Shown here: positions 1-64,000 of the stretch, one piece after another
How the letters are laid out: each line of letters opens with the position of its first letter
How positions within the stretch are numbered: position 1 is the first letter of the stretch
Assembly (NCBI GenBank): GCA_907165275.2
Contig: OU015660.1
Coordinates: 2,792,501 to 2,856,500 of the forward strand
Reading direction: 5' to 3'
From: Zygaena filipendulae
Taxonomy: Eukaryota > Arthropoda > Insecta > Lepidoptera > Zygaenidae
DNA length: 64,000 bases
The notes under the pieces: generated by a model
What the model was told of the DNA's origin: nothing
The model's database searches: none
Seen by the model: the letters and a program-made list of their open reading frames with translations, nothing else
Made by a program: the position numbers and the translations under genes

Positions 1-480
1 TGTATGTTTTTTTTTTTATGTATGTTCACCGATTACTCGAAGACGGTTGGACCGATTTGGAAAATTCTTTTTTTTTCAAAGGATTTACTCCCAACTAGGT
101 CCCATTCCCACCAAGTCGGGATCTGATAATGGGATCTTGGAGAAATCGAGGGAACTCTTCAAAAATTATAGGCACACCTATAGTGATTTGGGTATTTTTT
201 ATAGTAAATCGTTCATTTGCTTTTAAAAAGCAAAATTTGAAGAAGTAGAACTGATGATGAAGACCACAGATGGTCATCGGAACTACTCAACAATAATACG
301 TATTTCACGGGTTCCGATTGGAGCGATTTCAAAAATTTATTTTTGTTTAAAAAGGGATACTCCCAAATTGATTCCATTGTCATCAAGTCGAGATCTGATG
401 ATGGGATCTTGGAGTAATCGAGGGAACTCTTCAAAAATTATAGGTACACCTATAGCGATTTTTGTATTTTTTATAGTAAT
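1..480. repeat. Dispersed repeat with an internal ~272-bp duplication
   Basis: Two units repeat at about 272 bp spacing; the shared core GATCTGATAATGGGATCTTGG is near 120 and, with changes, near 392. Each unit also carries a tract ending in a short T-rich GATTTGGGTATTTTTTATAG. The same family, also as a two-unit copy, recurs at 57640-58200. Short open frames here run in conflicting directions and match nothing recognised, so I treat the stretch as repeat. Confidence 0.65.
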
Positions 481-950
481 GTGCAAACATATTTAGGTAC
501 TTGCTGGGTACATTTATGTACTACAACTATTATGTATATTCATATATTACTATAGAGCAAAATGTCAATCCTCGAATAAAAAGTAAAAACCGTCTCCACA
601 GCTCTTACATAAAAATTACCACAATTTAACAGCTATTAAAATGATGGAAAAGAAAAGTTTAATTAAAACTGCCAAAAATGTATATAAACATACCTATATA
701 AATTGATTTAAAAAAAACTAAAAAAACACGCTTCGAAAGAAAAGCAAACTAAAAAGTTGAAAATCTTTTCCAATATATTTAAATTAATATCAATGTGATT
801 AACGAAAAATATAATATATAAAAAAATAAAATAATATCCTTTCGCGGGTCGGAGTTGGCCCGCGGGCCGTAGGTACCTACTTTGCCCACCACTGGTACTT
901 ATTATAGTACGAATTAGACACACACGGTAAACACCAGCGGACAACTTTCA
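481..950. other. AT-rich spacer, no gene seen
   Basis: AT-rich sequence without a supportable exon. A GC-rich patch near 841-895 (GGCCCGCGGGCC) resembles one at 11275-11345 and is probably a small dispersed repeat. Confidence 0.5.
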
Positions 951-956
951 TCACAT

Positions 957-1030
957 AAACTGTTACTCTTGTACGGGGATCGAATCTACGACACCTGGCG
1001 TAGCAGTCAGGTTTAATAACCACTACACGA
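957..1030 (-). repeat. tRNA-derived SINE head
   Basis: Read on the minus strand the segment has a polymerase III A-box-like TGTAGTGGTTAT and a B-box-like GATTCGATCCC separated by a tRNA-like interval (ACTGCTACGCCAGG). No acceptor stem pairing is evident, so it is a SINE head, not a working tRNA. The same type of sequence occurs at 9040-9090. The upstream FLYWCH cassette F1 reads into it and uses a stop codon inside it. Confidence 0.6.
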
Positions 1031-1236
1031 ACGCTTCTGTCCGTCTATGCCATGATTGTGTTCATTAATTACTTTCACTATTTCATCGTCAATCGTAGTC
1101 ATTTTAGCTCGGCATCCTTTGTTGTGGTGCGTGGAGCATTTCCAAAATGTCTTGCGTCCGCGTATGACGCTCTGATAGAACCTGTAGCCATCGTATTTTA
1201 TTATTGGCTTGCCCCTAGTGGAAGTTTCGTACGACA
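1013..1236 (-). CDS. mod(mdg4): FLYWCH alternative 3' exon F1
   Basis: Most downstream cassette of the array. The acceptor is CAG before 1236, and the first two bases complete a split codon. The 73-residue peptide starts SYETSTRGKPIIKYDGY. Predicted zinc ligands are C33, C41, H59 and H61, with the family aromatic W31. FLYWCH domains bind zinc and act in DNA or protein binding; in mod(mdg4) proteins they give each isoform its partner specificity downstream of a shared BTB domain. The frame does not stop after HNH: it runs 12 residues further into a tRNA-derived SINE and ends at a SINE-borne TAA. There is no in-frame ATG at the start, so it cannot be a free-standing gene. The exon call is strong; the gene name is inferred from architecture. 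Confidence 0.82.
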
Positions 1237-1264
1237 CTGTAATAATGGAAAATATTATTTTCAC

Positions 1265-2130
1265 TTCTCATGCACTGAAAGTGCTTGTTTGTGCAGGATA
1301 TAGGCTGCACAAAATCGAATTTTGTGCACAAGTGCATTAACGTATCTACTCATAAATTTATCTACGTTAAGGCAAAGAAAATAAGCCATACAGCCAAACA
1401 CAATAAAAAGTTCGTAGATAGAGGTTGTTATTTTATACTATTTCTCTTATGTGTTATGTCTTATATGTTATTTAAGTCATAAATAGAAATACCATTAATA
1501 TGCCGGAAAAAACAATTTCATTCAGTATTCAAAACTGTAGGCACTAATTTTACTTTGAATTTTAATTAAAGAAATGTAATGTTATACTACTGTTTTATTT
1601 CCTCGCAATCGAAGTGAAAAGCAGAGTTTATAACTCGTCCACAAAACCAATTTATTCTCGACATTACTATCAGTAAAAGTTTACTATCAGCTAAGTCTCG
1701 GATAAAAATGGTTCGTTTTGTGCACTTGTTGTAAAATCTACTATTTATTAGAATCTGGTGGTTTCTTAATATACATATACTTACTCAATAATATTATAAA
1801 CGCGAAAGTACTTCTGGTTATCTATCTGTTACCTTTTCACGCCGTAACTACTCAATCGATCATCATGAGCGGTTGGATTGATCACAGAGCAAACTCCTGT
1901 ACTACTATGATCTGACGAATCGATTTCATTAGCTGCGTCTAACACATAATTTTTTTTCGCTGTTGCTAAACGGGCATCTGTTTTGCCTCCTCCTTTCCGA
2001 TTTTTCTTAGTACCTAATTGTTTTCAGAAAACCCAAAAGTGTGATGGTTGCAAGCCATGCACGTATCACAATTATTATTGCCACGATAACACGAGTTGGT
2101 GTTATGATAAAAATTCAAGCCTTTCATGCA
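1265..2130. other. Spacer, no gene seen
   Basis: AT-rich sequence with short random open frames only. A possible short repeat fragment lies near 1840-1900. No exon with an acceptor and zinc-finger pattern was found on either strand. Confidence 0.5.
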
Positions 2131-2259
2131 GCCATCTTTTTTCTTTATCTCATTAAATCTTTGGCGATAAACATAGAAATACATACTTTTAATCCGGTAT
2201 AGTTACCATTACATAACAGACAGGAGTGCGACGCGTCTTCTTGGCCACCACTAATAAAC

Positions 2260-2450
2260 AATTTCGATGTTGTGGAAATATGTAGTGACCCCGCTAAGAC
2301 GAGCCAAGCGAAGCGCAAGGGCACCACCTATTATACCTTTTCATGAAGCGCTTCTTCGTTTTTTTTAAATCTTCATGACTTGGGTTTGAATTATACCAGA
2401 TGAACAAAATTCTCGGGATATGATGTCAATAGTGGAGTTATAATAAGAAT
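2260..2450. repeat. Dispersed repeat shared with 59320-59740
   Basis: The stretch with GCACCACCTA, the TTGGGTTTG(A/G)ATTATACCA core and ACAAAATTCTCGG recurs at 59340-59420 and 59640-59700. There it is interrupted by a CCCGCGG-family insertion. No coding capacity. Confidence 0.55.
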
Positions 2451-3054
2451 TTATTTATTTATTCAATAGAACGACTAACAAAGCATACCCTGTAAAATTG
2501 GTAGTGATAACATATAGGATATTATAAAAGAAAAGTTATGGCACTGCCTCAATTAAAGGTCGCCACAGCATGCACAAAAGAAACAAGCTATAATGTACAC
2601 AACCATTTATTTCCACAGGTCCCAAGCAAAGTTGAATTTTGATTTACAATCAAACAAAAATATTATTAAACATATAAAATTTTAATTGCATACTATACTT
2701 TAGATTTTATTGACATCTAAAAAACAAAATATTTGATACTCCACAGCAAGCACTTCAGCTGAGCAAGCCGGCCCACGGCGCGCGGCGTCTAAAATGGCGG
2801 CTAACACATTCTCGCATATATGAATTATGAGTGTTTTGTTTTTGTAATAGTAATAAATGATAATAATCCACTTCACAACACACAGATCTACTTGATCCCA
2901 TAGAAAGCTACAGTAAGCTTGTGTCGTGGAAATCAAGCAAACAATAGTACTTAGTGGTGCTCAGTTGATATTTTTTCTGTTTTAAATATAGGCATTTTGC
3001 TACTCTATCGAATGATTTCTAAGTGATCTATAAAGATAGTTGTAAAGTATTTTT
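2451..3054. other. Spacer, no gene seen
   Basis: AT-rich. The segment near 2660-2740 (TTTTAATTGCATA, TTTAGATTTTATTGA) matches 59690-59745, so it belongs with the preceding repeat family. Confidence 0.45.
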
Positions 3055-3155
3055 TAAATAATAATAATCTTTATTTATTTCTTTAGGCTTACAATAATTA
3101 GACTTAAGTACATAATTCTAATTTTTTTACTTTAATTTTATATCTAATACATAAA
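3055..3155 (-). repeat. Probable non-LTR retrotransposon 3' end
   Basis: On the minus strand this ends AAATAAATAAAGATTATTATT, the usual shape of an insect LINE 3' terminus with an A-rich simple tail. No coding part is preserved. Confidence 0.35.
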
Positions 3156-3566
3156 TAAATAATAGTCGTCTTCGAATCGAATTCGAATATAGTGGTATGC
3201 CAAAATGACGTCCTCGCCGATCGACGGCATTATCACAAATGCTTGAAAATGCACGCGTGCAAATTGCAATACGCCTCGTGAATAGAGTTTAGTACGCTGG
3301 GTTTCTCAAAGCAGCGTATTTGAAGCGTCTATGAGGCCAATGAGGACTATTAGGCCTATTGATTTGCTACCCAGTACCTATCTACCTACTGCGTAAGAGC
3401 CAACCCACACGGTGCGGTGCGGCTCAGGTCAGGCGCCTGAGCGGCGCCGCTGCGGTATATTACATACAAAAATGCGTTGTGGACGGCGCCTTGCGGCACG
3501 CTCCGGCGCCGCGCCGCCCTCGATTCGGAGTAGAGACGAGGCGGAGAGGGGAGTAAGCGGCTCGCT

Positions 3567-3832
3567 CCTGCAGGAAGTGCGGCGTAGAGGTGGAAACAAT
3601 GGCACATCTTATGTGCGAGTGCGATGCCTTGGCTCGTAAACGAATGGACCTCCTGGGGATGGCTTACCCAGAACCAGAGGACTTTAGGCTCTTACCCCTC
3701 CACTGCACGCTAGCCTTCGCCGCCGAGGTTTTCAGGGAGTAGAGGGAGGAGCACAGGATGGGGATGGTACAAAAGATCCCAAGGGTCGAGGTGCCGAGGC
3801 TTTGCTTGCCCACCCCATTGTCTAAGATAAGA
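3567..3832 (+). mobile_element. 5'-truncated LINE tail nested in the TIR element
   Basis: The fragment is bounded by direct repeats TAAGCGGCTCGCT (3554-3566 and 3833-3845), a target-site duplication from target-primed reverse transcription. It ends in a short (TAAGA) tail. The end of a retrotransposon polyprotein is readable in 3578-3742: a C-terminal zinc-knuckle-like tract (CGVEVETMAHLMCECDAL) followed by RKRMDLLG, as in I/R1/Jockey-type reverse transcriptase tails. Confidence 0.7.
3578..3742 (+). pseudogene. Reverse transcriptase C-terminal fragment
   Basis: About 54 codons, ending in TAG, of the cysteine/histidine-rich C-terminus of a non-LTR retrotransposon ORF2 (C-x-V-x-x-E-T-x-x-H-x-x-x-x-C). 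The catalytic domains are missing because the insertion is 5' truncated, so it is not functional. Confidence 0.6.
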
Positions 3833-3991
3833 TAAGCGGCTCGCTGTTGTTTGTCCTGTTCTGTCACGTTACACGTAGCGATGGGCATGCCTACTCTTTT
3901 TGTCGCCGCTGCGGCGCCGCGCTGCCCGTGTGGTCGCTCATGCGGCGAAATAATTTGGGCTGCGGCGCCGCACCGCATCGTGTGGTTTGGC

Positions 3992-4388
3992 ACTAAATTC
4001 GAATTACGAGTTTCACTTAACTACACAATATTACAAATTACAACGGTTAACACGATTCCATAATTATCGAATCATAATTAATGAACTAAAGTATATTATA
4101 AATTACTTATATGTAATACAACAAATCACAGAAACAATATTTAAGTAGAAAATAACTTTAACTAAGTAGGTGTCCTTAGATTGTATATCGGTGCCTGTAT
4201 TTTGCTGGTTAATGACCTAAGTAACCGACAACAGTACTAAATAATACGTACGATATACAAAATACTTATATTCTACGTAAATGTCATAAGTATATATGTA
4301 TCGTAAATGTATATGGTTATATATTATATAGCTAAGTAATTATTTTGAAGAAAAGCAACGTGGACTGTATTTTATAAGGGAAAAATAT
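3992..4388. other. AT-rich spacer, no gene seen
   Basis: Long AT-rich sequence with no open frame or acceptor/zinc-finger pattern that I can support. Confidence 0.5.
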
Positions 4389-4392
4389 ACTT

Positions 4393-4608
4393 GGACACTG
4401 ATAAGCAATAACATGTTAACCCACAAAATTAAGTTTTTACGTTAAATTACGTTTTTTAACTGTGTGTTTACCTTATTATATTGTTTGAATACCAAAAAAA
4501 TGTTGGACATAAAAAAATGTTCACAAAAATGGCGCTATAATTTTAAAAAACACGATTAACTAAAAATTTCTCCAGTGTGGGTTAACACACTATTGCTTAT
4601 CTATGTCC
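4393..4608. mobile_element. MITE family B, copy 1
   Basis: A 216-bp element with inverted ends GGACA..GATAAGCAATA and TATTGCTTATC..TGTCC, each continuing into a conserved GTTAACCCACA. It is flanked by ACTT on both sides (4389-4392, 4609-4612), a 4-bp duplication. A second copy lies at 39927-40158 with ATTT on both sides. Non-coding and non-autonomous. Confidence 0.75.
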
Positions 4609-4612
4609 ACTT

Positions 4613-5337
4613 AACCAACAGTATACTTATATGAAATATCATAAATTATTCGCTCGAATCGTCCAAAACTGTAACTGCAAAATCTAAACGACGGAGGTGT
4701 GGTTGAGTCAATACCTACTCAAAACCAAGCCCGAGACTCATGCACACCCAAAGAAAGGTGAGGATTAGTATCTTATCACATAAGATAACAACAAACGAAG
4801 AAAGAAAGAAAGAAAGAAGCTCGTCTCATTCAAAGCGACTCACCTGAGCTGTGATACTACCCAAAGAGCCCCTGAGCGAAGCCTGAAAACAGTTTGTGGC
4901 ACCAATAGTCACCGAGATCGATTACGTATGTACATATAGAGCATTAAACACATCCGTCGTGCAAGCCGGTAGGACGAGTACTGCAGCGGCGAGTGACTCC
5001 ATAGAGTCGTATAGCGCCACGTAGCGTGGCGGGCTGTGATTGGCCATAAAAATATAGGCAGGAGGCGTAGGCGCACCGTATTTGGGCATCGCTGCTTTGA
5101 TCAGAAAGCTTTATAGAGTATCGTACTTTATGAAACATGAAATAAATGAATCAAAATAAAATAACGTAAATCTAAAGACTCTGCCACAGGGGCAGAGTAC
5201 TAACGATACTAGTAGTTTTTCCTAGTATAGTTAGTGTAGGTTTCCTTCTTTATTTCTTTTTGAAATTGACAAAGTCTGGTATCTGTTTCGCGATTTCATT
5301 TGCTTTTTTCTATTGTACTATTACTAACATTACATTT
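4613..5337. other. Spacer with a GAAA microsatellite
   Basis: Contains a short (GAAA)n run near 4797-4818 and a GC-richer patch near 4955-5110 with no recognised product. Nothing here can be supported as an exon. Confidence 0.45.
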
Positions 5338-5789
5338 TCATTCAAATTGATACAAATTACAATGATACAATTTTTTCGAAAGAATATGATTGTGTACTAA
5401 ATTAAGTGAATTAAAGAATAAACTGTTACCATCTTCGGTCACGTTAACTTTAAATGAAGCTTGACAATGTTTTTGGGCAGTACTTGTAATTCTTTGCCCA
5501 GTTGATTGAGATTTAAAATTTTTGCCTCCATGAATACAACAATATTTCAGTCTATAATACTTTAATTTTGGGTTAATGTACCTTTTTACACCGTGTTGTC
5601 GGCAATTTTCGATGGTCTGGCAATCTCTTCTATAAAAAACACAATACTTAAAATCTTGATAATCTGAAATTCTTTTTTCTAATTCTTCAAATGAGTTAAA
5701 CTTTTCATTTATTTCCAAATCCTCGTTATTTGGTTCTTGTTGATTAACTTCTTCAGCATCCTCAGCCGCACCCTCAGACTCATCAAATC
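5338..5789 (-). CDS. mod(mdg4): Divergent FAR1/WRKY-GCM1-like zinc-finger exon X1
   Basis: The minus-strand acceptor CTCAG precedes 5789. The first two bases complete a split codon, as in every FLYWCH cassette, so it can join the same donor. The peptide begins with an acidic linker (FDESEGAAEDAEEVNQQEPN), then FNSFEELEKRISDYQDFKYC. Next comes a Cys/His domain (CVFYRRDCQTIENC, YRLKYCCIHGG, KHCQASF, ending LVHNH) and a basic tail to TAA. The layout fits the FAR1/ZSWIM N-terminal relatives of the WRKY-GCM1 zinc-finger group, to which FLYWCH also belongs. It is over twice the usual cassette length. It may be a non-FLYWCH isoform exon of the same locus or an exon of a captured transposase; membership of the locus is inferred from strand, position and phase. 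Confidence 0.6.
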
Positions 5790-6229
5790 CTGAGAAATTT
5801 ATATAATAATATTATATAATTTATATAATAATATTTTTTATTAATATTAATAATTTATATTAGGTACATAATTATATCTAAAATAATAAACTATTCTGTT
5901 AGTGGGTAACTAAATATTTCTCAACGGAGAAAGCACATCTCTGGTGGACAGACCCTTATACTCGTACATTAAAGAAACAAAAACAGAAAATAAGTTTATT
6001 TCTGACGCATCCAAAAAATATACGCACATAGAGAAAAAATAGATAAAATTGCGATTACGCTAGCAAGTAGGATGTGACCGAATACGGGATATGCAATAAC
6101 AGTGATTATATTCTCTTTGATATGCAAGCTATCTGTATTCTGTACTTTTTAATGGATACATAACAGTGTTGCTGGTCTTGTGAAATTAATTAGACGGATA
6201 AATCAGGAACTATCCCCGATCCCAGATTG
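5790..6229. other. AT-rich intron-like spacer
   Basis: Begins with a very AT-rich TATAATAATATTATATAATT run that lies just upstream of X1 on the minus strand. No exon was seen. Confidence 0.5.
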
Positions 6230-6456
6230 CTACGTATCTGTGAATGCAAATGTGTTATTGATTACGGCCGAGTGGTTGTGTTGATTGTTCATTTTGACTA
6301 TTTGATCACCAACTGTGATCATAGTACCATGGCATCGTTTGCTATGGTGCGTGGAGCATCTCCAAAATGTTTTGACGCCGCGCACGACTTTTCTCGAGAA
6401 TCGATAGCCATCGCAGCAAAGTATCGGTTTGCCCTTCACTGAAATTTCGTACGTCG
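6230..6456 (-). CDS. mod(mdg4): FLYWCH alternative 3' exon F2
   Basis: The acceptor is CAG before 6456, with two split-codon bases, then TYEISVKGKPILCCDGY. W31, C33, C41, H59 and H61 are all present. The first two residues after the second Cys differ from most cassettes (CHGTM in place of CRA-). The frame continues 13 residues past the His-x-His (SAVINNTFAFTDT) before stopping, one of only a few long C-terminal extensions in the array. It is closest in sequence to F1 (shared TYE/SYE start and RKTFW/VKTFW). Confidence 0.82.
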
Positions 6457-6938
6457 CTGTAATAATGAAACAAAATAATTATACCATTATAAATTGCAAC
6501 ATAAAACTTGCGTGACGATTTTTACTCGTTGCTTGTCCTGTCCTATTCGACTATTTCGCTCACACAACTTTCATGTTAGAACAATACAAATTTTGTTTGA
6601 ACTTTCTGCAGAGATGTTCTTTCATGCATCAGCAATCACCATATTATACCGTCTACACTAGATATTGTTAGTGAACTGCCAGTTGCCACCCCAGTCATGC
6701 TCATAGTATCTCTGTTCTAGGTAAGTATATCCTAATAATTCTTATGTGAAAACATAATATCCTTAATGAAACAAAGAATACATTTTTAGGAATTAAAAAA
6801 AATCTTTATCGACTGAACTTTATTTTTCAACCAAGATATAAAGTGCTTATCAATAAAGTATGAATATAATAACATGTGTTACAAATTTTTCACAAGCTTC
6901 CTTCGCAACCTTTGGCTCGAGAATCTGAATTTTTAAGA
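6457..6938. other. Spacer, no gene seen
   Basis: AT-rich intron-like sequence between cassettes F2 and F3 with no further zinc-finger pattern. Confidence 0.5.
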
Positions 6939-7126
6939 TCAATGATTGTGATCACTCTTTATTTTCACTATTTCATCTTCTATCGTGATTATAGAGGCCT
7001 TGCATCCTTTGCAGTGGTGAGTAGAGCAAGCCCAATACGACCTTAAGTTGTGTTCAGTTTTCCTGTAAAATTTATAGCCGCCGTAATAGATTAAAGGTTT
7101 GCCCCTTATCGATTGGGCGCGCGTCA
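6939..7126 (-). CDS. mod(mdg4): FLYWCH alternative 3' exon F3
   Basis: Canonical 188-base cassette with its acceptor CAG before 7126. The 61 residues begin TRAQSIRGKPLIYYGGYKFY and include YWACSTHHCKGCKA; zinc ligands are C33, C41, H59 and H61, with an additional Cys at residue 38 between the first two. It stops directly after HNH. The reading frame stays open upstream of the acceptor for about 40 codons, which makes a false internal start possible, but the acceptor and phase agree with all other cassettes. Confidence 0.84.
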
Positions 7127-8606
7127 CTGTAATGATGAAATGTACATAAATTAAGCATATTTTGTGTGCTAAGCTAAGCTCTCGATGATTAAGGCTTTCA
7201 TGTAGGTAACTAATAAAATCAAAAAGAGCGACAGATTCTTCGTAGATAATCATTAAATCATTGTTTTTTTGAGCACGGTTTTGATTTGCTTTTTGTGTAT
7301 TTTGGGTAACTATGATGATTTTTTCTTAATATTATAATAATAATAAGTTTATTTGGACACAATATATCCATTTGGTCCCAGGTTTTATTGAAATAAAAAC
7401 AAAAGAAAATACTTAAATCTATTTAACAACACAACTTTTAAATAAATATTGAAGGGTAAAGATATTGTGTTCAGAACAACTTTATTGAGTTTTATTGAAA
7501 CCTTACAACAGTTATTATCTTGCAAATTATAATTTTAAACATAATTATAAAAATCAAGTACCGTGCGTTAGTCTCGCAAAAACTAGAAAACGACGGATTT
7601 GAATATTTTTTTTGTGTTCGTACTCAAAATTGTCAGGACGAGATTTTTAAGTATTAAACAAAACTAGAAGTTGTTCAAGATTTCCGAAACTAACGCAGGT
7701 GAACTACGGGCAACAGCTAGATATAAATACGTATTTTATTAGGATTCCGGCGTGACAAGCACTGACGTCAGTTTTATATTAAAACAAATTATAGCCTATA
7801 AATACAATATTATAGAGGCAAGTCCGTAGGTAATATATTAAAAACAAAATGATACGGGCAATATTAATACGTGATATTATTAACCGAATCCAAAACAATT
7901 ATTTAAAGAATTCCACTCTGTCTGTTTGCTTATCTATAAAAAAATTCTGAACGGAATAAACGAAACCACTACAGTCGCTATTCCTAACCTAAAATTGAAT
8001 ATAGGCGACCGTTGATGAGAAGTAGATTTACAACAAACCATAACAATCACAACAAAATGTGCAATCAAGTCAGATAAAAAATAATATATTTTAATCCTCA
8101 ATAAACGTAAATGCGAATGTAAGTTTGTTTGTTACGCTTTTACGGCTTAAGTATTCAATTGATCATCGTGAAATCGTTGTCAGGGGTACTGAGAAGGACA
8201 TAGGGTACTTTTATTCCCGAATTTCCCGCGGGATCTCCGACTTTAACGCGGGTGAAAGTTGAAACCGAGGAGTACAGTTGGTCAATGAATGACCATACGT
8301 AATAACTTTATTTCAGACCGTTAGGTTAGTGATAAGTTAGAAACAGGTATATGTGGGCGTCCAAGCAAAAAGTACCAGTAGTGGGGCATTGAGTTAAAAC
8401 TACATTCGGTATCTAGAATAGTCAATTGATAGTAAGGAGTGATTTTTTTTTTAAACTAGCGCAATTTTCTTTTATTAGACATTTGAAGATGAAATTTTGA
8501 AAAAGCTTGATTTGAAAAAAAAAAACTTTGAAAAGTTTGTAGAGAAAATGCATACATTGTGGTCTGTAATAGGGCTCGCTTCGCTCGTCCTGATAATATG
8601 TATTAA
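7127..8606. other. Long spacer with repeat fragments
   Basis: No exon. A probable LINE 3' end (AATAATAATAAGTTTATTTGG) lies at 7335-7440 and a CCCGCGGG-family repeat at 8115-8275. The GTGGGCGTCCAAGC tract near 8353 recurs at 62251. Confidence 0.5.
8115..8275 (-). repeat. CCCGCGGG/ACCCGCG-family repeat
   Basis: Antisense copy of the abundant short interspersed repeat seen throughout the window. Its order here is a TTTGTTTGTTACGC tract, a GATCATCGTGAAA tract, TAGGGTACTTTTAT, and CCCGCGGGATCTCCGA followed by AACGCGGGTGAAA. Confidence 0.7.
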
Positions 8607-8794
8607 TCAGTGATTATGCTTACCTCTAACCATAATAAATTCATTATCGATTGTCGTTAAGACGATGCGGCATCCTTTGCCGTGGTGCGTGGAACATTCC
8701 CAGTGCGTTTTGCACCCTGTTGTTCGTCGTTTGTTAAACCTGTAGCCATTGTAGCAGAGGATGGGCTTACCCTTCTGTGACACGGTGCGCGTTA
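8607..8794 (-). CDS. mod(mdg4): FLYWCH alternative 3' exon F4
   Basis: Canonical 188-base cassette with its acceptor CCAG before 8794. The 61 residues begin TRTVSQKGKPILCYNGYRF, with HWECSTHHGKGCRIV and a final HNH; C33, C41, H59 and H61 are kept. It differs from its neighbours in having hydrophobic residues (IVL) after the second Cys where most have A-x-I. It lacks an in-frame ATG at the acceptor. Confidence 0.85.
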
Positions 8795-9690
8795 CTGGTA
8801 CAAAAAAATAGTTGTAATTATTATTAATAATAAAAATGCTCCGATATAATAACGCTTTGACAATACAGCGCCAGCTAGTCCTATACCAAGCAGGGCTTGC
8901 ACTAAGGGTAGTAGGTACCAGACAACTATTCAACTAATATGTATAGCAGTAATTTTTTTGTACCACTTATGAATATATGATACGTCTTAAACTTAGAGTA
9001 AACACAAATGTTATTCGTGTAATAAATGTTTGCTATGATGCAGGGACCGAACCCGCGACTCCCGGCGTAGCAGGCAGCACCTTGCCACATCTAATGTGGT
9101 CTAAAATAATCGAACTATTATATTGAAACGTCACCATATTTATTCATTGGCGCATCGCCGGCCGCTACTGCGGCAAGCTCGCTACGCTCGCTCGGCTCGT
9201 GCGACTTGGTCACCAGTCACCACTCACCAGTATACTTAAACCTTGCCTTAATGTCGGGGTGCTCTATGCCCTGCCTAAAGTCAAAAAGTACTTATACCTA
9301 ACTAGATTCTTGTCTGGAAGAGATCGCAACCATGGGGTTTAATTTTGATAGTTTTTTAGTGTAAAGAGAGAGAGCAAATGCTCTAACTTCCTTTGCAATG
9401 GTAGCGCGCCTGCCCCGCTTACATGTCCTTTCTAGTTAATTAATTTGCTCTGTGCTATCGAGTGTCTATTGAACACGCATCTAGATTCTAATATCCACTT
9501 AATAAAATACTTGACAGTGATTGACATTGATTTATTTCAGTATTTGTTTTGTTTGTTTGAAACCTCAGTTTGAAACTCAGTTTGAAATGTTTCATTTCTT
9601 TATATTTTTGACTTCTTATTTATTATGACATTTACTTCCATTAAATTTTACCTTCTTGATGATCCTTATTATCCTTTGACGTATTAATTA
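8795..9690. other. Spacer with a SINE fragment
   Basis: Holds the SINE head at 9030-9105 and otherwise only AT-rich sequence; a GC-rich patch near 9145-9230 has no recognised product. Confidence 0.45.
9030..9105 (-). repeat. tRNA-derived SINE head
   Basis: The minus strand has a B-box-like GGTTCGGTCCC and the same CTGCTACGCCGGGAG interval as the SINE at 957-1030, so the two are copies of one family. Confidence 0.6.
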
Positions 9691-9910
9691 AAAAGTAGTT
9701 ATAGTGTTAAATACTAAAATACTAGTTTTACTAAAATACTTAGTTTTGGTGTAATACAATATACTAAAATCATACTACTTTTTAACACTAAAATATTTAG
9801 TATTTTAGTGTTAAAAGTAGTTTTAAAATACTAAAATATTTATTTAGTGTTAAAATACTAAAATATTTAGTATTTTAATGTTAAAAAGTAGTTTTGGTCG
9901 GATGTTAAGA
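9691..9910. repeat. AT-rich palindromic short tandem repeat
   Basis: Repeated TACTAAAATATTTAGTATTT and TAGTGTTAAAA modules, many self-complementary, run over about 200 bases. It lies just downstream of the stop of F5, so any F5 transcript would have to end within or before it. An AATAAAT on the minus strand near 9838 could serve as poly(A) signal. Confidence 0.6.
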
Positions 9911-9968
9911 TCCGACCATATGCTTTTCATGTCCAGTAATATAAACTACTTAATCTTGCAAATGGTTA

Positions 9969-10156
9969 TTAATGGTTATGGTGACCTCTAGTTTTCACTA
10001 TCTCGCCATCTATCGTTATAATGGCGGCACGACATCTTTTACTGTGATGTGTGGAGCATATCCAATGCGTTTTGCCTCCAATCGTACGGTTATGACAATA
10101 AGTGTATCCATTACAGAAGATATTACGGTTACCCTTACGTGATAAGACGTACTTCA
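9969..10156 (-). CDS. mod(mdg4): FLYWCH alternative 3' exon F5
   Basis: Canonical 188-base cassette with its acceptor CAG before 10156. The 61 residues begin KYVLSRKGNRNIFCNGYTYC. WICSTHHSKRCRAAI and the terminal HHNH keep C33, C41, H59 and H61. Its KYVLSRKG start is nearly identical to F6 and close to F7, F8 and F9, marking these five as a recent local duplication group. Confidence 0.86.
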
Positions 10157-10664
10157 CTGAAATGATATCATAATAATTAATTTACAATCAATTAATAGCG
10201 ACAGGAGGTCGATCTCATTATTTAAGACTCGAGACTTGAAATTTGGCATGATCGCAGGACTTGGGTACGAGTGAGGGAAAACCAAAAAGAGCAACATTTT
10301 ATTTGGAACACCCTAAATTTTTTTTTTGTAGAAACTGAGAAATATGCACGAAATCATCTGAGTAAATAAATGATCACAACTAAATCTATTTTATTGTTTT
10401 GTCTCAATCCATAAACAAGTAATTAAATTATATAAAAATTATGTTCGGCACTTAGGTAATAAATTACTTTTCAGTCGTGAACTTTACCGAACAAGCCCCT
10501 AGTTTTCTCTCAGGGTTGAGCGAGTTTAGTATTCGCAGTGGGAATATTTTGCTTTATCGCTGTCAGAAAAAGTTGTTAAGTTGTACGCAAAAATGTATTC
10601 TTAAGAAATATTTAAGTAGTGCTGATGCAGAGTTTAACACCAGGATTTGTGACTTTATTAGTAC
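10157..10664. other. Spacer, no gene seen
   Basis: AT-rich. An open frame begins at 10477 but runs into the repeat at 10665 and matches nothing recognised. Confidence 0.45.
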
Positions 10665-11085
10665 ACTAGCTGTGCTCCGCGGTTTCACTTGCGTGAGTTC
10701 CGGGGTTCCTACAGGAAATCTAATAAAAGTAGCCTAGGTTATTCCTTATTAGTATCAGCTAATTAGCAGTGAAGTCCTGTTAAAATCCGCCCATTTTGAA
10801 ACTTCAACCGCGTGAGTTTTGGGGCTCCCGCAGGAACTCTGATAAAAGTAGTTAAGGTTACTCCAACATCAGTTAATTGACAGTGAAAGTTCTGTCAAAA
10901 TAGTTCCGTTTCGGTGATTAGCTGTTCCCCGCATTAATTTCGTAGTTCCCGCGGAAATTCGGGACAAAAGTAGCCAAGCTCAACTTGGACCAAGCGAGAC
11001 ACATGTACAACATTTCATTGAAATCGGTTTAGTAGTTTTGGAGTTTATTCCGAACAAACATTGTGACGCGAGATATAAGATTAAG
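10665..11085 (+). repeat. Cluster of three CCCGCGG-family repeat heads
   Basis: Three degenerate copies of the TAGCTGT..CCGCGGTTTCAC head lie one after another near 10669, 10795 and 10918. They are followed by the usual tail (CATTTCATTGAAATCGGTTT, AGTTTATTCCGAACAAACA). Confidence 0.65.
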
Positions 11086-11501
11086 TTCCTTTTCAGATTT
11101 GTTCAAAATTCCTAAATAAAATAATATGTTGTTTTATGTTATAAAAAACAAAAACAAAATGGTATTACATATGTGTTTACTTTCCTCTACTTATTTACAT
11201 GCCTACGTTCACATACCTACTATCGAATTGAGGACTTCTCCATACTTACAAAACCGACTTTGGTCTTAAGCAGTGGTGGGCAAAGCACGGCCCGCGGGCC
11301 AATTCCGGCCCGCGAAAAGATTTATCCGGCCCGCGGCGGTCCTTCGAAATGCATAGTAATTAAATTTCGACGGTCATTCTAATGCTAAACTAGTTTAGTC
11401 GCGTAGTTTTCAAAACAAAATGTATTTTTCCTCTAACTCCGAAATTTCATAAACTTTATGGCCCTTCATGAAGAAAGTTTGCCCATCACTGATCTAAAGA
11501 A
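11086..11501. other. Spacer, no gene seen
   Basis: Contains a GGCCCGCGGGCC patch near 11289 that resembles the one near 858. Nothing can be supported as coding. Confidence 0.45.
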
Positions 11502-11692
11502 TCAATGAGTGTGTTGATCTTTAATATTCGTTATTTCACCATCAACTGTTGTAATGCTGGCATAACATCTCCTTTTACTGTAGTGTGTGGAGCATACCCA
11601 AAGCGACCTGTTTCTGATTGCACGACTCTTGCTGAATGTGTATCCGTTGTACCAGATAAGGGGATTACCCTTTCGTGATAAGACGTAGTTCA
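11502..11692 (-). CDS. mod(mdg4): FLYWCH alternative 3' exon F6
   Basis: A 191-base cassette with acceptor TTTAG before 11692. The 62 residues begin NYVLSRKGNPLIWYNGYTF. It carries one extra residue between the first two zinc ligands (WVCSTHYSKRRCYAS, so C33 and C42), and the end is HTH in place of HNH (H60, H62). Both changes are still compatible with zinc binding, since FLYWCH family spacing is variable here. It is the only cassette with an eight-residue Cys-Cys interval. Its acceptor is TAG where the F5 group otherwise uses CAG. Confidence 0.82.
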
Positions 11693-12868
11693 CTAAAATT
11701 GTGTTGTAAAAATAATTATTACAATTTACAATGCATAAACAGCATTAGTCACTACAAAGTGTCAATTGATAAATAATTAATCGCTTAGTAATGTACTGTC
11801 AGTCGGTTGGTTACATTTTACATCATTTCTTCCGTCAACTTGTAAGGTAGTGAGGGCAACATTTTTTTTTTCTTCTATTACACTTGCGCAGCTGTAGACA
11901 GGGATATACAATACTTTAAAATAGGCCTGTATAAAAAAAAAATATAATAGATACTAACACTACTTTTTAAGAAACATATTATGGAGAATATAAAAATAAA
12001 ATCTTTTTATTTTTATTTTTTACTAACGAAAGGCCATTGTAGCTTAACACTTCCTTACAATGGGACATTTATAAAATTTATAATATAGAAATTCGATACA
12101 GAATTTAATAAACAAGCGAACTGATATTTTCTTATAAATTTAAATAATTTAGAATTTCAATCAGTTCAGAAGCGTCTCTAGCCCATGTAGCGCCCGTGTG
12201 CAAACGTTACCCTAGCGCCCCCTAGTAAGTAAATATAAGAAGAGCTGCAAATGTTGTACAAAATGTATGCAAAGCGATGCTTATTGCACTGTTAAAGCAC
12301 TTTTATAGATATTTTTTAATTATTTTTTTTAGGATTCATTTATTCATCGATCCTTTTATTTTATTTTGTTTTTTGGATACCAAATATTCTGTATAAATTT
12401 TCTTTTTGTTAAGACTGAATCTTATGAATTGTGATCGCATGCTGTGTTCGCTTCTAGTAGGATGTACACGACATGCATGACATTTGTATTTAATTTTTAC
12501 CTATGTACGACAATAATATGTATCATCCGGTTTAGTGAACCTTTAATAAAAATAAAAAAATCTTTTTAGTTGGTCATTGAAAGTGCCGCAGCCGGCCAAC
12601 GCGCGCGCCGAGTTCGACTCCGCAGCGAGGCTCGGCGCCCCCAGGAGCGCTGCGCCCGCGTGCAACGCACACCCTGCACCATAGGTAAAGACGCCTCTGA
12701 ATCAGTTTAACAGTAAAACAACAGTTTAACAGTAAAACAAAGTGTATGTTTTGACGTTTCTTTTTTTTTCATCGTGCAAACAAGCAGCCATCACTCTCGC
12801 ACGCAGTCATGCAGTAGGTACGTATTTTTATCACAATTTACCATTCAATAACTTTTCGACATAGCCCC
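11693..12868. other. Spacer, no gene seen
   Basis: AT-rich. A GC-rich patch at 12585-12690 (CGCGCGCCGAG..GCTCGGCGCCCCCAG) has no recognised product; the preceding AGCGCCCCCTAG near 12213 looks like repeat. No further cassette was found. Confidence 0.45.
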
Positions 12869-13056
12869 TCAATGATTGTGATAACCTCTAGTTTTTACTA
12901 TTTCTTTATCGAGTGTTGTAATGGTGGCGCGACACCTTTTCTTATTGTGCGAGGAGCACATCCAATACGTTTTGATTCCGACTGCTCGTTTCCTACAATA
13001 TCTGTATCCAAAGTAACAAAGAATGGGTTTGACTTTTATTGATAACTCGTACTTCA
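12869..13056 (-). CDS. mod(mdg4): FLYWCH alternative 3' exon F7
   Basis: Canonical 188-base cassette with its acceptor CAG before 13056. The 61 residues begin KYELSIKVKPILCYFGYRYC. W31 and the ligands C33, C41, H59, H61 are intact (YWMCSSHNKKRCRAT, ending YHNH). The usually invariant Gly at residue 8 is Val here, and the STHH that follows the first Cys is SSHN. The downstream flank on the minus strand repeats that of F9 (CCCCTCAATGATTATG..CTCTAGTTT on the plus strand), supporting duplication of exon plus flank. Confidence 0.85.
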
Positions 13057-13494
13057 CTGAAATGATATGATAATAATAAACATGCATTCAATTAATAGCA
13101 CCAGTAAATGTATTTTAGTAAATGTAAAGTAAATGTATTTTCTTCTTCTTCTTCACCAGTCAATGACATTGTGCCAATTAACAATGGGCTTCTCAACAAA
13201 ATTTTAGTTTATAGTGCAACGTTGTGACGTCACGTGCCATTTCAACTTAATATTGTATCTCCGCTACTTTATGACTACGTAAAAAATACATATTGTCACC
13301 CTTAACACAGACAGAAAACCGTTCCTGATTAATTGAAAAAATGTTTACATTAAAATTGAATGAACTGATATGATATAAAGTTGTTTTTTTATTTTTACTT
13401 GTAAATACATAATTATGATACACATTAAACATAAACACAAATCATCAATACATAGATAAATATTTAATTAGGATACTCCAAAAAGAACTTTATA
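13057..13494. other. Spacer with a solo MITE end
   Basis: Near 13183 the CAATGGGCTTCTCAACAAAA tract matches the terminal sequence of MITE family A, without the rest of the element. No exon. Confidence 0.4.
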
Positions 13495-13604
13495 CTAGCT
13501 GTTCCCCGCGGTTTCACCCGCGTTAATTTCGGAGTTCCCGCGGGAATTCCGGATTACAATATAATAGCCTATGTTACTCGGGGATAATGTAGTTTTCTAA
13601 TGGT
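13495..13604 (+). repeat. CCCGCGG-family repeat, left part
   Basis: Sense copy starting TAGCTGTTCCCCGCGGTTTC and ACCCGCGTTAATTTCGG. It is split by the R1-like insertion and resumes at 14927. The break is flanked by a 13-bp duplication. Confidence 0.75.
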
Positions 13605-14871
13605 TCCCCCAAGCTCATCCGGGCTGCGGGTGCTCTTAGCACCCTGCTGCCCAACCTTGGGGGACCGAGCGTTAACTGCCGCCGCCTATACATGGGGGTG
13701 GTACGGTCGATGGCCCTTTACGGGGCCCCGATTTGGGCCAACAGTCTGACGGCTCATAACAAGACCCTCCTGCGAAGACCGCAGAGGGTCCTAGCCGTCA
13801 GACTGATAAGGGGATACCGTACCATCTCCTACGAGGCGGCGTGCGTCTTGGCGGGGTCTCCCCCCTGGGATCTAGAGGCGGGCCTCCTCTCGTCGCTGTA
13901 CGAGTGGCGAGTGGAGTGCCGAGCCAGAGGGGAATACCTCCCGCCAAGGGCGGTGGAACTGCGGAGGTCCCATCTTCGGCAGTCCTTAATGCGAGAATGG
14001 GAGAGCAGGCTGGCAACACCTTCCGCCGGCCTGCGGACTGTCGAAGCTGTCCGTCCAGTCCTTCGAGAATGGGCGAACAGGCGGCTGGGCATCATCACCT
14101 TCCGGGTGACGCAGGTGCTTTCCGGGCATGGCTGCTTCGGAAAGTACCTGTGTCAGCTCGGGAGGGAACCGACGGCCTCGTGCCACCATTGTGGAACCTG
14201 CGGTGAGGACACGGCGCAGCACACTCTCGAAGAGTGCTCGGCCTGGGCCGAGCAGCGCCGTGTCCTCACCTCGGCAATAGGAAGCGACCTTTCGCTGCCC
14301 ACCGTGGCTTCAGCTATGGTGGGTAGCGAAAGCGCATGGGCGGCGGTTCTCTCCTTCTGCGAGGACGTCATCTCGCAGAAGGAGACCGCGGAGCGGGAAA
14401 GGGAGCAGGCAGCGTCCGCCCCTCCCAACCGCCGCCCCAGAAGAAGGGGTAGGAGGCAGGATGTGGTAGGCCTCCAACCCCCATAGTGAGGTCCTCCGGG
14501 CGGTAGAGCGAGGCACTCTACCGTCCGAGGGAGAAAGGACCTCGGGTGGACAAGTGGCGCGTTAGGTGTTCCGGCGCGTCACTTTAATTACTTATTTTTG
14601 CAGTTAGTGGGAGAGAGGGACTTAGTTCCTGCGGGGACTAAGTCCCTGAGCAGAGGGGCCCGCCAAAAGCGGGCCAGCGCCGTCGGGGCCGCGGAGCATG
14701 CGAGAGCGAATCCCGCGGCCCTGACGTAAGGCGCCGAGGAGGAACACCCCAGGGTTTTTAGTGGGTAGTATTCCCGCCCTTCTCAGGGCGGGTCGCCCTT
14801 TTCAGGGCGGAGTCCCACATAACCACCGCCCGCCTCATGGCGGTGGTATGCATAAAGCATTTTCCCTGGGT

Positions 14872-14926
<55 letters not shown>
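13605..14926 (+). mobile_element. 5'-truncated R1-like LINE with 54-nt poly(A)
   Basis: The insertion is bounded by direct copies of GTTTTCTAATGGT (13592-13604 and 14927-14939), so the target duplication is perfect over 13 bp. The 3' end is a run of 54 A (14873-14926). Its GC-rich composition contrasts sharply with the flanks. The frame is open from the truncation point, showing little decay, and the perfect duplication plus long poly(A) point to a recent insertion. It is inserted inside a CCCGCGG-family repeat. Confidence 0.88.
13608..14486 (+). pseudogene. R1-like ORF2 C-terminal part
   Basis: The open frame enters from the truncation point without a start codon. It carries the post-catalytic reverse transcriptase region (ALYGAPIWA, then RLIRGYRTISYEAACVLAG) and a C-terminal CCHC knuckle, C164-x2-C167-x9-H177-x4-C182 counted from the ATG at 13692. 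These are typical of R1-clade non-LTR retrotransposons. The endonuclease and the catalytic FADD motif are missing by truncation, so it cannot mobilise itself. Overlapping frames on both strands in this GC-rich stretch are shadows. Confidence 0.82.
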
Positions 14927-14930
<4 letters not shown>

Positions 14931-15004
14931 TCTAATGGTGAAAGAATTTTTGAAATCGGTCCAATAGGTTTTGAGTTAAATCGCAACAAACAAACATAAT
15001 TATA
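14927..15004 (+). repeat. CCCGCGG-family repeat, right part
   Basis: Continuation of the repeat broken at 13604: GAAATCGGTCC, AGTTAAATCGCAACAAACAAA. Confidence 0.7.
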
Positions 15005-15006
15005 TA

Positions 15007-15515
15007 CACACCGGCAGAATTAGCGGAACATAAAAAGGCAGAGTATAGAAATAATTACGTATATATATTAAAACAAATAATAATTAGACGTGAAGTAATA
15101 AATTAATATACATCTTTTAACACTTTAAAAGTTTGTAATTAAATTATTAAATTTTATTTAAAATAATAATAAAAAAAACACTTTTTCTCTAATTTGTGAG
15201 CACACAAATAATGTTGAAAATTAAAGATTACTGTGATTTTAACACTAAATAAATGAATGATTAATAACGTGTGTTTCCCCTTCGTGATTTAACTTTTATT
15301 TGCAACATTGTCTGTGTTCTCACAAACTACAGATTTTTTTTATTTTTTTTAATTTTGATAATTTTTAATAAAATTTAACTAAAAACTTCTTAAAGTCGAT
15401 GTTAAAAGATGTATATTAGTTTGTTACTTCATGCCTGATAATAATTTGTTTTAATATATATACGTAATTATTTCTATACTCTGCCTTTTTATGTTCCGCT
15501 AATTCTGCCGGTGTG
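15007..15515. mobile_element. Foldback MITE with long inverted repeats
   Basis: Ends CACACCGGCAGAATTAGCGG and its complement, with inverted similarity continuing for about 80 bases. Further inward, TTTGTGAGCACACAAATAATG pairs with CATTGTCTGTGTTCTCACAAA, so most of the element can fold on itself. The flanks are TATA on both sides, consistent with a TA or TATA duplication (Tc1/mariner-like). No transposase. Confidence 0.82.
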
Positions 15516-15701
15516 TATATTAGTATAGATAAATGTACATAATTATACTAACGTATTAGATTAGGCACTTTAAGCTAAAATAAAATAAATTGTCATTTAA
15601 CTTTATTCAATCTATTATTCGAAATACAGTTGTCGGGGTGTTTCAATTCAACAAATAACTTAGTTTAACACCTCAGACCTAACAGATCATACGAATGGTA
15701 T

Positions 15702-15889
15702 TTAATGATTATGATTACCTCTAGTTTTAACTATTTCGTTATCACACATCATAATGGTGACCCGGCATTTTTTTTTACCGTGAGAAGAACATTTCCAATG
15801 TGTTTTAGCCCCGATTTTACCGTTTATGCAGAATCTGTAGCCGTTGTAGCAAAGAATAGGTTTACCCTTCAGCGAAACGGCGTACTTCA
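15702..15889 (-). CDS. mod(mdg4): FLYWCH alternative 3' exon F8
   Basis: Canonical 188-base cassette with its acceptor CAG before 15889. The 61 residues begin KYAVSLKGKPILCYNGYRFC. HWKCSSHGKKKCRVT and the terminal NHNH keep C33, C41, H59 and H61. The region between the Cys ligands is unusually basic (GKKK). Its acceptor flank (GATACCATTTCAGTGAAGTAC) is nearly the same as that of the decayed cassette at 17.4-17.5 kb, showing exon plus intron-end duplication. Confidence 0.86.
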
Positions 15890-17055
15890 CTGAAATGGTA
15901 TCACGATTACAAAATTAGAATCTATTTTTTGTTTAATCAATCAATGAAATTATATCAATTTATGACGTTGTATCAGTCAGGCAGTCGTCTTTCACGATCA
16001 CCCGATGATGGGAAGGGTAACGTTAAAGTATGTATAATAATAACAACAATAATAACAATCCCTGCATTTTATTTATTTGGCGTTAATGAAAAATATTTGA
16101 GTTTACTTTTAAGATTGAATCGTCATTTTCTAAATCTATATCTATACTTATAATAAAACTGTAGAGAAGACAATTCTGTACCTTAAATATATATTAAAAA
16201 TTAATATTGCAGGATGAATGGTGATCGATACTGATGCCAAAAATGCAATCACTAAATTTCTGTCTGTCTGTCTGTCTGTCTGTATGTGCACGCATGGGTC
16301 AAAAACTACTGAAGAGATTTTAAGCAAACTTGGTACGATTGTAGTCCATACTCCTGGGCAGATTATAGGCTATATAACATAACGCTAAGAAACATAGGAG
16401 CTGAGCAGTGACGATAAATTTGAAGCAAGTCGGATGAAAATGCGCTTTCGAGCTCTTATCCTCGCATACGTTTACTCAATCACGCAAAAACGGTTTAACG
16501 GATTTTGATGAAATTTGGCATGCTGACAACTCAGCGGTACAGAGATGGACACAGGGTACTTTTTATCACGGAATTCCCGCGGAAACTCCAAAATTACCGC
16601 GGGTGAAACCGCGGGGCACAGCTAGTAATTATAAGCGTGATACGAAATGTGCTTAAAATTACTAATTGACAATACGACGGTTTTGTTTTGGTAATGTAGG
16701 TATGTTATTATAAAATTGCACTATCGGCCTCCCGGTCTCATACAACAATCGACAAACAGATGCTATTTTAAAGATGTATATTGTACCTACCTATACCTAT
16801 GAATATAGTCTAGGAAATTTTTATATGTTATTTTTATTTTGTATTTTTCAAATAAATAAATAAAAATTCTATACAAATCTGTTTCAAATTCTAAAATAAC
16901 ACTGGCAAGCAGTTATGTCGCCCGCATAGTAGTAATAATACACAAAAAAAGACGCGAAAATAAATATTATGTCTATACCGTTGTATTGAGTAAAATCCAA
17001 GTTTCTGGCTTATGTGTATTGATTGTTCTTATCATTAATTTTTCGACGTAGCCCC
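15890..17055. other. Spacer with an interspersed repeat
   Basis: A CTGT microsatellite at 16259-16284 is followed by an antisense CCCGCGG-family repeat to about 16626. No exon. An AATAAATAAATAAA tract sits near 16850. Confidence 0.5.
16200..16626 (-). repeat. CCCGCGG-family repeat, long antisense copy
   Basis: Contains GTTTTTGA-like and AATTTGGCATGC tracts, GGGTACTTTTTATC, TTCCCGCGGAAACTCC and CGCGGGTGAAACCGCGGGGC, ending CACAGCTAG. It includes an internal (CTGT)6 run. Confidence 0.65.
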
Positions 17056-17243
17056 TCAATGATTATGTTCACCTCTAGTTTGCAATATTTCGCTATCAAC
17101 TGTTGTAATGCTGGCGCGACAACCTTTACTGTGGTGTGTGGAGCATATCCAAAGTGTTTTGACTTTGATTGTTCGTTTCCTGCAATATCTGTATCCATAG
17201 TAGCAAAGAATGGGTTTTCCTTTTATTGATGAGACGTATTTTA
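17056..17243 (-). CDS. mod(mdg4): FLYWCH alternative 3' exon F9
   Basis: Canonical 188-base cassette without any start codon, so it is easily missed. The acceptor is CAG before 17243. The 61 residues begin KYVSSIKGKPILCYYGYRYC, with LWICSTHHSKGCRASI and the final EHNH; ligands C33, C41, H59 and H61 are intact. It is closest to F7 (KYELSIKVKPILCYFGYRYC), with which it also shares its 3' flank. A longer-looking frame in the same place (17010-17198) is a shadow in another frame. Confidence 0.86.
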
Positions 17244-17394
17244 CTGAAATGATACAATAATAATAATGAATTAATTTGCATTCAATTATGTGATAGCATC
17301 GGTCATTGACGTTGTGTCAATTGACAATCGCTTGTCAATCAATTGATCATATTTTAAGACTAATCTTCCGTCACGATTAGTATCTTAATATTTA

Positions 17395-17505
17395 TTATCT
17401 TTCATGTAGAACCTGTATCCCTTGTAGGTACATTTTGAGTAAATGCCCGATCGATAGACATGCATTAACGCCGGACCAAAACCCATCTCTAGTTACGAAC
17501 GTCAC
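17395..17505 (-). pseudogene. Decayed FLYWCH cassette
   Basis: The minus strand keeps an acceptor-like GTGATACCATTTCAG followed by TGACGTTCGTAACT, as in F8. A short remnant reads KGYRFYMK, matching the NGYRFY segment of intact cassettes, but in a different frame and after an unrelated stretch; no Cys/His core follows. I read it as a broken duplicate of the F7-F9 group. Confidence 0.45.
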
Positions 17506-17518
17506 TGAAATGGTATCA

Positions 17519-17850
17519 CAATCCTTACTAATATTATAAATACGAAAGTGAGTTTGTGTATTTGTTGGTTTGTTACGCTTTCACACCTCAACGGGTCAAC
17601 TGATTACTCTGAAATTTTGCATATACGTTGTGAGGGGTACAGAGGATATTAGGTACATATATGTACATAGGGTACTTTTTATCCCGGAATTCCCGCAATA
17701 ACTCCAAAATTAACGCGGGTGAAACTGTATTAAATTTTGCATACCTACGTTGTGAAAAGTAGATAGGTGAAGAAAAAAATGTAGGGTAGCACTTTTAACT
17801 CGGGATACCCGCGGGATCTCCGAAATTAACGCGGGTGAAACCGCGGGAAA
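17519..17850 (-). repeat. Two CCCGCGG-family repeats, antisense
   Basis: One full copy starts CTTACTAATATTATAAATAC, with TTTGTTACGCTTTCAC and CGGAATTCCCGC. A second partial copy at about 17730-17850 contains ATACCCGCGGGATCTCC and ACGCGGGTGAAACCGCGGG. Confidence 0.7.
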
Positions 17851-17919
17851 TAAAATAATAATTAATCATCAATCAATGATATGACATCAATTTACGATAT
17901 TGCCGATGATGGAAATAAT

Positions 17920-18250
17920 AGTAGTTTATGCAACTGTCATATAATGACAGCTGCGCTCGTTTCATAAACTCACACTCGTGTTTTAATACCCGTGTTATAT
18001 GCAGTTGCATACACTACTTTATCTTCACTAATGCAATTAATCAAACAACAAGAGTAAAAGCATTAAATTAAATTCACGCGTACGTGTATTGTCACAATGA
18101 TTTTGCCGCCATTAAAATCTAACCAATGAGAGCGCAGCTGCGCGCATCAATAAAACGCGACCAACCTGATTGGCCCTGCAATCAAGTTGGTCGCGTTTTA
18201 TTGATGTTATAATGAGATTTTACGATATCGATGTGGATATTATACCATCA
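17920..18250. repeat. Hairpin-rich segment
   Basis: Holds the near-perfect 28-bp inverted repeat at 18145-18206 and a looser one (TGCAACTG near 17928 and CAGTTGCA near 18002). No coding sequence. It may be part of a foldback element whose ends I cannot fix. Confidence 0.5.
18145..18206. repeat. 28-bp-arm hairpin
   Basis: The arms at 18145-18172 and 18179-18206 are complementary with one mismatch around a six-base loop (GCCCTG). The arm core is ATAAAACGCGACCAAC. It would form a very stable cruciform or RNA hairpin; no terminator or gene is adjacent. Confidence 0.85.
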
Positions 18251-19057
18251 TGTGAAATTGCTTAAATTGAGTGTTTTGTTGTCTGCGCTATAACAGTAGT
18301 AATTATAAGTCAAGTATTGGAAACATAAGTAGAATGTTACAACATTAGTGTAGATAAACATTATTACAGCATAACAATTCCATTTTATTTTATCCCACCA
18401 AAAACATAAATGTAAAAAAGGAGAGCCAAGTTCAATACAAAAATTATGCTTGGCTGTGGACTTCGCCGCAAAAAGAATAATAATAATAATAATCCACTAA
18501 ATAAATAAGAATGGAGATAAACGAGTGTCAAGTTCTATGCAAAATCGAAATATGTATTTATAGGAACAAAATAACATCATGAACAAGTATTAAACTCTAT
18601 ATTTCTTTGCTTTATTGGATACCTATAACAATTGCTGTTATTTAAAAATGTGAGATCTTAATGTAGGTTAGATTACACTTGGCCAGTTTTCATTACATCA
18701 GTCATTTTATAAAGTTATTAAACATATACATACATATAGTATAATTAAATATTTTTTAATTCTGATAAAAACTGAAAGTGAAAGCGAAAGTGAGTTTGTT
18801 TGTTTGTTTGTGTTCGGTCCACTGCATGAAACCGAACACTGCTTTTGACAGCGATTTACGCGATCGAGCCGCTTTCCTACGGCCCGGTCGCGGCAGTCGA
18901 TTCATGTCGGTCACGGGCGTCGGTATACTATCAACTAATCCATAACAAACGAATCGGCTCGCCAGCCGCGTCCCGTGCCGACCACAACATCTATCATAGA
19001 CAATCACCCTGATATACAATAAACAAATAAATCAACATATCTAGTCGTATCAGTCAC
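18251..19057. other. Spacer, no gene seen
   Basis: AT-rich with a GC-richer patch at 18840-18990. The open frame there on the minus strand has no recognised domain, so I do not call a gene. Confidence 0.4.
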
Positions 19058-19255
19058 AGGTCACTGTGCCCCACACAGTTTGTTTGTTTGTTACTCTTTC
19101 ACGCCTTAAAGATTCAACCGATCATCGTGAAATTCTGCATTCACGTTTTCAGGGGTACAAGGAAGAACATAGGGTACTTTTTATATCGGAATACCCGCGG
19201 GATCTCCGAAATTAACACGGGTGCAACCGCGGGGAATAGCTATTAGCTAGTAAAT
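19058..19255 (-). repeat. CCCGCGG-family repeat
   Basis: Antisense copy: TTTGTTTGTTACTC, GATCATCGTGAAATTCTGC, ATACCCGCGGGATCTCCG, and the end GGGTGCAACCGCGGGG. Confidence 0.75.
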
Positions 19256-19673
19256 CTATGCATAGAAATGAAGTGTCTGTTTGTAACATCAAAATAACAT
19301 GGATATACAGAATGCATGTGATATTATATTAGGTATTTATAACAAAAAGTCAATACTTAAAATTTTTGGCTGTCTGTCGGTTTGTTTCGGCTGATCCCCA
19401 AATGGTTGGACTGATTTTGATGGGACTTTTTGAGGCTGATAGCTGATGATATCAGGAGTAACTTAGGCTAATTTTATTACCGTTCCTACGGGAACGGCTT
19501 AGTTTGTATAGTTTGCAGTCTGCACACCATTATGAGCTAAACTAAACTATCGATAGCTTAGCTCTTAGTCTGCAACCCGCTTTAGGATTAATAGCTAATA
19601 ATAATAAAAAAGGAAAAAATTAAATAATTAATTCATATACGTGGTAGTAATTAACTATATATATTATACAATA

Positions 19674-19867
19674 CTACCGAGAATGATTGTGGATATTCTT
19701 GATGGAGATTATTTCATCGTCGAACGTCATTATGACCGCTTTGCATTGTTGCGCACGACGTCGCGAGCACTCCCAATAGGTTCTGTGTCCGCATGTAGAC
19801 TTCTTATGGAACTTGTAACCGTTGCAGCATATCAGCCAGTTACCGTGTTTGGAAGGAGTGTAAGTCA
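19674..19867 (-). CDS. mod(mdg4): FLYWCH alternative 3' exon F10
   Basis: A 194-base cassette with its acceptor CAG before 19867. The 63 residues begin TYTPSKHGNWLICCNGYKFH. The Cys pair keeps its seven-residue spacing but the usual THH is replaced by RRR (WECSRRRAQQCKAV); C33, C41, H59 and H61 remain. Two residues (SR) follow the final HNH. It is the last cassette before an 18-kb gap filled by mobile elements, and the most divergent of the left block in its Cys-Cys loop. Confidence 0.82.
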
Positions 19868-20430
19868 CTGAAACATCATAAATTGGATTAGTAGATCGAA
19901 TAATTTTTTTTTTTTTAAATAAAAAAAAATATTAGTTTTTTAATAACATTTGTTACTTTAAATATATATTATATATACTCGCTGTTCCCCGCGATTTCAT
20001 CCGCGGTAATTTCGGAGTTCCCGCGGAGGTTGCGGGAAAAAGTACTCTATGTCCTTCAGTTCCCGAGGGAATTCCGGGATGAAACCTATCCTATCTTTTA
20101 AGTTGGACCATTTTATGAATGGTTACAAAATTTTATCAAAATCCGTTCAGTAGTTTCGGAGTCCATCGCGGACAAACAACGTGATACATGATTTATATAT
20201 ACAGCCTGTTACAGAACGGTGTAGTCAAATTAACGGATCGTGCAGTGTTAATGGTATAGAACAATAAGCCACTAGTACTTAACGCAAAAATCCAACTTCA
20301 CAAATTCACACTAATAAAAAAACATATTTTTGGTATCGACACAAACAATGTCACATCACTAGTGAGGTCATGAACCGCTCAAAGATAACGAGTTCGCTGA
20401 CCCGGTTTTCACGAACTTACGACTTACCCC
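19868..20430. other. Spacer with one repeat copy
   Basis: Contains the CCCGCGG-family copy at 19978-20215 and no exon. This is the start of the long cassette-free gap. Confidence 0.5.
19978..20215 (+). repeat. CCCGCGG-family repeat
   Basis: Sense copy beginning TCGCTGTTCCCCGCGATTTC, then GAGTTCCCGCGG, AAAGTACTCTATGTCC and the tail CAAAATCCGTTCAGTAGTTT, GGACAAACAACGTGA. Confidence 0.75.
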
Positions 20431-20517
20431 CCGATTTGCCATGAGAGCCTGGTAGGCGCGTACGCCGAAGTTTGGTGGCCGGCATAGCGGGCCGACGACG
20501 CAGCGCGGCGGCAAACT

Positions 20518-20745
20518 TCAAAGGGCATGTTTCATTGCGACTTGCGAGTTGCAAATTGTTTTCAACATCGTCGCGTGGTGTAGGTAGGTACCTACGTGAT
20601 ACGTAACGTAATTAAACTTGTCGTCAATATTATTGGAATTTGAGACGAAATCTTCCACTTCACTTGCCAAAAAATACTTTAAATACACTGCACTATTAAA
20701 ATTTTGTGGCAATGTTGGGTTCATATTATTTGGATCACAAAACAC
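20518..20745 (-). CDS. Hypothetical short open frame
   Basis: An uninterrupted minus-strand frame; from an internal ATG it begins MNPTLPQNFNSAVYLKYFLA and is followed by an acidic SEVEDF. No domain is recognised. It lies in a region less repetitive than its surroundings, with a GC-rich stretch upstream (20930-21065) and CACGTG boxes near 21122-21140. It could be a 5' exon with a GTAGGT donor near 20600, or chance. The evidence is weak. Confidence 0.2.
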   Translation of the reverse strand: MFCDPNNMNPTLPQNFNSAVYLKYFLASEVEDFVSNSNNIDDKFNYVTYHVGTYLHHATMLKTICNSQVAMKHAL

Positions 20746-20931
20746 TGTGTGATGCTAAGTTAAGAATAATATCGCTGGTTCTGGTCACACAACAACTGCA
20801 CTCGAGGATGTTGGCTTTTGATTATTATTGGCTTGTAATCACAACAATTCATAACATAACAGTTGTTTACTCGTGTTTACAATTATTTGCCTCCATCTCG
20901 TTTCTTATTTCCTAGTAAGAACGGCGCAACA

Positions 20932-21070
20932 TAGTACCACAGTAGTAGGCGGCGTTATCAAAGGAAGTGCCGACTGTAACCGCGCAGCGCGGCTGACGGC
21001 TCGCACAGTAGCAGGCGGCGTTATCAAAGAAAATGACGAGCGCCACCGCGCGGGCGGCTCACTTCAAAGA
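20932..21070. repeat. Short GC-rich direct duplication
   Basis: The block AGTAGYAGGCGGCGTTATCA occurs at about 20940 and again at about 21007, each followed by a GC-rich GCGCRGCGGGC-like tract. Two diverged tandem units of about 67 bp. Confidence 0.6.
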
Positions 21071-21099
21071 ACTGGCGTTAAATTTTTTTTCTTTCAATG

Positions 21100-21810
21100 A
21101 CGAAGTAGGTAGGTAGTGCACACGTGGCACGTCACACGTGTTATCACTGGAATCATGCATCAGAATTATGATTCATGATCACGGCTCGTATTCAATCCAG
21201 CATTATCTCTCGCATCCGGCACTCATACTCGTATGTCGATATTTTGGTAACACTGGTAGAAACACATGAGAAACTAAGTCAGCGGGTAGGTACGATGGAA
21301 GTGGTGCCGTTGTCGACGATCATCCCACAGTACACACCAAACTTTTACACGAATTACCCCGCCGAGATTTCCTGCAGCACTACGTTCTGCAGGTGGTTCT
21401 TGGGTTCTCTTTGAAGTGCTCCAGTATTTGACACCTCCAATTGCGGGTCCCATGCACCCGGGCGAAGTTCCAAGTGCCGACGGAAGGATACAGTCCAGTC
21501 AGCAGTCACGGCTAAGGTCAGCCACCGAAATTCACCCACTGATTTACCTTCAACAAATCTATCCCAGAACAACTTTCGAACCTCACACGGGCTAACTCAA
21601 GCTGCACTGACACAGTTTTATTTCGTAGTGTTCACTGTTGCTTAATAAAGATATGTGTGATTTAATAACAATTCGAAATACCGAACTTTACTCCTGAACA
21701 AACAGTAAGCGACTGGCGAGTGGCGACTGATCTACTAAATACCTAAGAAATGAATTTTTGAAGTATTATAGCACGGGAGCCCAAGAAGGGATTTGTGATT
21801 TACTAAAGCG
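21100..21810. other. Spacer, no gene recognised
   Basis: Mixed composition. Short frames on both strands (for example 21175-21414 plus and 21354-21572 minus) show no domain and cannot be told from chance. Two CACGTG E-box motifs lie near 21122 and 21136. Confidence 0.35.
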
Positions 21811-22580
21811 CGTCAGATTAACATAAGGGAGATACCTTGCATCTCTACACAGAGTCACGCATCTAGGATAACCGATCAGAATAGATAAAAAATCGATAGA
21901 TAGAAATACTCGGGCGTGTGAAATTAAAATAAAGTGTGCATATGAATAATCTGACGATTTGAATATCACGTAAGGGAGTAAAAGGATCACAAAATTGCAA
22001 AAAAAAACACCACCTTGATATTCTCGAGTGTAGTTGATTTTTTTTTTGAAGTAAATAATTCAAGGATGGAAAAAAATCTGCCAATTTCCACAAGCCGAAA
22101 AAAACAAAAATTGAATGTATTATAAAATATTTTTTCATGCTATTTTCTGTGTATTTTATTTATCACATTTAGTAACCTAAAAAAAAATCTCATTTTTTTT
22201 TAAGCCATCAGATTAAAAGTATTCCTCCAAATAATCTTCAGATTATTATTGGTCAGAACGACTAGTACATCAAGCTGAACCGTCTGCATAAAAATCTGAC
22301 GCGATCGAGTATTTTAAAATAGCTATATTTTTTTTTTTATTTTCCAAAGGCCGCCACGCGTTTGCGTTAAGTGCGAATCGTCAGTTTTTTAAATGGGACC
22401 TTTTTTGGGTTCACTTAACAGCCCCTCTGAAATCTGACGCGCTCGAATAATTTTCTTTTCTTCAATTTTGACCCTTCCATACAGTGACCCCTACAATGTA
22501 ACCTCCATCATCAAATACCGTGAAGCAAACTATCAATATCTGACGTCCTCGAATATTTCCATGTGACTGTGTTATTTTTT
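21800..22580. repeat. Irregular repeat of an ATCTGACGCGCTCGA motif
   Basis: The core CTGACG(C/T)..TCGA(A/G)TA recurs near 22295, 22434 and 22540, with related CTGACGATT near 21951 and the inverted GCGCGTCAGATTA at 21809. Each is followed by T-rich sequence. No coding capacity. It looks like a degenerate dispersed repeat. Confidence 0.5.
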
Positions 22581-22735
22581 TTTACATTTTTGAAACTCTG
22601 TAGAACTGAAAGAAAAAACATCATATTTTAACCTTATTTCGTTTCTACCTCCTAATCTTCAAAACTCAATAGGTCCCAATGACGCTCGAGTAGATCCCCA
22701 TTAATGGGCTTATTACACTACTTCTAATTTAGGGA

Positions 22736-22905
22736 ATCTAAATCGGATACAATTTAAGATCAGTTAGTGAGAGAGATAGCGAGTGATCACACACTAAATT
22801 GTACCCTAAATCGACTACTCTAGGGTACATTTTAATGTAGTGTGATTACTTGCTCTCTCTCTCACTCACTGATCCTAAATCGGAACCAACTGTTCTAACT
22901 TCGAT
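22736..22905. repeat. Foldback element
   Basis: Two inverted arms meet near 22812: TTAGTGAGAGAGATAGCGAG on one side and CTTGCTCTCTCTCTCACTCA on the other, each flanked by TAAATCGG / CCTAAATCG tracts and by ATTGTACCCTAA / TAGGGTACATTTT. Non-coding, probably a MITE without a fixed boundary. Confidence 0.65.
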
Positions 22906-23498
22906 TACACTTTCCGATTTCTTGGATTGGTGTCTGACAAATTGTAAAGTGTGATAAGCGTTTTAGCATTGTCAGCTCCGGTACTATTTAGGTTCCGGTA
23001 GTTTTTTCACTACCATCGCTCCGTAAATAGGGTCCCTTACTATTTCAGAACTATTTTTTACATAGGTAAACAACAGAACTATTTCCAAAAAGATAATAAA
23101 GAAATCCAGAACTACGTGAGAGGCGACTAGAACTCACTGATTTTTTTATTTGACATTGGGGGGCCAACTTCACAGGCGTGTACAAACGGTTGTTTTTTCC
23201 GTTTATTTTCACAACCACAAGTGCATCAAAACCTATGGGGGTACTTCCCGTTGACCTACAATCATGCAAGAAGCAATATTTTAGATACAGCACAAGTAAC
23301 GGGTAAACTCCAAAACCCGTAAAGTAGTTACATAATTATTATTTTTTCTGAAATTTACTTGCAGTTAGTCTGACCGTGACCTATTGATGGGTGAGAGGAC
23401 AAAATTTTTCCGATGACAAAGTGAAGTTTGTACCTCAATCTGCTTTACCACGAACTATTTACATATCTACAAAATTGTACAGAACCCTCAATGCGCTA

Positions 23499-24045
23499 GA
23501 CTCGCACTTGGCCGGTTTTTTTCCATTTTCACCGCTCGCCCCGTACCGCCGCGCCACCGTCGCTCCCTAGGTTACCTATTCGTTTTTGTTTAGATTTCTT
23601 TACTACCTCGTAACTTCTAATGTCCTAGTAGTTTTTTTTATTTTGTGCACGCTGTTTCTTTGCTATTTAGGCGAGTAGACTCGCACTTGGCCGGTTTTTT
23701 TCCATTTCCACCGCCGCGCCGCCGTCGTTCCCTAGGCAACCTATTTGTTTTTGTTTACATTTCTTTACTACCTCGTAACTTCTAATGTCCTAGGAGTTTT
23801 TTTTATTTTGTGCACGCTGTTTCTTTGCTATTTAGGCGAGTAGACTCGCACTTGGCCGGTTTTTTTCCATTTCCACCGCCCGCCCCGTACCGCCGCGCCG
23901 CCGTCGTTCCCTAGGCAACCTATTTGTTTTTGTTTACATTTCTTTACTACCTCGTAACTTCTAATGTCCTAGTAGTTTTTTTTATTTTGTGCACGCTGTT
24001 TCTTTGCTATTTAGGCGAGGAGACTCGCACTTGACCAGTTTTTTT
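23499..24045. repeat. ~179-bp tandem repeat, about three units
   Basis: GACTCGCACTTGGCCGGTTT starts units at 23499, 23678, 23843 and 24022. Spacing is 179, 165 and 179; the middle unit lacks about 14 bases of a CGCCCCGTACC tract. Units share TAACTTCTAATGTCCTAG and TTTTGTGCACGCTGTTTC. The array lies outside the LTR element that starts at 25074. Confidence 0.88.
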
Positions 24046-24675
24046 TAGCAGACTGCAGAGGTTAAACACAGACAGAAAACTAAAAGAAAAGAATGCAGAA
24101 ATTATTTATTTTATTCCTTCTACTTTCCTAGTAACTTTTAGAACGATGCGCGGTGGGTTGCGGCCCTTCAGGAAATAGGCCGCGCCTATTTCATAATGGC
24201 CGCATGAGCCAGAACGAGATAGATATATCATTCATTGTACAATCGGCGCGTGCAAGATACCAAGGCCGCAAAGGTCGAGCTCTGCGGTGGTGCGCTTGGG
24301 CAGGGGTCATTGACTTGTTATCTGACCGATTCAATTGATTGCTAGTGATGTGTAGAGGCAAGTAAAAATAGCTAAGTCGATAAAATTTTATCGTATTTTA
24401 TTTCTTCGTATCAGCACTGCCATCATGGTTCAATCATTCTTTACCATTAACATTACACGATCGTTTATTATGACCACACCTTTCGGTAACAGGCTGGTTA
24501 TTAGATATACAAAGTGGGGACGACAATACGACAATTAATGAAAACACTGGCAAAACAAATATATTCGAGTATAATGAAATTATCAAATAAGTTCTAAAAA
24601 CGAAATAAAAAATAAAAAACTAAATAGAACAAAAATTAAAAAGAAAAAAAATATTATTTGTGGAAATTGGTCCAC
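24046..24675. other. Spacer, no gene seen
   Basis: A short plus-strand frame at 24153-24338 has no recognisable domain and is not supported further. The rest is AT-rich. Confidence 0.4.
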
Positions 24676-24678
24676 TAA

Positions 24679-24853
24679 GGCCCGCCGCCCATTGTGACTT
24701 TTTGTCGACGTGACTTTCTGTCACTTAGTCAAGTGCAATGAAAACTATACTGAGTGCGCTCATTATGGTGACGTGACAATACGGTGACCTCAGTACATTT
24801 TTCATAAGTGACAGAAAGTCACGTCGACAAAAAGTCACAATGGGCGGCGGGCC
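24679..24853. mobile_element. MITE with perfect ~50-bp TIRs and TAA duplication
   Basis: The ends read GGCCCGCCGCCCATTGTGAC and its exact complement, and the perfect inversion continues for about 48-50 bp up to GTCACTTA/TAAGTGAC. TAA flanks both ends (24676-24678 and 24854-24856), as in PIF/Harbinger-type elements. It is 175 bp with no coding capacity. The unchanged arms indicate recent insertion. Confidence 0.9.
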
Positions 24854-25073
24854 TAAACCGTGAATCCTTTAAGAGCGGCAACATCGCGCGCGCGCGGAGT
24901 CATCTGATTGGCGTCCGCGCTGAAAGTGGCAACGTGGCGTATTTTTTTTAGTTATCACCAATAACTAAGTTATCACCTAATAATACCTAGGAAAAAAATA
25001 CAGTTGAAGAAATTATTTAATAAATGAGAAATTTCGATTTACCTACATCTGATGCTTATTGTGCTGTGACTAG

Positions 25074-25309
25074 TGTTAGCGATTCATATTTTGTATAAAG
25101 TCTAGAGGAGTGATGGCCACATCACATCCCTCTTGACAGGTGACATAAAACGTCATGTGACGCGTATTTGGGGTGGAAGCCGTCAACGGTGAGTGAGATC
25201 GGCATTATCGTTTGTGGAATTGGCGCGAGGGCACGCACGCGCGCATTTACTTTGTGATACAGTAAATAAAACAGTTGCTTAATGTATTAATCGAGTATCA
25301 TTTCTAACA
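25074..25309. repeat. Left LTR, 236 bp
   Basis: Starts TGTTAGCGATTC and ends ATTTCTAACA. It holds GC-rich GGTGGAAGCCGTCAACGG and GGCACGCACGCGCGC tracts and AATAAAACAG near its end, a possible poly(A) signal if read on the plus strand. It is followed by GTTCAGAAGTGCGG, the place where a primer-binding site would be expected; I could not assign a tRNA. Confidence 0.8.
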
Positions 25310-26820
25310 GTTCAGAAGTGCGGTAAAGAAACCAAACACCCATGGCCAGGACTAAGGCGCTCCGGTGCATCACACCAGGCGCCAGGCGCAGACCGGGTAA
25401 GCGACGGTGCTGCCCTGTGCATATTCTCAAGGTGCGGCCTGACGACGAAACATAAGACCAGAAAACCAAGTTCAATCTGGTATGTACTTACCTAGTGTCT
25501 TCGTTTAATGCTGAAAGCGAGAAGATACAGCGGTATCTACTGAATATGTGAACGCTGGATGAGTCTTTGTTTAGCATACAACACGCAACATTATGCATAG
25601 TTTAATATATTGATATACATATAACGGTATTTACAGAATACGTAAAGGCTGGTTTATTTCTTCTTTTAGTTGTCATACAAAATAAGTTTCAGACATTATA
25701 TAGTTAAAATTTATATCTACCCACATAGCAGTGTTTACTGATATAAAGGTTGTAATTTTCCCTTTTCTGAAAGCCATGGTGCAAGTTTACCCACCTAGGT
25801 AGGTGTGTAAAAAAGAAAAAAAAAAGTAACTAATGTTTATCACGAAAGGTGTAACAACACCATGGACCAATTAATTAATTAGTTCAATTGATCCATGAAC
25901 AACACGAAAGTTAGCTGAGTTGCATAGTTTTTCTTTTGTCTCATAGGATCTCCTATGCAAGTTAATAGTTCCCAGCTCTGATATCAAGTTAGTTAGCATG
26001 CCTACCTACTATTTGAATGAAGTATCTAATAATCATGCAAACAGACAAAGCTTCATTGAATCATTTAGTATAAATCTGTGGATGCAGTAATGTTATTTTG
26101 ATTAAAGAATTATCTAATCTTACAGTCTAGTGGGTAATAATATTGTACCTACCTGTGCTTTAGAAATAATCTCTTATGATTTTTCTTATGATAAAAGACT
26201 AATATTAGTGACTACCTTCAAATAAAAAAAAAAAAATAGAACATCAATTTTGTGACCGAAGTATTCACTCATAATTTATTACAGTGCCTTTCCTAAGTTT
26301 CTTGTATGAGGGGATTGCTTCTATCTGAAGTCGAGATCTAACTTTAGCTGTGGTTAACCTTAATTAGAAAAAGAAATTTGGTAATTCTTTCAACTTCAAA
26401 ACTAGCCAAATTTTGAAAACGTGCAGCTACCTAAACAGCTTAGTAAAGAGTCAATCAGTAGCAAATATCGCTTAGTGACTAGGGTTGTAACACCGTAGTA
26501 GGGGCTTGAGTTTTATCCCTAGGAGATGTAGCAAGACTTTCAAAAATAGCAGTAAAAAAATGAGACTAGCAAGCAAAACTAGGTAAATTCAAAAGAAAAT
26601 CATCAAAGCTTTGAGATACTCCGCGGTTTCACCCACGTTAATTTGAGGAAAACCCTACAAAATATATTTATTTAGGGACGACAGTTTTGATGTGTATGGT
26701 TCTAAATCTAGAATAGAAGTCCGTCAAAACCATAATGAAAATACAAATCAGAATATACAGTTTGAAATTTATAAAAATAATTACATTAGAATACAAAATA
26801 TTATAACAGTTACAATAAGT
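25310..26820. other. Interior of LTR element, first part
   Basis: A GC-richer stretch to about 25478 ends at CTGGTATGTACTTACC, which resembles a splice donor. Beyond it the sequence is AT-rich with no exon. A degenerate CCGCGGTTTCACCCACG head lies near 26621. Confidence 0.4.
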
Positions 26821-26822
26821 AT

Positions 26823-27050
26823 AGGCCATAGATAAGCAATGGTGCGTTACCTAAACTGGCGAAAGTTTGAGTAAATTGTATCTTAAAATTGTAGCATTTT
26901 TTTTGTAGCAATTCTTTTGTGTTTAATATTTTGATGGTATTTGAACAATGTAATAAGGTAAACACATAATTGAAAAACATTCTATAACTCTTGATAAAGC
27001 GTCTTGTATCAATAACTTAATTGTGTTGGTTATCGTGGGCCAATTGTAAC
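26823..27050. repeat. Diverged MITE family B relative
   Basis: CATAGATAAGCAATGGTG at one side and AACAATGTAATAAGGTAAAC inside match parts of the family B copies at 4393 and 39927 in reverse orientation. The far end is not conserved. Confidence 0.4.
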
Positions 27051-27284
27051 ATAAAGTTACCTTATAACATCAGCTATCCACCTGTAACAAATGTTTGAAC
27101 TTGCTTCGGTGTACCTGCCTCAAAGATTATTCGGAGCACAAAGATTTAAAAATCATCTTCTATTAAAACGTAATGACCATAATACATCATGCATCTGGTA
27201 GAAAGCTGTTTGACACTAACTGTGTCCGGTTTCACTTGTGCGAAACTCGTTTTGTAAAAAGATTCCTTTTCTTGACGCCCATTT

Positions 27285-27640
27285 AAATGGATTAAATCCC
27301 TTATGTTACTTCAAGCTAAGCTTGATTTACCTGCGGAAACCGCGTGGTAATCCGTTCATTAGTTTCGAAGGTTAGCGTGAACGGACACGCAGATTCTACT
27401 CTTTTATTGTGTTGCCTTTATGTTGCTTCAAGCTGAGCTTGATTTACCCGTGAGGACCGCATGGTGGGCCGTTCATTGGTTTCGAAGGTTGGCGTGAGCG
27501 AACACGTAGATTCTACTCTTTTATTGTGTTGCCTTTATGTTGCTTCAAGCTAAGCTTGATTTACCTGCGAAAACCGCATGTTAATCCGTTCATTAGTTTC
27601 GAAGATTAGCATGTACGGACACGCAGATTCTAATCTAGAT
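27285..27640. repeat. 117-bp tandem repeat, about three units
   Basis: Units start at 27304, 27421 and 27538 with TGTTRCTTCAAGCTRAGC. Each contains GATTTACC and TCCGTTCATTAGTTTCGAAG with small changes, and ends ATTCTACTCTTTTATTGTGT. It lies inside the LTR-bounded element. Confidence 0.88.
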
Positions 27641-28440
27641 AATAATTAGATTCTAATTAGTGTCGATAGATTACAAACAGACACTTCAATATTATTTAAC
27701 TGCAAAAATGTAGGTAAAACAGAAAATTAATAACGCAGGAAAGTAATTTTATGGTGATTACTGAATCGATGGTTTAGTAAATCAGAGAAATAATACAATA
27801 CCTAATACTAAAGAAAGGTATAGTTTAAAATTGAATAAGTACACTAAAACACGACATAGAAGACTAAATAAGTCCCGTGAAAAAAAAAAATCTCTAAAAT
27901 AAAGTATAAAATAGAGATACTACCAGGGTTTCTTAACCTTTATAATTCATATGATCTGAATAGGGCGTCATCACCAATGTAGTCGTTGATTGACTAACAT
28001 TCAATAAAGGTTATGATATATCCATTCGTTGTTTTAATGCATTGACCAAACGTCAATATCGAGGTTTAGAATGTAAACTTACAATAATCGTACATGTACT
28101 AGTATAGATTATTGAAAGCCGCAGGTAGGTACCGAAAAACGCGTGTCGAGTTAATCTTCGTTATTTCAGTCACCTATGTATTTTGAACTCATCTATTTTG
28201 TACTCCGAGCTGGTGGTTTTGTAGATAATTAACCGTAACCATGTTTGAGTAGGGATCAGTGTAGTATTATCGTTGGCGTTTCGCCAGAATTGAAGAAAAA
28301 GAAGAAAATATTGTCATTTTATGTGCAATAAAGGACTATATATCTATTGTTATGTACCTAGTATCGTTATTTTTATCAGTATTTTAAAGATATTTATTAT
28401 TTCATAATGTCTATGAGTATGTATATTTAATAATATTATA
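27641..28440. other. Spacer inside LTR element, no gene seen
   Basis: AT-rich sequence without open frames of note on either strand. Confidence 0.5.
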
Positions 28441-28489
28441 ATCTCATAAGGTATCAGCCTGCACCCACCCACTGTTCTAATGAATTCTC

Positions 28490-28636
28490 TGTACTATCTT
28501 GTCAAGGTTGCCTTGAAAAAATTGCTTCTAGCAATAAGGCCGCCTATTTGCCTGAAATTAATTTATATTATATTTAATATTGTGAAATTCCTTTGGTGCA
28601 ATAAAGTATATTGTATTGTATTGTATTGTAAAGGAT
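28490..28636 (+). repeat. Non-LTR retrotransposon 3' end with (TATTG)n tail
   Basis: The motif AAGGCCGCCTATTTGCC followed by GTGCAATAAAGTATA and a TATTGTATTGTATTGTA tail is a common lepidopteran LINE 3' terminus. The same terminus occurs reversed at 63472-63595. No coding part precedes it. Confidence 0.65.
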
Positions 28637-28679
28637 TAAATAGTAATAATATTAATAATGATATAGTATAACTTCAGTA

Positions 28680-30380
28680 CACCACTTAGATTCACAACGA
28701 GGATTACTTAAACCAAAAAGGACCTACATAATAGTGGATTCCCTAATAGAGTAGTCTGAACTCTCTCAGTTTTTTTTTTTTTTTTTTAAAATCGCCCAGT
28801 GTTCCGTTTTCACTCAATGTGATAAAGGTATTAGAATGTTGTGTTGATGCAAAAGATATCATGTTAGTATCACTTTGCCGAGTCGGCAATGGAAGGCACA
28901 CTCTTATAAACAATTAATTTGTCAATCATTATAACAGTAATTTCCAGAATAAATCCAAGTATATTCTCATAGTGACAAGAACTAACAGTAAATTGATAAT
29001 ATATATCGTATACTTCAATTACCCATAATATGAATATTGTGGAGGACCAAGTAGACCCCCTGTCTAATAATCACCCTTTTAATATCCATGCTATTCTTCT
29101 TCGACTACAGCTCTGTTAGAGTATTGCGCTAAGGTGAAGAATATTTGTTTATCATGAAGAATGGTATGGTATTAGTATGGTGTTCAATAAATTACAAACA
29201 GAACGAAGAGAGTCCTAACCAATATTTAGTAAACTAGGTACCTATCCTTGAAATATGACAAAATAAGTTATCGGCTTTAGCAATCTTCGACCATATTCCA
29301 CAACTTTATAGAATATCATGGCATAGATATTAGGGATAATGTTTTAGAGAAACTATTTAAGACAGTAAACAATACTAAAATAAATTCAAAGGACTTTGAG
29401 CTTACCCTAGTAAAACTTATCTTCGCAAAGTGTTAATTATCCAAGATAGATAGATACACATCACACCAGTAAGTGACATTAAGATATGTTAAATAAACTG
29501 AATGAGACAAAGCCTTGTAATAATGTAATAGATAATACCAAATATAAAATATAAGAGTTGATCAGGGCTTAATTGCATCAGTATGATACCTTGTGTGTTT
29601 ACGATTTACTAGCAAAATAACGTAGTTGCCCTGTTGAGCACCCTGTATCTTGTAAGGGCCTCCCTTAGTGAAAAATTTATAGACATGAACGACTACATAA
29701 TCTACGATGCCTCTTTGGATAAATCATGTCACTGGATTTCGTAGAAAATCGAAAATCGTAGTATCGTTAGATCTATCTTGACTATCAAAGATATTTTGTA
29801 TAGCTGTTTTACGGCTAAAACGCATTCCGCTTAGCAGAACGCGAACATAGTCATGTTATGTAACATTAGTAGAAACTAATAGTACTTACAAAGAAGCGTA
29901 GAAAAGTAGACTTAAGCAAACGGGTAACTTTGGACCTATTTTCTTCGTAATGGTGAATTTTAGTAAAAAGAAAATACGTCTTCATTATTCAGTCTCATAA
30001 GACACAGAGAAAATAGTATGATAACTAGCGACCATGTAGGCGGTGTAGGCGCATTACGGTCGCAACGAAGCAATTACTCTAACTTTCCCGAAACTCCCCT
30101 TGCTGGCACCTCGAATGTATTTCCCACAATATTTCCAAAACTGAAATTTTGAAACAGTGACTGGGTAGAAAAGTGACCGAACGGCGGCGTTCTACCTACA
30201 TTCATTATGCCAGTAAATGTATTTGTGCACTATGGTCTTGTGCACGGGAGTCACCCGGCGATACTAGTTTTCATCCTAAACTGAGTTGTTGCCTCTTCTA
30301 TCTATTCTGTGGTAAAAGGTTTGCGGTCAGAATTTAACAACTCTGTCGAGTTATTGAATTGCAATAATAATCCCTTAATA
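28680..30380. other. Spacer inside LTR element, no gene seen
   Basis: About 1.7 kb of AT-rich sequence. I found no open frame, acceptor/zinc-finger cassette or RNA gene in it. Confidence 0.5.
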
Positions 30381-30590
30381 TCTGGGTCACCGAGCTTCGC
30401 TCGTTGTGTATAGCGCCATCTGTTTTTAAGTAGAAAACAAACACTCATATTTCATTGCCTGAAAACACGGATGAAGCGACGCTTTCAAAAATGAAACCTA
30501 GCTAGATTGATTAATCGCCCCCGAAACCCCCGGCATACTAAATTTCATAAAAATTGTTGGAGCAGTAGTAACAGTAATAAAATTGAAGAG
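30381..30590 (+). repeat. RTE-like LINE 3' end, copy 1
   Basis: Shares CTAGCTAGATTGATTAATCG, CCCCCGAAACCCCC and CTAAATTTCATAAAAATTGT with 51990-52205. The order, ending AATCGTTGGAGC-like, resembles RTE element tails. Confidence 0.6.
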
Positions 30591-30699
30591 TTTGTTGTGA
30601 ACAGATTCTTGAAGTAGGTACTTTTCACAAGTAGAACTATTTAAGTTATTTAATTTACTGATAGCGTAAATTGAGGCAACGAGCCAATGAACTGGTTTA

Positions 30700-30740
30700 T
30701 TTATTTATTTATTTGTTTAAGTACACAAAACAGATTGTAG
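30700..30740. repeat. (TTTA)n microsatellite
   Basis: TTTATTTATTTATTTATTTG run, probably the reverse of a LINE tail; AAGTACACAAAACAGATT next to it recurs at about 50865. Confidence 0.5.
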
Positions 30741-30931
30741 TCATTACGATTTTTACTTATTGTAGTGTATTATTATATGTTCCGACCACAAACCAGAGAT
30801 ATGCATACCTAGAAAGACTAAAAATATCGAGCGAAGTACAAAGTAATATTTAAATTTATTTTGATATTTATGGATCTCAGAAAAATAGAACCACAATTAG
30901 CAAGTGCGACGGAGGTAGTCGTTGATATTTT

Positions 30932-31560
30932 TTAAGTATACCCTAAAATTACAATTAAAACGTCCACATCTGCACCTTTAGCGACGAGCTCATTATATTG
31001 GCGACACATCCGTACAACTGGATTGTAAAAAGATGTGTTGTTAGTGAATATCCGAAGTGAGAAGGTATTGGGACGTCGAGAGCGATAATTGGTGTTGAAA
31101 TTTAAAAGTGATAGGATGTAAGGGCTACCGATCTGGTGGTGTATTATTTTATGTAGCAGGATCTGGTCTCTACCCTTGCGACGGGTTTCTAAAGAGATCA
31201 TACCGAATCTGTTCAACCTGTCCCCGTACGTCTGAAGCGATCTTGTGGAATTTTTATACCTGAAAGTAATTAACTTTAGACAGCGTTTTTGAACTCTTTC
31301 AATTCGGTCAATGTGCACCGTGTAGTAAGGAGACCATACAACCGAGTTGTATTCGAGAGTACTTCTGACGAGGGTGCAGTAGAGATAAATGATGCTAGCG
31401 GGTCTTTTTTTAAAACCTTTGGTGGATCTGGAGATGAAGCCCAACAGACTGAGGCTTCTATTAATTACATGATCATTATGGTATCTAAATGTAAGTTTTT
31501 CGTCAAATATTATACCTAAGTCTTTAGCTAACTGGTATTGCTTTGGAATTTTTCTTGTTG
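30932..31560 (-). pseudogene. Jockey/CR1-like reverse transcriptase C-terminal fragment
   Basis: The frame is open on the minus strand from about 31558 to the stop at 30932. From 5' to 3' it reads KDLGIIFDEKLTF, LLGFISRS, LVRSTLEYNSVVWSPYY and IERVQKRCLKLI: the region after the catalytic core in Jockey/CR1-type ORF2 proteins. The fingers, the catalytic FADD and the endonuclease are absent because of 5' truncation. Upstream it meets a GC-rich stretch and a minisatellite. It sits inside the LTR-bounded element. Confidence 0.75.
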
Positions 31561-31722
31561 TTTATGGTCAGACCATGGAGCGAGCGTGCTGCCGATGGCT
31601 ACCTGCTGACACCGCAGTGAGCGTGCTGCCTGAATGTGAAATAATAAACCCCGGAGCGAGCGTGCGTCCATCGATCAGCATTGGAGCGAGCGCGCTACCT
31701 ATCGTGATGACAGGACGTTGGA

Positions 31723-32135
31723 GTGGGCAAACGGCAGGTTACGACTTGGTGGTGCAAGATTGTGCTGAAAGAGTCAGACCGGGTCCCTCGGTGGGCAAAC
31801 GGCAGGCTACATCTTGGTGGTGCAAGATTGTGCTGAAAGAGTCAGACCGTGTCCCTCGGTGGGCAAACGGCAGGCTACAACTTGGTGGTGCAAGAATGTG
31901 CCGAAAGAGTCAGACCGTGTCCCTCGGTGGGCAAACGGCAGGCTACAACTCGGTGGTGTAAGATTGTGCTGAAAGAGTCAGACCGTGTCCCTCGGTGGGC
32001 AAACGGTAGGCTACAATTTGATGGTGCCAGATTGGGCTTAGAGAGTTAGACCGTGTCCCTCGGTGGGCAAACGAGAGGCTCGGTGGTGTTGTGTAATATT
32101 GAATTAAATCCGATTGTGTCCCTCTGCAGGCAAAC
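31723..32135. repeat. 68-bp minisatellite, about six units
   Basis: GTGGGCAAACGGCAGGYTAC begins units at 31723, 31791, 31859, 31927, 31995 and, more diverged, 32063. Each contains GTGCTGAAAGAGTCAGACCG and GTGTCCCTCG. Because 68 is not a multiple of 3, the open frames that run through the array change frame each unit; I treat them as by-products, not genes. It lies near the inner side of the right LTR. Confidence 0.92.
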
Positions 32136-32139
32136 AAAT

Positions 32140-32794
32140 TTGTGAAGAGGCGAGTCTGATGTATTCACATGATGGAAGAATCTACAAATGCTTACTTTGA
32201 TGATCTTAGAACAGTTTAAATCAATAAATTGTTTATGAATGTAACAACAAAATATGTTTCAGTTAAGTATTATTCTGATGTTTATTTTGTATAGATTTCG
32301 TTTTGGATTATGTTTATTTTCAAATTGATTTGTCCTTTTGTACCGTTATTAATATTACTTTATTTAAAATGAAAATTTATTATATTGATAATTTTAATTT
32401 TGCTTCCAGAAATATTTACTTGCAAATATTCTATTTTCTTTTTAGATAGATATTTTGTTTTCTTTTCTTCAAATCATGAATTAAGTCAAAAAAAATATAA
32501 AATCTTGTATTAACACATACTTTAAGGCTATTTAATGTACTTAATTAATAATGTTGACATTTAGATATTGTCTTAGTCAACGGATAAATTTGTGTAATTT
32601 TGTTACCATTACAATGTTCCTAATAATGTTCTTCATAAAATTACTACTTATTGGAGATGTTGTTTAAAAGAAATTAAGGTATTTGATTGTTTAGTTATAA
32701 ATTTAATTCTTTGTATGGGGTCATACTTTACTGTAGAATGGCCGAGAGACATTTTTTTTAGGAATGGGGACATTCCATTAACAGAATGGCCGTC
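32140..32794. other. AT-rich interior next to right LTR
   Basis: No coding. Two related ..GAATGGCCG tracts (32737 and 32783) sit just before the right LTR where a polypurine tract would be expected; GGAATGGGGA at 32761 is the only purine-rich stretch. Confidence 0.4.
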
Positions 32795-33030
32795 TGTTAG
32801 CGATTCATATTTTGTATAAAGTCTAGAGGAGTGATGGCCACATCACATCCCTCTTGACAGGTGACATAAAACGTCATGTGACGCGTATTTGGGGTGGAAG
32901 CCGTCAACGGTGAGTGAGATCGGCATTATCGTTTGTGGAATTGGCGCGAGGGCACGCACGCGCGCATTTACTTTGTGATACAGTAAATAAAACAGTTGCT
33001 TAATGTATTAATCGAGTATCATTTCTAACA
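32795..33030. repeat. Right LTR, 236 bp
   Basis: By eye it is base-for-base the same as the left LTR, which indicates recent insertion or gene conversion. Followed by CTAG, the outer duplication. Confidence 0.8.
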
Positions 33031-33179
33031 CTAGGTACTACGCTGCGGTTGCAGCATATGCTGAGTGGAGTCCTTTTTAGCAGGGCACTGCACCACAAAC
33101 CCCTGCTTGTGTTGTTTTTTTTGTTATTTATTATTTGTTTTTGTGTGATGTCCGTGTTTTTTGCCATTTGTTAGGAGGT

Positions 33180-34015
33180 TTTGCTGTTTTCCGCGGTTTC
33201 TTTTTTTTTACAGGACAAACTATGTGAATAAACCTTCCTCTTTAATCCCTTTATCTATTGGTGAAAACCGCATGAAAATCCATTTAGTAATCTTTCAGTT
33301 TATCGCGATCAGACAGACATACAACGCGGCGGAGGACTTTGTTTTATAATAATATGTAAGGATAGCGTTTATTTTCAATGTACGGATCATTACAGTTTTA
33401 TTATAAATAATAATTTATAATACATGCATATTTCCAAAGACGTTATAAGAAAATAGACGAACAATACAAACTTACTATGCAATCCACGTCAACCAATTTT
33501 TTTTTTGAGCGGGGGGATGATCAAAATAAAAACCAATCACATCGTTGCGACGCAATCAAATACCAGTCACCACAAAGTACATTTAATATAGCCAATCACA
33601 CCGTTTTCCGTCAAGTTATCTATAGACAATATAGTCTCTGCTAGCCAACGGCATTTTGTTAACATGAGATCATTTGACCACTGCGTGGTTCAACGGGAAA
33701 ACTTAGCGGCCGAGCGTATTGTCAATCTATTCTCTTTCAAGATCTTTGCATATTTCAACTGTCATACTATACTTACTAATTTGTTTTTTCGGTCTGTCTT
33801 TCTAGAGTTTATCTTACATTTCATTCCAGAAAATGCATGTTTCCGAGATGTTTATTATTCTCAAAAGAGTAATATATAATCACTTAAATGAGAATATACG
33901 AACATAATAATAGCAAAAGTAGTGAGCGGTAGGTAGAATACTTATAATAACTTATCAAGTAGGTGCCGATCCATTATTAAAGTAAGGAGGTAGTTATGCG
34001 GCAAATAGGTAAGAA
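33180..34015. other. Spacer, no gene seen
   Basis: A degenerate CCGCGGTTTC-type repeat occupies about 33180-33345. The rest is AT-rich without a supportable exon. Confidence 0.45.
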
Positions 34016-34054
34016 TAACATTCACTTTACAATGCGACAGCAGAAAAACGTAAG

Positions 34055-34366
34055 GTGGGCGATTTGCGTGCTGCACCTCCTCGTACGGCGTGTCTTCATT
34101 TATTTAATTTCAGCGTAGATACTATTCCAAAAGACATAACGGATCACTTGATGACACGTCTTAAGTGTAAAGATGCCAAGTGTGAGCAGTTGCAGACACG
34201 AGGAGAATACGCATCCTTCAAGCTAGAGGTTCCCACTTCCTCTGTGAAGTATGTTCGTGATCCCAAACACTGGCCACAGGGTGTATCTATAAGAAAGTTC
34301 AACATTATTGTCCCAAAAAACCCAAAAAACTCACAAAATCCGGGCACAAGTCCGGAAAACAAATGA
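34055..34366 (+). pseudogene. LINE ORF1 C-terminal fragment
   Basis: About 103 codons ending VPKNPKNSQNPGTSPENK. Contains VDTIPKDITDHLMTRL and SFKLEVP, as in the RRM-like RNA-binding tails of CR1/L2/Jockey ORF1 proteins. The true start is lost to 5' truncation. Its TGA overlaps the ATG of ORF2 (ATGA at 34363-34366), the usual coupling for termination-reinitiation in these LINEs. Confidence 0.65.
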
Positions 34367-36733
34367 AGTCACAAAAACTTGATACACTACAACGCTTTTC
34401 AAATTCAATAACACGTAAATTTACTATTCTCCATCAAAATGTAAGATCGATCGCAAGCAAAACTGGACTTATAAACATCGCAGTCAACAAATATGAACCC
34501 GACGTAATTGCGTGTAGTGAGACATGGTGCCGGAGCAATGAAATAACACGTGTCGGCGTTATAGGCTACGAACTGGCGAGTAGTTACTGTCGGCCGCTCA
34601 TCCAGCATGGAGGGGTGGCGCTGTACGCGCGAAATAATGTGTCATACAAGCAACGACATGACCTACAGGTACTCGCAGTAGAATATCACTGTGAATTCTG
34701 CGTAATAGAAATATTGAACTTGAAATTATTGATTGTATGCTTGTATAGAACTGGACTGGGAGATTTTGAGACTTTCTTAAAAATATTTGAAATTTTGTTA
34801 AATAAGATTATTGACGAAAACAAAAGGTTCATTTTAGTTGGCGACTTAAATGTAGATTACCTAACTGACAATTCTCATAGACATAAATTGGATGACTTGT
34901 TGCTATGTTATGACACAAATAACATTGTTTGTTTCCCTACGCGTGTGACTGATGACTGCATTACGTCGTTGGACTGTGGGGTTGTAGCTCGCGGTGATAA
35001 TGACGTCACCGTCGTCCCGTTAGACACCGCAATAAGCGATCACAATGCCCAGCTGTACGAGTTAAAAACATCGAATGACAAACCGATCTCGACAAGAAAC
35101 TCGCACATTCTACGACGGTTATACACGGACGATTCTATTGGTTTATTTTACATTGACATTACAAATTACAATTGGAATTTTATAAATAGTTCTGACATTA
35201 CCATCAGTGACAAGTTTTCTAAATTATTTAATGTACTAATATATTATATAGACATACATTTCCCAATTAAAAAAGTAGTTACGAAAAAGAAATCCACAGT
35301 CCCATGGATGAGCGACGAGCTTAGTTACTATATAAGAATGTTCGAAAATTTTTGTGAAATCAAGCGTCAATACCCCAATGAATTAGTATCAAAATGCGTT
35401 AATTATTACTCTAATTTAATAAAATCTACAAATCTGCGTGATCGCAAGTCCTATATAGATAACCGCTTAAGAACCGCTAAAAATGCTTCCAAGGAGATAT
35501 GGCGTGTAGTAAATGAAGAGATATCCACAAAAAATAAATCATCTAATATTGTTTTGGCGGACCAAGGAACAAACGTACCAACTGACCACATTCCAGACTA
35601 TCTTAATAATCATTTTCTATCAGTCACTTCAAAATTAACACTACAGACAAACAGACAACAAGCTATGACCTACCTAAGTAAGTATATACAAGAACTAAAC
35701 GTTCCTGAAATGGCATCCCCGATAGTGACTCGTGACACACTTGATCGAGTATTAAAATCAATGTTAAAGACACCGAACACTCTTGACTTGTATGACATTT
35801 CAGTTAATATTTTATTATCCATCTGGCCCTGCCTATCCGACGTGCTAGTCACCTTAATTAATGATATTTTTTCAAAAGGAATATACCCTGATGTTCTAAA
35901 ATGTACGCGAGTTTGTCCGGTATACAAAGGGAAAGGCGACAAAGACAAAGTAGATAGTTACAGACCTATAACTATTGTGCCAAACGTATCTAAGATCATT
36001 GAGTCTATATTATCTACATGTATCATGGAACATTTGGAAACAAATGACTTGTTATCGGATAGGCAGTATGCGTACAGAAAACATAAGTCAACCACTAGTG
36101 CTGCACAAAAAATTGTAGATTCGATAATAACCGGAATAGACGAAAAATATAAAACGGCCGGAATTTTCTGTGACCTCTCGAAAGCATTCGATGTCATAGA
36201 AAATGACCTGCTATTGGAAAAATTGCATCATTACGGAATAAAAAATAACAATCTAAATCTCTTAAAGTCGTTTCTTAAAAACAGAAAACAAACCGTTGAG
36301 ATCATATGTGACGGTGGACGAAGGAGAGTCAGGTCTGCGGTGGGTGAAGTAACGGTGGGCATACCGCAAGGATCTGCCCTCGGAAACACCATGTTTTTAG
36401 TATTTGTCAACGACCTACCGTCCTTCATCACCGATGGCCTGATAGTCCTGTTCGCCGACGACACGACTGTCGTTGTATGCGCCCCTACGTATGAGCTACT
36501 CAACGACAAAATTGAAAAGTTGCGCTTGCAATTGCAGCAGTGGTTCTCATGTAATGGCCTTATATTAAATTTAACAAAATCAAACGTAATACTTTTTTCT
36601 GGGAGATCAGTACCACGCCCTATTTGCATAAATAGCTCCATTCCGTTATCAAACAATTGTAAATTTCTTGGATTTACGCTGGACAACAACTTAAATTGGA
36701 AACTACACACTCAGACCTTATGTGACAGACTAA
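34363..36733 (+). pseudogene. LINE ORF2, endonuclease and reverse transcriptase part
   Basis: An apurinic-type endonuclease comes first: LHQNVRSI at about 22, SETW at about 52, HGGVALYARNN at about 82, FILVGDLNVDY at about 156, and SDHNAQ near 225. The reverse transcriptase follows: YRPITIVPN near 530, DLSKAFDVI at about 604, GIPQGSALG at about 666, and the catalytic FADDTTVV at about 697. All catalytic motifs visible to me are intact. The frame then enters a MITE and would stop inside it at 36993, so the protein is interrupted. Encodes nicking and target-primed reverse transcription of its own RNA when whole. Confidence 0.85.
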
Positions 36734-37148
36734 GGTCCGTATTCCAAAAGGTTACTCAAGTCATGAATCTAGTTTTAAAACTAATTTCAAGTAAAGCTTT
36801 AATTTTAGAACCTTCCTTGAAACGAGATTCATCAATCAACAATCAGCTGAGTTATTTCCTTATTCTAGAACGACGCTCGAGTACTAATCTATACTCAAGT
36901 AGAGATTTGATCTTTGTTTACGTCTGTCATGTCAAGACCACTCAACCAATCAGAGTTCAAAATCCCTACTCAAGATTAGTTTCAAGTGATTAGAACCAAT
37001 CAGAGTTCAGAATCTCTACTAAAGACTAGTTTCAAGTGATTAGAACTTAAAACGCATTCTATAATAAGATGTACGCTTGAGTTATGATTTGAGCATTATA
37101 CTAATCTCAAGAGAAACGTGATCTGAGTCACCTTCTGGAATACGGACC
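36734..37148. mobile_element. MITE inserted in LINE ORF2, TAA duplication
   Basis: Ends GGTCCGTATTCCA and its complement, with TIR similarity over about 25 bp (AAGGT.ACTCA). TAA flanks both sides (36731-36733, 37149-37151), as for PIF/Harbinger-type elements. Inside are two 50-bp tandem units starting at 36944 and 36994 (AACCAATCAGAGTTCARAAT). The coding frames of the LINE on the two sides agree if the MITE and one TAA are discounted, so it inserted into an intact ORF2. Confidence 0.88.
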
Positions 37149-37151
37149 TAA

Positions 37152-37684
37152 GTAGTGCAGCCTATGCAATGCGAAAACTTAGGCCCCTTATCTCGGACAG
37201 TGTGCTGAAACAGACATATTTCGCACATTTTCATTCACTGCTGTCGTACGGCACAATCCTTTGGGGTAACTCAACGGATTCAGATCGTGTGTTCGTGTTA
37301 CAAAAGCGAGCAATAAGAATACTCTCCTCTGTGAAACCTGGACATTCGTGTAAAACCCTCTTCAAACAGCATAAAATAATGACATTATATTCGTTGTACT
37401 TGTTTCAAATTATTATGTACGTAAGACAAAATCTCCAATGTTTTCAACGCAGGCAAGGTGGAGCACATAAGTTACGTAACGAAGGGCGACTTATGGTAGT
37501 GCCGCGTCACACCAAACTCGCTACAAAAAACCCTCGCGTTATCGGTCCCACGTATTACGAACACCTCCCTGCGGATATCCGTGATGAAAACAATAACGAA
37601 ACATTTAGTCGCCGACTGAAAAACCTCTTGTTGGATAACGTACTATACTCTGTTGACGATTTTCTAAAAATGAAATTTGCTTAA
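37152..37684 (+). pseudogene. LINE ORF2, C-terminal part beyond the MITE
   Basis: An open frame continuing ORF2: FAHFHSLLSYGTILWGNST, VFVLQKRAIRIL and YYEHLPADIR are typical of the post-catalytic region. Ends at TAA 37684. It has no start codon of its own and depends on the interrupted upstream part. Confidence 0.8.
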
Positions 37685-37889
37685 TTACACTGTGTACACT
37701 TTTATCTATTGTTTTATCTAATGTAAAATTCTTGACATGTACCTATTATTTAAATTGACATAACTATTGTTTCTATTTATATTCAATTTTAATGACGATC
37801 CCTTTGACGAATAACACTGTGTATATTATGTATATACTGTTAACGATGTTAAAGCGAAATAAATAAATCTAATCTAATCTAATCAATGC

Positions 37890-38251
37890 ATCACTATTCC
37901 GGTAAAATAATTCACGGTGGAATTCACATGAATTTGAAGCTAGAATTTTATATATAAGTTTATTTTATTTATCGCGGAACCATTCAAAATTAGACTCATT
38001 AACTAGGGACAAATCACTAGTTAAATTGCACAGATACAAAGCTGATTCCAAAGAACTATTGTCACAACATTAAAAAAATTAGCGCGAGGTGGATTCAAGG
38101 CAAAAGGTGAAGTGAAATATTATTCACACGGTTACAGAATATCCCAAAATTCACGCGAGGACCAGCTGTCTTACCACCGATGTTTATACTCGTATGTATA
38201 CCTACCTCGGAAACTAAAACAAAACCGATAAAGAGACAAAGAAAAGAGATT
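37890..38251. other. Spacer, no gene seen
   Basis: AT-rich sequence between the LINE tail and the first cassette of the right block. Confidence 0.5.
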
Positions 38252-38439
38252 TTAATGACTGTGAATATTATTCATCTTAATAATTTTGTTATTGATTGTG
38301 TAAATAACAGCCCTGCAAGCTCTGCTGCTATGCCGTGTACACAACCACCTCTGTTTGGGTCCAGCGCTGAACCTTTTGAAAAATTTGTAAGCGCCAATTT
38401 GTATCATTTGATTGCCGTACCGCGACTTTATGAATGTTA
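38252..38439 (-). CDS. mod(mdg4): FLYWCH alternative 3' exon F11
   Basis: Canonical 188-base cassette with its acceptor CTTGCAG before 38439, including a good TTTTCC-type pyrimidine tract. The 61 residues begin TFIKSRYGNQMIQIGAYKFF. RWLCTRHSSRACRAVI keeps C33 and C41; the end is HSH (H59, H61) in place of HNH. First cassette after the 18-kb gap, and of the right-block type (IKS, G-x-Y-x-F at 15-19). It stops immediately after HSH. Confidence 0.85.
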
Positions 38440-38544
38440 CTGCAAGGAAAACGCACCGACTGAGCCAACCGTTCATCATAAAATAATAAACATCAATAAG
38501 AAAAACATCATCAAAATGTGTCACGAATCGGCTTACGACTATTT

Positions 38545-38710
38545 TTTTGTTTGTTTGTTTGTTTGTTTGTATACTTTATTGAGCATAAACAAAGTTTTTA
38601 CAAGTTGATAAAATCAAAACAAATAGGTAATTTATGCTCAAAGGAGGACTTATCCCGCGAGGGGATTTCTTGCAGTTGCTTAATAATGCCTACAATTGAC
38701 ACTTGGCGGA
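38545..38710 (-). repeat. Non-LTR retrotransposon 3' end
   Basis: Minus strand ends in AATAAAGTATACAAACAAAC with further CAAA repeats; inward lies GGGATAAGTCCTCCTTTGAG. This is a usual LINE 3' terminus of Lepidoptera. It lies immediately upstream (5') of F11 on the same strand, within the presumed intron. Confidence 0.6.
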
Positions 38711-39179
38711 GAAATATCATAAAATTCCGAGCTTGTCAACTGGATCGTACCTAATATCAGTTGTACGTCTATGGACGCAAAATGAATGAAAAGATGTTAA
38801 CTAATACTTATACATCTGCAGAATTAATTTGCCAAGTTTTATTAAAAATAGAACAGCGCAATCAAATAGAGTCGTCCTATATTAGAAAACAAACTGGAGA
38901 CCAGTCGCTGTTTTTAGATTTCTTTAGGTCCTGCAGCCGCTCTTTCAAGTTTGTTAAAAATTTAATCCACATCATCTTCCAAATAAGAATCGAATCGTCA
39001 TCTTTAAAATAATCAGCGCGATACGAAATATGCTCAAATTATTTAATTATTTGACGCCTTAAAAGTTTATTTGTTATATCTAGATCGGTGTCCCTGAGGC
39101 TAAATAAAGTATCGCTGGTAGTGTAGTTTCAACGATTGCAGCCAAACGATTAGCAGAAAAGCAATTTAAGGACATCGAT

Positions 39180-39370
39180 TTAACGATGATTATGATCGTT
39201 CTTGACTACGACGATTTTATCATAGTACGTACGAACTGTCGCCTTACAACCTCTCGGGTGGTGCGTCGAACACACCCATCGGACTTTGGGACCAATGGTG
39301 CTCTTCTTATAGAACCGATACCCGTCGACGATCACCTGGGGTTTGCCCTTTTGCGATTTAGTGAAGACCA
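39180..39370 (-). CDS. mod(mdg4): FLYWCH alternative 3' exon F12
   Basis: A 191-base cassette with acceptor TTTTTTATAG before 39370. The 62 residues begin VFTKSQKGKPQVIVDGYRFY. RWVCSTHHPRGCKATV keeps C33 and C41, and H59/H61 are followed by one Arg. The DGYRFY core resembles left-block cassettes (F1, F2), not its neighbours, so it is an outlier in the right block. Confidence 0.85.
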
Positions 39371-39462
39371 CTATAAAAAATAAACTCTAAATAAATAAAA
39401 TCATTTGACATGAGATTTGCAACACAGAAAAAGAAATAAAGAACATCATATCTCTCTCATAA

Positions 39463-39788
39463 TGGGGATGTGGACTACTTTTTAAAATCAAAATTCTAAT
39501 TAGTCCATCAGTTAGAAAATAAAAACCAATAGACACGTATTTTTTGCTTCTTCAAATAAATTAAAATATACAGAGATAAAGCGCATTAAAGTTTAGGGTG
39601 AGGGGGTCGTGACGTCACTAACCGCTAAAACCGCCATACAAACTGTCAGAATAGTGACATCGCGCGAAATTTCAACTCAATATATCGCCTTTATTTTTTG
39701 ATTACCTAAAAAAAGAAAAAATACGTGTCCAATATTTTTTAATAATCTACAAGACGGACTAAAAAATAAAAATTAGTCAACATGCCCA
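39463..39788. mobile_element. MITE family A, copy 1
   Basis: Starts GGGATGTGGACTACTTTT and ends TTAGTCAACATGCCC, with inner inverted ATTAGTCC.TC / GACGGACTAA. The centre has TTTAGGGTGAGGGGGTCGTG and CGCGCGAAATTTCAACTCAA. The family recurs at 43034, 43938 (part), 54495, 61073 and 63041, and as a variant at 60726 and 61393. Non-coding. Confidence 0.85.
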
Positions 39789-39926
39789 TTTTTTCATTGC
39801 GATACACAGGCAACATCGAAAATCAGCGGTTGGCCCGCGGGGATCCGTTAGTACCTAAGTACCTACCTAGTAAATAAAATTTAAGAATGGGAGAAGTCAG
39901 AAAACAACATTGTTGACTTTTCATTT

Positions 39927-40158
39927 AGATGCAGATAAGCAATAATATGTTAACCCACAAAATTAAGTTAATGATACAGAACGATCTATTGAGAGTTAGA
40001 GAACGTAACTATATGTTTACCTTATTACATTGTTTGAATATGAAAAAAAATGTTGAACATAAAAAACTGTTGCACAAAATGGCGCTGTAATTAAAACACG
40101 ATTTACCTACTCAAAATCTCTCCAGTGTGGGTTAACACACTACTGCTTATCTATGTCC
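39927..40158. mobile_element. MITE family B, copy 2
   Basis: Shares ends and interior (GTTAACCCACAAAATTAAGT; CTCCAGTGTGGGTTAACACA) with 4393-4608. ATTT flanks both sides (39923-39926, 40159-40162). Confidence 0.78.
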
Positions 40159-40602
40159 ATTTATCATAATCTGTTTGTTTTCTGAAAATTAAATAATCAG
40201 AGATGAAAGTACATGTACCTAATCAACAAAACAATTATGGCTTTTTTCTTCCAAGATTTTTTTTTAAAATAATTCTTTACATTGAACAATACATAATTAT
40301 ACAGTGTGATACTCAAATGTTCCCATACTGCGCTGTCTAATCCCGCCAGTGGATTTGGTACTAAACGCGTGTAAAATAAATAATAAAAAAAAAGCAAAAA
40401 AGGTCGTTTTCATGTAAAATAAACTAAGTATCTGCGTGATAAATAACGCACTTCCGGTGAGAAGAGCGCATCAGACGTCTTGACTGAGGCACCCAATGCA
40501 TAGCGCGTTATGCACTCGATGTGATATTTGAAACACAGCCTATATGTACATGTATTATCCCTGCATAACATTCATCTTTGTATCTCAACTCAGCCTTGTT
40601 TA
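40159..40602. other. Spacer, no gene seen
   Basis: AT-rich sequence between a MITE and F13; nothing supportable as coding. Confidence 0.45.
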
Positions 40603-40793
40603 TCAGTGATTATGTTCATTTTTCAGATAAGTAATATGGCCGCCATACGTGTGCACACACGCGTTGCAGCCTCTCGCGTGCATCGTCGAGCACACCCATC
40701 GGATTCTATCATCATTATATATGTTCTTCTTGTAAAATGTGTGTTCGCCGAAACACAACAGTTCTCGCCCTCGTTTCGATAACTTGTAACATG
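40603..40793 (-). CDS. mod(mdg4): FLYWCH alternative 3' exon F13
   Basis: A 191-base cassette with no start codon; the frame is only found by using the acceptor phase. The acceptor is TTTCAG before 40793. The 62 residues begin CYKLSKRGRELLCFGEHTFY. RWVCSTMHARGCNACV keeps the Cys pair (C34, C42 after one extra residue in the linker) and ends EHNH. It is more diverged than most, with an extra Cys in NACV, but the frame is intact throughout. Confidence 0.8.
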
Positions 40794-40825
40794 CTGAAAC
40801 ATAATTACAAAACCGGAATAATAAT

Positions 40826-40980
40826 CCTAATATTATAAATGTGAATGTGAGTTTGTTTGTTTGTTACGCTTTTACCTTGCCTAGAGCTATTCAACCGATC
40901 ATTAAGAAATATTCTCGTACACGTTTTCAAGAGTACAGCTGAAAGTCATATGGTAACTCCGAAATTGACGCTGGTCAGTT
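40826..40980 (-). repeat. CCCGCGG-family repeat, truncated
   Basis: Antisense copy starting ATCCTAATATTATAAATGTG, with TTTGTTTGTTACGCTTTTAC and GATCATTAAGAAATATTCTC. It lacks the GC-rich end. Confidence 0.6.
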
Positions 40981-41374
40981 TTCAAAAATCTGCTCCGAGA
41001 TTTTTTGAGCATTTTTGCTTATTATTATTTAGCCATCAACGCCCACCCTTATAGCTTAATGTGAGTTCAGATAGATTTCTGTGATATTATTTAAAAAAAT
41101 TGGGGGGAAAAAAAATACGTCATTATAATAGTTTAATTTTTATTAATTTTTTTATAATCTCACAATCGTATCTTTAATGATCTGCAGAAATCAAAACGAT
41201 TAATTATCAGAGGCATCACATTGAAGGAGAACATCGTGCATCGTTAGAACACTGCCCACGTATTAGAAGTAACTTGTAAGCATGTGAGGCCAGCGATCAT
41301 TCTGATGACCTATCTGTCAAAGTGCGAGAGTAAAGCACATATCCAGCCGTATTCAATCCTCTCAGCTAACTTTA

Positions 41375-41568
41375 TCAGTGATTGTGTTCATATTTGGTGT
41401 AAACTATTTGGTCGCTGCACAGATATACAGCAGCGCGACAGCCCTTGTTGTGGCCAGTCGAGCAAGCCCACATTGTTGTGTAGCCATTTTTTAGATGTCT
41501 CTTTTTGAAATACGTATACTCACCAACGTGTAATCTACGGTTACCTTTATTGGAAACCGAAAAAGAAC
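41375..41568 (-). CDS. mod(mdg4): FLYWCH alternative 3' exon F14
   Basis: A 194-base cassette, again without a start codon. The acceptor is ATTTTAG before 41568. The 63 residues begin SFSVSNKGNRRLHVGEYTYF. Two extra residues in the linker place the core at W33, C35, C43, H61 and H63 (MWACSTGHNKGCRAAV, ending EHNH). It pairs with F15 in sequence (HVGxYTYF) and in linker length, so these two adjacent cassettes are probably sister duplicates. Confidence 0.82.
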
Positions 41569-41579
41569 CTAAAATAATA

Positions 41580-42050
41580 TATTACAATTTTAAATATGCG
41601 CAGGTTCTGTTCTTGAATAGCAAATTTCAAAAGATAAAACCTTAAGAAGAATACTACAATACACAGTCATGTTATAATAGTGGAAACCGCTCGTTATTGT
41701 CCAAACCTAAAATTCGTTCGTGGCTGATTGCAGAAATCAAAAGCGAATTTCAAAAATTAAAGGTCTATATTTTACGTATAGTTTATGTGTTCACATAATT
41801 TAAATGTCAATTATGACCTACCAGAATTCTGTTAGACGAAATACAACAGTGAGAAAAAATACATGACTTCGGTTGTAATTCATCACAAGGCTACTTAAAT
41901 GTATTTTGATAGGCCCGGGGAGAGCCTGTTATAAAGCAATCATTCTAACGCCTATGTACCTACCGCAATCAGGCGCGGATCTATTTATTTATTGATTTTA
42001 ATTTTTTTTTATGTGTTGATGATGTTTTCCTTCACTGACAGCTCAAATTC
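41580..42050. other. Spacer, no gene seen
   Basis: AT-rich intron-like stretch between F14 and F15. Confidence 0.45.
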
Positions 42051-42122
42051 ATTGTTAGGGTTTGAACCTACGCCGTGCGGCGTTTGATCCGAACGCACCA
42101 ACCACTGAGCTATCATCGCTGT
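42050..42122 (-). repeat. tRNA-derived SINE head
   Basis: On the minus strand there is an A box TAGCTCAGTGGTTGG and a B box GGTTCAAACCC at tRNA spacing. The would-be acceptor stem arms (GCGATGA against CCTAACAA) do not pair, so a functional tRNA is unlikely. It belongs to a different head type from those at 957 and 9030. Confidence 0.65.
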
Positions 42123-42409
42123 TATCTAGGATTTGGTTGAGGGGGGCAATGGGCTTGTCAACAAAATTTTAGTTTTTTTAGGGAGGCAGCATAGGTGACT
42201 GCTTCAGGGCAGAGCCCCCTGCAGTGGGCAATCACAGATTCAGAGATTTTTCTAAAATCCGATTAAAGTTCCTAATTTAGTCCTTTGCACAAATACACCC
42301 CGTAGATCTGCGCCTGACCGCAGTTCACACTACACAGTCGTTATGAGATCGAGAGATAAGAAAGTACTCGATAAACAGACACGTTATCGAACTTAACTGA
42401 TCGTGTTAA

Positions 42410-42603
42410 CTAATGGTTGTGTATATTTTTAACATGAACAATGGCATCGTCGACCGTTAGCACCACAGCCCGACAACCTTTCGCGTGATGCGTCGAACAT
42501 TGCCACCTGTCTTTGGTGCTGTTGTTGACTTTAGTTCTCCTGAAGTAAGTGTACTGACCGACGTGCAAAAGAGGCTTACCCTTTTTGGAAACGGTGAAAT
42601 AGG
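42410..42603 (-). CDS. mod(mdg4): FLYWCH alternative 3' exon F15
   Basis: A 194-base cassette without a start codon; acceptor CTTTTCAG before 42603. The 63 residues begin YFTVSKKGKPLLHVGQYTYF. RWQCSTHHAKGCRAVV gives C35 and C43, ending IHNH at 61-63; stop TAG directly after. The basic linker RRTKVNNSTKD is long. Sister to F14. Confidence 0.85.
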
Positions 42604-42619
42604 CTGAAAAGAAAAAACA

Positions 42620-43033
42620 TTACGTAACACAAAATTAAGAAATTATTATTTTGTATTTATTCGTTATTATTAGATATACACAGTTAATTGTATGATTATA
42701 TAAAAACGAGATATATATGTATAGAAAAAAGCCTCGACCGCCATCAAAAAATCTCTGGAGCCATCTCTGGTCCTGTATATTCTAAAAATTTCGTGATTGT
42801 ACCCAAATTTCCCCTCAACCAAATTCTAAATTGCAAGGGCCAGCTACTAAAAAAATGAGGCAATACTGTGTTTTGGTGTTTCGTGGAGAATCTTTCGAGA
42901 AAGGCTGATCGCAAATGATATGGAATATGGTCATGGTAAGATTTAATATAATTTTTTAAAACCTAAAAACGCAATTGTAATACTACTATAATAACGTTTA
43001 CTTCAGGGACTATTGTTATACTGTCAATAAGAC
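42620..43033. other. Spacer, no gene seen
   Basis: AT-rich intron-like stretch. CTCAACCAAAT near 42825 and 42128 suggests small repeat fragments. Confidence 0.4.
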
Positions 43034-43361
43034 AATGGGCATGTTGACAAATTTTTATTTTTTAGTCCGTCTTGTAGATTATTAAAAAATATTGGACACG
43101 TATTTTTTCTTTTTTTACGTAATCAAAAAATAACGGCGATATATTGAGTTGAAATTTCGCGTGACGTCACTATTCTGACAGTTTGTATGGCGGTTTTGCG
43201 GTTAGTGACGTCACGACCTCCTCATCCTAAACTTTAAAGCGCTTTATCTCTGTATATTTTAATTTATTTAAAAAAGCAAAAAATACGTGTCTATTGTTTT
43301 TTTATTTTCTAACTGACGGACTAATTAGAATTTTGATTTTCAATAGTAGTCAACATCCCTA
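43034..43361. mobile_element. MITE family A, copy 2, reversed
   Basis: Reverse orientation of the 39463 copy: GGGCATGTTGAC at the left, AGTCCGTCTTGTAGATTATT, TTGAGTTGAAATTTCGCGTG, and GTAGTCAACATCCC at the right. A solo end of the same family (GGGCTTGTCAACAAAATTTT) lies near 42153. Confidence 0.82.
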
Positions 43362-43691
43362 TTTTATAAATATTGTAATATAATAATAGAGTCTAATAAA
43401 TACTAAACTCTTTTTGTCACTAGTGGATATATTAAGTTTTTATGAAAGAAAGAAAATCTCACAACACAATTATAGTTAATTAAAACTAAAACACGAGTTA
43501 ACGAAAATAATTGAAGGAGTGTTTGTGCCTGTCTCAGCATTTTGTTATGAGTGCGAAAACTACTAACGCAGATTTTCAATCAGTTCCGTTAGAGATTCAC
43601 AAGAAGCGTAGAAATTCCACGGCATTCGAAACACAATCACCTCTGTTCATACCTCAGCTTTATAGCTTCTTTGTTCACACAAAACAAAAAT

Positions 43692-43882
43692 TCAATGGTT
43701 GTGATCGTTATTTATATCTATGATTTCGTTGTCAACAGTCCTTATTTTTGCCTTGCAGCCTTTAGTGAAATGCGTGGAGCAGCTCCATCGGGTGTTCGAT
43801 CCGTTCGTGTACTGCTGGTAGTAAGTGTAGGCGCCGAGTTTGATCAATCGTTTCCCTCTCTTTGATTTTATGATAGACCATG
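43692..43882 (-). CDS. mod(mdg4): FLYWCH alternative 3' exon F16
   Basis: A 191-base cassette with acceptor ATTTTTAG before 43882. The 62 residues begin WSIIKSKRGKRLIKLGAYTY, one residue longer at the N-terminal end than the norm. RWSCSTHFTKGCKAKI and the end DHNH keep all four ligands. Right-block type. A partial MITE family A copy starts 56 bases upstream of its acceptor. Confidence 0.85.
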
Positions 43883-43937
43883 CTAAAAATATCACAGAGA
43901 ATTTTAATGGTCTGACGAAAAGGTGGATGGTTTTATT

Positions 43938-43988
43938 AATGGGGATGTTGACTACTTTTGAAAATCAAAATTCTAATTAGTCCGTCAG
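43938..43988. mobile_element. MITE family A, left-end fragment
   Basis: Only the first 50 bases are kept (GGGGATGTTGACTACTTTTG, then CTAATTAGTCCGTCAGTT). It breaks into a CCCGCGG-family head (TTCACCCGCGTGAGTTTCGA) at about 43990. Confidence 0.75.
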
Positions 43989-44282
43989 TTTCGGAGATTC
44001 ACCCGCGTGAGTTTCGAAATTCCCGCGGGAACTCCAATATTTTTTCATATTCTTCTTCTCTTTACGATAACAAATACAACAAAAAAAAGAATCATTTCTT
44101 TTTAATATCGTTCCGTCGCAGTCACAATTTTGCTATTGTCAAGTTACTAATAATATTGACAACGATGTTCTTGTAATTTATTCATTGACATAATTTGGTT
44201 CTCATTAGAATCTAAGCAGAATATCTGCTATCCGGCTATGACATATACATACATACTACATAAAAATAAATAAATGATTACA

Positions 44283-44760
44283 TTAGATTAGATTGGATTC
44301 GTTTATTTCACATTATCAAATTCAAATTACATTATAAATAATAATAATATGTCAGAGGATAATATTGTGATCGTCAAGAGGATAAATTTCATACAATTAA
44401 AATAATGTCACAACAACATTAATAAGTACGACAGCAAGTATCGAATATAGGTACACAATTTCAATAATATAAAGAATTTCAAACGAACCAAACAAAAACT
44501 GGAATAAAACAGAATAAATCAATGTCAAATGGAACATGACAATTAAAAAAAAATAGATAAAGCTACACAATGTAGTTAGGATGTCTTATAGTTAATTAAT
44601 TCAGTTACTGAATAAAATTCATTTTCAAAAAAGATTTTTTAACTGGCGATGAAATGTTCGTTATCTGTCACGTTTCTCAGATCTGCGGGTAGCCGCTCAT
44701 AATAACATGGGCCAATCACCAATGAAATTATAAAGACTCCCGGGTGGTGTCAAATTACAA
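44283..44760 (-). pseudogene. Decayed LINE tail related to 34.0-37.9 kb
   Basis: Read on the minus strand the coding end gives VIGPCYYERLPADLRN, matching VIGPTYYEHLPADIRD of the LINE at 37.5 kb. It then has a premature stop, and the 3' end reads AATAAACGAATCCAATCTAA. Stops and shifts show that it is old. Confidence 0.7.
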
Positions 44761-45239
44761 ATGGCGCACGGCGGGTTCGACTTTTAATCATCCTTGTATG
44801 GTACGCGACAGATTATAACAGTGAAAAGAATAAGTAATTATATTTTAATAAATATATTTTAAATGTTTATCGCGTACACCCGTTCCCACTTGTCGGGTGT
44901 TGGGTGGCAGCGGCGCCCGTGCGTGCTGCGATCGCACGCCATAATTACACAGATCGCGGCGCGCATGAGTTGGTCCTACTGTCTTTTTCGGTTCAAATAT
45001 AGATAAATGATACATAAGATATTGGTAGATAAGATCCGATGTACCTATGTAATCATTTTCATTGCTTTATTTATAGTTTCATAAACTTTCAATTCTATTG
45101 TCAAATATGCAAAAACCAAAAAGAAATACGAACTCTACAAACTGAATTATACGTAATTATGAGGATAATAATAGCCAAATCTAGGACATAGATACAATCC
45201 TTACTAATAGCACATATAATATAATAGGTACTATACTCT
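44761..45239. other. Spacer, no gene seen
   Basis: A GC-rich patch at 44880-44960 (TTGTCGGGTGTTGGGTGGCA) has no recognised product. The remainder is AT-rich. Confidence 0.4.
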
Positions 45240-45428
45240 AATAAGTATTATAAATGCGTGAGTTTGTTTGTCAGTTTGTTTGTTACGCTTTCACGGTTGA
45301 ACGGCTCAACCGATCATCATGAAATTTGGTATACGTTATCAGGTCAGGAGATAGGGTACTTTTTATCCTGGAATTCCCGCGGGAAGTCTAAAATTACCGC
45401 GGGTGAAACCGCGGGGGACAGCTTGTAT
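45240..45428 (-). repeat. CCCGCGG-family repeat
   Basis: Nearly full antisense copy: TAAGTATTATAAATGCG, TTTGTTTGTTACGCTTTCAC, GATCATCATGAAATTTGG, GAATTCCCGCGGGAAG and ACCGCGGGTGAAACCGCGGG. Confidence 0.8.
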
Positions 45429-45711
45429 AACATAAATCTTAGGTATTTTGTTCACAAAGGCATTTGCTGGACGAAAGCAATACCCTGGAATTAGTACGCC
45501 CTTATTAAATTTGGTGTTTATATTCTTTAAAAAACTTTTTATTCAATTTCGATTTTCAATATATTATTCTTATCACGCCCAAATGCCTGAATAAAATGAG
45601 AACAGCAAACTTTTTTTTATTTTTCGACAAAAAGTAAATGACTTTATCCGATGCTTTCGACATTCGCAAAAACCTCTCGTCAAGAGATTCGCACGCCTGT
45701 TGCAGACCCGA

Positions 45712-45908
45712 CTACACCATCTCATGGTTATGTTCATTTCTTACTCTGATTATTTCGTCACAAACCGTTAGTATAGAGGCGCGACAACGCTTACTATTGT
45801 GTGTGGAACATATCCAGAATGTTTTGTATCCGCGTGTTGTTTTCTTACAGAACTTGTAGCCATCGTATTTGAGTATTCGGGTACCTCTTCTTGAAATGTC
45901 GTATGACG
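45712..45908 (-). CDS. mod(mdg4): FLYWCH alternative 3' exon F17
   Basis: A 197-base cassette without a start codon; acceptor CTTACAG before 45908. The 64 residues begin SYDISRRGTRILKYDGYKFC. FWICSTHNSKRCRASI keeps C33 and C41, and EHNH is followed by EMV and TAG. The sequence is of the left-block type (closest to F1: SYETSTRG..IKYDGYRF) although it stands among right-block cassettes. An overlapping frame at 45768-46001 is a shadow. Confidence 0.84.
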
Positions 45909-46029
45909 CTGTAAGGATAACAAATATTTGATTAGAAAATTAGAATAAGAACATTGTTTTCGCACATCATTTCTTTTTAAATGCCATCCTGTCGCAGTCA
46001 CACAATTTTGCCAGGGTCAAATTATTTTA

Positions 46030-46268
46030 ACACTAGTTGTGCCCCGAGGTTTCACCCGCGTTAATTTCAGAGTTCCCGCGGGAATTTCGGGATAAAAAGT
46101 ACCCTATGTGTTAATTTGATGTATAAGCTATATTATTGTAAAGTTTCATTTAAATCCATTCAGTAGTTTTTGCGTGAAAGTGTAACATCCATCCATCCAT
46201 CCATCCATCCATCCATCCATACATACATATATTCTAACAAACTTTCGCGTTTATAATATTAGTAGGAT
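46030..46268 (+). repeat. CCCGCGG-family repeat with (CATC)n
   Basis: Sense copy: ACTAGTTGTGCCCCGAGGTT, ACCCGCGTTAATTTCAGAG, AAAAAGTACCCTATGTG, then a (CATC) microsatellite at 46190-46218 and the end ATTCTAACAAACTTTCGCG, TATAATATTAGTAGG. Confidence 0.8.
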
Positions 46269-46596
46269 GTCGAAAAAATTAATACTTTAAAAGTTATTGA
46301 ACATTAGTTTGGATGTGGCCTATCTACGAAATTCCAAGCGCTACGCCCGCGCCTACCGGTTCGATTTTTTTTTGCTGCGGGCGGCGTACGCGCCAAATAT
46401 TGTATTATAAATAATTTAGACATTGCATGGGCTAGTAAAAATGAAAAAATATAACCTATATTAAAACATAGTGCGATCGATTCGCTAGACGATTCTGAGC
46501 AAACTAGTTTTTAGTTTTCAGTTAAATCATTGACACGTTGTATATTAATAGCAAGGAATATTAATAATAAAACGCTTTGCGCACAAAATGCAAATT

Positions 46597-46784
46597 TTAA
46601 TGGTTGTGATCGTTTAAAACATAAATTAATCTGTTGTTAAAAGTTCTTAACTTTGCTTTGCACCCCTTGGCCTGATGCGTGGAACAAATCCACCGGATCT
46701 TGGGACCGGCGGCAAAACGCTGACAGAAAGTGTAATCACCGATTTTGATTAAAGTTTTCCCTTTCTGCGATTTCACTATAGACA
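46597..46784 (-). CDS. mod(mdg4): FLYWCH alternative 3' exon F18
   Basis: Canonical 188-base cassette with acceptor TTTCAG before 46784. The 61 residues begin SIVKSQKGKTLIKIGDYTFC. RWICSTHQAKGCKAKL, C33/C41 and the end DHNH are intact. It opens a run of regularly spaced right-block cassettes (F18-F23, about 0.7-1.1 kb apart). Confidence 0.87.
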
Positions 46785-46799
46785 CTGAAAGGGCAACAA

Positions 46800-47264
46800 G
46801 ATATTTAATGTAAAGATAAAATATAAAAGATTAAGAAGGGATAAATGAAAAAAAAGGTTTTTATTCGAATATAGAGTCCCAAAAATCAAAATTCAATAGA
46901 GGCAAAGAGTATCAAAAAACACAATCATCACTCAACTCACTGTCAACACTAATATTGGTACTGCGGCTTATTTACCGGCAAGAAATCGTACAGATTTTGG
47001 ACTCAGCTCCGGAGTGAACTCACTTACGAGGACTGGTCGACCCCATGAATGAGATGTAGAGCACCCCGACATGCGAGTACGAGTAGCTTAGGTTACATAA
47101 CTACTGCTGACAAAGACGCACGAGCTGAGCGAGGGTAGCCACCGTGCCGCGCCGGTTAAATAGTACAGAAACAAGAGCACTGCTTCGCGAGACTCCATCG
47201 ACTTTATATATTTTACACCTTATTGCCATTGATAAATTAAGACTTCAAACTGTAACATAATATC
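46800..47264. other. Spacer, no gene seen
   Basis: Intron-like sequence between F18 and F19; no repeat recognised. Confidence 0.45.
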
Positions 47265-47452
47265 TTAATGGTTATGTTTATTTAACATTAATACGATTTC
47301 ATTGTCAATAGTTTTAATTTTAGCCTTGCAGTTTCTATAGGAATACGCTGAACAAGCCCACTGGGTACTGGTCTCACTTGTGTACCGTCGACAAAAAGTG
47401 TAATCACCGAGTTGGATCATGGTTTGTCCCTTTCTGGATTTGATGAAAGACA
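47265..47452 (-). CDS. mod(mdg4): FLYWCH alternative 3' exon F19
   Basis: Canonical 188-base cassette with acceptor TTTTTCAG before 47452. The 61 residues begin SFIKSRKGQTMIQLGDYTFC. The zinc ligands are intact but the loop lacks THH (WACSAYSYRNCKAKI), and the terminal half is KHNH. The loss of THH parallels F10 and F29 and probably alters partner or DNA contact rather than zinc binding. Confidence 0.85.
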
Positions 47453-47459
47453 CTGAAAA

Positions 47460-47970
47460 ATTACTATGCGATTAACACGTTCAATTCAAATAAAACACTT
47501 GTTAAGTGCTCTAGTTGTGATTATGGTAACCAGCCCAACCGCCACGAAAGTTAGTGAGTCACAGGGTTATAATAACAATATTTCGTCAATAGGGGTACAT
47601 AATCTTTAATATCATGTTTGAATCATTAACTTTGATAAAAAATTAAGGATATATGGTGTTACTACAAAAAAAACACATTTTAGAAATAATATCACCTTTA
47701 GGTAGGTATATTCTATATTATGATTTTCGGAATGATACAAACATTTAAAACGTTTAATGTCAAAGTTCATGTGACCGGTCATCATATTCATCTTATATTC
47801 ATCGTCGAGAGTCGCAATTTTTTTTAAATACAAATTTCAATTTAATATTTTATTTCACACACATATACATATATATTTCGCCCTCTCTCAATTTTTGGTA
47901 AAAATAAACGCGAATTCTACTCTTTTATTATAATATCGTTATATCGTTTGTGGAAACTTCAGGCTTATTC
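47460..47970. other. Spacer, no gene seen
   Basis: AT-rich intron-like stretch between F19 and the decayed cassette at 47971. Confidence 0.45.
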
Positions 47971-48070
47971 ATTAGTCATTGGAAATATAAATTATTACGC
48001 TATCAATAGTTACCCCCGCAGCCTTAGTGGTTATGCCTAGAACAATCTTGTATTGACTATAGTGAGTTTA
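47971..48070 (-). pseudogene. Decayed FLYWCH cassette next to F20
   Basis: The minus strand aligns with the central and distal part of F20: ATACAAGAT, TTGTTCTAGGCATAACCACT (F20 has CTCATAACCACA), AAGGCTGCGGGGG, and AACTATTGATAGCG. It lacks the W-x-C context, has lost bases, and its 5' half has been replaced by a CCCGCGG-family repeat that starts at about 48083. A dead duplicate of F20. Confidence 0.65.
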
Positions 48071-48082
48071 TTGATACACTAA

Positions 48083-48260
48083 ACCAGCTGTGCCCCGGTG
48101 TCACCCGTGTGAATTTCGGAATTTCCGCAGGAACTCCCAAAGTAGCTTAATTTACTTCTTATAACATCAGCTAATTAGCAGTGAAAGTCCCGTCAAAATC
48201 AGTCCAACCGTTTTCAATTCACACGCACGAGTATCGAAATTCCCGAAGGAACTCCAAACT
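48083..48260 (+). repeat. CCCGCGG-family repeat
   Basis: Sense copy from CCAGCTGTGCCCCGGTGTCA through GAATTTCGGAATTTCCGCAG to CAAAATCAGTCCAACCG. A second head fragment (AATTCCCGAAGGAACTCC) follows. Confidence 0.7.
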
Positions 48261-48404
48261 TCATTTACACAAACCTTGTCCTGACAATAACGAACACAAA
48301 AAAAAGAACTATCCAATTTTGTACAGTCGTTTGGAAGTGATTTTCGTACATACACTTCGGCGATTCATTTTTATTTACATAAAGATAGCGTAAAAAAACC
48401 TTCA

Positions 48405-48592
48405 TCAATGATTGTGATCGTTTAAAATATCAACGATTTCGTTGTTAATAGTTGTTACTTTCGCCCTGCAGCCTTTGTGGTTATGAGTAGAACAATTCCA
48501 CCGTATCTTGTATCCATAAGTGAGCTGACGGCAGAATGTGTAATCTCCAATTTTTATTAGCGGTTTCCCTCTTTGTGACGTTATGTAAGATG
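48405..48592 (-). CDS. mod(mdg4): FLYWCH alternative 3' exon F20
   Basis: Canonical 188-base cassette without a start codon; acceptor TTTTACAG before 48592. The 61 residues begin SYITSQRGKPLIKIGDYTFC. RWNCSTHNHKGCRAKV has C33/C41, and the end is DHNH. An AATAAA lies about 35 bases past the stop on the minus strand (near 48370), a plausible poly(A) signal for this isoform. Closely similar to F27 (SKRGKPLIKIGEYTFC, RWNCSTHNHKGCRAN). Confidence 0.87.
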
Positions 48593-48599
48593 CTGTAAA

Positions 48600-49112
48600 A
48601 AAGTTTTAGTTTAAAACCAGAAATTATATGACCAATCTAATGCGATTCACCCACATAGGGGTCGATTTTTCAAACACCAAAATATGTGTTTATATGAAAA
48701 GAAGAGAACTCATAAAAGGCATAACCCACCCTAGTCTGAAAGTGACATAAGTGGACTAAACACGAATATGATGCACGCTGCGTTCGGAATTCTAATCTGT
48801 ATACGTAGAAACATTTACTCCGGCCAGGACTCAACTGCCCTTGACTTAATAGAAATATTATTTTCATTACTCATACTCGGAAAGTAGGTCTGAAGTTGTC
48901 TGAGAAGCGGGTTGAAAGTAACACTTTTCAGCCCTAGGGAGAATCGCTTTCAACTGACAGCTGGATAATGCAGAAACTCAAGTTTTTTTTTTATGTTATA
49001 GGGGGCATACTTACTGGCCAGTAGCACACCTAATGGTTGATTTATGTAAAATAAAATTCACTCATTTTTTTTTCATTAAAATGAAAACTACAATCATAAC
49101 AAGACGAAAGAT
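48600..49112. other. Spacer, no gene seen
   Basis: AT-rich intron-like stretch; a short minus-strand frame at 48670-48867 has no domain. Confidence 0.45.
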
Positions 49113-49300
49113 TTAATGGTTGTGTTCATTTACAATTTCCACCACTACGTTGTCAATTGTTGTAACTTTTGCCTTGCAGCCTTTGTGGAGGTGCGTCGAA
49201 CACCACCATTTGCTACGGGATTTGTTCACGTACCGCTGGCAGTAAGTGTAGTCACCGAGTTGGATTAAGATATTCCCTTTTCTTGATTTTATAAAACTTA
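49113..49300 (-). CDS. mod(mdg4): FLYWCH alternative 3' exon F21
   Basis: Canonical 188-base cassette without a start codon; acceptor TTTCCAG before 49300. The 61 residues begin SFIKSRKGNILIQLGDYTYC. The core is KWWCSTHLHKGCKAKV with two Trp before C33; the end is EHNH. Next to F22 and F23 in both position and sequence (SRKG-x-ILI/VLL). Confidence 0.86.
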
Positions 49301-49410
49301 CTGGAAAGGAGTTGTTAACGCTAATTTATTATATACATGAGTGGCATTTTTAGAGATTACTGCAACGTTTTGATATCACACAGCCTATGCTTTTCTGCAG
49401 GGAAGAAGCA

Positions 49411-49888
49411 ATCTATACATATAAAATGCTTTGTCCTGAATGACTGATGGATCTACACACAGCCTCAACCACTGATCGCAGAAACCTGAAACTTGGAGGG
49501 TGCGTTCTTTGTATGACGTAGGCATCCGATGAGAAAGAATTTTTGAAATTCAACCCCTGAAGGGATGAAAGGGGGTTGCAAAGTTTGTATGGAACAATTC
49601 CACGGGAACTTCGAAATTATCACGGGTGAAACCGCGCGGGACAGCTAGTCTATACATATAAATTGCTTTGTCCTGAATGACTGATGGATCAACGCACAGC
49701 CTAAACCGCTGATCGTAGAGACCTGAAACTTGGATGGTGTGTTCTTTGTATGACTTAGGCATCCGATAAGAAAAGATTTTTGAAAATTCAACCCCTAAGG
49801 GGATGAAAAGGGGTTGCAAATTTTGTATGGAACAATCCGCGGAAACTTCGAAATTATCGCGGGCGAAACCGCGCGGGATAGCTAGTCA
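49411..49888 (-). repeat. Tandem pair of a 237-bp interspersed repeat
   Basis: TCTATACATATAAAATGCTT at 49412 and TCTATACATATAAATTGCTT at 49649 begin two adjacent units. Each has CTGAATGACTGATGGATC, GTGTTCTTTGTATGAC.TAGGCATCCGAT, AATTCAACCCCT..GGGATGAAA and the end GGGTGAAACCGCGCGGGACA. It ends like the CCCGCGG family but has a different body. Confidence 0.85.
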
Positions 49889-50070
49889 ATAGTAAAATTA
49901 ATTAATAAAAATCAATTTACTTACGTATAACGTAATTAGTAATTAATAATAATAATAAGAACACAATTTATTCATCAAAAACAATTTCAGAAAAATATGC
50001 ACCACAAAGTCACGAAGTTTACTGGATTAAAATCTAAAATTTACACATACGCCCTAATTTTAACAAAATG

Positions 50071-50258
50071 TTAATGATTGTGTTCGTTTTTAATATCAGT
50101 TACTTTGTTGTCGATAGTTTTAATCCTTGCCTTGCAGCCTTTGTTGCAATGTGTTGAACAAATCCACCGGATACGCGGTCCATTAATTTTTTTCCGGTAG
50201 TAAGTGTAGTCACCGATTTTCATTAAGATTTTCCCTTTTCTTGATTTTGTAAGACATA
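50071..50258 (-). CDS. mod(mdg4): FLYWCH alternative 3' exon F22
   Basis: Canonical 188-base cassette; acceptor TTTTCCAG before 50258. The 61 residues begin CLTKSRKGKILMKIGDYTYY. RWICSTHCNKGCKARI keeps C33 and C41, with a further Cys at 37, and the end is EHNH. A minus-strand AATAAA lies about 105 bases past the stop (near 49967). Confidence 0.86.
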
Positions 50259-50279
50259 CTGGAAAACAGAAGTTTACTT

Positions 50280-51156
50280 ATATTAAAAAATATAAATAAT
50301 GTTAAAAATAAATTAAGTATGAAATTGTGAATGCTGCTGCCGAGCCCCCACCCTGAAGCTGTACTCATGCCTGCCCTTTTCTTTCGTTTTGTTTTTTCTC
50401 TAATTGGCTAGTAGATGCGCATGCTGTGGTCATCTATTATCCGGTTACATAATCTGTCAACTTTGTAAGATGATACCAACTTACAGATGCATTATTATAG
50501 TAACCTGTTGATGGTCCTAAATAAATAAATAAATATACTGTTGTCACGTACATATTAAAAATAGCGATATAATACCTACCTTACCTAAAAATTTTTCCTT
50601 AAATGCCCGAATTTCGTATACTTAATTAAAAAATATGTAAGATGTGGTAAAATCTTTCATCCAGCTCCCTTAACCAGCCAAAATGACAAACGACAATCGT
50701 TAACGCATATACAACCAAGGGACGAATCGTTAAGTGACATGGTTGAGTAAAAGTCCACATAATGATACCGTTCCTTAATTATCTTTCTATGCTTTAATGA
50801 TTATAGATGGTCAACATCCGCTGATATAAAGAGTTCTTGCGAATTTATTTATTTATTTATTAAAGCACACAACACAGATTACATCTTATAGTATTATAAA
50901 AATATATTAGTGCCTATTAAGTAATTAAGTTCAGACATGTATCCAAAATTTTGTATTATCTTTCTTATAATTTATTTATCATAGATAGCTAAACATTTTT
51001 CTATTGGAGGATAAGCGCTTTGTTTACATTATACATGAAGGAATATAATTGTACTATAATTATATTCCTCCATGTAAAATGGATGCGGAACAAATCGCGG
51101 CGAGACCAGCAAGCGAATAAATAAACTAAAGATTTCGATCGTATCCAAATAGAAAT
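50280..51156. other. Spacer with LINE-tail-like T-rich tracts
   Basis: A (TTTA)n tract at 50838-50862 with AAGCACACAACACAGATT next to it matches 30700-30740 and is probably a LINE end. ATTATATTCCT / AGGAATATAATT inverted repeats lie around 51040-51070. No exon. Confidence 0.45.
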
Positions 51157-51344
51157 TTAATGGGTGTGATTGTTTTTAATATCTACGACTTCGTTATCAA
51201 CAGTTCGAATGTTAGCCCTGCATCCCTTGCAGTAATGTGTGGAGCAACCCCATCGCACACTGGTTCCACTCTTGTATTGCTGATAATATGTGTAGTCACC
51301 ACATTTGAGTAGAACATTCCCTCTTTTTGATTTTATAAACGTTA
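51157..51344 (-). CDS. mod(mdg4): FLYWCH alternative 3' exon F23
   Basis: Canonical 188-base cassette without a start codon; acceptor TTTTTCAG before 51344. The 61 residues begin TFIKSKRGNVLLKCGDYTYY. RWGCSTHYCKGCRANI has a further Cys at 38 between the ligands C33 and C41; the end is HTH (H59, H61), as in F6. Stop TAA directly after. Confidence 0.86.
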
Positions 51345-51359
51345 CTGAAAAATAAAGTA

Positions 51360-51985
51360 GTAGTATATTATAAGAGTAAGTATATGAGAGTATAAATATA
51401 ATGTTTGTAACCCGTTTGCAGGTATAATTCCAACCAAATCTTAGGTAAAAAATAAATCTTATTTACCTTTAGGTAGGTAGGTAAATACCAAGGATTATTT
51501 AGAAGGATCAAAGGCCAAACCGTTACAGCGTTTAGCAATTTTCCGATCAAGAAGTGCCATAGGCAAGGAAATCATTCATCTATTTTAGCAATAAGATAAG
51601 ATTAAGATAATAAGATTTAGAGAAGTATCTCAAAATTCTAGTAAATAGAAGTAAGTGGCATCACACTTTTTAAGCATTTTGATACTGTAATCTTAAGAAT
51701 TTTATTCCGAAGGCTTATTTTATCGCTTATCCTATTTGTTATAACGTATACTTTCAGTCCTGTAAATATTTGCAGCTAATTTTACCACATTCTGTATAAG
51801 CGTTCTTATAAACTGGTTAGAAATGCCATTTAGAGTCTCGGATAACTTAAGGCACAAAATAGAAATTAAACAATAAAAATACTAATAAAATTTTACACGG
51901 TTTTTTAATTTATTTTTACAGTATATAGTGGGAGCGAGCTGCACAGTATTATTATTTTTATTTACATCATTATTGTGTTTTTATT
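51360..51985. other. Spacer, no gene seen
   Basis: AT-rich sequence upstream of F23 on the minus strand; no cassette or repeat recognised. Confidence 0.45.
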
Positions 51986-51989
51986 TATA

Positions 51990-52205
51990 ATATCTGGGTG
52001 ACTGACATTCGCTCGTATCGCCATCTGTCGTTAAGTAGAAAAGCAGTAAACACTCATTTTTCATTGCCTGTAAACAACACACACACTAAACACGGATAAA
52101 ACGACGTTTTCTAAAAATGAAACCTAGCTAGATCGATTAATCGCCCCCGAAACCCCCTGCACACTAAAATTCATGAAATTCGTTGAAGCCGTTTCCAAAA
52201 TTCAG
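51990..52205 (+). repeat. RTE-like LINE 3' end, copy 2
   Basis: Matches 30381-30590: TCTGGGTGACTG, CGCCATCTGTCGTTAAG, AAAATGAAACCTAGCTAGAT, CGCCCCCGAAACCCCCTGCA, and the end AATTCGTTGAAGCCGTTTCC. The last phrase is typical of RTE tails. Confidence 0.65.
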
Positions 52206-52329
52206 ATTATAAACATATATTATATATATTTATGTACAAGAATTGTTTGTTTAAAAATATTTGATGCTAGATAGATTATACCTAAATGTGCGATTATAAT
52301 TATAAAATATTTTATTATTATTTCTATTT

Positions 52330-52580
52330 TTAGGCTGCACCGCTCACTACTCGCACCCAATGGTTTAGGATGGGACTATCGTACCTCGTTGCCGCTTTTT
52401 CTCGTCGCTCGTTGTTGCTTTCAGGATGCTGTTGTTGCTACTCACACCCATTCGAAGTTTTTGCTACGGGAGCTGGATTGCGGCCCGAACCGTAATCGAG
52501 GGCGTAACGAAAAAAAATGTCTTTTCAAGACAGCAAATAAAGAAACGTGTCAAAGAAAATTTCAATATAATCATTAAATA
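52330..52580 (+). other. GC-richer unassigned stretch
   Basis: The open frame 52389-52577 (MPLFLVARCCFQDAVVATHT) has no recognised domain. I list it only as an unassigned segment next to the piggyBac remnant. Confidence 0.2.
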
Positions 52581-52621
52581 TTTAGGTTTTTTTAATTTGG
52601 TTTGAATATAACAAGCAAAAA

Positions 52622-52915
52622 TCACAACAAAAACATAAAACTGTGAAATAGCAGGAAACAGTTTCTCTTGTCATTCAAACACAAGTGGACCTTACATTTT
52701 CTGCATTTGACATAGGATTTACAGGTACAGTCTGGCGCTTTACAGCGTTGTCTGGATCCCCACACAGGTAAGTGGTCCATTTGGTCCAGACGGATGCCCT
52801 GGGATGGCCTTACAGCAATAGCTCTTCTGGGTTTCTTTTCTTGAGTTGCATTTTCTAGAAGATTAGAGGGGAGCCTTTCACGTTTCGCTCGTTTCGTACT
52901 GAGTTTATTGGACAT
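52622..52915 (-). pseudogene. piggyBac transposase C-terminal fragment
   Basis: The frame ends in a cysteine-rich block, DHLPVWGSRQRCKAPDCTCK then YVKCRKCKVHLCLNDKRNCF, the RING-like C-terminal domain of piggyBac transposases that binds the element ends. It is preceded by a basic linker with MSNKLSTKRAKRERLP. The catalytic DDD domain is missing: just upstream (above 52915) the sequence changes to an unrelated fragment. Not functional. Confidence 0.75.
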
Positions 52916-53030
52916 GCATGGTCAAGGCTTCATCTACAGCTACCTTGAAATTGCATAGCGGTGACAATGCATCGGCATCAGCATTCCCTGCATGCCTTAC
53001 GCACCTGTAGATGTGCGTGAGGTATTTGAG
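52911..53030 (-). pseudogene. Possible retroelement RNase H/integrase junction fragment
   Basis: The minus strand reads LKYLTHIYRCVRHAGNADAD followed by ALSPLCNFKVAVDEAL, resembling the short ADALS-containing segment between RNase H and integrase of LTR retrotransposons. It is about 38 codons only, and abuts the piggyBac remnant. Uncertain. Confidence 0.3.
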
Positions 53031-53139
53031 GACATAGGTACTGATAATAATTAAACTAAATGGTTGACAATTCTAGCAAAATTTTGTGGAACACACATCT
53101 TTTACAGCTTAGTAAAATGTTGCGCTAAACAATTTTTAC

Positions 53140-53525
53140 TGTTATATGCAAAAGTGAGTTTGTTTGTTTGTTACGCTTTCACGCCTTAACGGCTCACCGC
53201 TGAGACGTCATCATGAAATGCATATACGTTGTCAGGGGTACAGAACTCCGAAATTAACGCGGATGAAACCGCAGGGAACAGCTATTAATAAAATATAGAT
53301 AACATTCCGTATTTTTAACATGCTGAAACCGTGTTTTGTTTTTGATATTAAGACCTTCTGAAACTTGTTATCGCGGATTTCCCGCGGGAACTCCGAAGTT
53401 AACGAGGGTTAGAATTCTTTAAATTTTGTATACTGCAGGGGTACTTGTCAGGGGTACAGAGACGATATGGGGTACTTTTATCCCGGAATCCCCGCAGGAT
53501 CTCCGAAATGAACGTGGGTTTGACT
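53140..53525 (-). repeat. Two CCCGCGG-family repeats
   Basis: One antisense copy at about 53145-53285 (TTTGTTTGTTACGCTTTCAC; GATGAAACCGCAGGGAACAG). A second, more diverged one at about 53370-53525 contains TTCCCGCGGGAACTCC and ATCTCCGAAATGAACGTGGG. Confidence 0.65.
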
Positions 53526-53529
53526 AGTA

Positions 53530-54490
53530 TTGTTCAATAAAACCGTGGATCATGTTTGGACCAAACCAAAGCAGTGAAGTTTAATAATAACATGGTCGCG
53601 TTGTTGCGGTTATGTTAATTAAACCTTTAAATATTTAGCCTGCCTGCCTTTCCGAATATGACAGGATAAAATAAAACACTTCATCCGTATTATTATTGTA
53701 TAATACAAAATATTTTATCACGAAAAGTAGTAATTATGAGGGAACGCAAACTGTGTTTATTTGATACAAAATGATACAATCATATTTCACTGTTTTCACC
53801 CTGGAAATGACACCACTAGGTACGGTACAGTGAGTATTTTTACAATACATGATTTTTACCACAAACTCCTGTTAAACTCCTAAAATTAGTTAAATTACTA
53901 TCATCAGTTATCAATTTCTATAATTCAGGAAACTTTGGTGAATTTAAAAAATAAAAGAGATACACACACATGAGCGTAGCCAGGGTGGGGCAAGCGCCCC
54001 ACCCTGGCTATGACCTGTAGGGTACCTAACCAAACCTTAAATATACCTTTAAATTGACTGATTAACAAATCGGTATATGCCCAGAGCCCTAACAGTTGGA
54101 AGTTAGAGGTACATTTTTGGATGGAAGATTTCGTGGTGTAGGTAGGTGAGCAATAAGAAAGTGTCTATAAATCTATAAAGTGTAACCTAGAATGAAAAAA
54201 TTAACTGGGGTAAGGCTCCGGGTATACATAGTTTGCTAGTTACAAAATTACTATTTTAGTCTGCTGGCCCACCCTGAGCATGACTGGCTACGCCCATGTA
54301 GGTACACACAGACGTAACCTATATAACTATTTCTGAACAAAATGTGTGTTAAAATCGGTCCCGTTTTGGAGTACGAATATGATTTGATGAATTTGTTTGT
54401 GATTTTGTTATTTAGTTTGTAAACCTTGTGTGTGTCTGCTGCGCAATAAAAAGTTAGAGTTGTCTCTCGCGCTCTATTCGGGGAGCTCGG
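53530..54490. other. Spacer, no gene seen
   Basis: AT-rich. A palindromic GCCACCCTGGCTATGAC / GTAGCCAGGGTGGGGCAAGC pair lies near 53976-54015, and a related CTGGCCCACCCTGAGCATGA at 54262. No exon. Confidence 0.4.
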
Positions 54491-54494
54491 AGGG

Positions 54495-54801
54495 AATAGG
54501 GATGTTGACTACTTACGAAAATCAAAATTCTTATTAGTCCATCAGTTAGAAAAAAGAAAAAAAAATACACTTTTTTTTTGCTTTTTCAAATTAATGAAAA
54601 TATACACACGTAAAGCGCATTTAAGTTTAGGGTGGGGGACTAGTGACGTAAAAACTCCGTACAAACTGCACCGTCACGCGAAATTTCAACTCAATGTATC
54701 GCCGTTATTTGTATATTACGTAAAAAAATAAAAAATACGTGTGAAATATTTTTTATTAATCTACACGAGAAACTAAAGAAAATTTAGTCAACTAACCCAT
54801 C
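54495..54801. mobile_element. MITE family A, copy 4
   Basis: Starts AGGGATGTTGACTACTTACG, keeps TAAAGCGCATTTAAGTTTAG, CACGCGAAATTTCAACTCAA, and ends AATTTAGTCAACTAACCC. Shorter centre than the 39463 copy. Confidence 0.82.
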
Positions 54802-54850
54802 CTGTTAAAAACCAATTCTTGAAATGTCTTCTAGCCAACGTTCGCTCTTA

Positions 54851-55213
54851 CGGTGCATACAGACTACATAGCAAAACATGTTATATATAACATGTTTCAG
54901 ATAATGTACACACTCAATGTTATATAACATGTTATATAACTTAGTCACGTTAGTTTTTTTGTTTTTCTTTTGTTATTTAAAAGTACAACAGTGCTGCCGC
55001 AGATAGTGAATCGTCTTCTCAGTGACGACATTGTGGATAGCACAGCAGTGAAGAACGAGAAACGACAATGGTTGTATAACATTGTCATATTGCTGTGTTA
55101 TTCTAATGTGTACACTCTTGTTTTATGTTGCAATACTGAATAACATTGTTAAATAGTATGGACGTGTCATATAATACAAGTTATCTAACATGTTACATAG
55201 TCTGTACGCACCG
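54851..55213. mobile_element. MITE family C, copy 1, TTA duplication at a stop codon
   Basis: Ends CGGTGCATACAGACTACATA and its near-complement TATG..GTCTGTACGCACCG, with CATGTTATATAACATG palindromes inside both ends. TTA flanks both sides (54848-54850 and 55214-55216), as in PIF/Harbinger-type MITEs. The right TTA is the TAA stop codon of cassette F24. A second copy lies at 63608-63990. Confidence 0.88.
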
Positions 55214-55401
55214 TTAATGGTTGTGATCATTCACAGCCGTGATTATTCTATTCTCAAAAGTCCTGATTTTCGCTTTGCAACCTTTGTTGTTAGATGTAGA
55301 ACAAACCCACCGGATATAGGCGCCGTTTGCGCTACGCTGACAGAAAGTATAGTCCCCGAGTTGTATTAAGGGTTTTCCTCTCCTTGAAATCACGTACATC
55401 G
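55214..55401 (-). CDS. mod(mdg4): FLYWCH alternative 3' exon F24
   Basis: Canonical 188-base cassette with acceptor TACAG before 55401. The 61 residues begin MYVISRRGKPLIQLGDYTFC. RWVCSTSNNKGCKAKI has C33/C41 and lacks the THH (TSNN); the end is DHNH. The TAA stop coincides with the TTA target duplication of the adjacent MITE, so the insertion left the reading frame and stop unchanged, but all natural 3' UTR beyond the stop has been displaced by 360 bp of MITE. Confidence 0.87.
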
Positions 55402-55604
55402 CTGTATAAAAAATAATTTATAAGATTAAACAACGGGAAATCGTTTCAAATATCTAAAAAAATATGAAAACAATTTTTAAGTAAAAAAAAAATTTACAAA
55501 AATTAAGATTATACTGTTTTACTATTATACTATATTACTATTATACTATTTTAAACAAGACCTATTTAATAATTAGAGTACTGTGTACGTGGTACGGAGA
55601 TAAG

Positions 55605-55715
55605 TAGACGTGTTAATAGTACCTACTGATGTTTACTCTGCAGCATTTGTGGCAAGGTCCACCAAATCTATTAGTACCTAAGCTTATGCCTTTAGTATTA
55701 TTTTAAAAGTTTTCC
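55605..55715 (-). pseudogene. Possible decayed FLYWCH cassette
   Basis: The minus strand shows GGGAAAACTTTTAAAATAAT, like GGGAAAACGTTAATCAAAAT of right-block cassettes. Further on, AGATTTGGTGGACC, GCCACAAATGCTGCAGAGTA and AACATCA resemble RWxCSTHxNKGCRAxI coding, with several lost bases. It has no intact frame. Confidence 0.4.
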
Positions 55716-55724
55716 CTATCATTT

Positions 55725-55985
55725 TAACCAACTTCAAAAAGGAGGAAGTTATCAATTCAAATGTTTACATATATTTTTTTTATGTGTCCGTCTATAAACG
55801 GATTTGCGAAATTCATTTTTCGTTCGAATAAAATTTCCCATTCCCACTTAAATTTCATATAGATGATGAGTTTTGGAGACTGACAACGGAACTCTTGAAG
55901 TGGGTTTAATTTTTTTGTTAAAATTTTGCTCATTGGATGGTCCGTTCGGGTGTGAACAGTAACATGGCAAATTAATAAACTCGGT
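55725..55985. repeat. Repeat beginning ACCAACTTCAAAAAGGAGG
   Basis: This opening is the familiar start of an abundant lepidopteran dispersed repeat, also seen as ACCGACTTCCCAAAAAGTAGG at 57643. T-rich body, no coding. Confidence 0.55.
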
Positions 55986-56003
55986 TGTGTACAAGTTGAA
56001 ATT

Positions 56004-56197
56004 TTAATGGTTGTGATTGTTGAAAATATTAATGATTTCGTTGTTATTGGCTATAATTTTTGCCCTGCAGCCTTTGTGGTTATGCGTGGAACACAGCCAT
56101 TTGATCATATGTCCGTTTGTGTAGCAGTAATGCTGGCAGAATGTGTAGTCTCCGACCTTGATTAATGGCTTCCCTCTTTTTGACATTATATATGATA
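56004..56197 (-). CDS. mod(mdg4): FLYWCH alternative 3' exon F25
   Basis: A 194-base cassette with acceptor TTTTTCAG before 56197. The 63 residues begin SYIMSKRGKPLIKVGDYTFC. Two extra residues in the linker (QHYCYTNGHMI) move the core to W33, C35, C43 and H61/H63 (KWLCSTHNHKGCRAKI, ending NHNH). Close to F20 and F27 in the STHNHKGCRA loop. Confidence 0.86.
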
Positions 56198-56219
56198 CTG
56201 AAAAAGAAATACGTGTATA

Positions 56220-57168
56220 ATTATTTATTACTTTAACATGCTGTAATTGTAGAGTGTCAGCAATAGACGATTGACTACAGAATAAACGACTGACGATATT
56301 ACGTAAACTTTAGTACTATAGTTAAACATTTATGGTTTCCTGCTTATTGTGATTTAAAATTCTGAAAACCCACGAATTGTTAATTACAAAAGCGGATGAA
56401 TTGGGCATATTTTTAAGTCCTGCTGCCATAATTTACCTGCTATAGGTGAAGCTTAAAGACGAATAAATCAGATTCAGGGTCGTGCAGTTTTAGGGAGTAG
56501 TACAGTTTAGGGGGAAATTCTCTTCTGATAGAACCACAGAAATTTGTGTACTCATAAAATATATTTATATGCATTTTATTTATATTATTATATATTATTA
56601 TGCATTTCTTATTTTTGTTTATTCATTTATTTATTTTACAATTTTTCTTTTATTTCTTTCATCCCTAGTTTTGTGTCTATCGAATCATTATTTTTATGTT
56701 TATTTATGTTTATATCTATGTCCTATGAGGGTTCAAAAAACGACGAAGCGCTACCGTACCTCCAGAAATGACGTTGAGCACGTGGTGATAGAGCCAAGAG
56801 TGGTTACAGTAAAATATTAAAAACTATGAATGGATCAATTAGGGGGCGTCTATTAATCACGTGAAGCTCGAAAGGGGGGCGGGAGGGGTGCGGAAAAAAT
56901 CACGAAATATCACAAGGAGGGAGGGGGGATATAATGAGGCAACGATTTTCGAAAAAATCAGATTATATCTGTATTTAAAGATAATATTCTGAAAATTATT
57001 TAAATATAACTACATAGGTACTTTGTGCTAAAAAATACACGTGATTTTGGGTATAAGATGGTGAAAAAGGGTCTAAAACTTCACCACATATCACCAGGGG
57101 GTTGCTAAAAAACATCACGTCGTTAATGGGCGCCCCCTTATCTGAGCAACATCGCTCGTACCAAAGCT
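56220..57168. other. Spacer, no gene seen
   Basis: AT-rich; hydrophobic short frames near 56544-56820 come from T-rich sequence and are not supported as genes. A GGGCGTC..ATTAATCACGTGA segment near 56844 pairs with the reverse-like CACGTCGTTAATGGGCGCC at 57115, suggesting a degenerate inverted-repeat element of about 290 bp (56840-57135). Confidence 0.45.
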
Positions 57169-57356
57169 TTAATGGTTGTGATTGTTTCTAACTTCAATGA
57201 TTTCATTTTTAACAGTATAGATTTTTGTCTTGCATCCTTTGTTGTAATGCGTTGAACAACACCACATCGTACGGAACCGATTGCTGTGACGCTGGAAATA
57301 AGTGTAGTCACCGATTTTGATTAACGTTTTCCCTTGCTTTGATTTTATATAAGATG
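57169..57356 (-). CDS. mod(mdg4): FLYWCH alternative 3' exon F26
   Basis: Canonical 188-base cassette without a start codon; acceptor TTTCCAG before 57356. The 61 residues begin SYIKSKQGKTLIKIGDYTYF. MWCCSTHYNKGCKTKI keeps C33 and C41 (with an extra Cys at 32), and the end is NHNH. Confidence 0.86.
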
Positions 57357-57639
57357 CTGGAAAGGAAAATTACGTTTTCATTATTCAGAATTACGGACTG
57401 AACTTTTTCGTTGAAATTGCGGGCCATCGCAAAAACTCTTTTGTTCGCTATGAATAAAGAGATAAACGAATATTTAAGTGTTCCTTTTATTGTAGATCAA
57501 ATCTTACGTCACAAAGCGTACTTGTATAGCAACACATCTCCTAATGGTGAAGTTTCCTCATCCTATGATAATTTTAAACGGAAACAACAAACAAACAAAA
57601 TGTTTAAAGCTAACTTTATGTAGTTAATTCAACAGTATT

Positions 57640-58380
57640 TTTAACCGACTTCCCAAAAAGTAGGAGGTTCTCATTTCGACGCGTATGTTTTTTTTTAATG
57701 TTTGTTGGGTGAACTGATTTTGATGATTCTTTTTTATTCGAAAAGCTAGTGCTTCCCATTGGGTCCCATTGTCATGAAATCAAGATCTGATGGTGGGATC
57801 TTGGAAAAATCTAGGGAACTCTTCAAAATTTATAGGCACACCTATGGCGATTTGGGTATTTTTTATAGTAAATCGTTCATTTGCTTTCGGAAAGCAAAAT
57901 TTTAAGAAGTGGAACTGATATGAAGACCACAGATGGTCATCGGAACTACTCAACAATAATACGTATTTCACGGGTTGCGATTGAAGCGATTTGGAAAACT
58001 GTTTTTTTATTTGAAATGGGATATTTCCGAATTGGTCCCATTGTCACTAAGTCAGGATCTGATAATGGGATCTTGGAGAAAGAAATCGAGGGAACTCTTC
58101 AAAATTTATAGGCACACCTATGACGATTTGGGTATTTTTATAGTAAATCGTTTATTTGCTTTCGGAAAGCAAAATTTAAAGAAGTGGAACTGTTGATGAA
58201 GACCACAGATGGTCATCGTAACTACTAAATAATAGGTATTTCACAGGTTCCGAATCGTTAACTTTAATGTGGTTTCTAAACAATTTAAGCTCGTCACAAT
58301 GTATATATGGTGAAGTGGAACTGATGTTGATGGACCAGGAGAACTCCTCAACAATTAACGTCCCTTCAATCGGGAAAAGC
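57640..58380. repeat. Dispersed repeat, two ~274-bp units
   Basis: Begins TTAACCGACTTCCCAAAAAG. GATCTGATGGTGGGATCTTG at about 57784 and GATCTGATAATGGGATCTTG at about 58057 mark the two units, matching those of 1-480. The following GCACACCTATG and AGTAAATCGTT phrases also match. No coding. Confidence 0.7.
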
Positions 58381-58489
58381 AATATATTGTAAAAGGTGAC
58401 GAGCAGTTGACATTAGGCTATTGTAACTTAAATAAATTTCAAACCAGACCCCTTAAAAGCGAGAAATAAACAAAATTTTAACAAAAGAA

Positions 58490-58812
58490 AAACCGACTTC
58501 CAAAAACAAAACTAAAAAGCTAAAAACAACAAAATACCGATTTAATCCAAAAGACCGCTACCACTGATCGGTTTGAAGTCGGTGACAAACCAAATATGGA
58601 GTAGATCTGTAGATGGGCTAAGTCCACTCCCCCCACGAGCTCGTCGTGAGCAGAGCAACCCAAGTGGGCAGACACAAGCAGGCTTGTCACCGAATTCAAA
58701 CCGATCAGTGGCAGCACAAACCAATAATAGTATTACGTGTATTTTTGTCTTTTGGATTAAATCGGTATTTTGTTATTTTTAGCTTTTTAGTTTTGTGTTT
58801 TTGCAAGTCGTT
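58490..58812. mobile_element. Foldback element
   Basis: The outer arms CCGACTTCCAAAAACAAAAC..AAAATACCGATTTAATCC and GGATTAAATCGGTATTTTG..GTTTTGTG..GCAAGTCG are inverted over about 60 bases. A second inner inverted pair (ACTGATCGGTTTGAA / TTCAAACCGATCAGT) surrounds a GC-rich loop. Non-coding; frames on both strands here are by-products of the symmetry. Confidence 0.75.
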
Positions 58813-58947
58813 TTTTTTTGTTAATAGTAATACTGAACAGTATCTAATTCCACTATTGAGTTTTCGGACGGAAAATTAACTTTAAAATTATAACCAAGAA
58901 ATACGTAACCTACAAATGAGATCTAAACTTTACAATAACCCATATTT

Positions 58948-59141
58948 TTAATGGTTGTGAATGTTGAAAATATCAATGATTTCTTCGTGTACAGTTTTGA
59001 TATTTGCTCTGCAGCCTTTGTGGTTATGTGTGGAACAATTCCACCGGGTTTTGTATCCATTGATGGAATGCTTGCAGAAAGTGTATTCTCCGATTTTTAT
59101 TAACGGTTTCCCCCTCTTTGAAATTACGGTCTCGTAAGACG
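58948..59141 (-). CDS. mod(mdg4): FLYWCH alternative 3' exon F27
   Basis: A 194-base cassette with acceptor TTTCCAG before 59141. The 63 residues begin SYETVISKRGKPLIKIGEYT; two extra residues lie near the N-terminus compared with F20. RWNCSTHNHKGCRANI supplies the Cys pair (C35, C43) and IHNH the final His pair. The frame is also open upstream of the acceptor, but the splice phase matches the array. Confidence 0.85.
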
Positions 59142-59289
59142 CTGGAAAAAAGTGTTTAATTAATTGTTTGATGTTGGTGATAAAATAACAGTATTTTTGA
59201 ACAATTTCGTAGATTAATCTTTGCATTTCGCAATATTAAAAATACGTAATTTTTTAATATAGGCGCGGTGAACGAGATCTGGGGGCACG

Positions 59290-59325
59290 GGAGTGCCCCC
59301 CCCCCCCCCCCCCTCCCCACAAGAC
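59290..59325. repeat. Poly(C) run
   Basis: About 18 consecutive C at 59298-59315 followed by TCCCC; likely hard to sequence, so its length is uncertain. Confidence 0.7.
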
Positions 59326-59412
59326 AAGTCAAGCAAAGCGGAACGGCACCACCTACCTTTTCTTGAAGCACTTCGTCGTTTTTTTAAACCCTTATAACTT
59401 GGGTTTGGATTA

Positions 59413-59566
59413 TACCATGCCCCGCGGTTTCACCCGCGGTAATTTCGGAGTTCCCGCGAGAATCCCGGGATAAAAGTACCCTATGTCCTTCTCTGTACCC
59501 CTGACAACGTGTACTATGCAATAATTAATTAAATTTCACCTGCGTTAATTTCAGAGTTCCCGCGGG
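59413..59566 (+). repeat. CCCGCGG-family repeat inside another repeat
   Basis: Sense copy (TGCCCCGCGGTTTCACCCGC, AAGTACCCTATGTCCTTCTC) inserted in the repeat shared with 2260-2450. Confidence 0.7.
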
Positions 59567-59645
59567 ATGAGGATGAGGATGAGGATAAGGATGATGATGA
59601 GGATGAGGATAAGGATAAGGATAAGGATAGGGATATAAGGATAAA
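59567..59645. repeat. (GATGAG/GATAAG)n simple repeat
   Basis: Hexamer-like GGATGA/GGATAA repeat for about 75 bases. Confidence 0.85.
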
Positions 59646-59749
59646 CAAAATTCTCGGAATATGTTGTCAATAGCGGACTTATTAAACATATAAAGTTTTA
59701 ATTGCATAGCTCTTATACCTACTTTAGATTTTATTGATATCTAAAAGCC

Positions 59750-60725
59750 CCGATTTCGTCACTGACTCACTGATGATCATCAAAATTCTTAGGGTATTTC
59801 CTAATATCCTAATTTTGTATGTTAGCTAATATTAGTACACAAACAACAAAAAAATTATAAAACTTTTATCCCCTAGTTTACGGGGTTGGGGGATAAAAGT
59901 TTATATGAGGATTCCGCATTTTTTACTGATATCACGCGTATCAGTTTGTGTTTGTAGCAGTTCGTTTGTTTATTGGCATACCACAACAACCTAAAAACAT
60001 TTGTTTTGTGTAAAAAAATGAAATTTATTTGAACCGGATAGTTACCAGATATCTGTTTCATTTCTAAAATAAAGCACCGAATTAACGTACATTTATTTAT
60101 ATTTATTTAATTGTTAACACACATGGTACCTATACGATGAATTACAATAGTACGTCTAGACCCGCGACAAATACGGTGAATACGGTTTTATTATAAGTAA
60201 TAGCCAATCGAATAGTGATTTTATGTATTAATTTATTTAATGAGAAACGCCGTAGTTTTAAGCTACCTTATTAGCTACCTTTTTAGTCTTTTTATTTACA
60301 TATACCTTTATTTAAATAACTAATGCCTAAAATAATGTATTGTTAATTGTTTTCCATTTTCATATCTAATTACAACAAAAGCAGGTCCTACAATTTTATC
60401 AGACATATACTGCATATACGGATAAAGTTAATTTCATTTCATATACTATATAACAAAATTAAAACAAAAACAAAAACAAATTTTAAAATTATGATAGGTA
60501 AAATTATGATGTTTGTACACAAAATATACAAAATAAATAAAATGAAAAGGATAAATAACTTAAAATAAAAAAATTACACACATACTAAATATAATTTATT
60601 ACCCACGAATCTCATCAATATCATAATAGGTATATTTTGTGATAATTTTTGATCGTTTCTTAATCACGCTTGAAATGCACATAGAATGTTTTTGATTGAC
60701 ACCTAAGAATACTTTCAATACTTTC
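59750..60725. other. Spacer, no gene seen
   Basis: AT-rich. TTATCCCC / GGGGATAAAAGT sequences around 59865-59900 form a local palindrome. No exon on either strand. Confidence 0.45.
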
Positions 60726-61057
60726 AATAGGCTAGTTTCCTGGGTAAAAAAATCAAAATTCTATTTAGTCCGTCAGTTAGACAATAAAAAAATAAAAGAC
60801 ACGTATTTTTTGCTTTTTTAAAATAATGGAAATATGCATAGATAAAGCGCATTAAAGTTTAGGGTGGGGGACTCGTGATGTCACAGCTCGCTATAACGTG
60901 CGAACAAACTGTAGCGAGGCGTGACGTCATGTGAAATTTCGACTTGATATATCTCCGTTATTTTTTGGTTACATAAAAAATAAAAAAATACGTGTCCAAT
61001 ATTTTTTAATAATCTACAAAACGGACTAAAAAAGAAAATTTAGGAAACTAGCCTATT
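60726..61057. mobile_element. MITE family A variant, left copy
   Basis: Ends TAGGCTAGTTTCCTGGGTAA and AATTTAGGAAACTAGCCTA, flanked by TA. The body matches family A (AAAGCGCATTAAAGTTTAGG, GTGAAATTTCGACTTGATAT). It is nearly the exact inverse of 61393-61724. Confidence 0.85.
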
Positions 61058-61072
61058 GCGGTATCAACAATG

Positions 61073-61392
61073 AATGGAGATGTGGACTACTTCTAAAAAT
61101 CAAGTCTAATTAGTCCGTCAGTTAGAAAATAAAAAAAACAATAGACACGTATTTTTTGCTTTCTTAAATAAATTAAAATATACAGAGATAAAGCGCAATA
61201 ATGTTTAGGGTGAGGGGGTCGTGGCGTCACTAACCGCAAAAACCGCCATACAAACTGTCAGAATAGTGACGTCACGCGAAATTTCAACTCAATATATCGC
61301 CGTTATTTTACGTAAAAAATGAAAAAGTACGTGTCCAATATTTTTTAATAATCTACAAGACGGACTAAAAAATAAAAATTAGTCAACATGCC
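61073..61392. mobile_element. MITE family A, copy between two inverted variants
   Basis: AATGGAGATGTGGACTACTT at the left and AAAAATTAGTCAACATGCC at the right; body as in 39463-39788. It abuts the next element with no spacer. Confidence 0.85.
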
Positions 61393-61724
61393 AATAGGCT
61401 AGTTTCCTAAATTTTCTTTTTTAGTCCGTTTTGTAGATTATTAAAAAATATTGGACACGTATTTTTTTATTTTTTATGTAACCAAAAAATAACAGAGATA
61501 TATCAAGTCGAAATTTCACATGACGTCATGCCTCGCTACAGTTTGTTCGCACGTTATAGCGAGCTGTGACATCACGAGTCCCCCACCCTAAACTTTAATG
61601 CGCTTTATCTATGCATATTTCCATTATTTTAAAAAAGCAAAAAATACGTGTCTTTTATTTTTTTATTATCTAACTGACGGACTAAATAGAATTTTGATTT
61701 TTTTACCCAGGAAACTAGCCTATT
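61393..61724. mobile_element. MITE family A variant, right copy, inverted
   Basis: The inverse of 60726-61057 with very few differences. Its right end (ACTAGCCTATT) lies two bases from the stop codon of cassette F28. Confidence 0.85.
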
Positions 61725-61944
61725 CATGTGGCCGAAGCAGCTGGTAACAGCGAAGATTTATGATTGTGGGCGTTCTCAATGTGTATTATTGCGTTATGAA
61801 CAGTGACAAGTTTGGCCTTGCAACCCTTGTTGATATGCGTCGAGCATCCCCAACGGATGCGGGAGCCGATGCAGTTTTGCCGACAGTAGGTGAAGTCTCC
61901 CAGTTTAATTAGAGTCTTCCCTCGCCTCGACGTCACGTAAGACA
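61724..61944 (-). CDS. mod(mdg4): FLYWCH alternative 3' exon F28
   Basis: A 221-base cassette with acceptor TTGCAG before 61944. The 72 residues begin SYVTSRRGKTLIKLGDFTYC. RWGCSTHINKGCKAKL has C33/C41, and AHNH ends the domain. The frame continues 11 residues (KSSLLPAASAT) to a TGA lying immediately beside the MITE at 61393-61724. The original stop after HNH, if any, has been lost, and the extension is unlike those of F1 and F2. Confidence 0.85.
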
Positions 61945-62176
61945 CTGCAAAAGAAGAAAATAATGAATGAGTGCGTGTAACCTTTATGCGCGATTGAAGT
62001 GAAACTGATATTGTACTCGTAAATAACAACGTGTAATCGCCATAGCAACGTTTCGACAGCGCATGTCTGGCCAGTTCATTTGTTAATAACAACGTCTAAT
62101 TGCCATAGCAACGTTTCGATTGCGCATTTCTGGCGAGCTCGGGCAGGCTGAGTTGCGTGCCGTCATCCAAAGCTAC

Positions 62177-62410
62177 CAGCGGAGCTAGGATGCGCAACAT
62201 GATATGTTTATCGAACGAAAGATAAAATTGTCGACACGACAAATATTTGTGGGCGTCCAAGCAAAAAAGTGCAGTAGTGGGGTATTGAGTTAAGACTAGA
62301 TTCGGTTAAACATTTTTTACCACAAGTAGACAAAACGATATATTATGTCGACGAGAATCGATAAAATGGCTCGATAAAATTTTATCATGTTGCGCATCCT
62401 AGCTCCGCTG
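62177..62410. mobile_element. MITE with CAGCGGAGCTAGGATGCG ends
   Basis: CAGCGGAGCTAGGATGCGCA at 62177 and its complement ending at 62410 form TIRs of about 28 bp (continuing ACATGATA). It includes the GTGGGCGTCCAAGCAAAA segment shared with 8353-8410. No clear target duplication was seen. Confidence 0.75.
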
Positions 62411-62590
62411 TTGATGTTTAATAGATATGATCAGTTTTTCCGGGCCACTTCATGAAATAGGCCGATATTAGTTGTGGACACGACATATCGATTTTTATGA
62501 CTCCTAATTCCGAAACTAAGGGCACATCCGTACTACTTCTTTTTTTAGTTGAATTTCCCAACCATTGGACGTTGTAAAGAAACTGCAATT

Positions 62591-62784
62591 TTAGTGACTA
62601 TGTTCATTTATTTTACCAACGACTTTACCAAAGGCGATGATAATGGCCGCCCTGCAAGACCTATAACATCTAGATGTACAATTCCATCGGGTTTCTTTGC
62701 AAGCGGCTGGGGCGGGTAACCTATAATATATGTACTGGCCCAATTGTATTAACGGCTTCCCTTGTCTCGATATTATATAGCGCA
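62591..62784 (-). CDS. mod(mdg4): FLYWCH alternative 3' exon F29
   Basis: First cassette in transcription order within the window. A 194-base exon with acceptor TTTTTCAG before 62784. The 63 residues begin RYIISRQGKPLIQLGQYIYY. The linker is unusual (RLPAPAACKE), and the core is RWNCTSRCYRSCRAA with an extra Cys at 39 between C35 and C43; the end is HSH, with H61 and H63. It lacks THH and is the most diverged intact member of the right block. Confidence 0.82.
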
Positions 62785-62789
62785 CTGAA

Positions 62790-63040
62790 AAACATCAAAC
62801 TCTATTTCAATTACTATTGCACGCGTGGGTTAAGTTTTAGTTTTAAATTATAAACGGCCGCAATTATAAATGTAACTTAATTATATTTAGTTGAATGCCA
62901 ATTAACATTAATTTAATGAAAGTCTCTGAGTGCGGCATTTTGCTTCTAAAATCTTTACTTGAAATTAATTAATCATTAAAACGACTGAGTGCGGCCGAAA
63001 GAGTAGTAAACAGGACACGCTATATACCTAATATGCGTAT
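62790..63040. other. Spacer, no gene seen
   Basis: AT-rich; GAGTGCGGC repeats twice (62928 and 62987). This would be part of the intron leading to the common 5' exons if they lie beyond the window. Confidence 0.4.
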
Positions 63041-63377
63041 AATGGGGATGTGGGCTACTTTTGAAAATCAAAATTCTAATTAGTCCGTCAGTTAGAAAAT
63101 AAAAAAACAATAGACACGTATTTTTTGTTTTTTTTTAATAAATTAAAATATACAGAGATAAAGCGCATTAAAGTTTAGGGTGAAGGGGTCGTGACGTCAC
63201 TAACCACTAATACCTACCGCAATACAAACTGTCAGAATAGTGACGTCACGCGAAATTTCAACTCAATATATCGCCGTTATTTTTTGATTACGTAAAAAAA
63301 GAAAAAAATACGTGTCCAATATTTTCCAATAATCTACAAGACGGACTAAAAAATAAAAATTAGTCAACATGCCTATT
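63041..63377. mobile_element. MITE family A, full copy
   Basis: GGGGATGTGGGCTACTTTTG at the left and TTAGTCAACATGCCTATT at the right; it contains GTGACGTCACTAACCACTAA and GTGACGTCACGCGAAATTTC. Confidence 0.85.
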
Positions 63378-63471
63378 ATGTATGTAACGTGCTTTGTCCA
63401 AAAAACTTGTGACATTAGGAGAGAGAAGCACACTTAAACTAGACAAATCATTGGTAAGAAAATAGACAGAT

Positions 63472-63595
63472 AACTCTTTATTGTACACAAAAAAAAATAC
63501 AAATTGTCTTAAAAGTAAATGAAAATAGGTATAAGTATACAAAAGGCGGCCTTATCGCTTAAAGTGATCTCTCCCAGGCAACCTTTGAGTGAATA
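63472..63595 (-). repeat. Non-LTR retrotransposon 3' end
   Basis: Minus-strand order GTTGCCTGGGAGAGATCACT, AAGCGATAAGGCCGCCTTTT, then TTTTGTGTACAATAAAGAGT. This is the same terminus as 28490-28636. Confidence 0.75.
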
Positions 63596-63607
63596 GATTT
63601 CTAAAAG

Positions 63608-63990
63608 GGTGAGTGCAGAGTATATAACATAACACGTAAATCAACATTTTTAAATAACATGTTTCAGATAATGTGTACACTGAATGTTATAATAACATGT
63701 TATAAAAGTTATAAAAGTCGCGTTAGTTTTTTTTTTGTTTTTCTTTTGTTATTTAAAAGTACAACAGTCGCTGCCGCAGCTAGTAAGACTTCCTCTGAGC
63801 GACGACAATATGGTGAATAGCATTGCACTGAAGTACGAGAAACGACAATGGTAATATGACATCGTTATATTACCTTGCTATTTCTAATGTGTACAGTATT
63901 GTTTTATGTTGCAATATTGAATAACAAGGTTACATAAGGTGGACGTGTTATAAAACACAAGTCTATATAACATGTTTTACATTGTACGCA
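63608..63990. mobile_element. MITE family C, copy 2
   Basis: Shares ACATGTTTCAGATAATGT, GTTATTTAAAAGTACAACAG, GAGAAACGACAATGGT and the end ACATTGTACGCACC with 54851-55213. The left end is less well kept. Confidence 0.75.
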
Positions 63991-64000
63991 CCCAAAGACA

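What the first reader, a model, noticed from the sequence alone, without database searches (positions are those of the whole stretch)
1013..62784. Thirty-cassette one-strand array of alternative zinc-finger 3' exons
Seen: 29 open FLYWCH cassettes plus X1, all minus strand, each with an acceptor, a split first codon, one zinc-finger domain and its own stop. Known: mod(mdg4) in flies, and in Lepidoptera, combines one BTB 5' part with many FLYWCH 3' exons, in Drosophila also by trans-splicing. Inference: this is a very expanded version of that locus, giving at least 30 chromatin or insulator protein isoforms from one gene, and the window does not reach its 5' end.
Basis: partly seen in the sequence, partly recalled or inferred. 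Interest (0 to 1): 0.92.

Follow-up and report, generated by a model that had tools for sequence, protein, structure and literature searches.

The report
Giant array of swappable protein tails
This stretch of a moth or butterfly genome is one slice of a single gene, mod(mdg4), which carries hundreds of interchangeable DNA-binding end-pieces that can probably each be spliced onto the same protein head, far more than I found reported for this gene.

Summary
In detail: 29 open FLYWCH cassettes, all minus strand, each behind an acceptor, all in one splice phase, plus one candidate FAR1-like 3' exon and one remnant. The same assembly holds the mod(mdg4) BTB head on the same contig and strand, 281 kb beyond the window, ending CAAG|GTAGGT in phase 1. 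In 120 of 120 fetched isoform models with this junction the next residue is G, V, E, D or A, the five residues of GNN codons. The title understates it: the window is 9% of an array of at least 228 cassettes (245 with weaker hits) over 0.70 Mb, against 24 acceptor genes or 41 isoforms in the largest published cases I found. It is not one-strand overall: blocks to the west lie on plus in the same phase and could join the head only by trans-splicing. The donor intron opens with a cluster of U1-like sites, recalling the fly trans-splicing signal. No RNA was available, so use of the cassettes is inferred. A known kind of locus at unusual scale.

The parts
62591..62784 (-). FLYWCH 3' exon (lowest-scoring of the 29), acceptor base 62784
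61724..61944 (-). FLYWCH 3' exon with 11-residue tail
58948..59141 (-). FLYWCH 3' exon
57169..57356 (-). FLYWCH 3' exon
56004..56197 (-). FLYWCH 3' exon
55214..55401 (-). FLYWCH 3' exon
51157..51344 (-). FLYWCH 3' exon
50071..50258 (-). FLYWCH 3' exon
49113..49300 (-). FLYWCH 3' exon
48405..48592 (-). FLYWCH 3' exon; the one modelled in 3D
47974..48061 (-). remnant of a FLYWCH cassette (partial, 19 bits)
47265..47452 (-). FLYWCH 3' exon (acceptor corrected to 47452)
46597..46784 (-). FLYWCH 3' exon
45712..45908 (-). FLYWCH 3' exon
43692..43882 (-). FLYWCH 3' exon
42410..42603 (-). FLYWCH 3' exon
41375..41568 (-). FLYWCH 3' exon (split codon GGT, Gly)
40603..40793 (-). FLYWCH 3' exon
39180..39370 (-). 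FLYWCH 3' exon
38252..38439 (-). FLYWCH 3' exon
19674..19867 (-). FLYWCH 3' exon
17056..17243 (-). FLYWCH 3' exon
15702..15889 (-). FLYWCH 3' exon
12869..13056 (-). FLYWCH 3' exon
11502..11692 (-). FLYWCH 3' exon
9969..10156 (-). FLYWCH 3' exon
8607..8794 (-). FLYWCH 3' exon
6939..7126 (-). FLYWCH 3' exon
6230..6456 (-). FLYWCH 3' exon with 13-residue tail
5338..5789 (-). candidate non-FLYWCH 3' exon: ZSWIM3_N/FAR1-like domain, acceptor TTTCTCAG|GA, same phase (G+GA = Gly); no homologue found; membership uncertain
1013..1236 (-). FLYWCH 3' exon with 12-residue tail

Best explanation
The window is an internal slice of the acceptor half of a lepidopteran mod(mdg4) locus. A short donor gene at C11:3137317-3138315 (minus strand) encodes the common BTB head and ends in phase 1 with G. 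Each cassette is an alternative terminal exon that supplies two bases of the joining codon, one FLYWCH zinc-finger domain and a stop. Any G+NN codon is sense and the window's cassettes share one phase, so every joining gives an in-frame BTB-FLYWCH protein. Shown by sequence: donor, phase, cassettes, shared strand with the window, plus-strand blocks elsewhere. Inferred: the head is joined to one tail at a time. Plus-strand cassettes could be joined only by trans-splicing. For the window's minus-strand cassettes, 282-344 kb downstream on the donor's own strand, cis-splicing of a very long transcript is also possible, but trans-splicing is likelier by analogy with flies. Each product would use the BTB head to oligomerise and its own FLYWCH domain to choose a chromatin site. 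Local tandem duplication makes more tails.
For: 29 of 29 cassettes in one phase with AG acceptors. Donor found on the same contig and strand: 96% identity over residues 1-70 and 85% over 45-258 of an Aricia agestis BTB-FLYWCH isoform, ending CAAG|GTAGGT in phase 1. All 120 of 120 isoform models with the VG[D/E]AQ junction have G/V/E/D/A next (five other proteins of the 125 examined lack the motif); the window's acceptors would give V 19, A 9, G 1. In C11:2.48-2.68 Mb, 85 cassettes: of 83 with a scorable acceptor 77 are in the same phase, 43 plus and 34 minus; ten of ten scorable cassettes in five small loci too. No stop inside the matched stretch in 114 of 114 (at least five of the 85 matches are partial). 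Among the 15 closest of 406 pairs dN/dS is 0.09-0.56, one not computable. Nearest relatives lie within three positions in 68 of 114, shuffled mean 5.8, maximum 17. First 520 nt of the donor intron: 10 GGTAA; none of 776 control segments reaches that. Drosophila mod(mdg4) mRNAs are reported as exclusively trans-spliced, with proximal intron 4 sufficient at low efficiency (PMC12692577); 14 of 18 tested Danaus isoforms were confirmed by RT-PCR (PMC4667647).
Against: No RNA evidence here for any junction. Six of 85 western cassettes have their best acceptor in another phase and two have none. Poly(A) signals are not enriched after the stops (20 of 29 against 74% of random windows), and no shared promoter motif was found upstream. 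Most of the 406 window pairs (269) are saturated at synonymous sites and the median pN/pS over all is 0.48, so the evidence for constraint rests on few pairs. The hairpin palindrome in the donor intron occurs at 26 places across the genome, so it is not locus-specific. The U1-site control used DNA of the array, not other introns; the cluster holds a short tandem duplication; the single best site (10 of 11) is less rare, reached by 5 of 776 control segments of 520 nt and in 5 of 300 shuffles of the intron. Many of the 245 may be unused or tissue-restricted.
Confidence: 0.92

Rival explanations
1. Same locus, but the minus-strand cassettes are joined by ordinary cis alternative splicing of a pre-mRNA of up to 0.7 Mb, and only the plus-strand blocks need trans-splicing or are dead.
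For: The donor and all window cassettes share a strand and the donor lies upstream. 188 of the 245 counted cassettes lie on minus. No promoter motif was found before the window's cassettes.
Against: Plus-strand cassettes of the western 200 kb keep the same phase in 43 of 47 scorable cases and show no stop inside the match, so they look used. Fly mod(mdg4) is reported as trans-spliced only. The U1-like cluster sits in the donor intron.
Confidence: 0.25
2. The cassettes are independent small genes or a dispersed FLYWCH family (for example transposon-derived) with no link to a BTB donor.
For: FLYWCH domains are reported in transposon-like elements (titles in the listing only). Six of 29 have an in-frame ATG before or near the domain start.
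Against: 23 of 29 have no such ATG. One splice phase. 149 of the 150 scored genome-wide matches (of 332 candidates) lie in one 0.61-Mb stretch whose eastern end is 22 kb from the donor. Lepidopteran models fuse such domains to the BTB head at the same junction.
Confidence: 0.03
3. Most cassettes are decaying duplicates, with only a few dozen functional tails.
For: One remnant in the window, a stop-bearing partial match in L002, at least five partial matches in the western 200 kb, and three cassettes with identical domain DNA at C11:2669274, 2671662 and 2674050, which may also be an assembly error.
Against: No stop inside the match in 114 of 114 cassettes of the fully scanned parts, zinc ligands invariant in the window's 29, and pS above pN in all 15 closest pairs.
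Confidence: 0.2

Closest known systems
mod(mdg4) of Drosophila melanogaster
   Same: One BTB 5' part, many alternative 3' exons mostly with FLYWCH, acceptors on both strands (PMC4667647 and PMC12692577, passages).
   Different: 31 isoforms there, at least 228 cassettes here. In 23 of 29 window cassettes the stop follows the last His directly; that fly tails are longer is recalled, not tested.
mod(mdg4)-like loci of Danaus plexippus, Plutella xylostella and Bombyx mori (Kong et al. 2015, PMC4667647)
   Same: BTB donor with FLYWCH acceptors, on one scaffold and both strands (550 kb in Danaus), FLYWCH exons that cluster as local tandem repeats.
   Different: 24 acceptor genes/40 isoforms, 41 isoforms and 9 isoforms there; at least 228 cassettes over 0.70 Mb here. 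Among 120 tails of other species, best hits to window cassettes reach 51%; searched from the cassette side the best is 58%. So this block looks lineage-specific, as far as those 120 show.
'protein tramtrack, beta isoform' models of Lepidoptera in public annotation
   Same: The orthologous gene models: the 119 others listed are 69-97% identical to P0010 over the aligned part and share the junction.
   Different: Highest isoform number seen in the 120 listed of 3201 hits is X49; whether annotation was capped was not checked.
lola (Drosophila) and Dscam1
   Same: One common part with many alternative exons; lola is trans-spliced with different zinc-finger tails (PMC11426971, passages).
   Different: lola has 20 isoforms, 17 with C2H2 fingers. 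Dscam1's cis-spliced internal exons are recalled.

Membership tests
mod(mdg4) locus | Common 5' part encoding the orthologous BTB domain | tested here: met
   C11:3137317-3138315; 96% and 85% identity to the lepidopteran head in two matches
mod(mdg4) locus | Multiple alternative 3' exons, most with one FLYWCH domain | tested here: met
   29 of 29 in the window match PF04500; at least 228 in the locus. That they are alternative exons rests on the splice sites, not on RNA
mod(mdg4) locus | Donor and acceptors compatible in splice phase | tested here: met
   Donor phase 1, CAAG|GTAGGT; 29 of 29 window acceptors fit
mod(mdg4) locus | Acceptor exons on both strands (flies, several Lepidoptera) | tested here: met
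   48 plus and 37 minus in C11:2.48-2.68 Mb; within the window minus only
mod(mdg4) locus | mRNAs joining head and tail, by trans-splicing | not testable with these tools
   No RNA reads available
mod(mdg4) locus | Intronic U1-binding signal promoting trans-splicing (Gao et al. 2015; details recalled, paper not held) | tested here: inconclusive
   U1-like cluster present; the exact fly motif was not available and other introns were not used as control
FLYWCH zinc finger | Fold and zinc ligands C-C-H-H | tested here: met
WRKY-GCM1 superfamily relation | Similarity of fold to WRKY domains | tested here: inconclusive

The most novel reading that the evidence does not exclude
One gene with roughly 250-300 functional, interchangeable DNA-binding tails, assembled mainly by trans-splicing, would hold the largest set of alternative terminal exons known to me and would let one BTB protein address hundreds of chromatin sites. 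The U1-site cluster in its donor intron would make the fly trans-splicing signal ancient in Diptera and Lepidoptera.
Probability: 0.45. Interest if true: 0.85.

Novelty: new member of a known kind. Interest (0 to 1): 0.66.

Why it matters
[quoted passage not shown] A locus with about 245 acceptors on both strands and a mapped donor is a natural experiment. It allows tests of how one 5' splice site picks among hundreds of 3' sites, whether plus- and minus-strand acceptors are used alike, and whether tail number tracks the turnover of transposons or insulator sites. It also suggests that public gene models of this gene, with isoform numbers up to X49 in the list seen here, may miss many of its tails.

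Tried and rejected
Rejected: chance (0 hits in reversed DNA); independent genes; dispersed family (149 of 150 scored matches in one stretch near the donor, 146 of 150 on minus). Tried without result: poly(A) enrichment (20 of 29 against 74% control; AATAAA alone 16 of 29 against 57%) and upstream 7-mers; homologues of the FAR1-like exon 5338-5789 (67 candidates, none significant; best E 0.065 among 134 fetched proteins). Withdrawn: my idea that the GC-rich hairpin block of the donor intron (z -7.4; first 500 nt z -3.1) is a locus-specific signal like the fly TSB (recalled), because its core palindrome occurs at 26 places on many contigs. Whether the U1-like cluster is unique in the genome was asked but not answered. 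An exact total of cassettes was not reached: C11:2.68-2.7925 and 2.8565-3.1365 Mb were searched and read only in a few 3-kb loci, and the stretch west of 2.48 Mb was only searched. Mistakes corrected: acceptor of 47268, wrong start of the FAR1-like exon (redone in 66), donor boundary off by one base (redone in 88).

Papers: PMC4667647 passages and section 9; PMC12692577 passages and introduction; PMC9723646, PMC4033408 and PMC11426971 passages; others only in search listings; PMC6237743 and PMC4387717 not held. Not found in print: a locus of this size, by searches (open-licence PMC only).
Full report
WHAT IS IN THE WINDOW. Translating all six frames and searching with a profile made from the cassettes themselves gives 29 FLYWCH domains, all on the minus strand. 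Each of the 29 also matches Pfam's FLYWCH model on its own at E <= 0.001. A nucleotide profile recovers the same 29 and one broken remnant at 47974-48061. Every cassette has the same plan: an acceptor (AG 29 of 29, TT at -6/-5 in 28 of 29), two bases, 61-74 codons with one domain, and a stop, which in 23 of 29 cases follows the last zinc-binding His at once. Six columns are invariant across the 29: one Ser, the Trp, two Cys and two His; mean column identity is 43%. A thirtieth unit at 5338-5789 carries a ZSWIM3_N/FAR1-like domain instead, behind TTTCTCAG|GA in the same phase. It has no homologue in the protein collection and one matching phase is weak evidence, so I treat it as a candidate only. 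Between 19.9 and 38.2 kb there is no cassette; a plus-strand frame with reverse transcriptase and endonuclease domains, LINE-type by that make-up, lies there.

MORE THAN CHANCE. The neighbouring 200 kb read backwards gives no hit at the threshold that yields 85 hits read normally. One shared phase in 29 of 29 has a nominal chance of 1.5e-14, and 77 of 83 in the neighbouring stretch 6e-30. These are nominal, because the cassettes arose by duplication and are not independent.

THE WHOLE LOCUS. The window is C11:2792501-2856500 of a 366-Mb assembly. The Pfam family search of that assembly scored only 150 of 332 candidates. 149 of the 150 lie at C11:2.50-3.12 Mb, and 146 are on minus. I read C11:2480001-2680000 and found 85 cassettes there, 48 plus and 37 minus, in blocks. 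Adding search hits at E below 1e-5 in the unread parts (46 and 68) gives at least 228. Adding 17 weaker hits (E 7e-6 to 0.007) gives 245, 188 minus and 57 plus, spread over C11:2411985-3115199. The family search alone recovered 21 of 29 in the window but only 21 of 85 in the divergent western part, so the true number is probably higher.

THE DONOR. A lepidopteran BTB-FLYWCH isoform (P0010, Aricia agestis) found with the cassettes locates the common head at C11:3137468-3138315, minus strand: 96% identity over residues 1-70 and 85% over 45-258, the latter read across introns. The last common exon ends ...GATGCTCAAG|GTAGGT, with the first base of the split codon, G, at 3137317. This is 280.8 kb beyond the window and 21.9 kb from the nearest cassette found. 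An independent check: of 125 fetched proteins from P0010 on, 120 contain the VG[D/E]AQ junction, and in all 120 the next residue is one of G 39, V 31, E 23, D 17, A 10. Those are exactly the five residues of GNN codons. These are public gene models; their RNA support was not checked. With this donor the 29 window acceptors give V 19, A 9, G 1. Because no GNN codon is a stop, any tail in this phase is safe to join.

HOW IT MOST LIKELY WORKS. The head is cis-spliced, then joined to one tail. For plus-strand tails the join must be in trans. For the window's tails both cis and trans remain open. [quoted passage not shown]), and by RT-PCR of 14 of 18 tested isoforms in Danaus (PMC4667647). In the present donor intron the first 520 nt hold ten GGTAA and four GTAAGT; none of 776 control segments from the array reaches those numbers. 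The best single site, CAGGTAAGTAA, is less remarkable: 5 of 776 segments hold one as good, and 5 of 300 shuffles of the intron. In flies a U1-binding motif in this intron promotes trans-splicing (Gao et al. 2015, recalled; not held). The likeness is suggestive, no more: the control is not other introns, and the fly motif was not available to compare. Downstream lies a very structured block (z -7.4), but its core palindrome is found at 26 places in the genome, so it may simply be an inserted repeat.

EVOLUTION. 68 of 114 fully scanned cassettes have their nearest relative within three positions, against a shuffled mean of 5.8 and maximum of 17; 101 of 114 have it on the same strand. Expansion is by local tandem duplication. 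Of 120 tails from other species, two match a tail in the 264 kb read here at 75-85% identity, both outside the window. Best hits to window cassettes stay at 51% or lower, or 58% seen from the cassettes. So the locus mixes old tails with what looks like a lineage-specific crop, and the window is the latter, as far as those 120 of 3201 hits show.

NOVELTY. The kind is known, including both strands, tandem expansion and Lepidoptera (PMC4667647: 31, 9, 40, 41, 35 and 34 exon combinations in six insects; 24 acceptor genes over 550 kb in Danaus). What is unusual is the number. I found no report of a locus of this size in nine searches of open-licence papers, but those searches miss most subscription journals, and other Lepidoptera may turn out similar once counted by exon rather than by annotated isoform. 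I therefore call it a new member of a known kind, with high interest because of scale.

LIMITS. No RNA. About 0.39 Mb of the array was searched but hardly read, and its western end was not reached. The three cassettes with identical domain DNA, 2388 bp apart, at C11:2669274-2674229 may be real or an assembly error.

Noticed in passing
window 34261-36993, plus strand: Open 910-residue frame with reverse transcriptase and endonuclease domains (LINE-type), inside the 18-kb cassette-free gap of the array.
   Followed up: partly
window 5338-5789, minus strand: FAR1/ZSWIM3_N-like exon in the array's splice phase with no homologue found; could be a tail of another domain type.
   Followed up: partly
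G000:C11:7255040-7261074, minus strand (L034): A second BTB and FLYWCH gene: 65% and 67% identical to P0010 in two BTB parts, with one FLYWCH match nearby; apparently an unexpanded paralogue.
   Followed up: partly
G000:C11:2669274-2674229: Three FLYWCH cassettes with identical domain DNA, spaced exactly 2388 bp apart; the surrounding DNA is not identical when compared without gaps. Recent triplication or assembly error.
   Followed up: partly
L029, donor intron about nt 734-1072 after the donor site: Five GCTCGAGC palindromes in hairpins; the exact GACTGCTCGAGCAGTC occurs at 26 places in the genome and 0 in the reversed control: a dispersed hairpin repeat of unknown nature.
   Followed up: partly
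G000:C11:2411985-2450726: Nine more plus-strand FLYWCH matches west of the part read; the array's far end was not reached.
   Followed up: no
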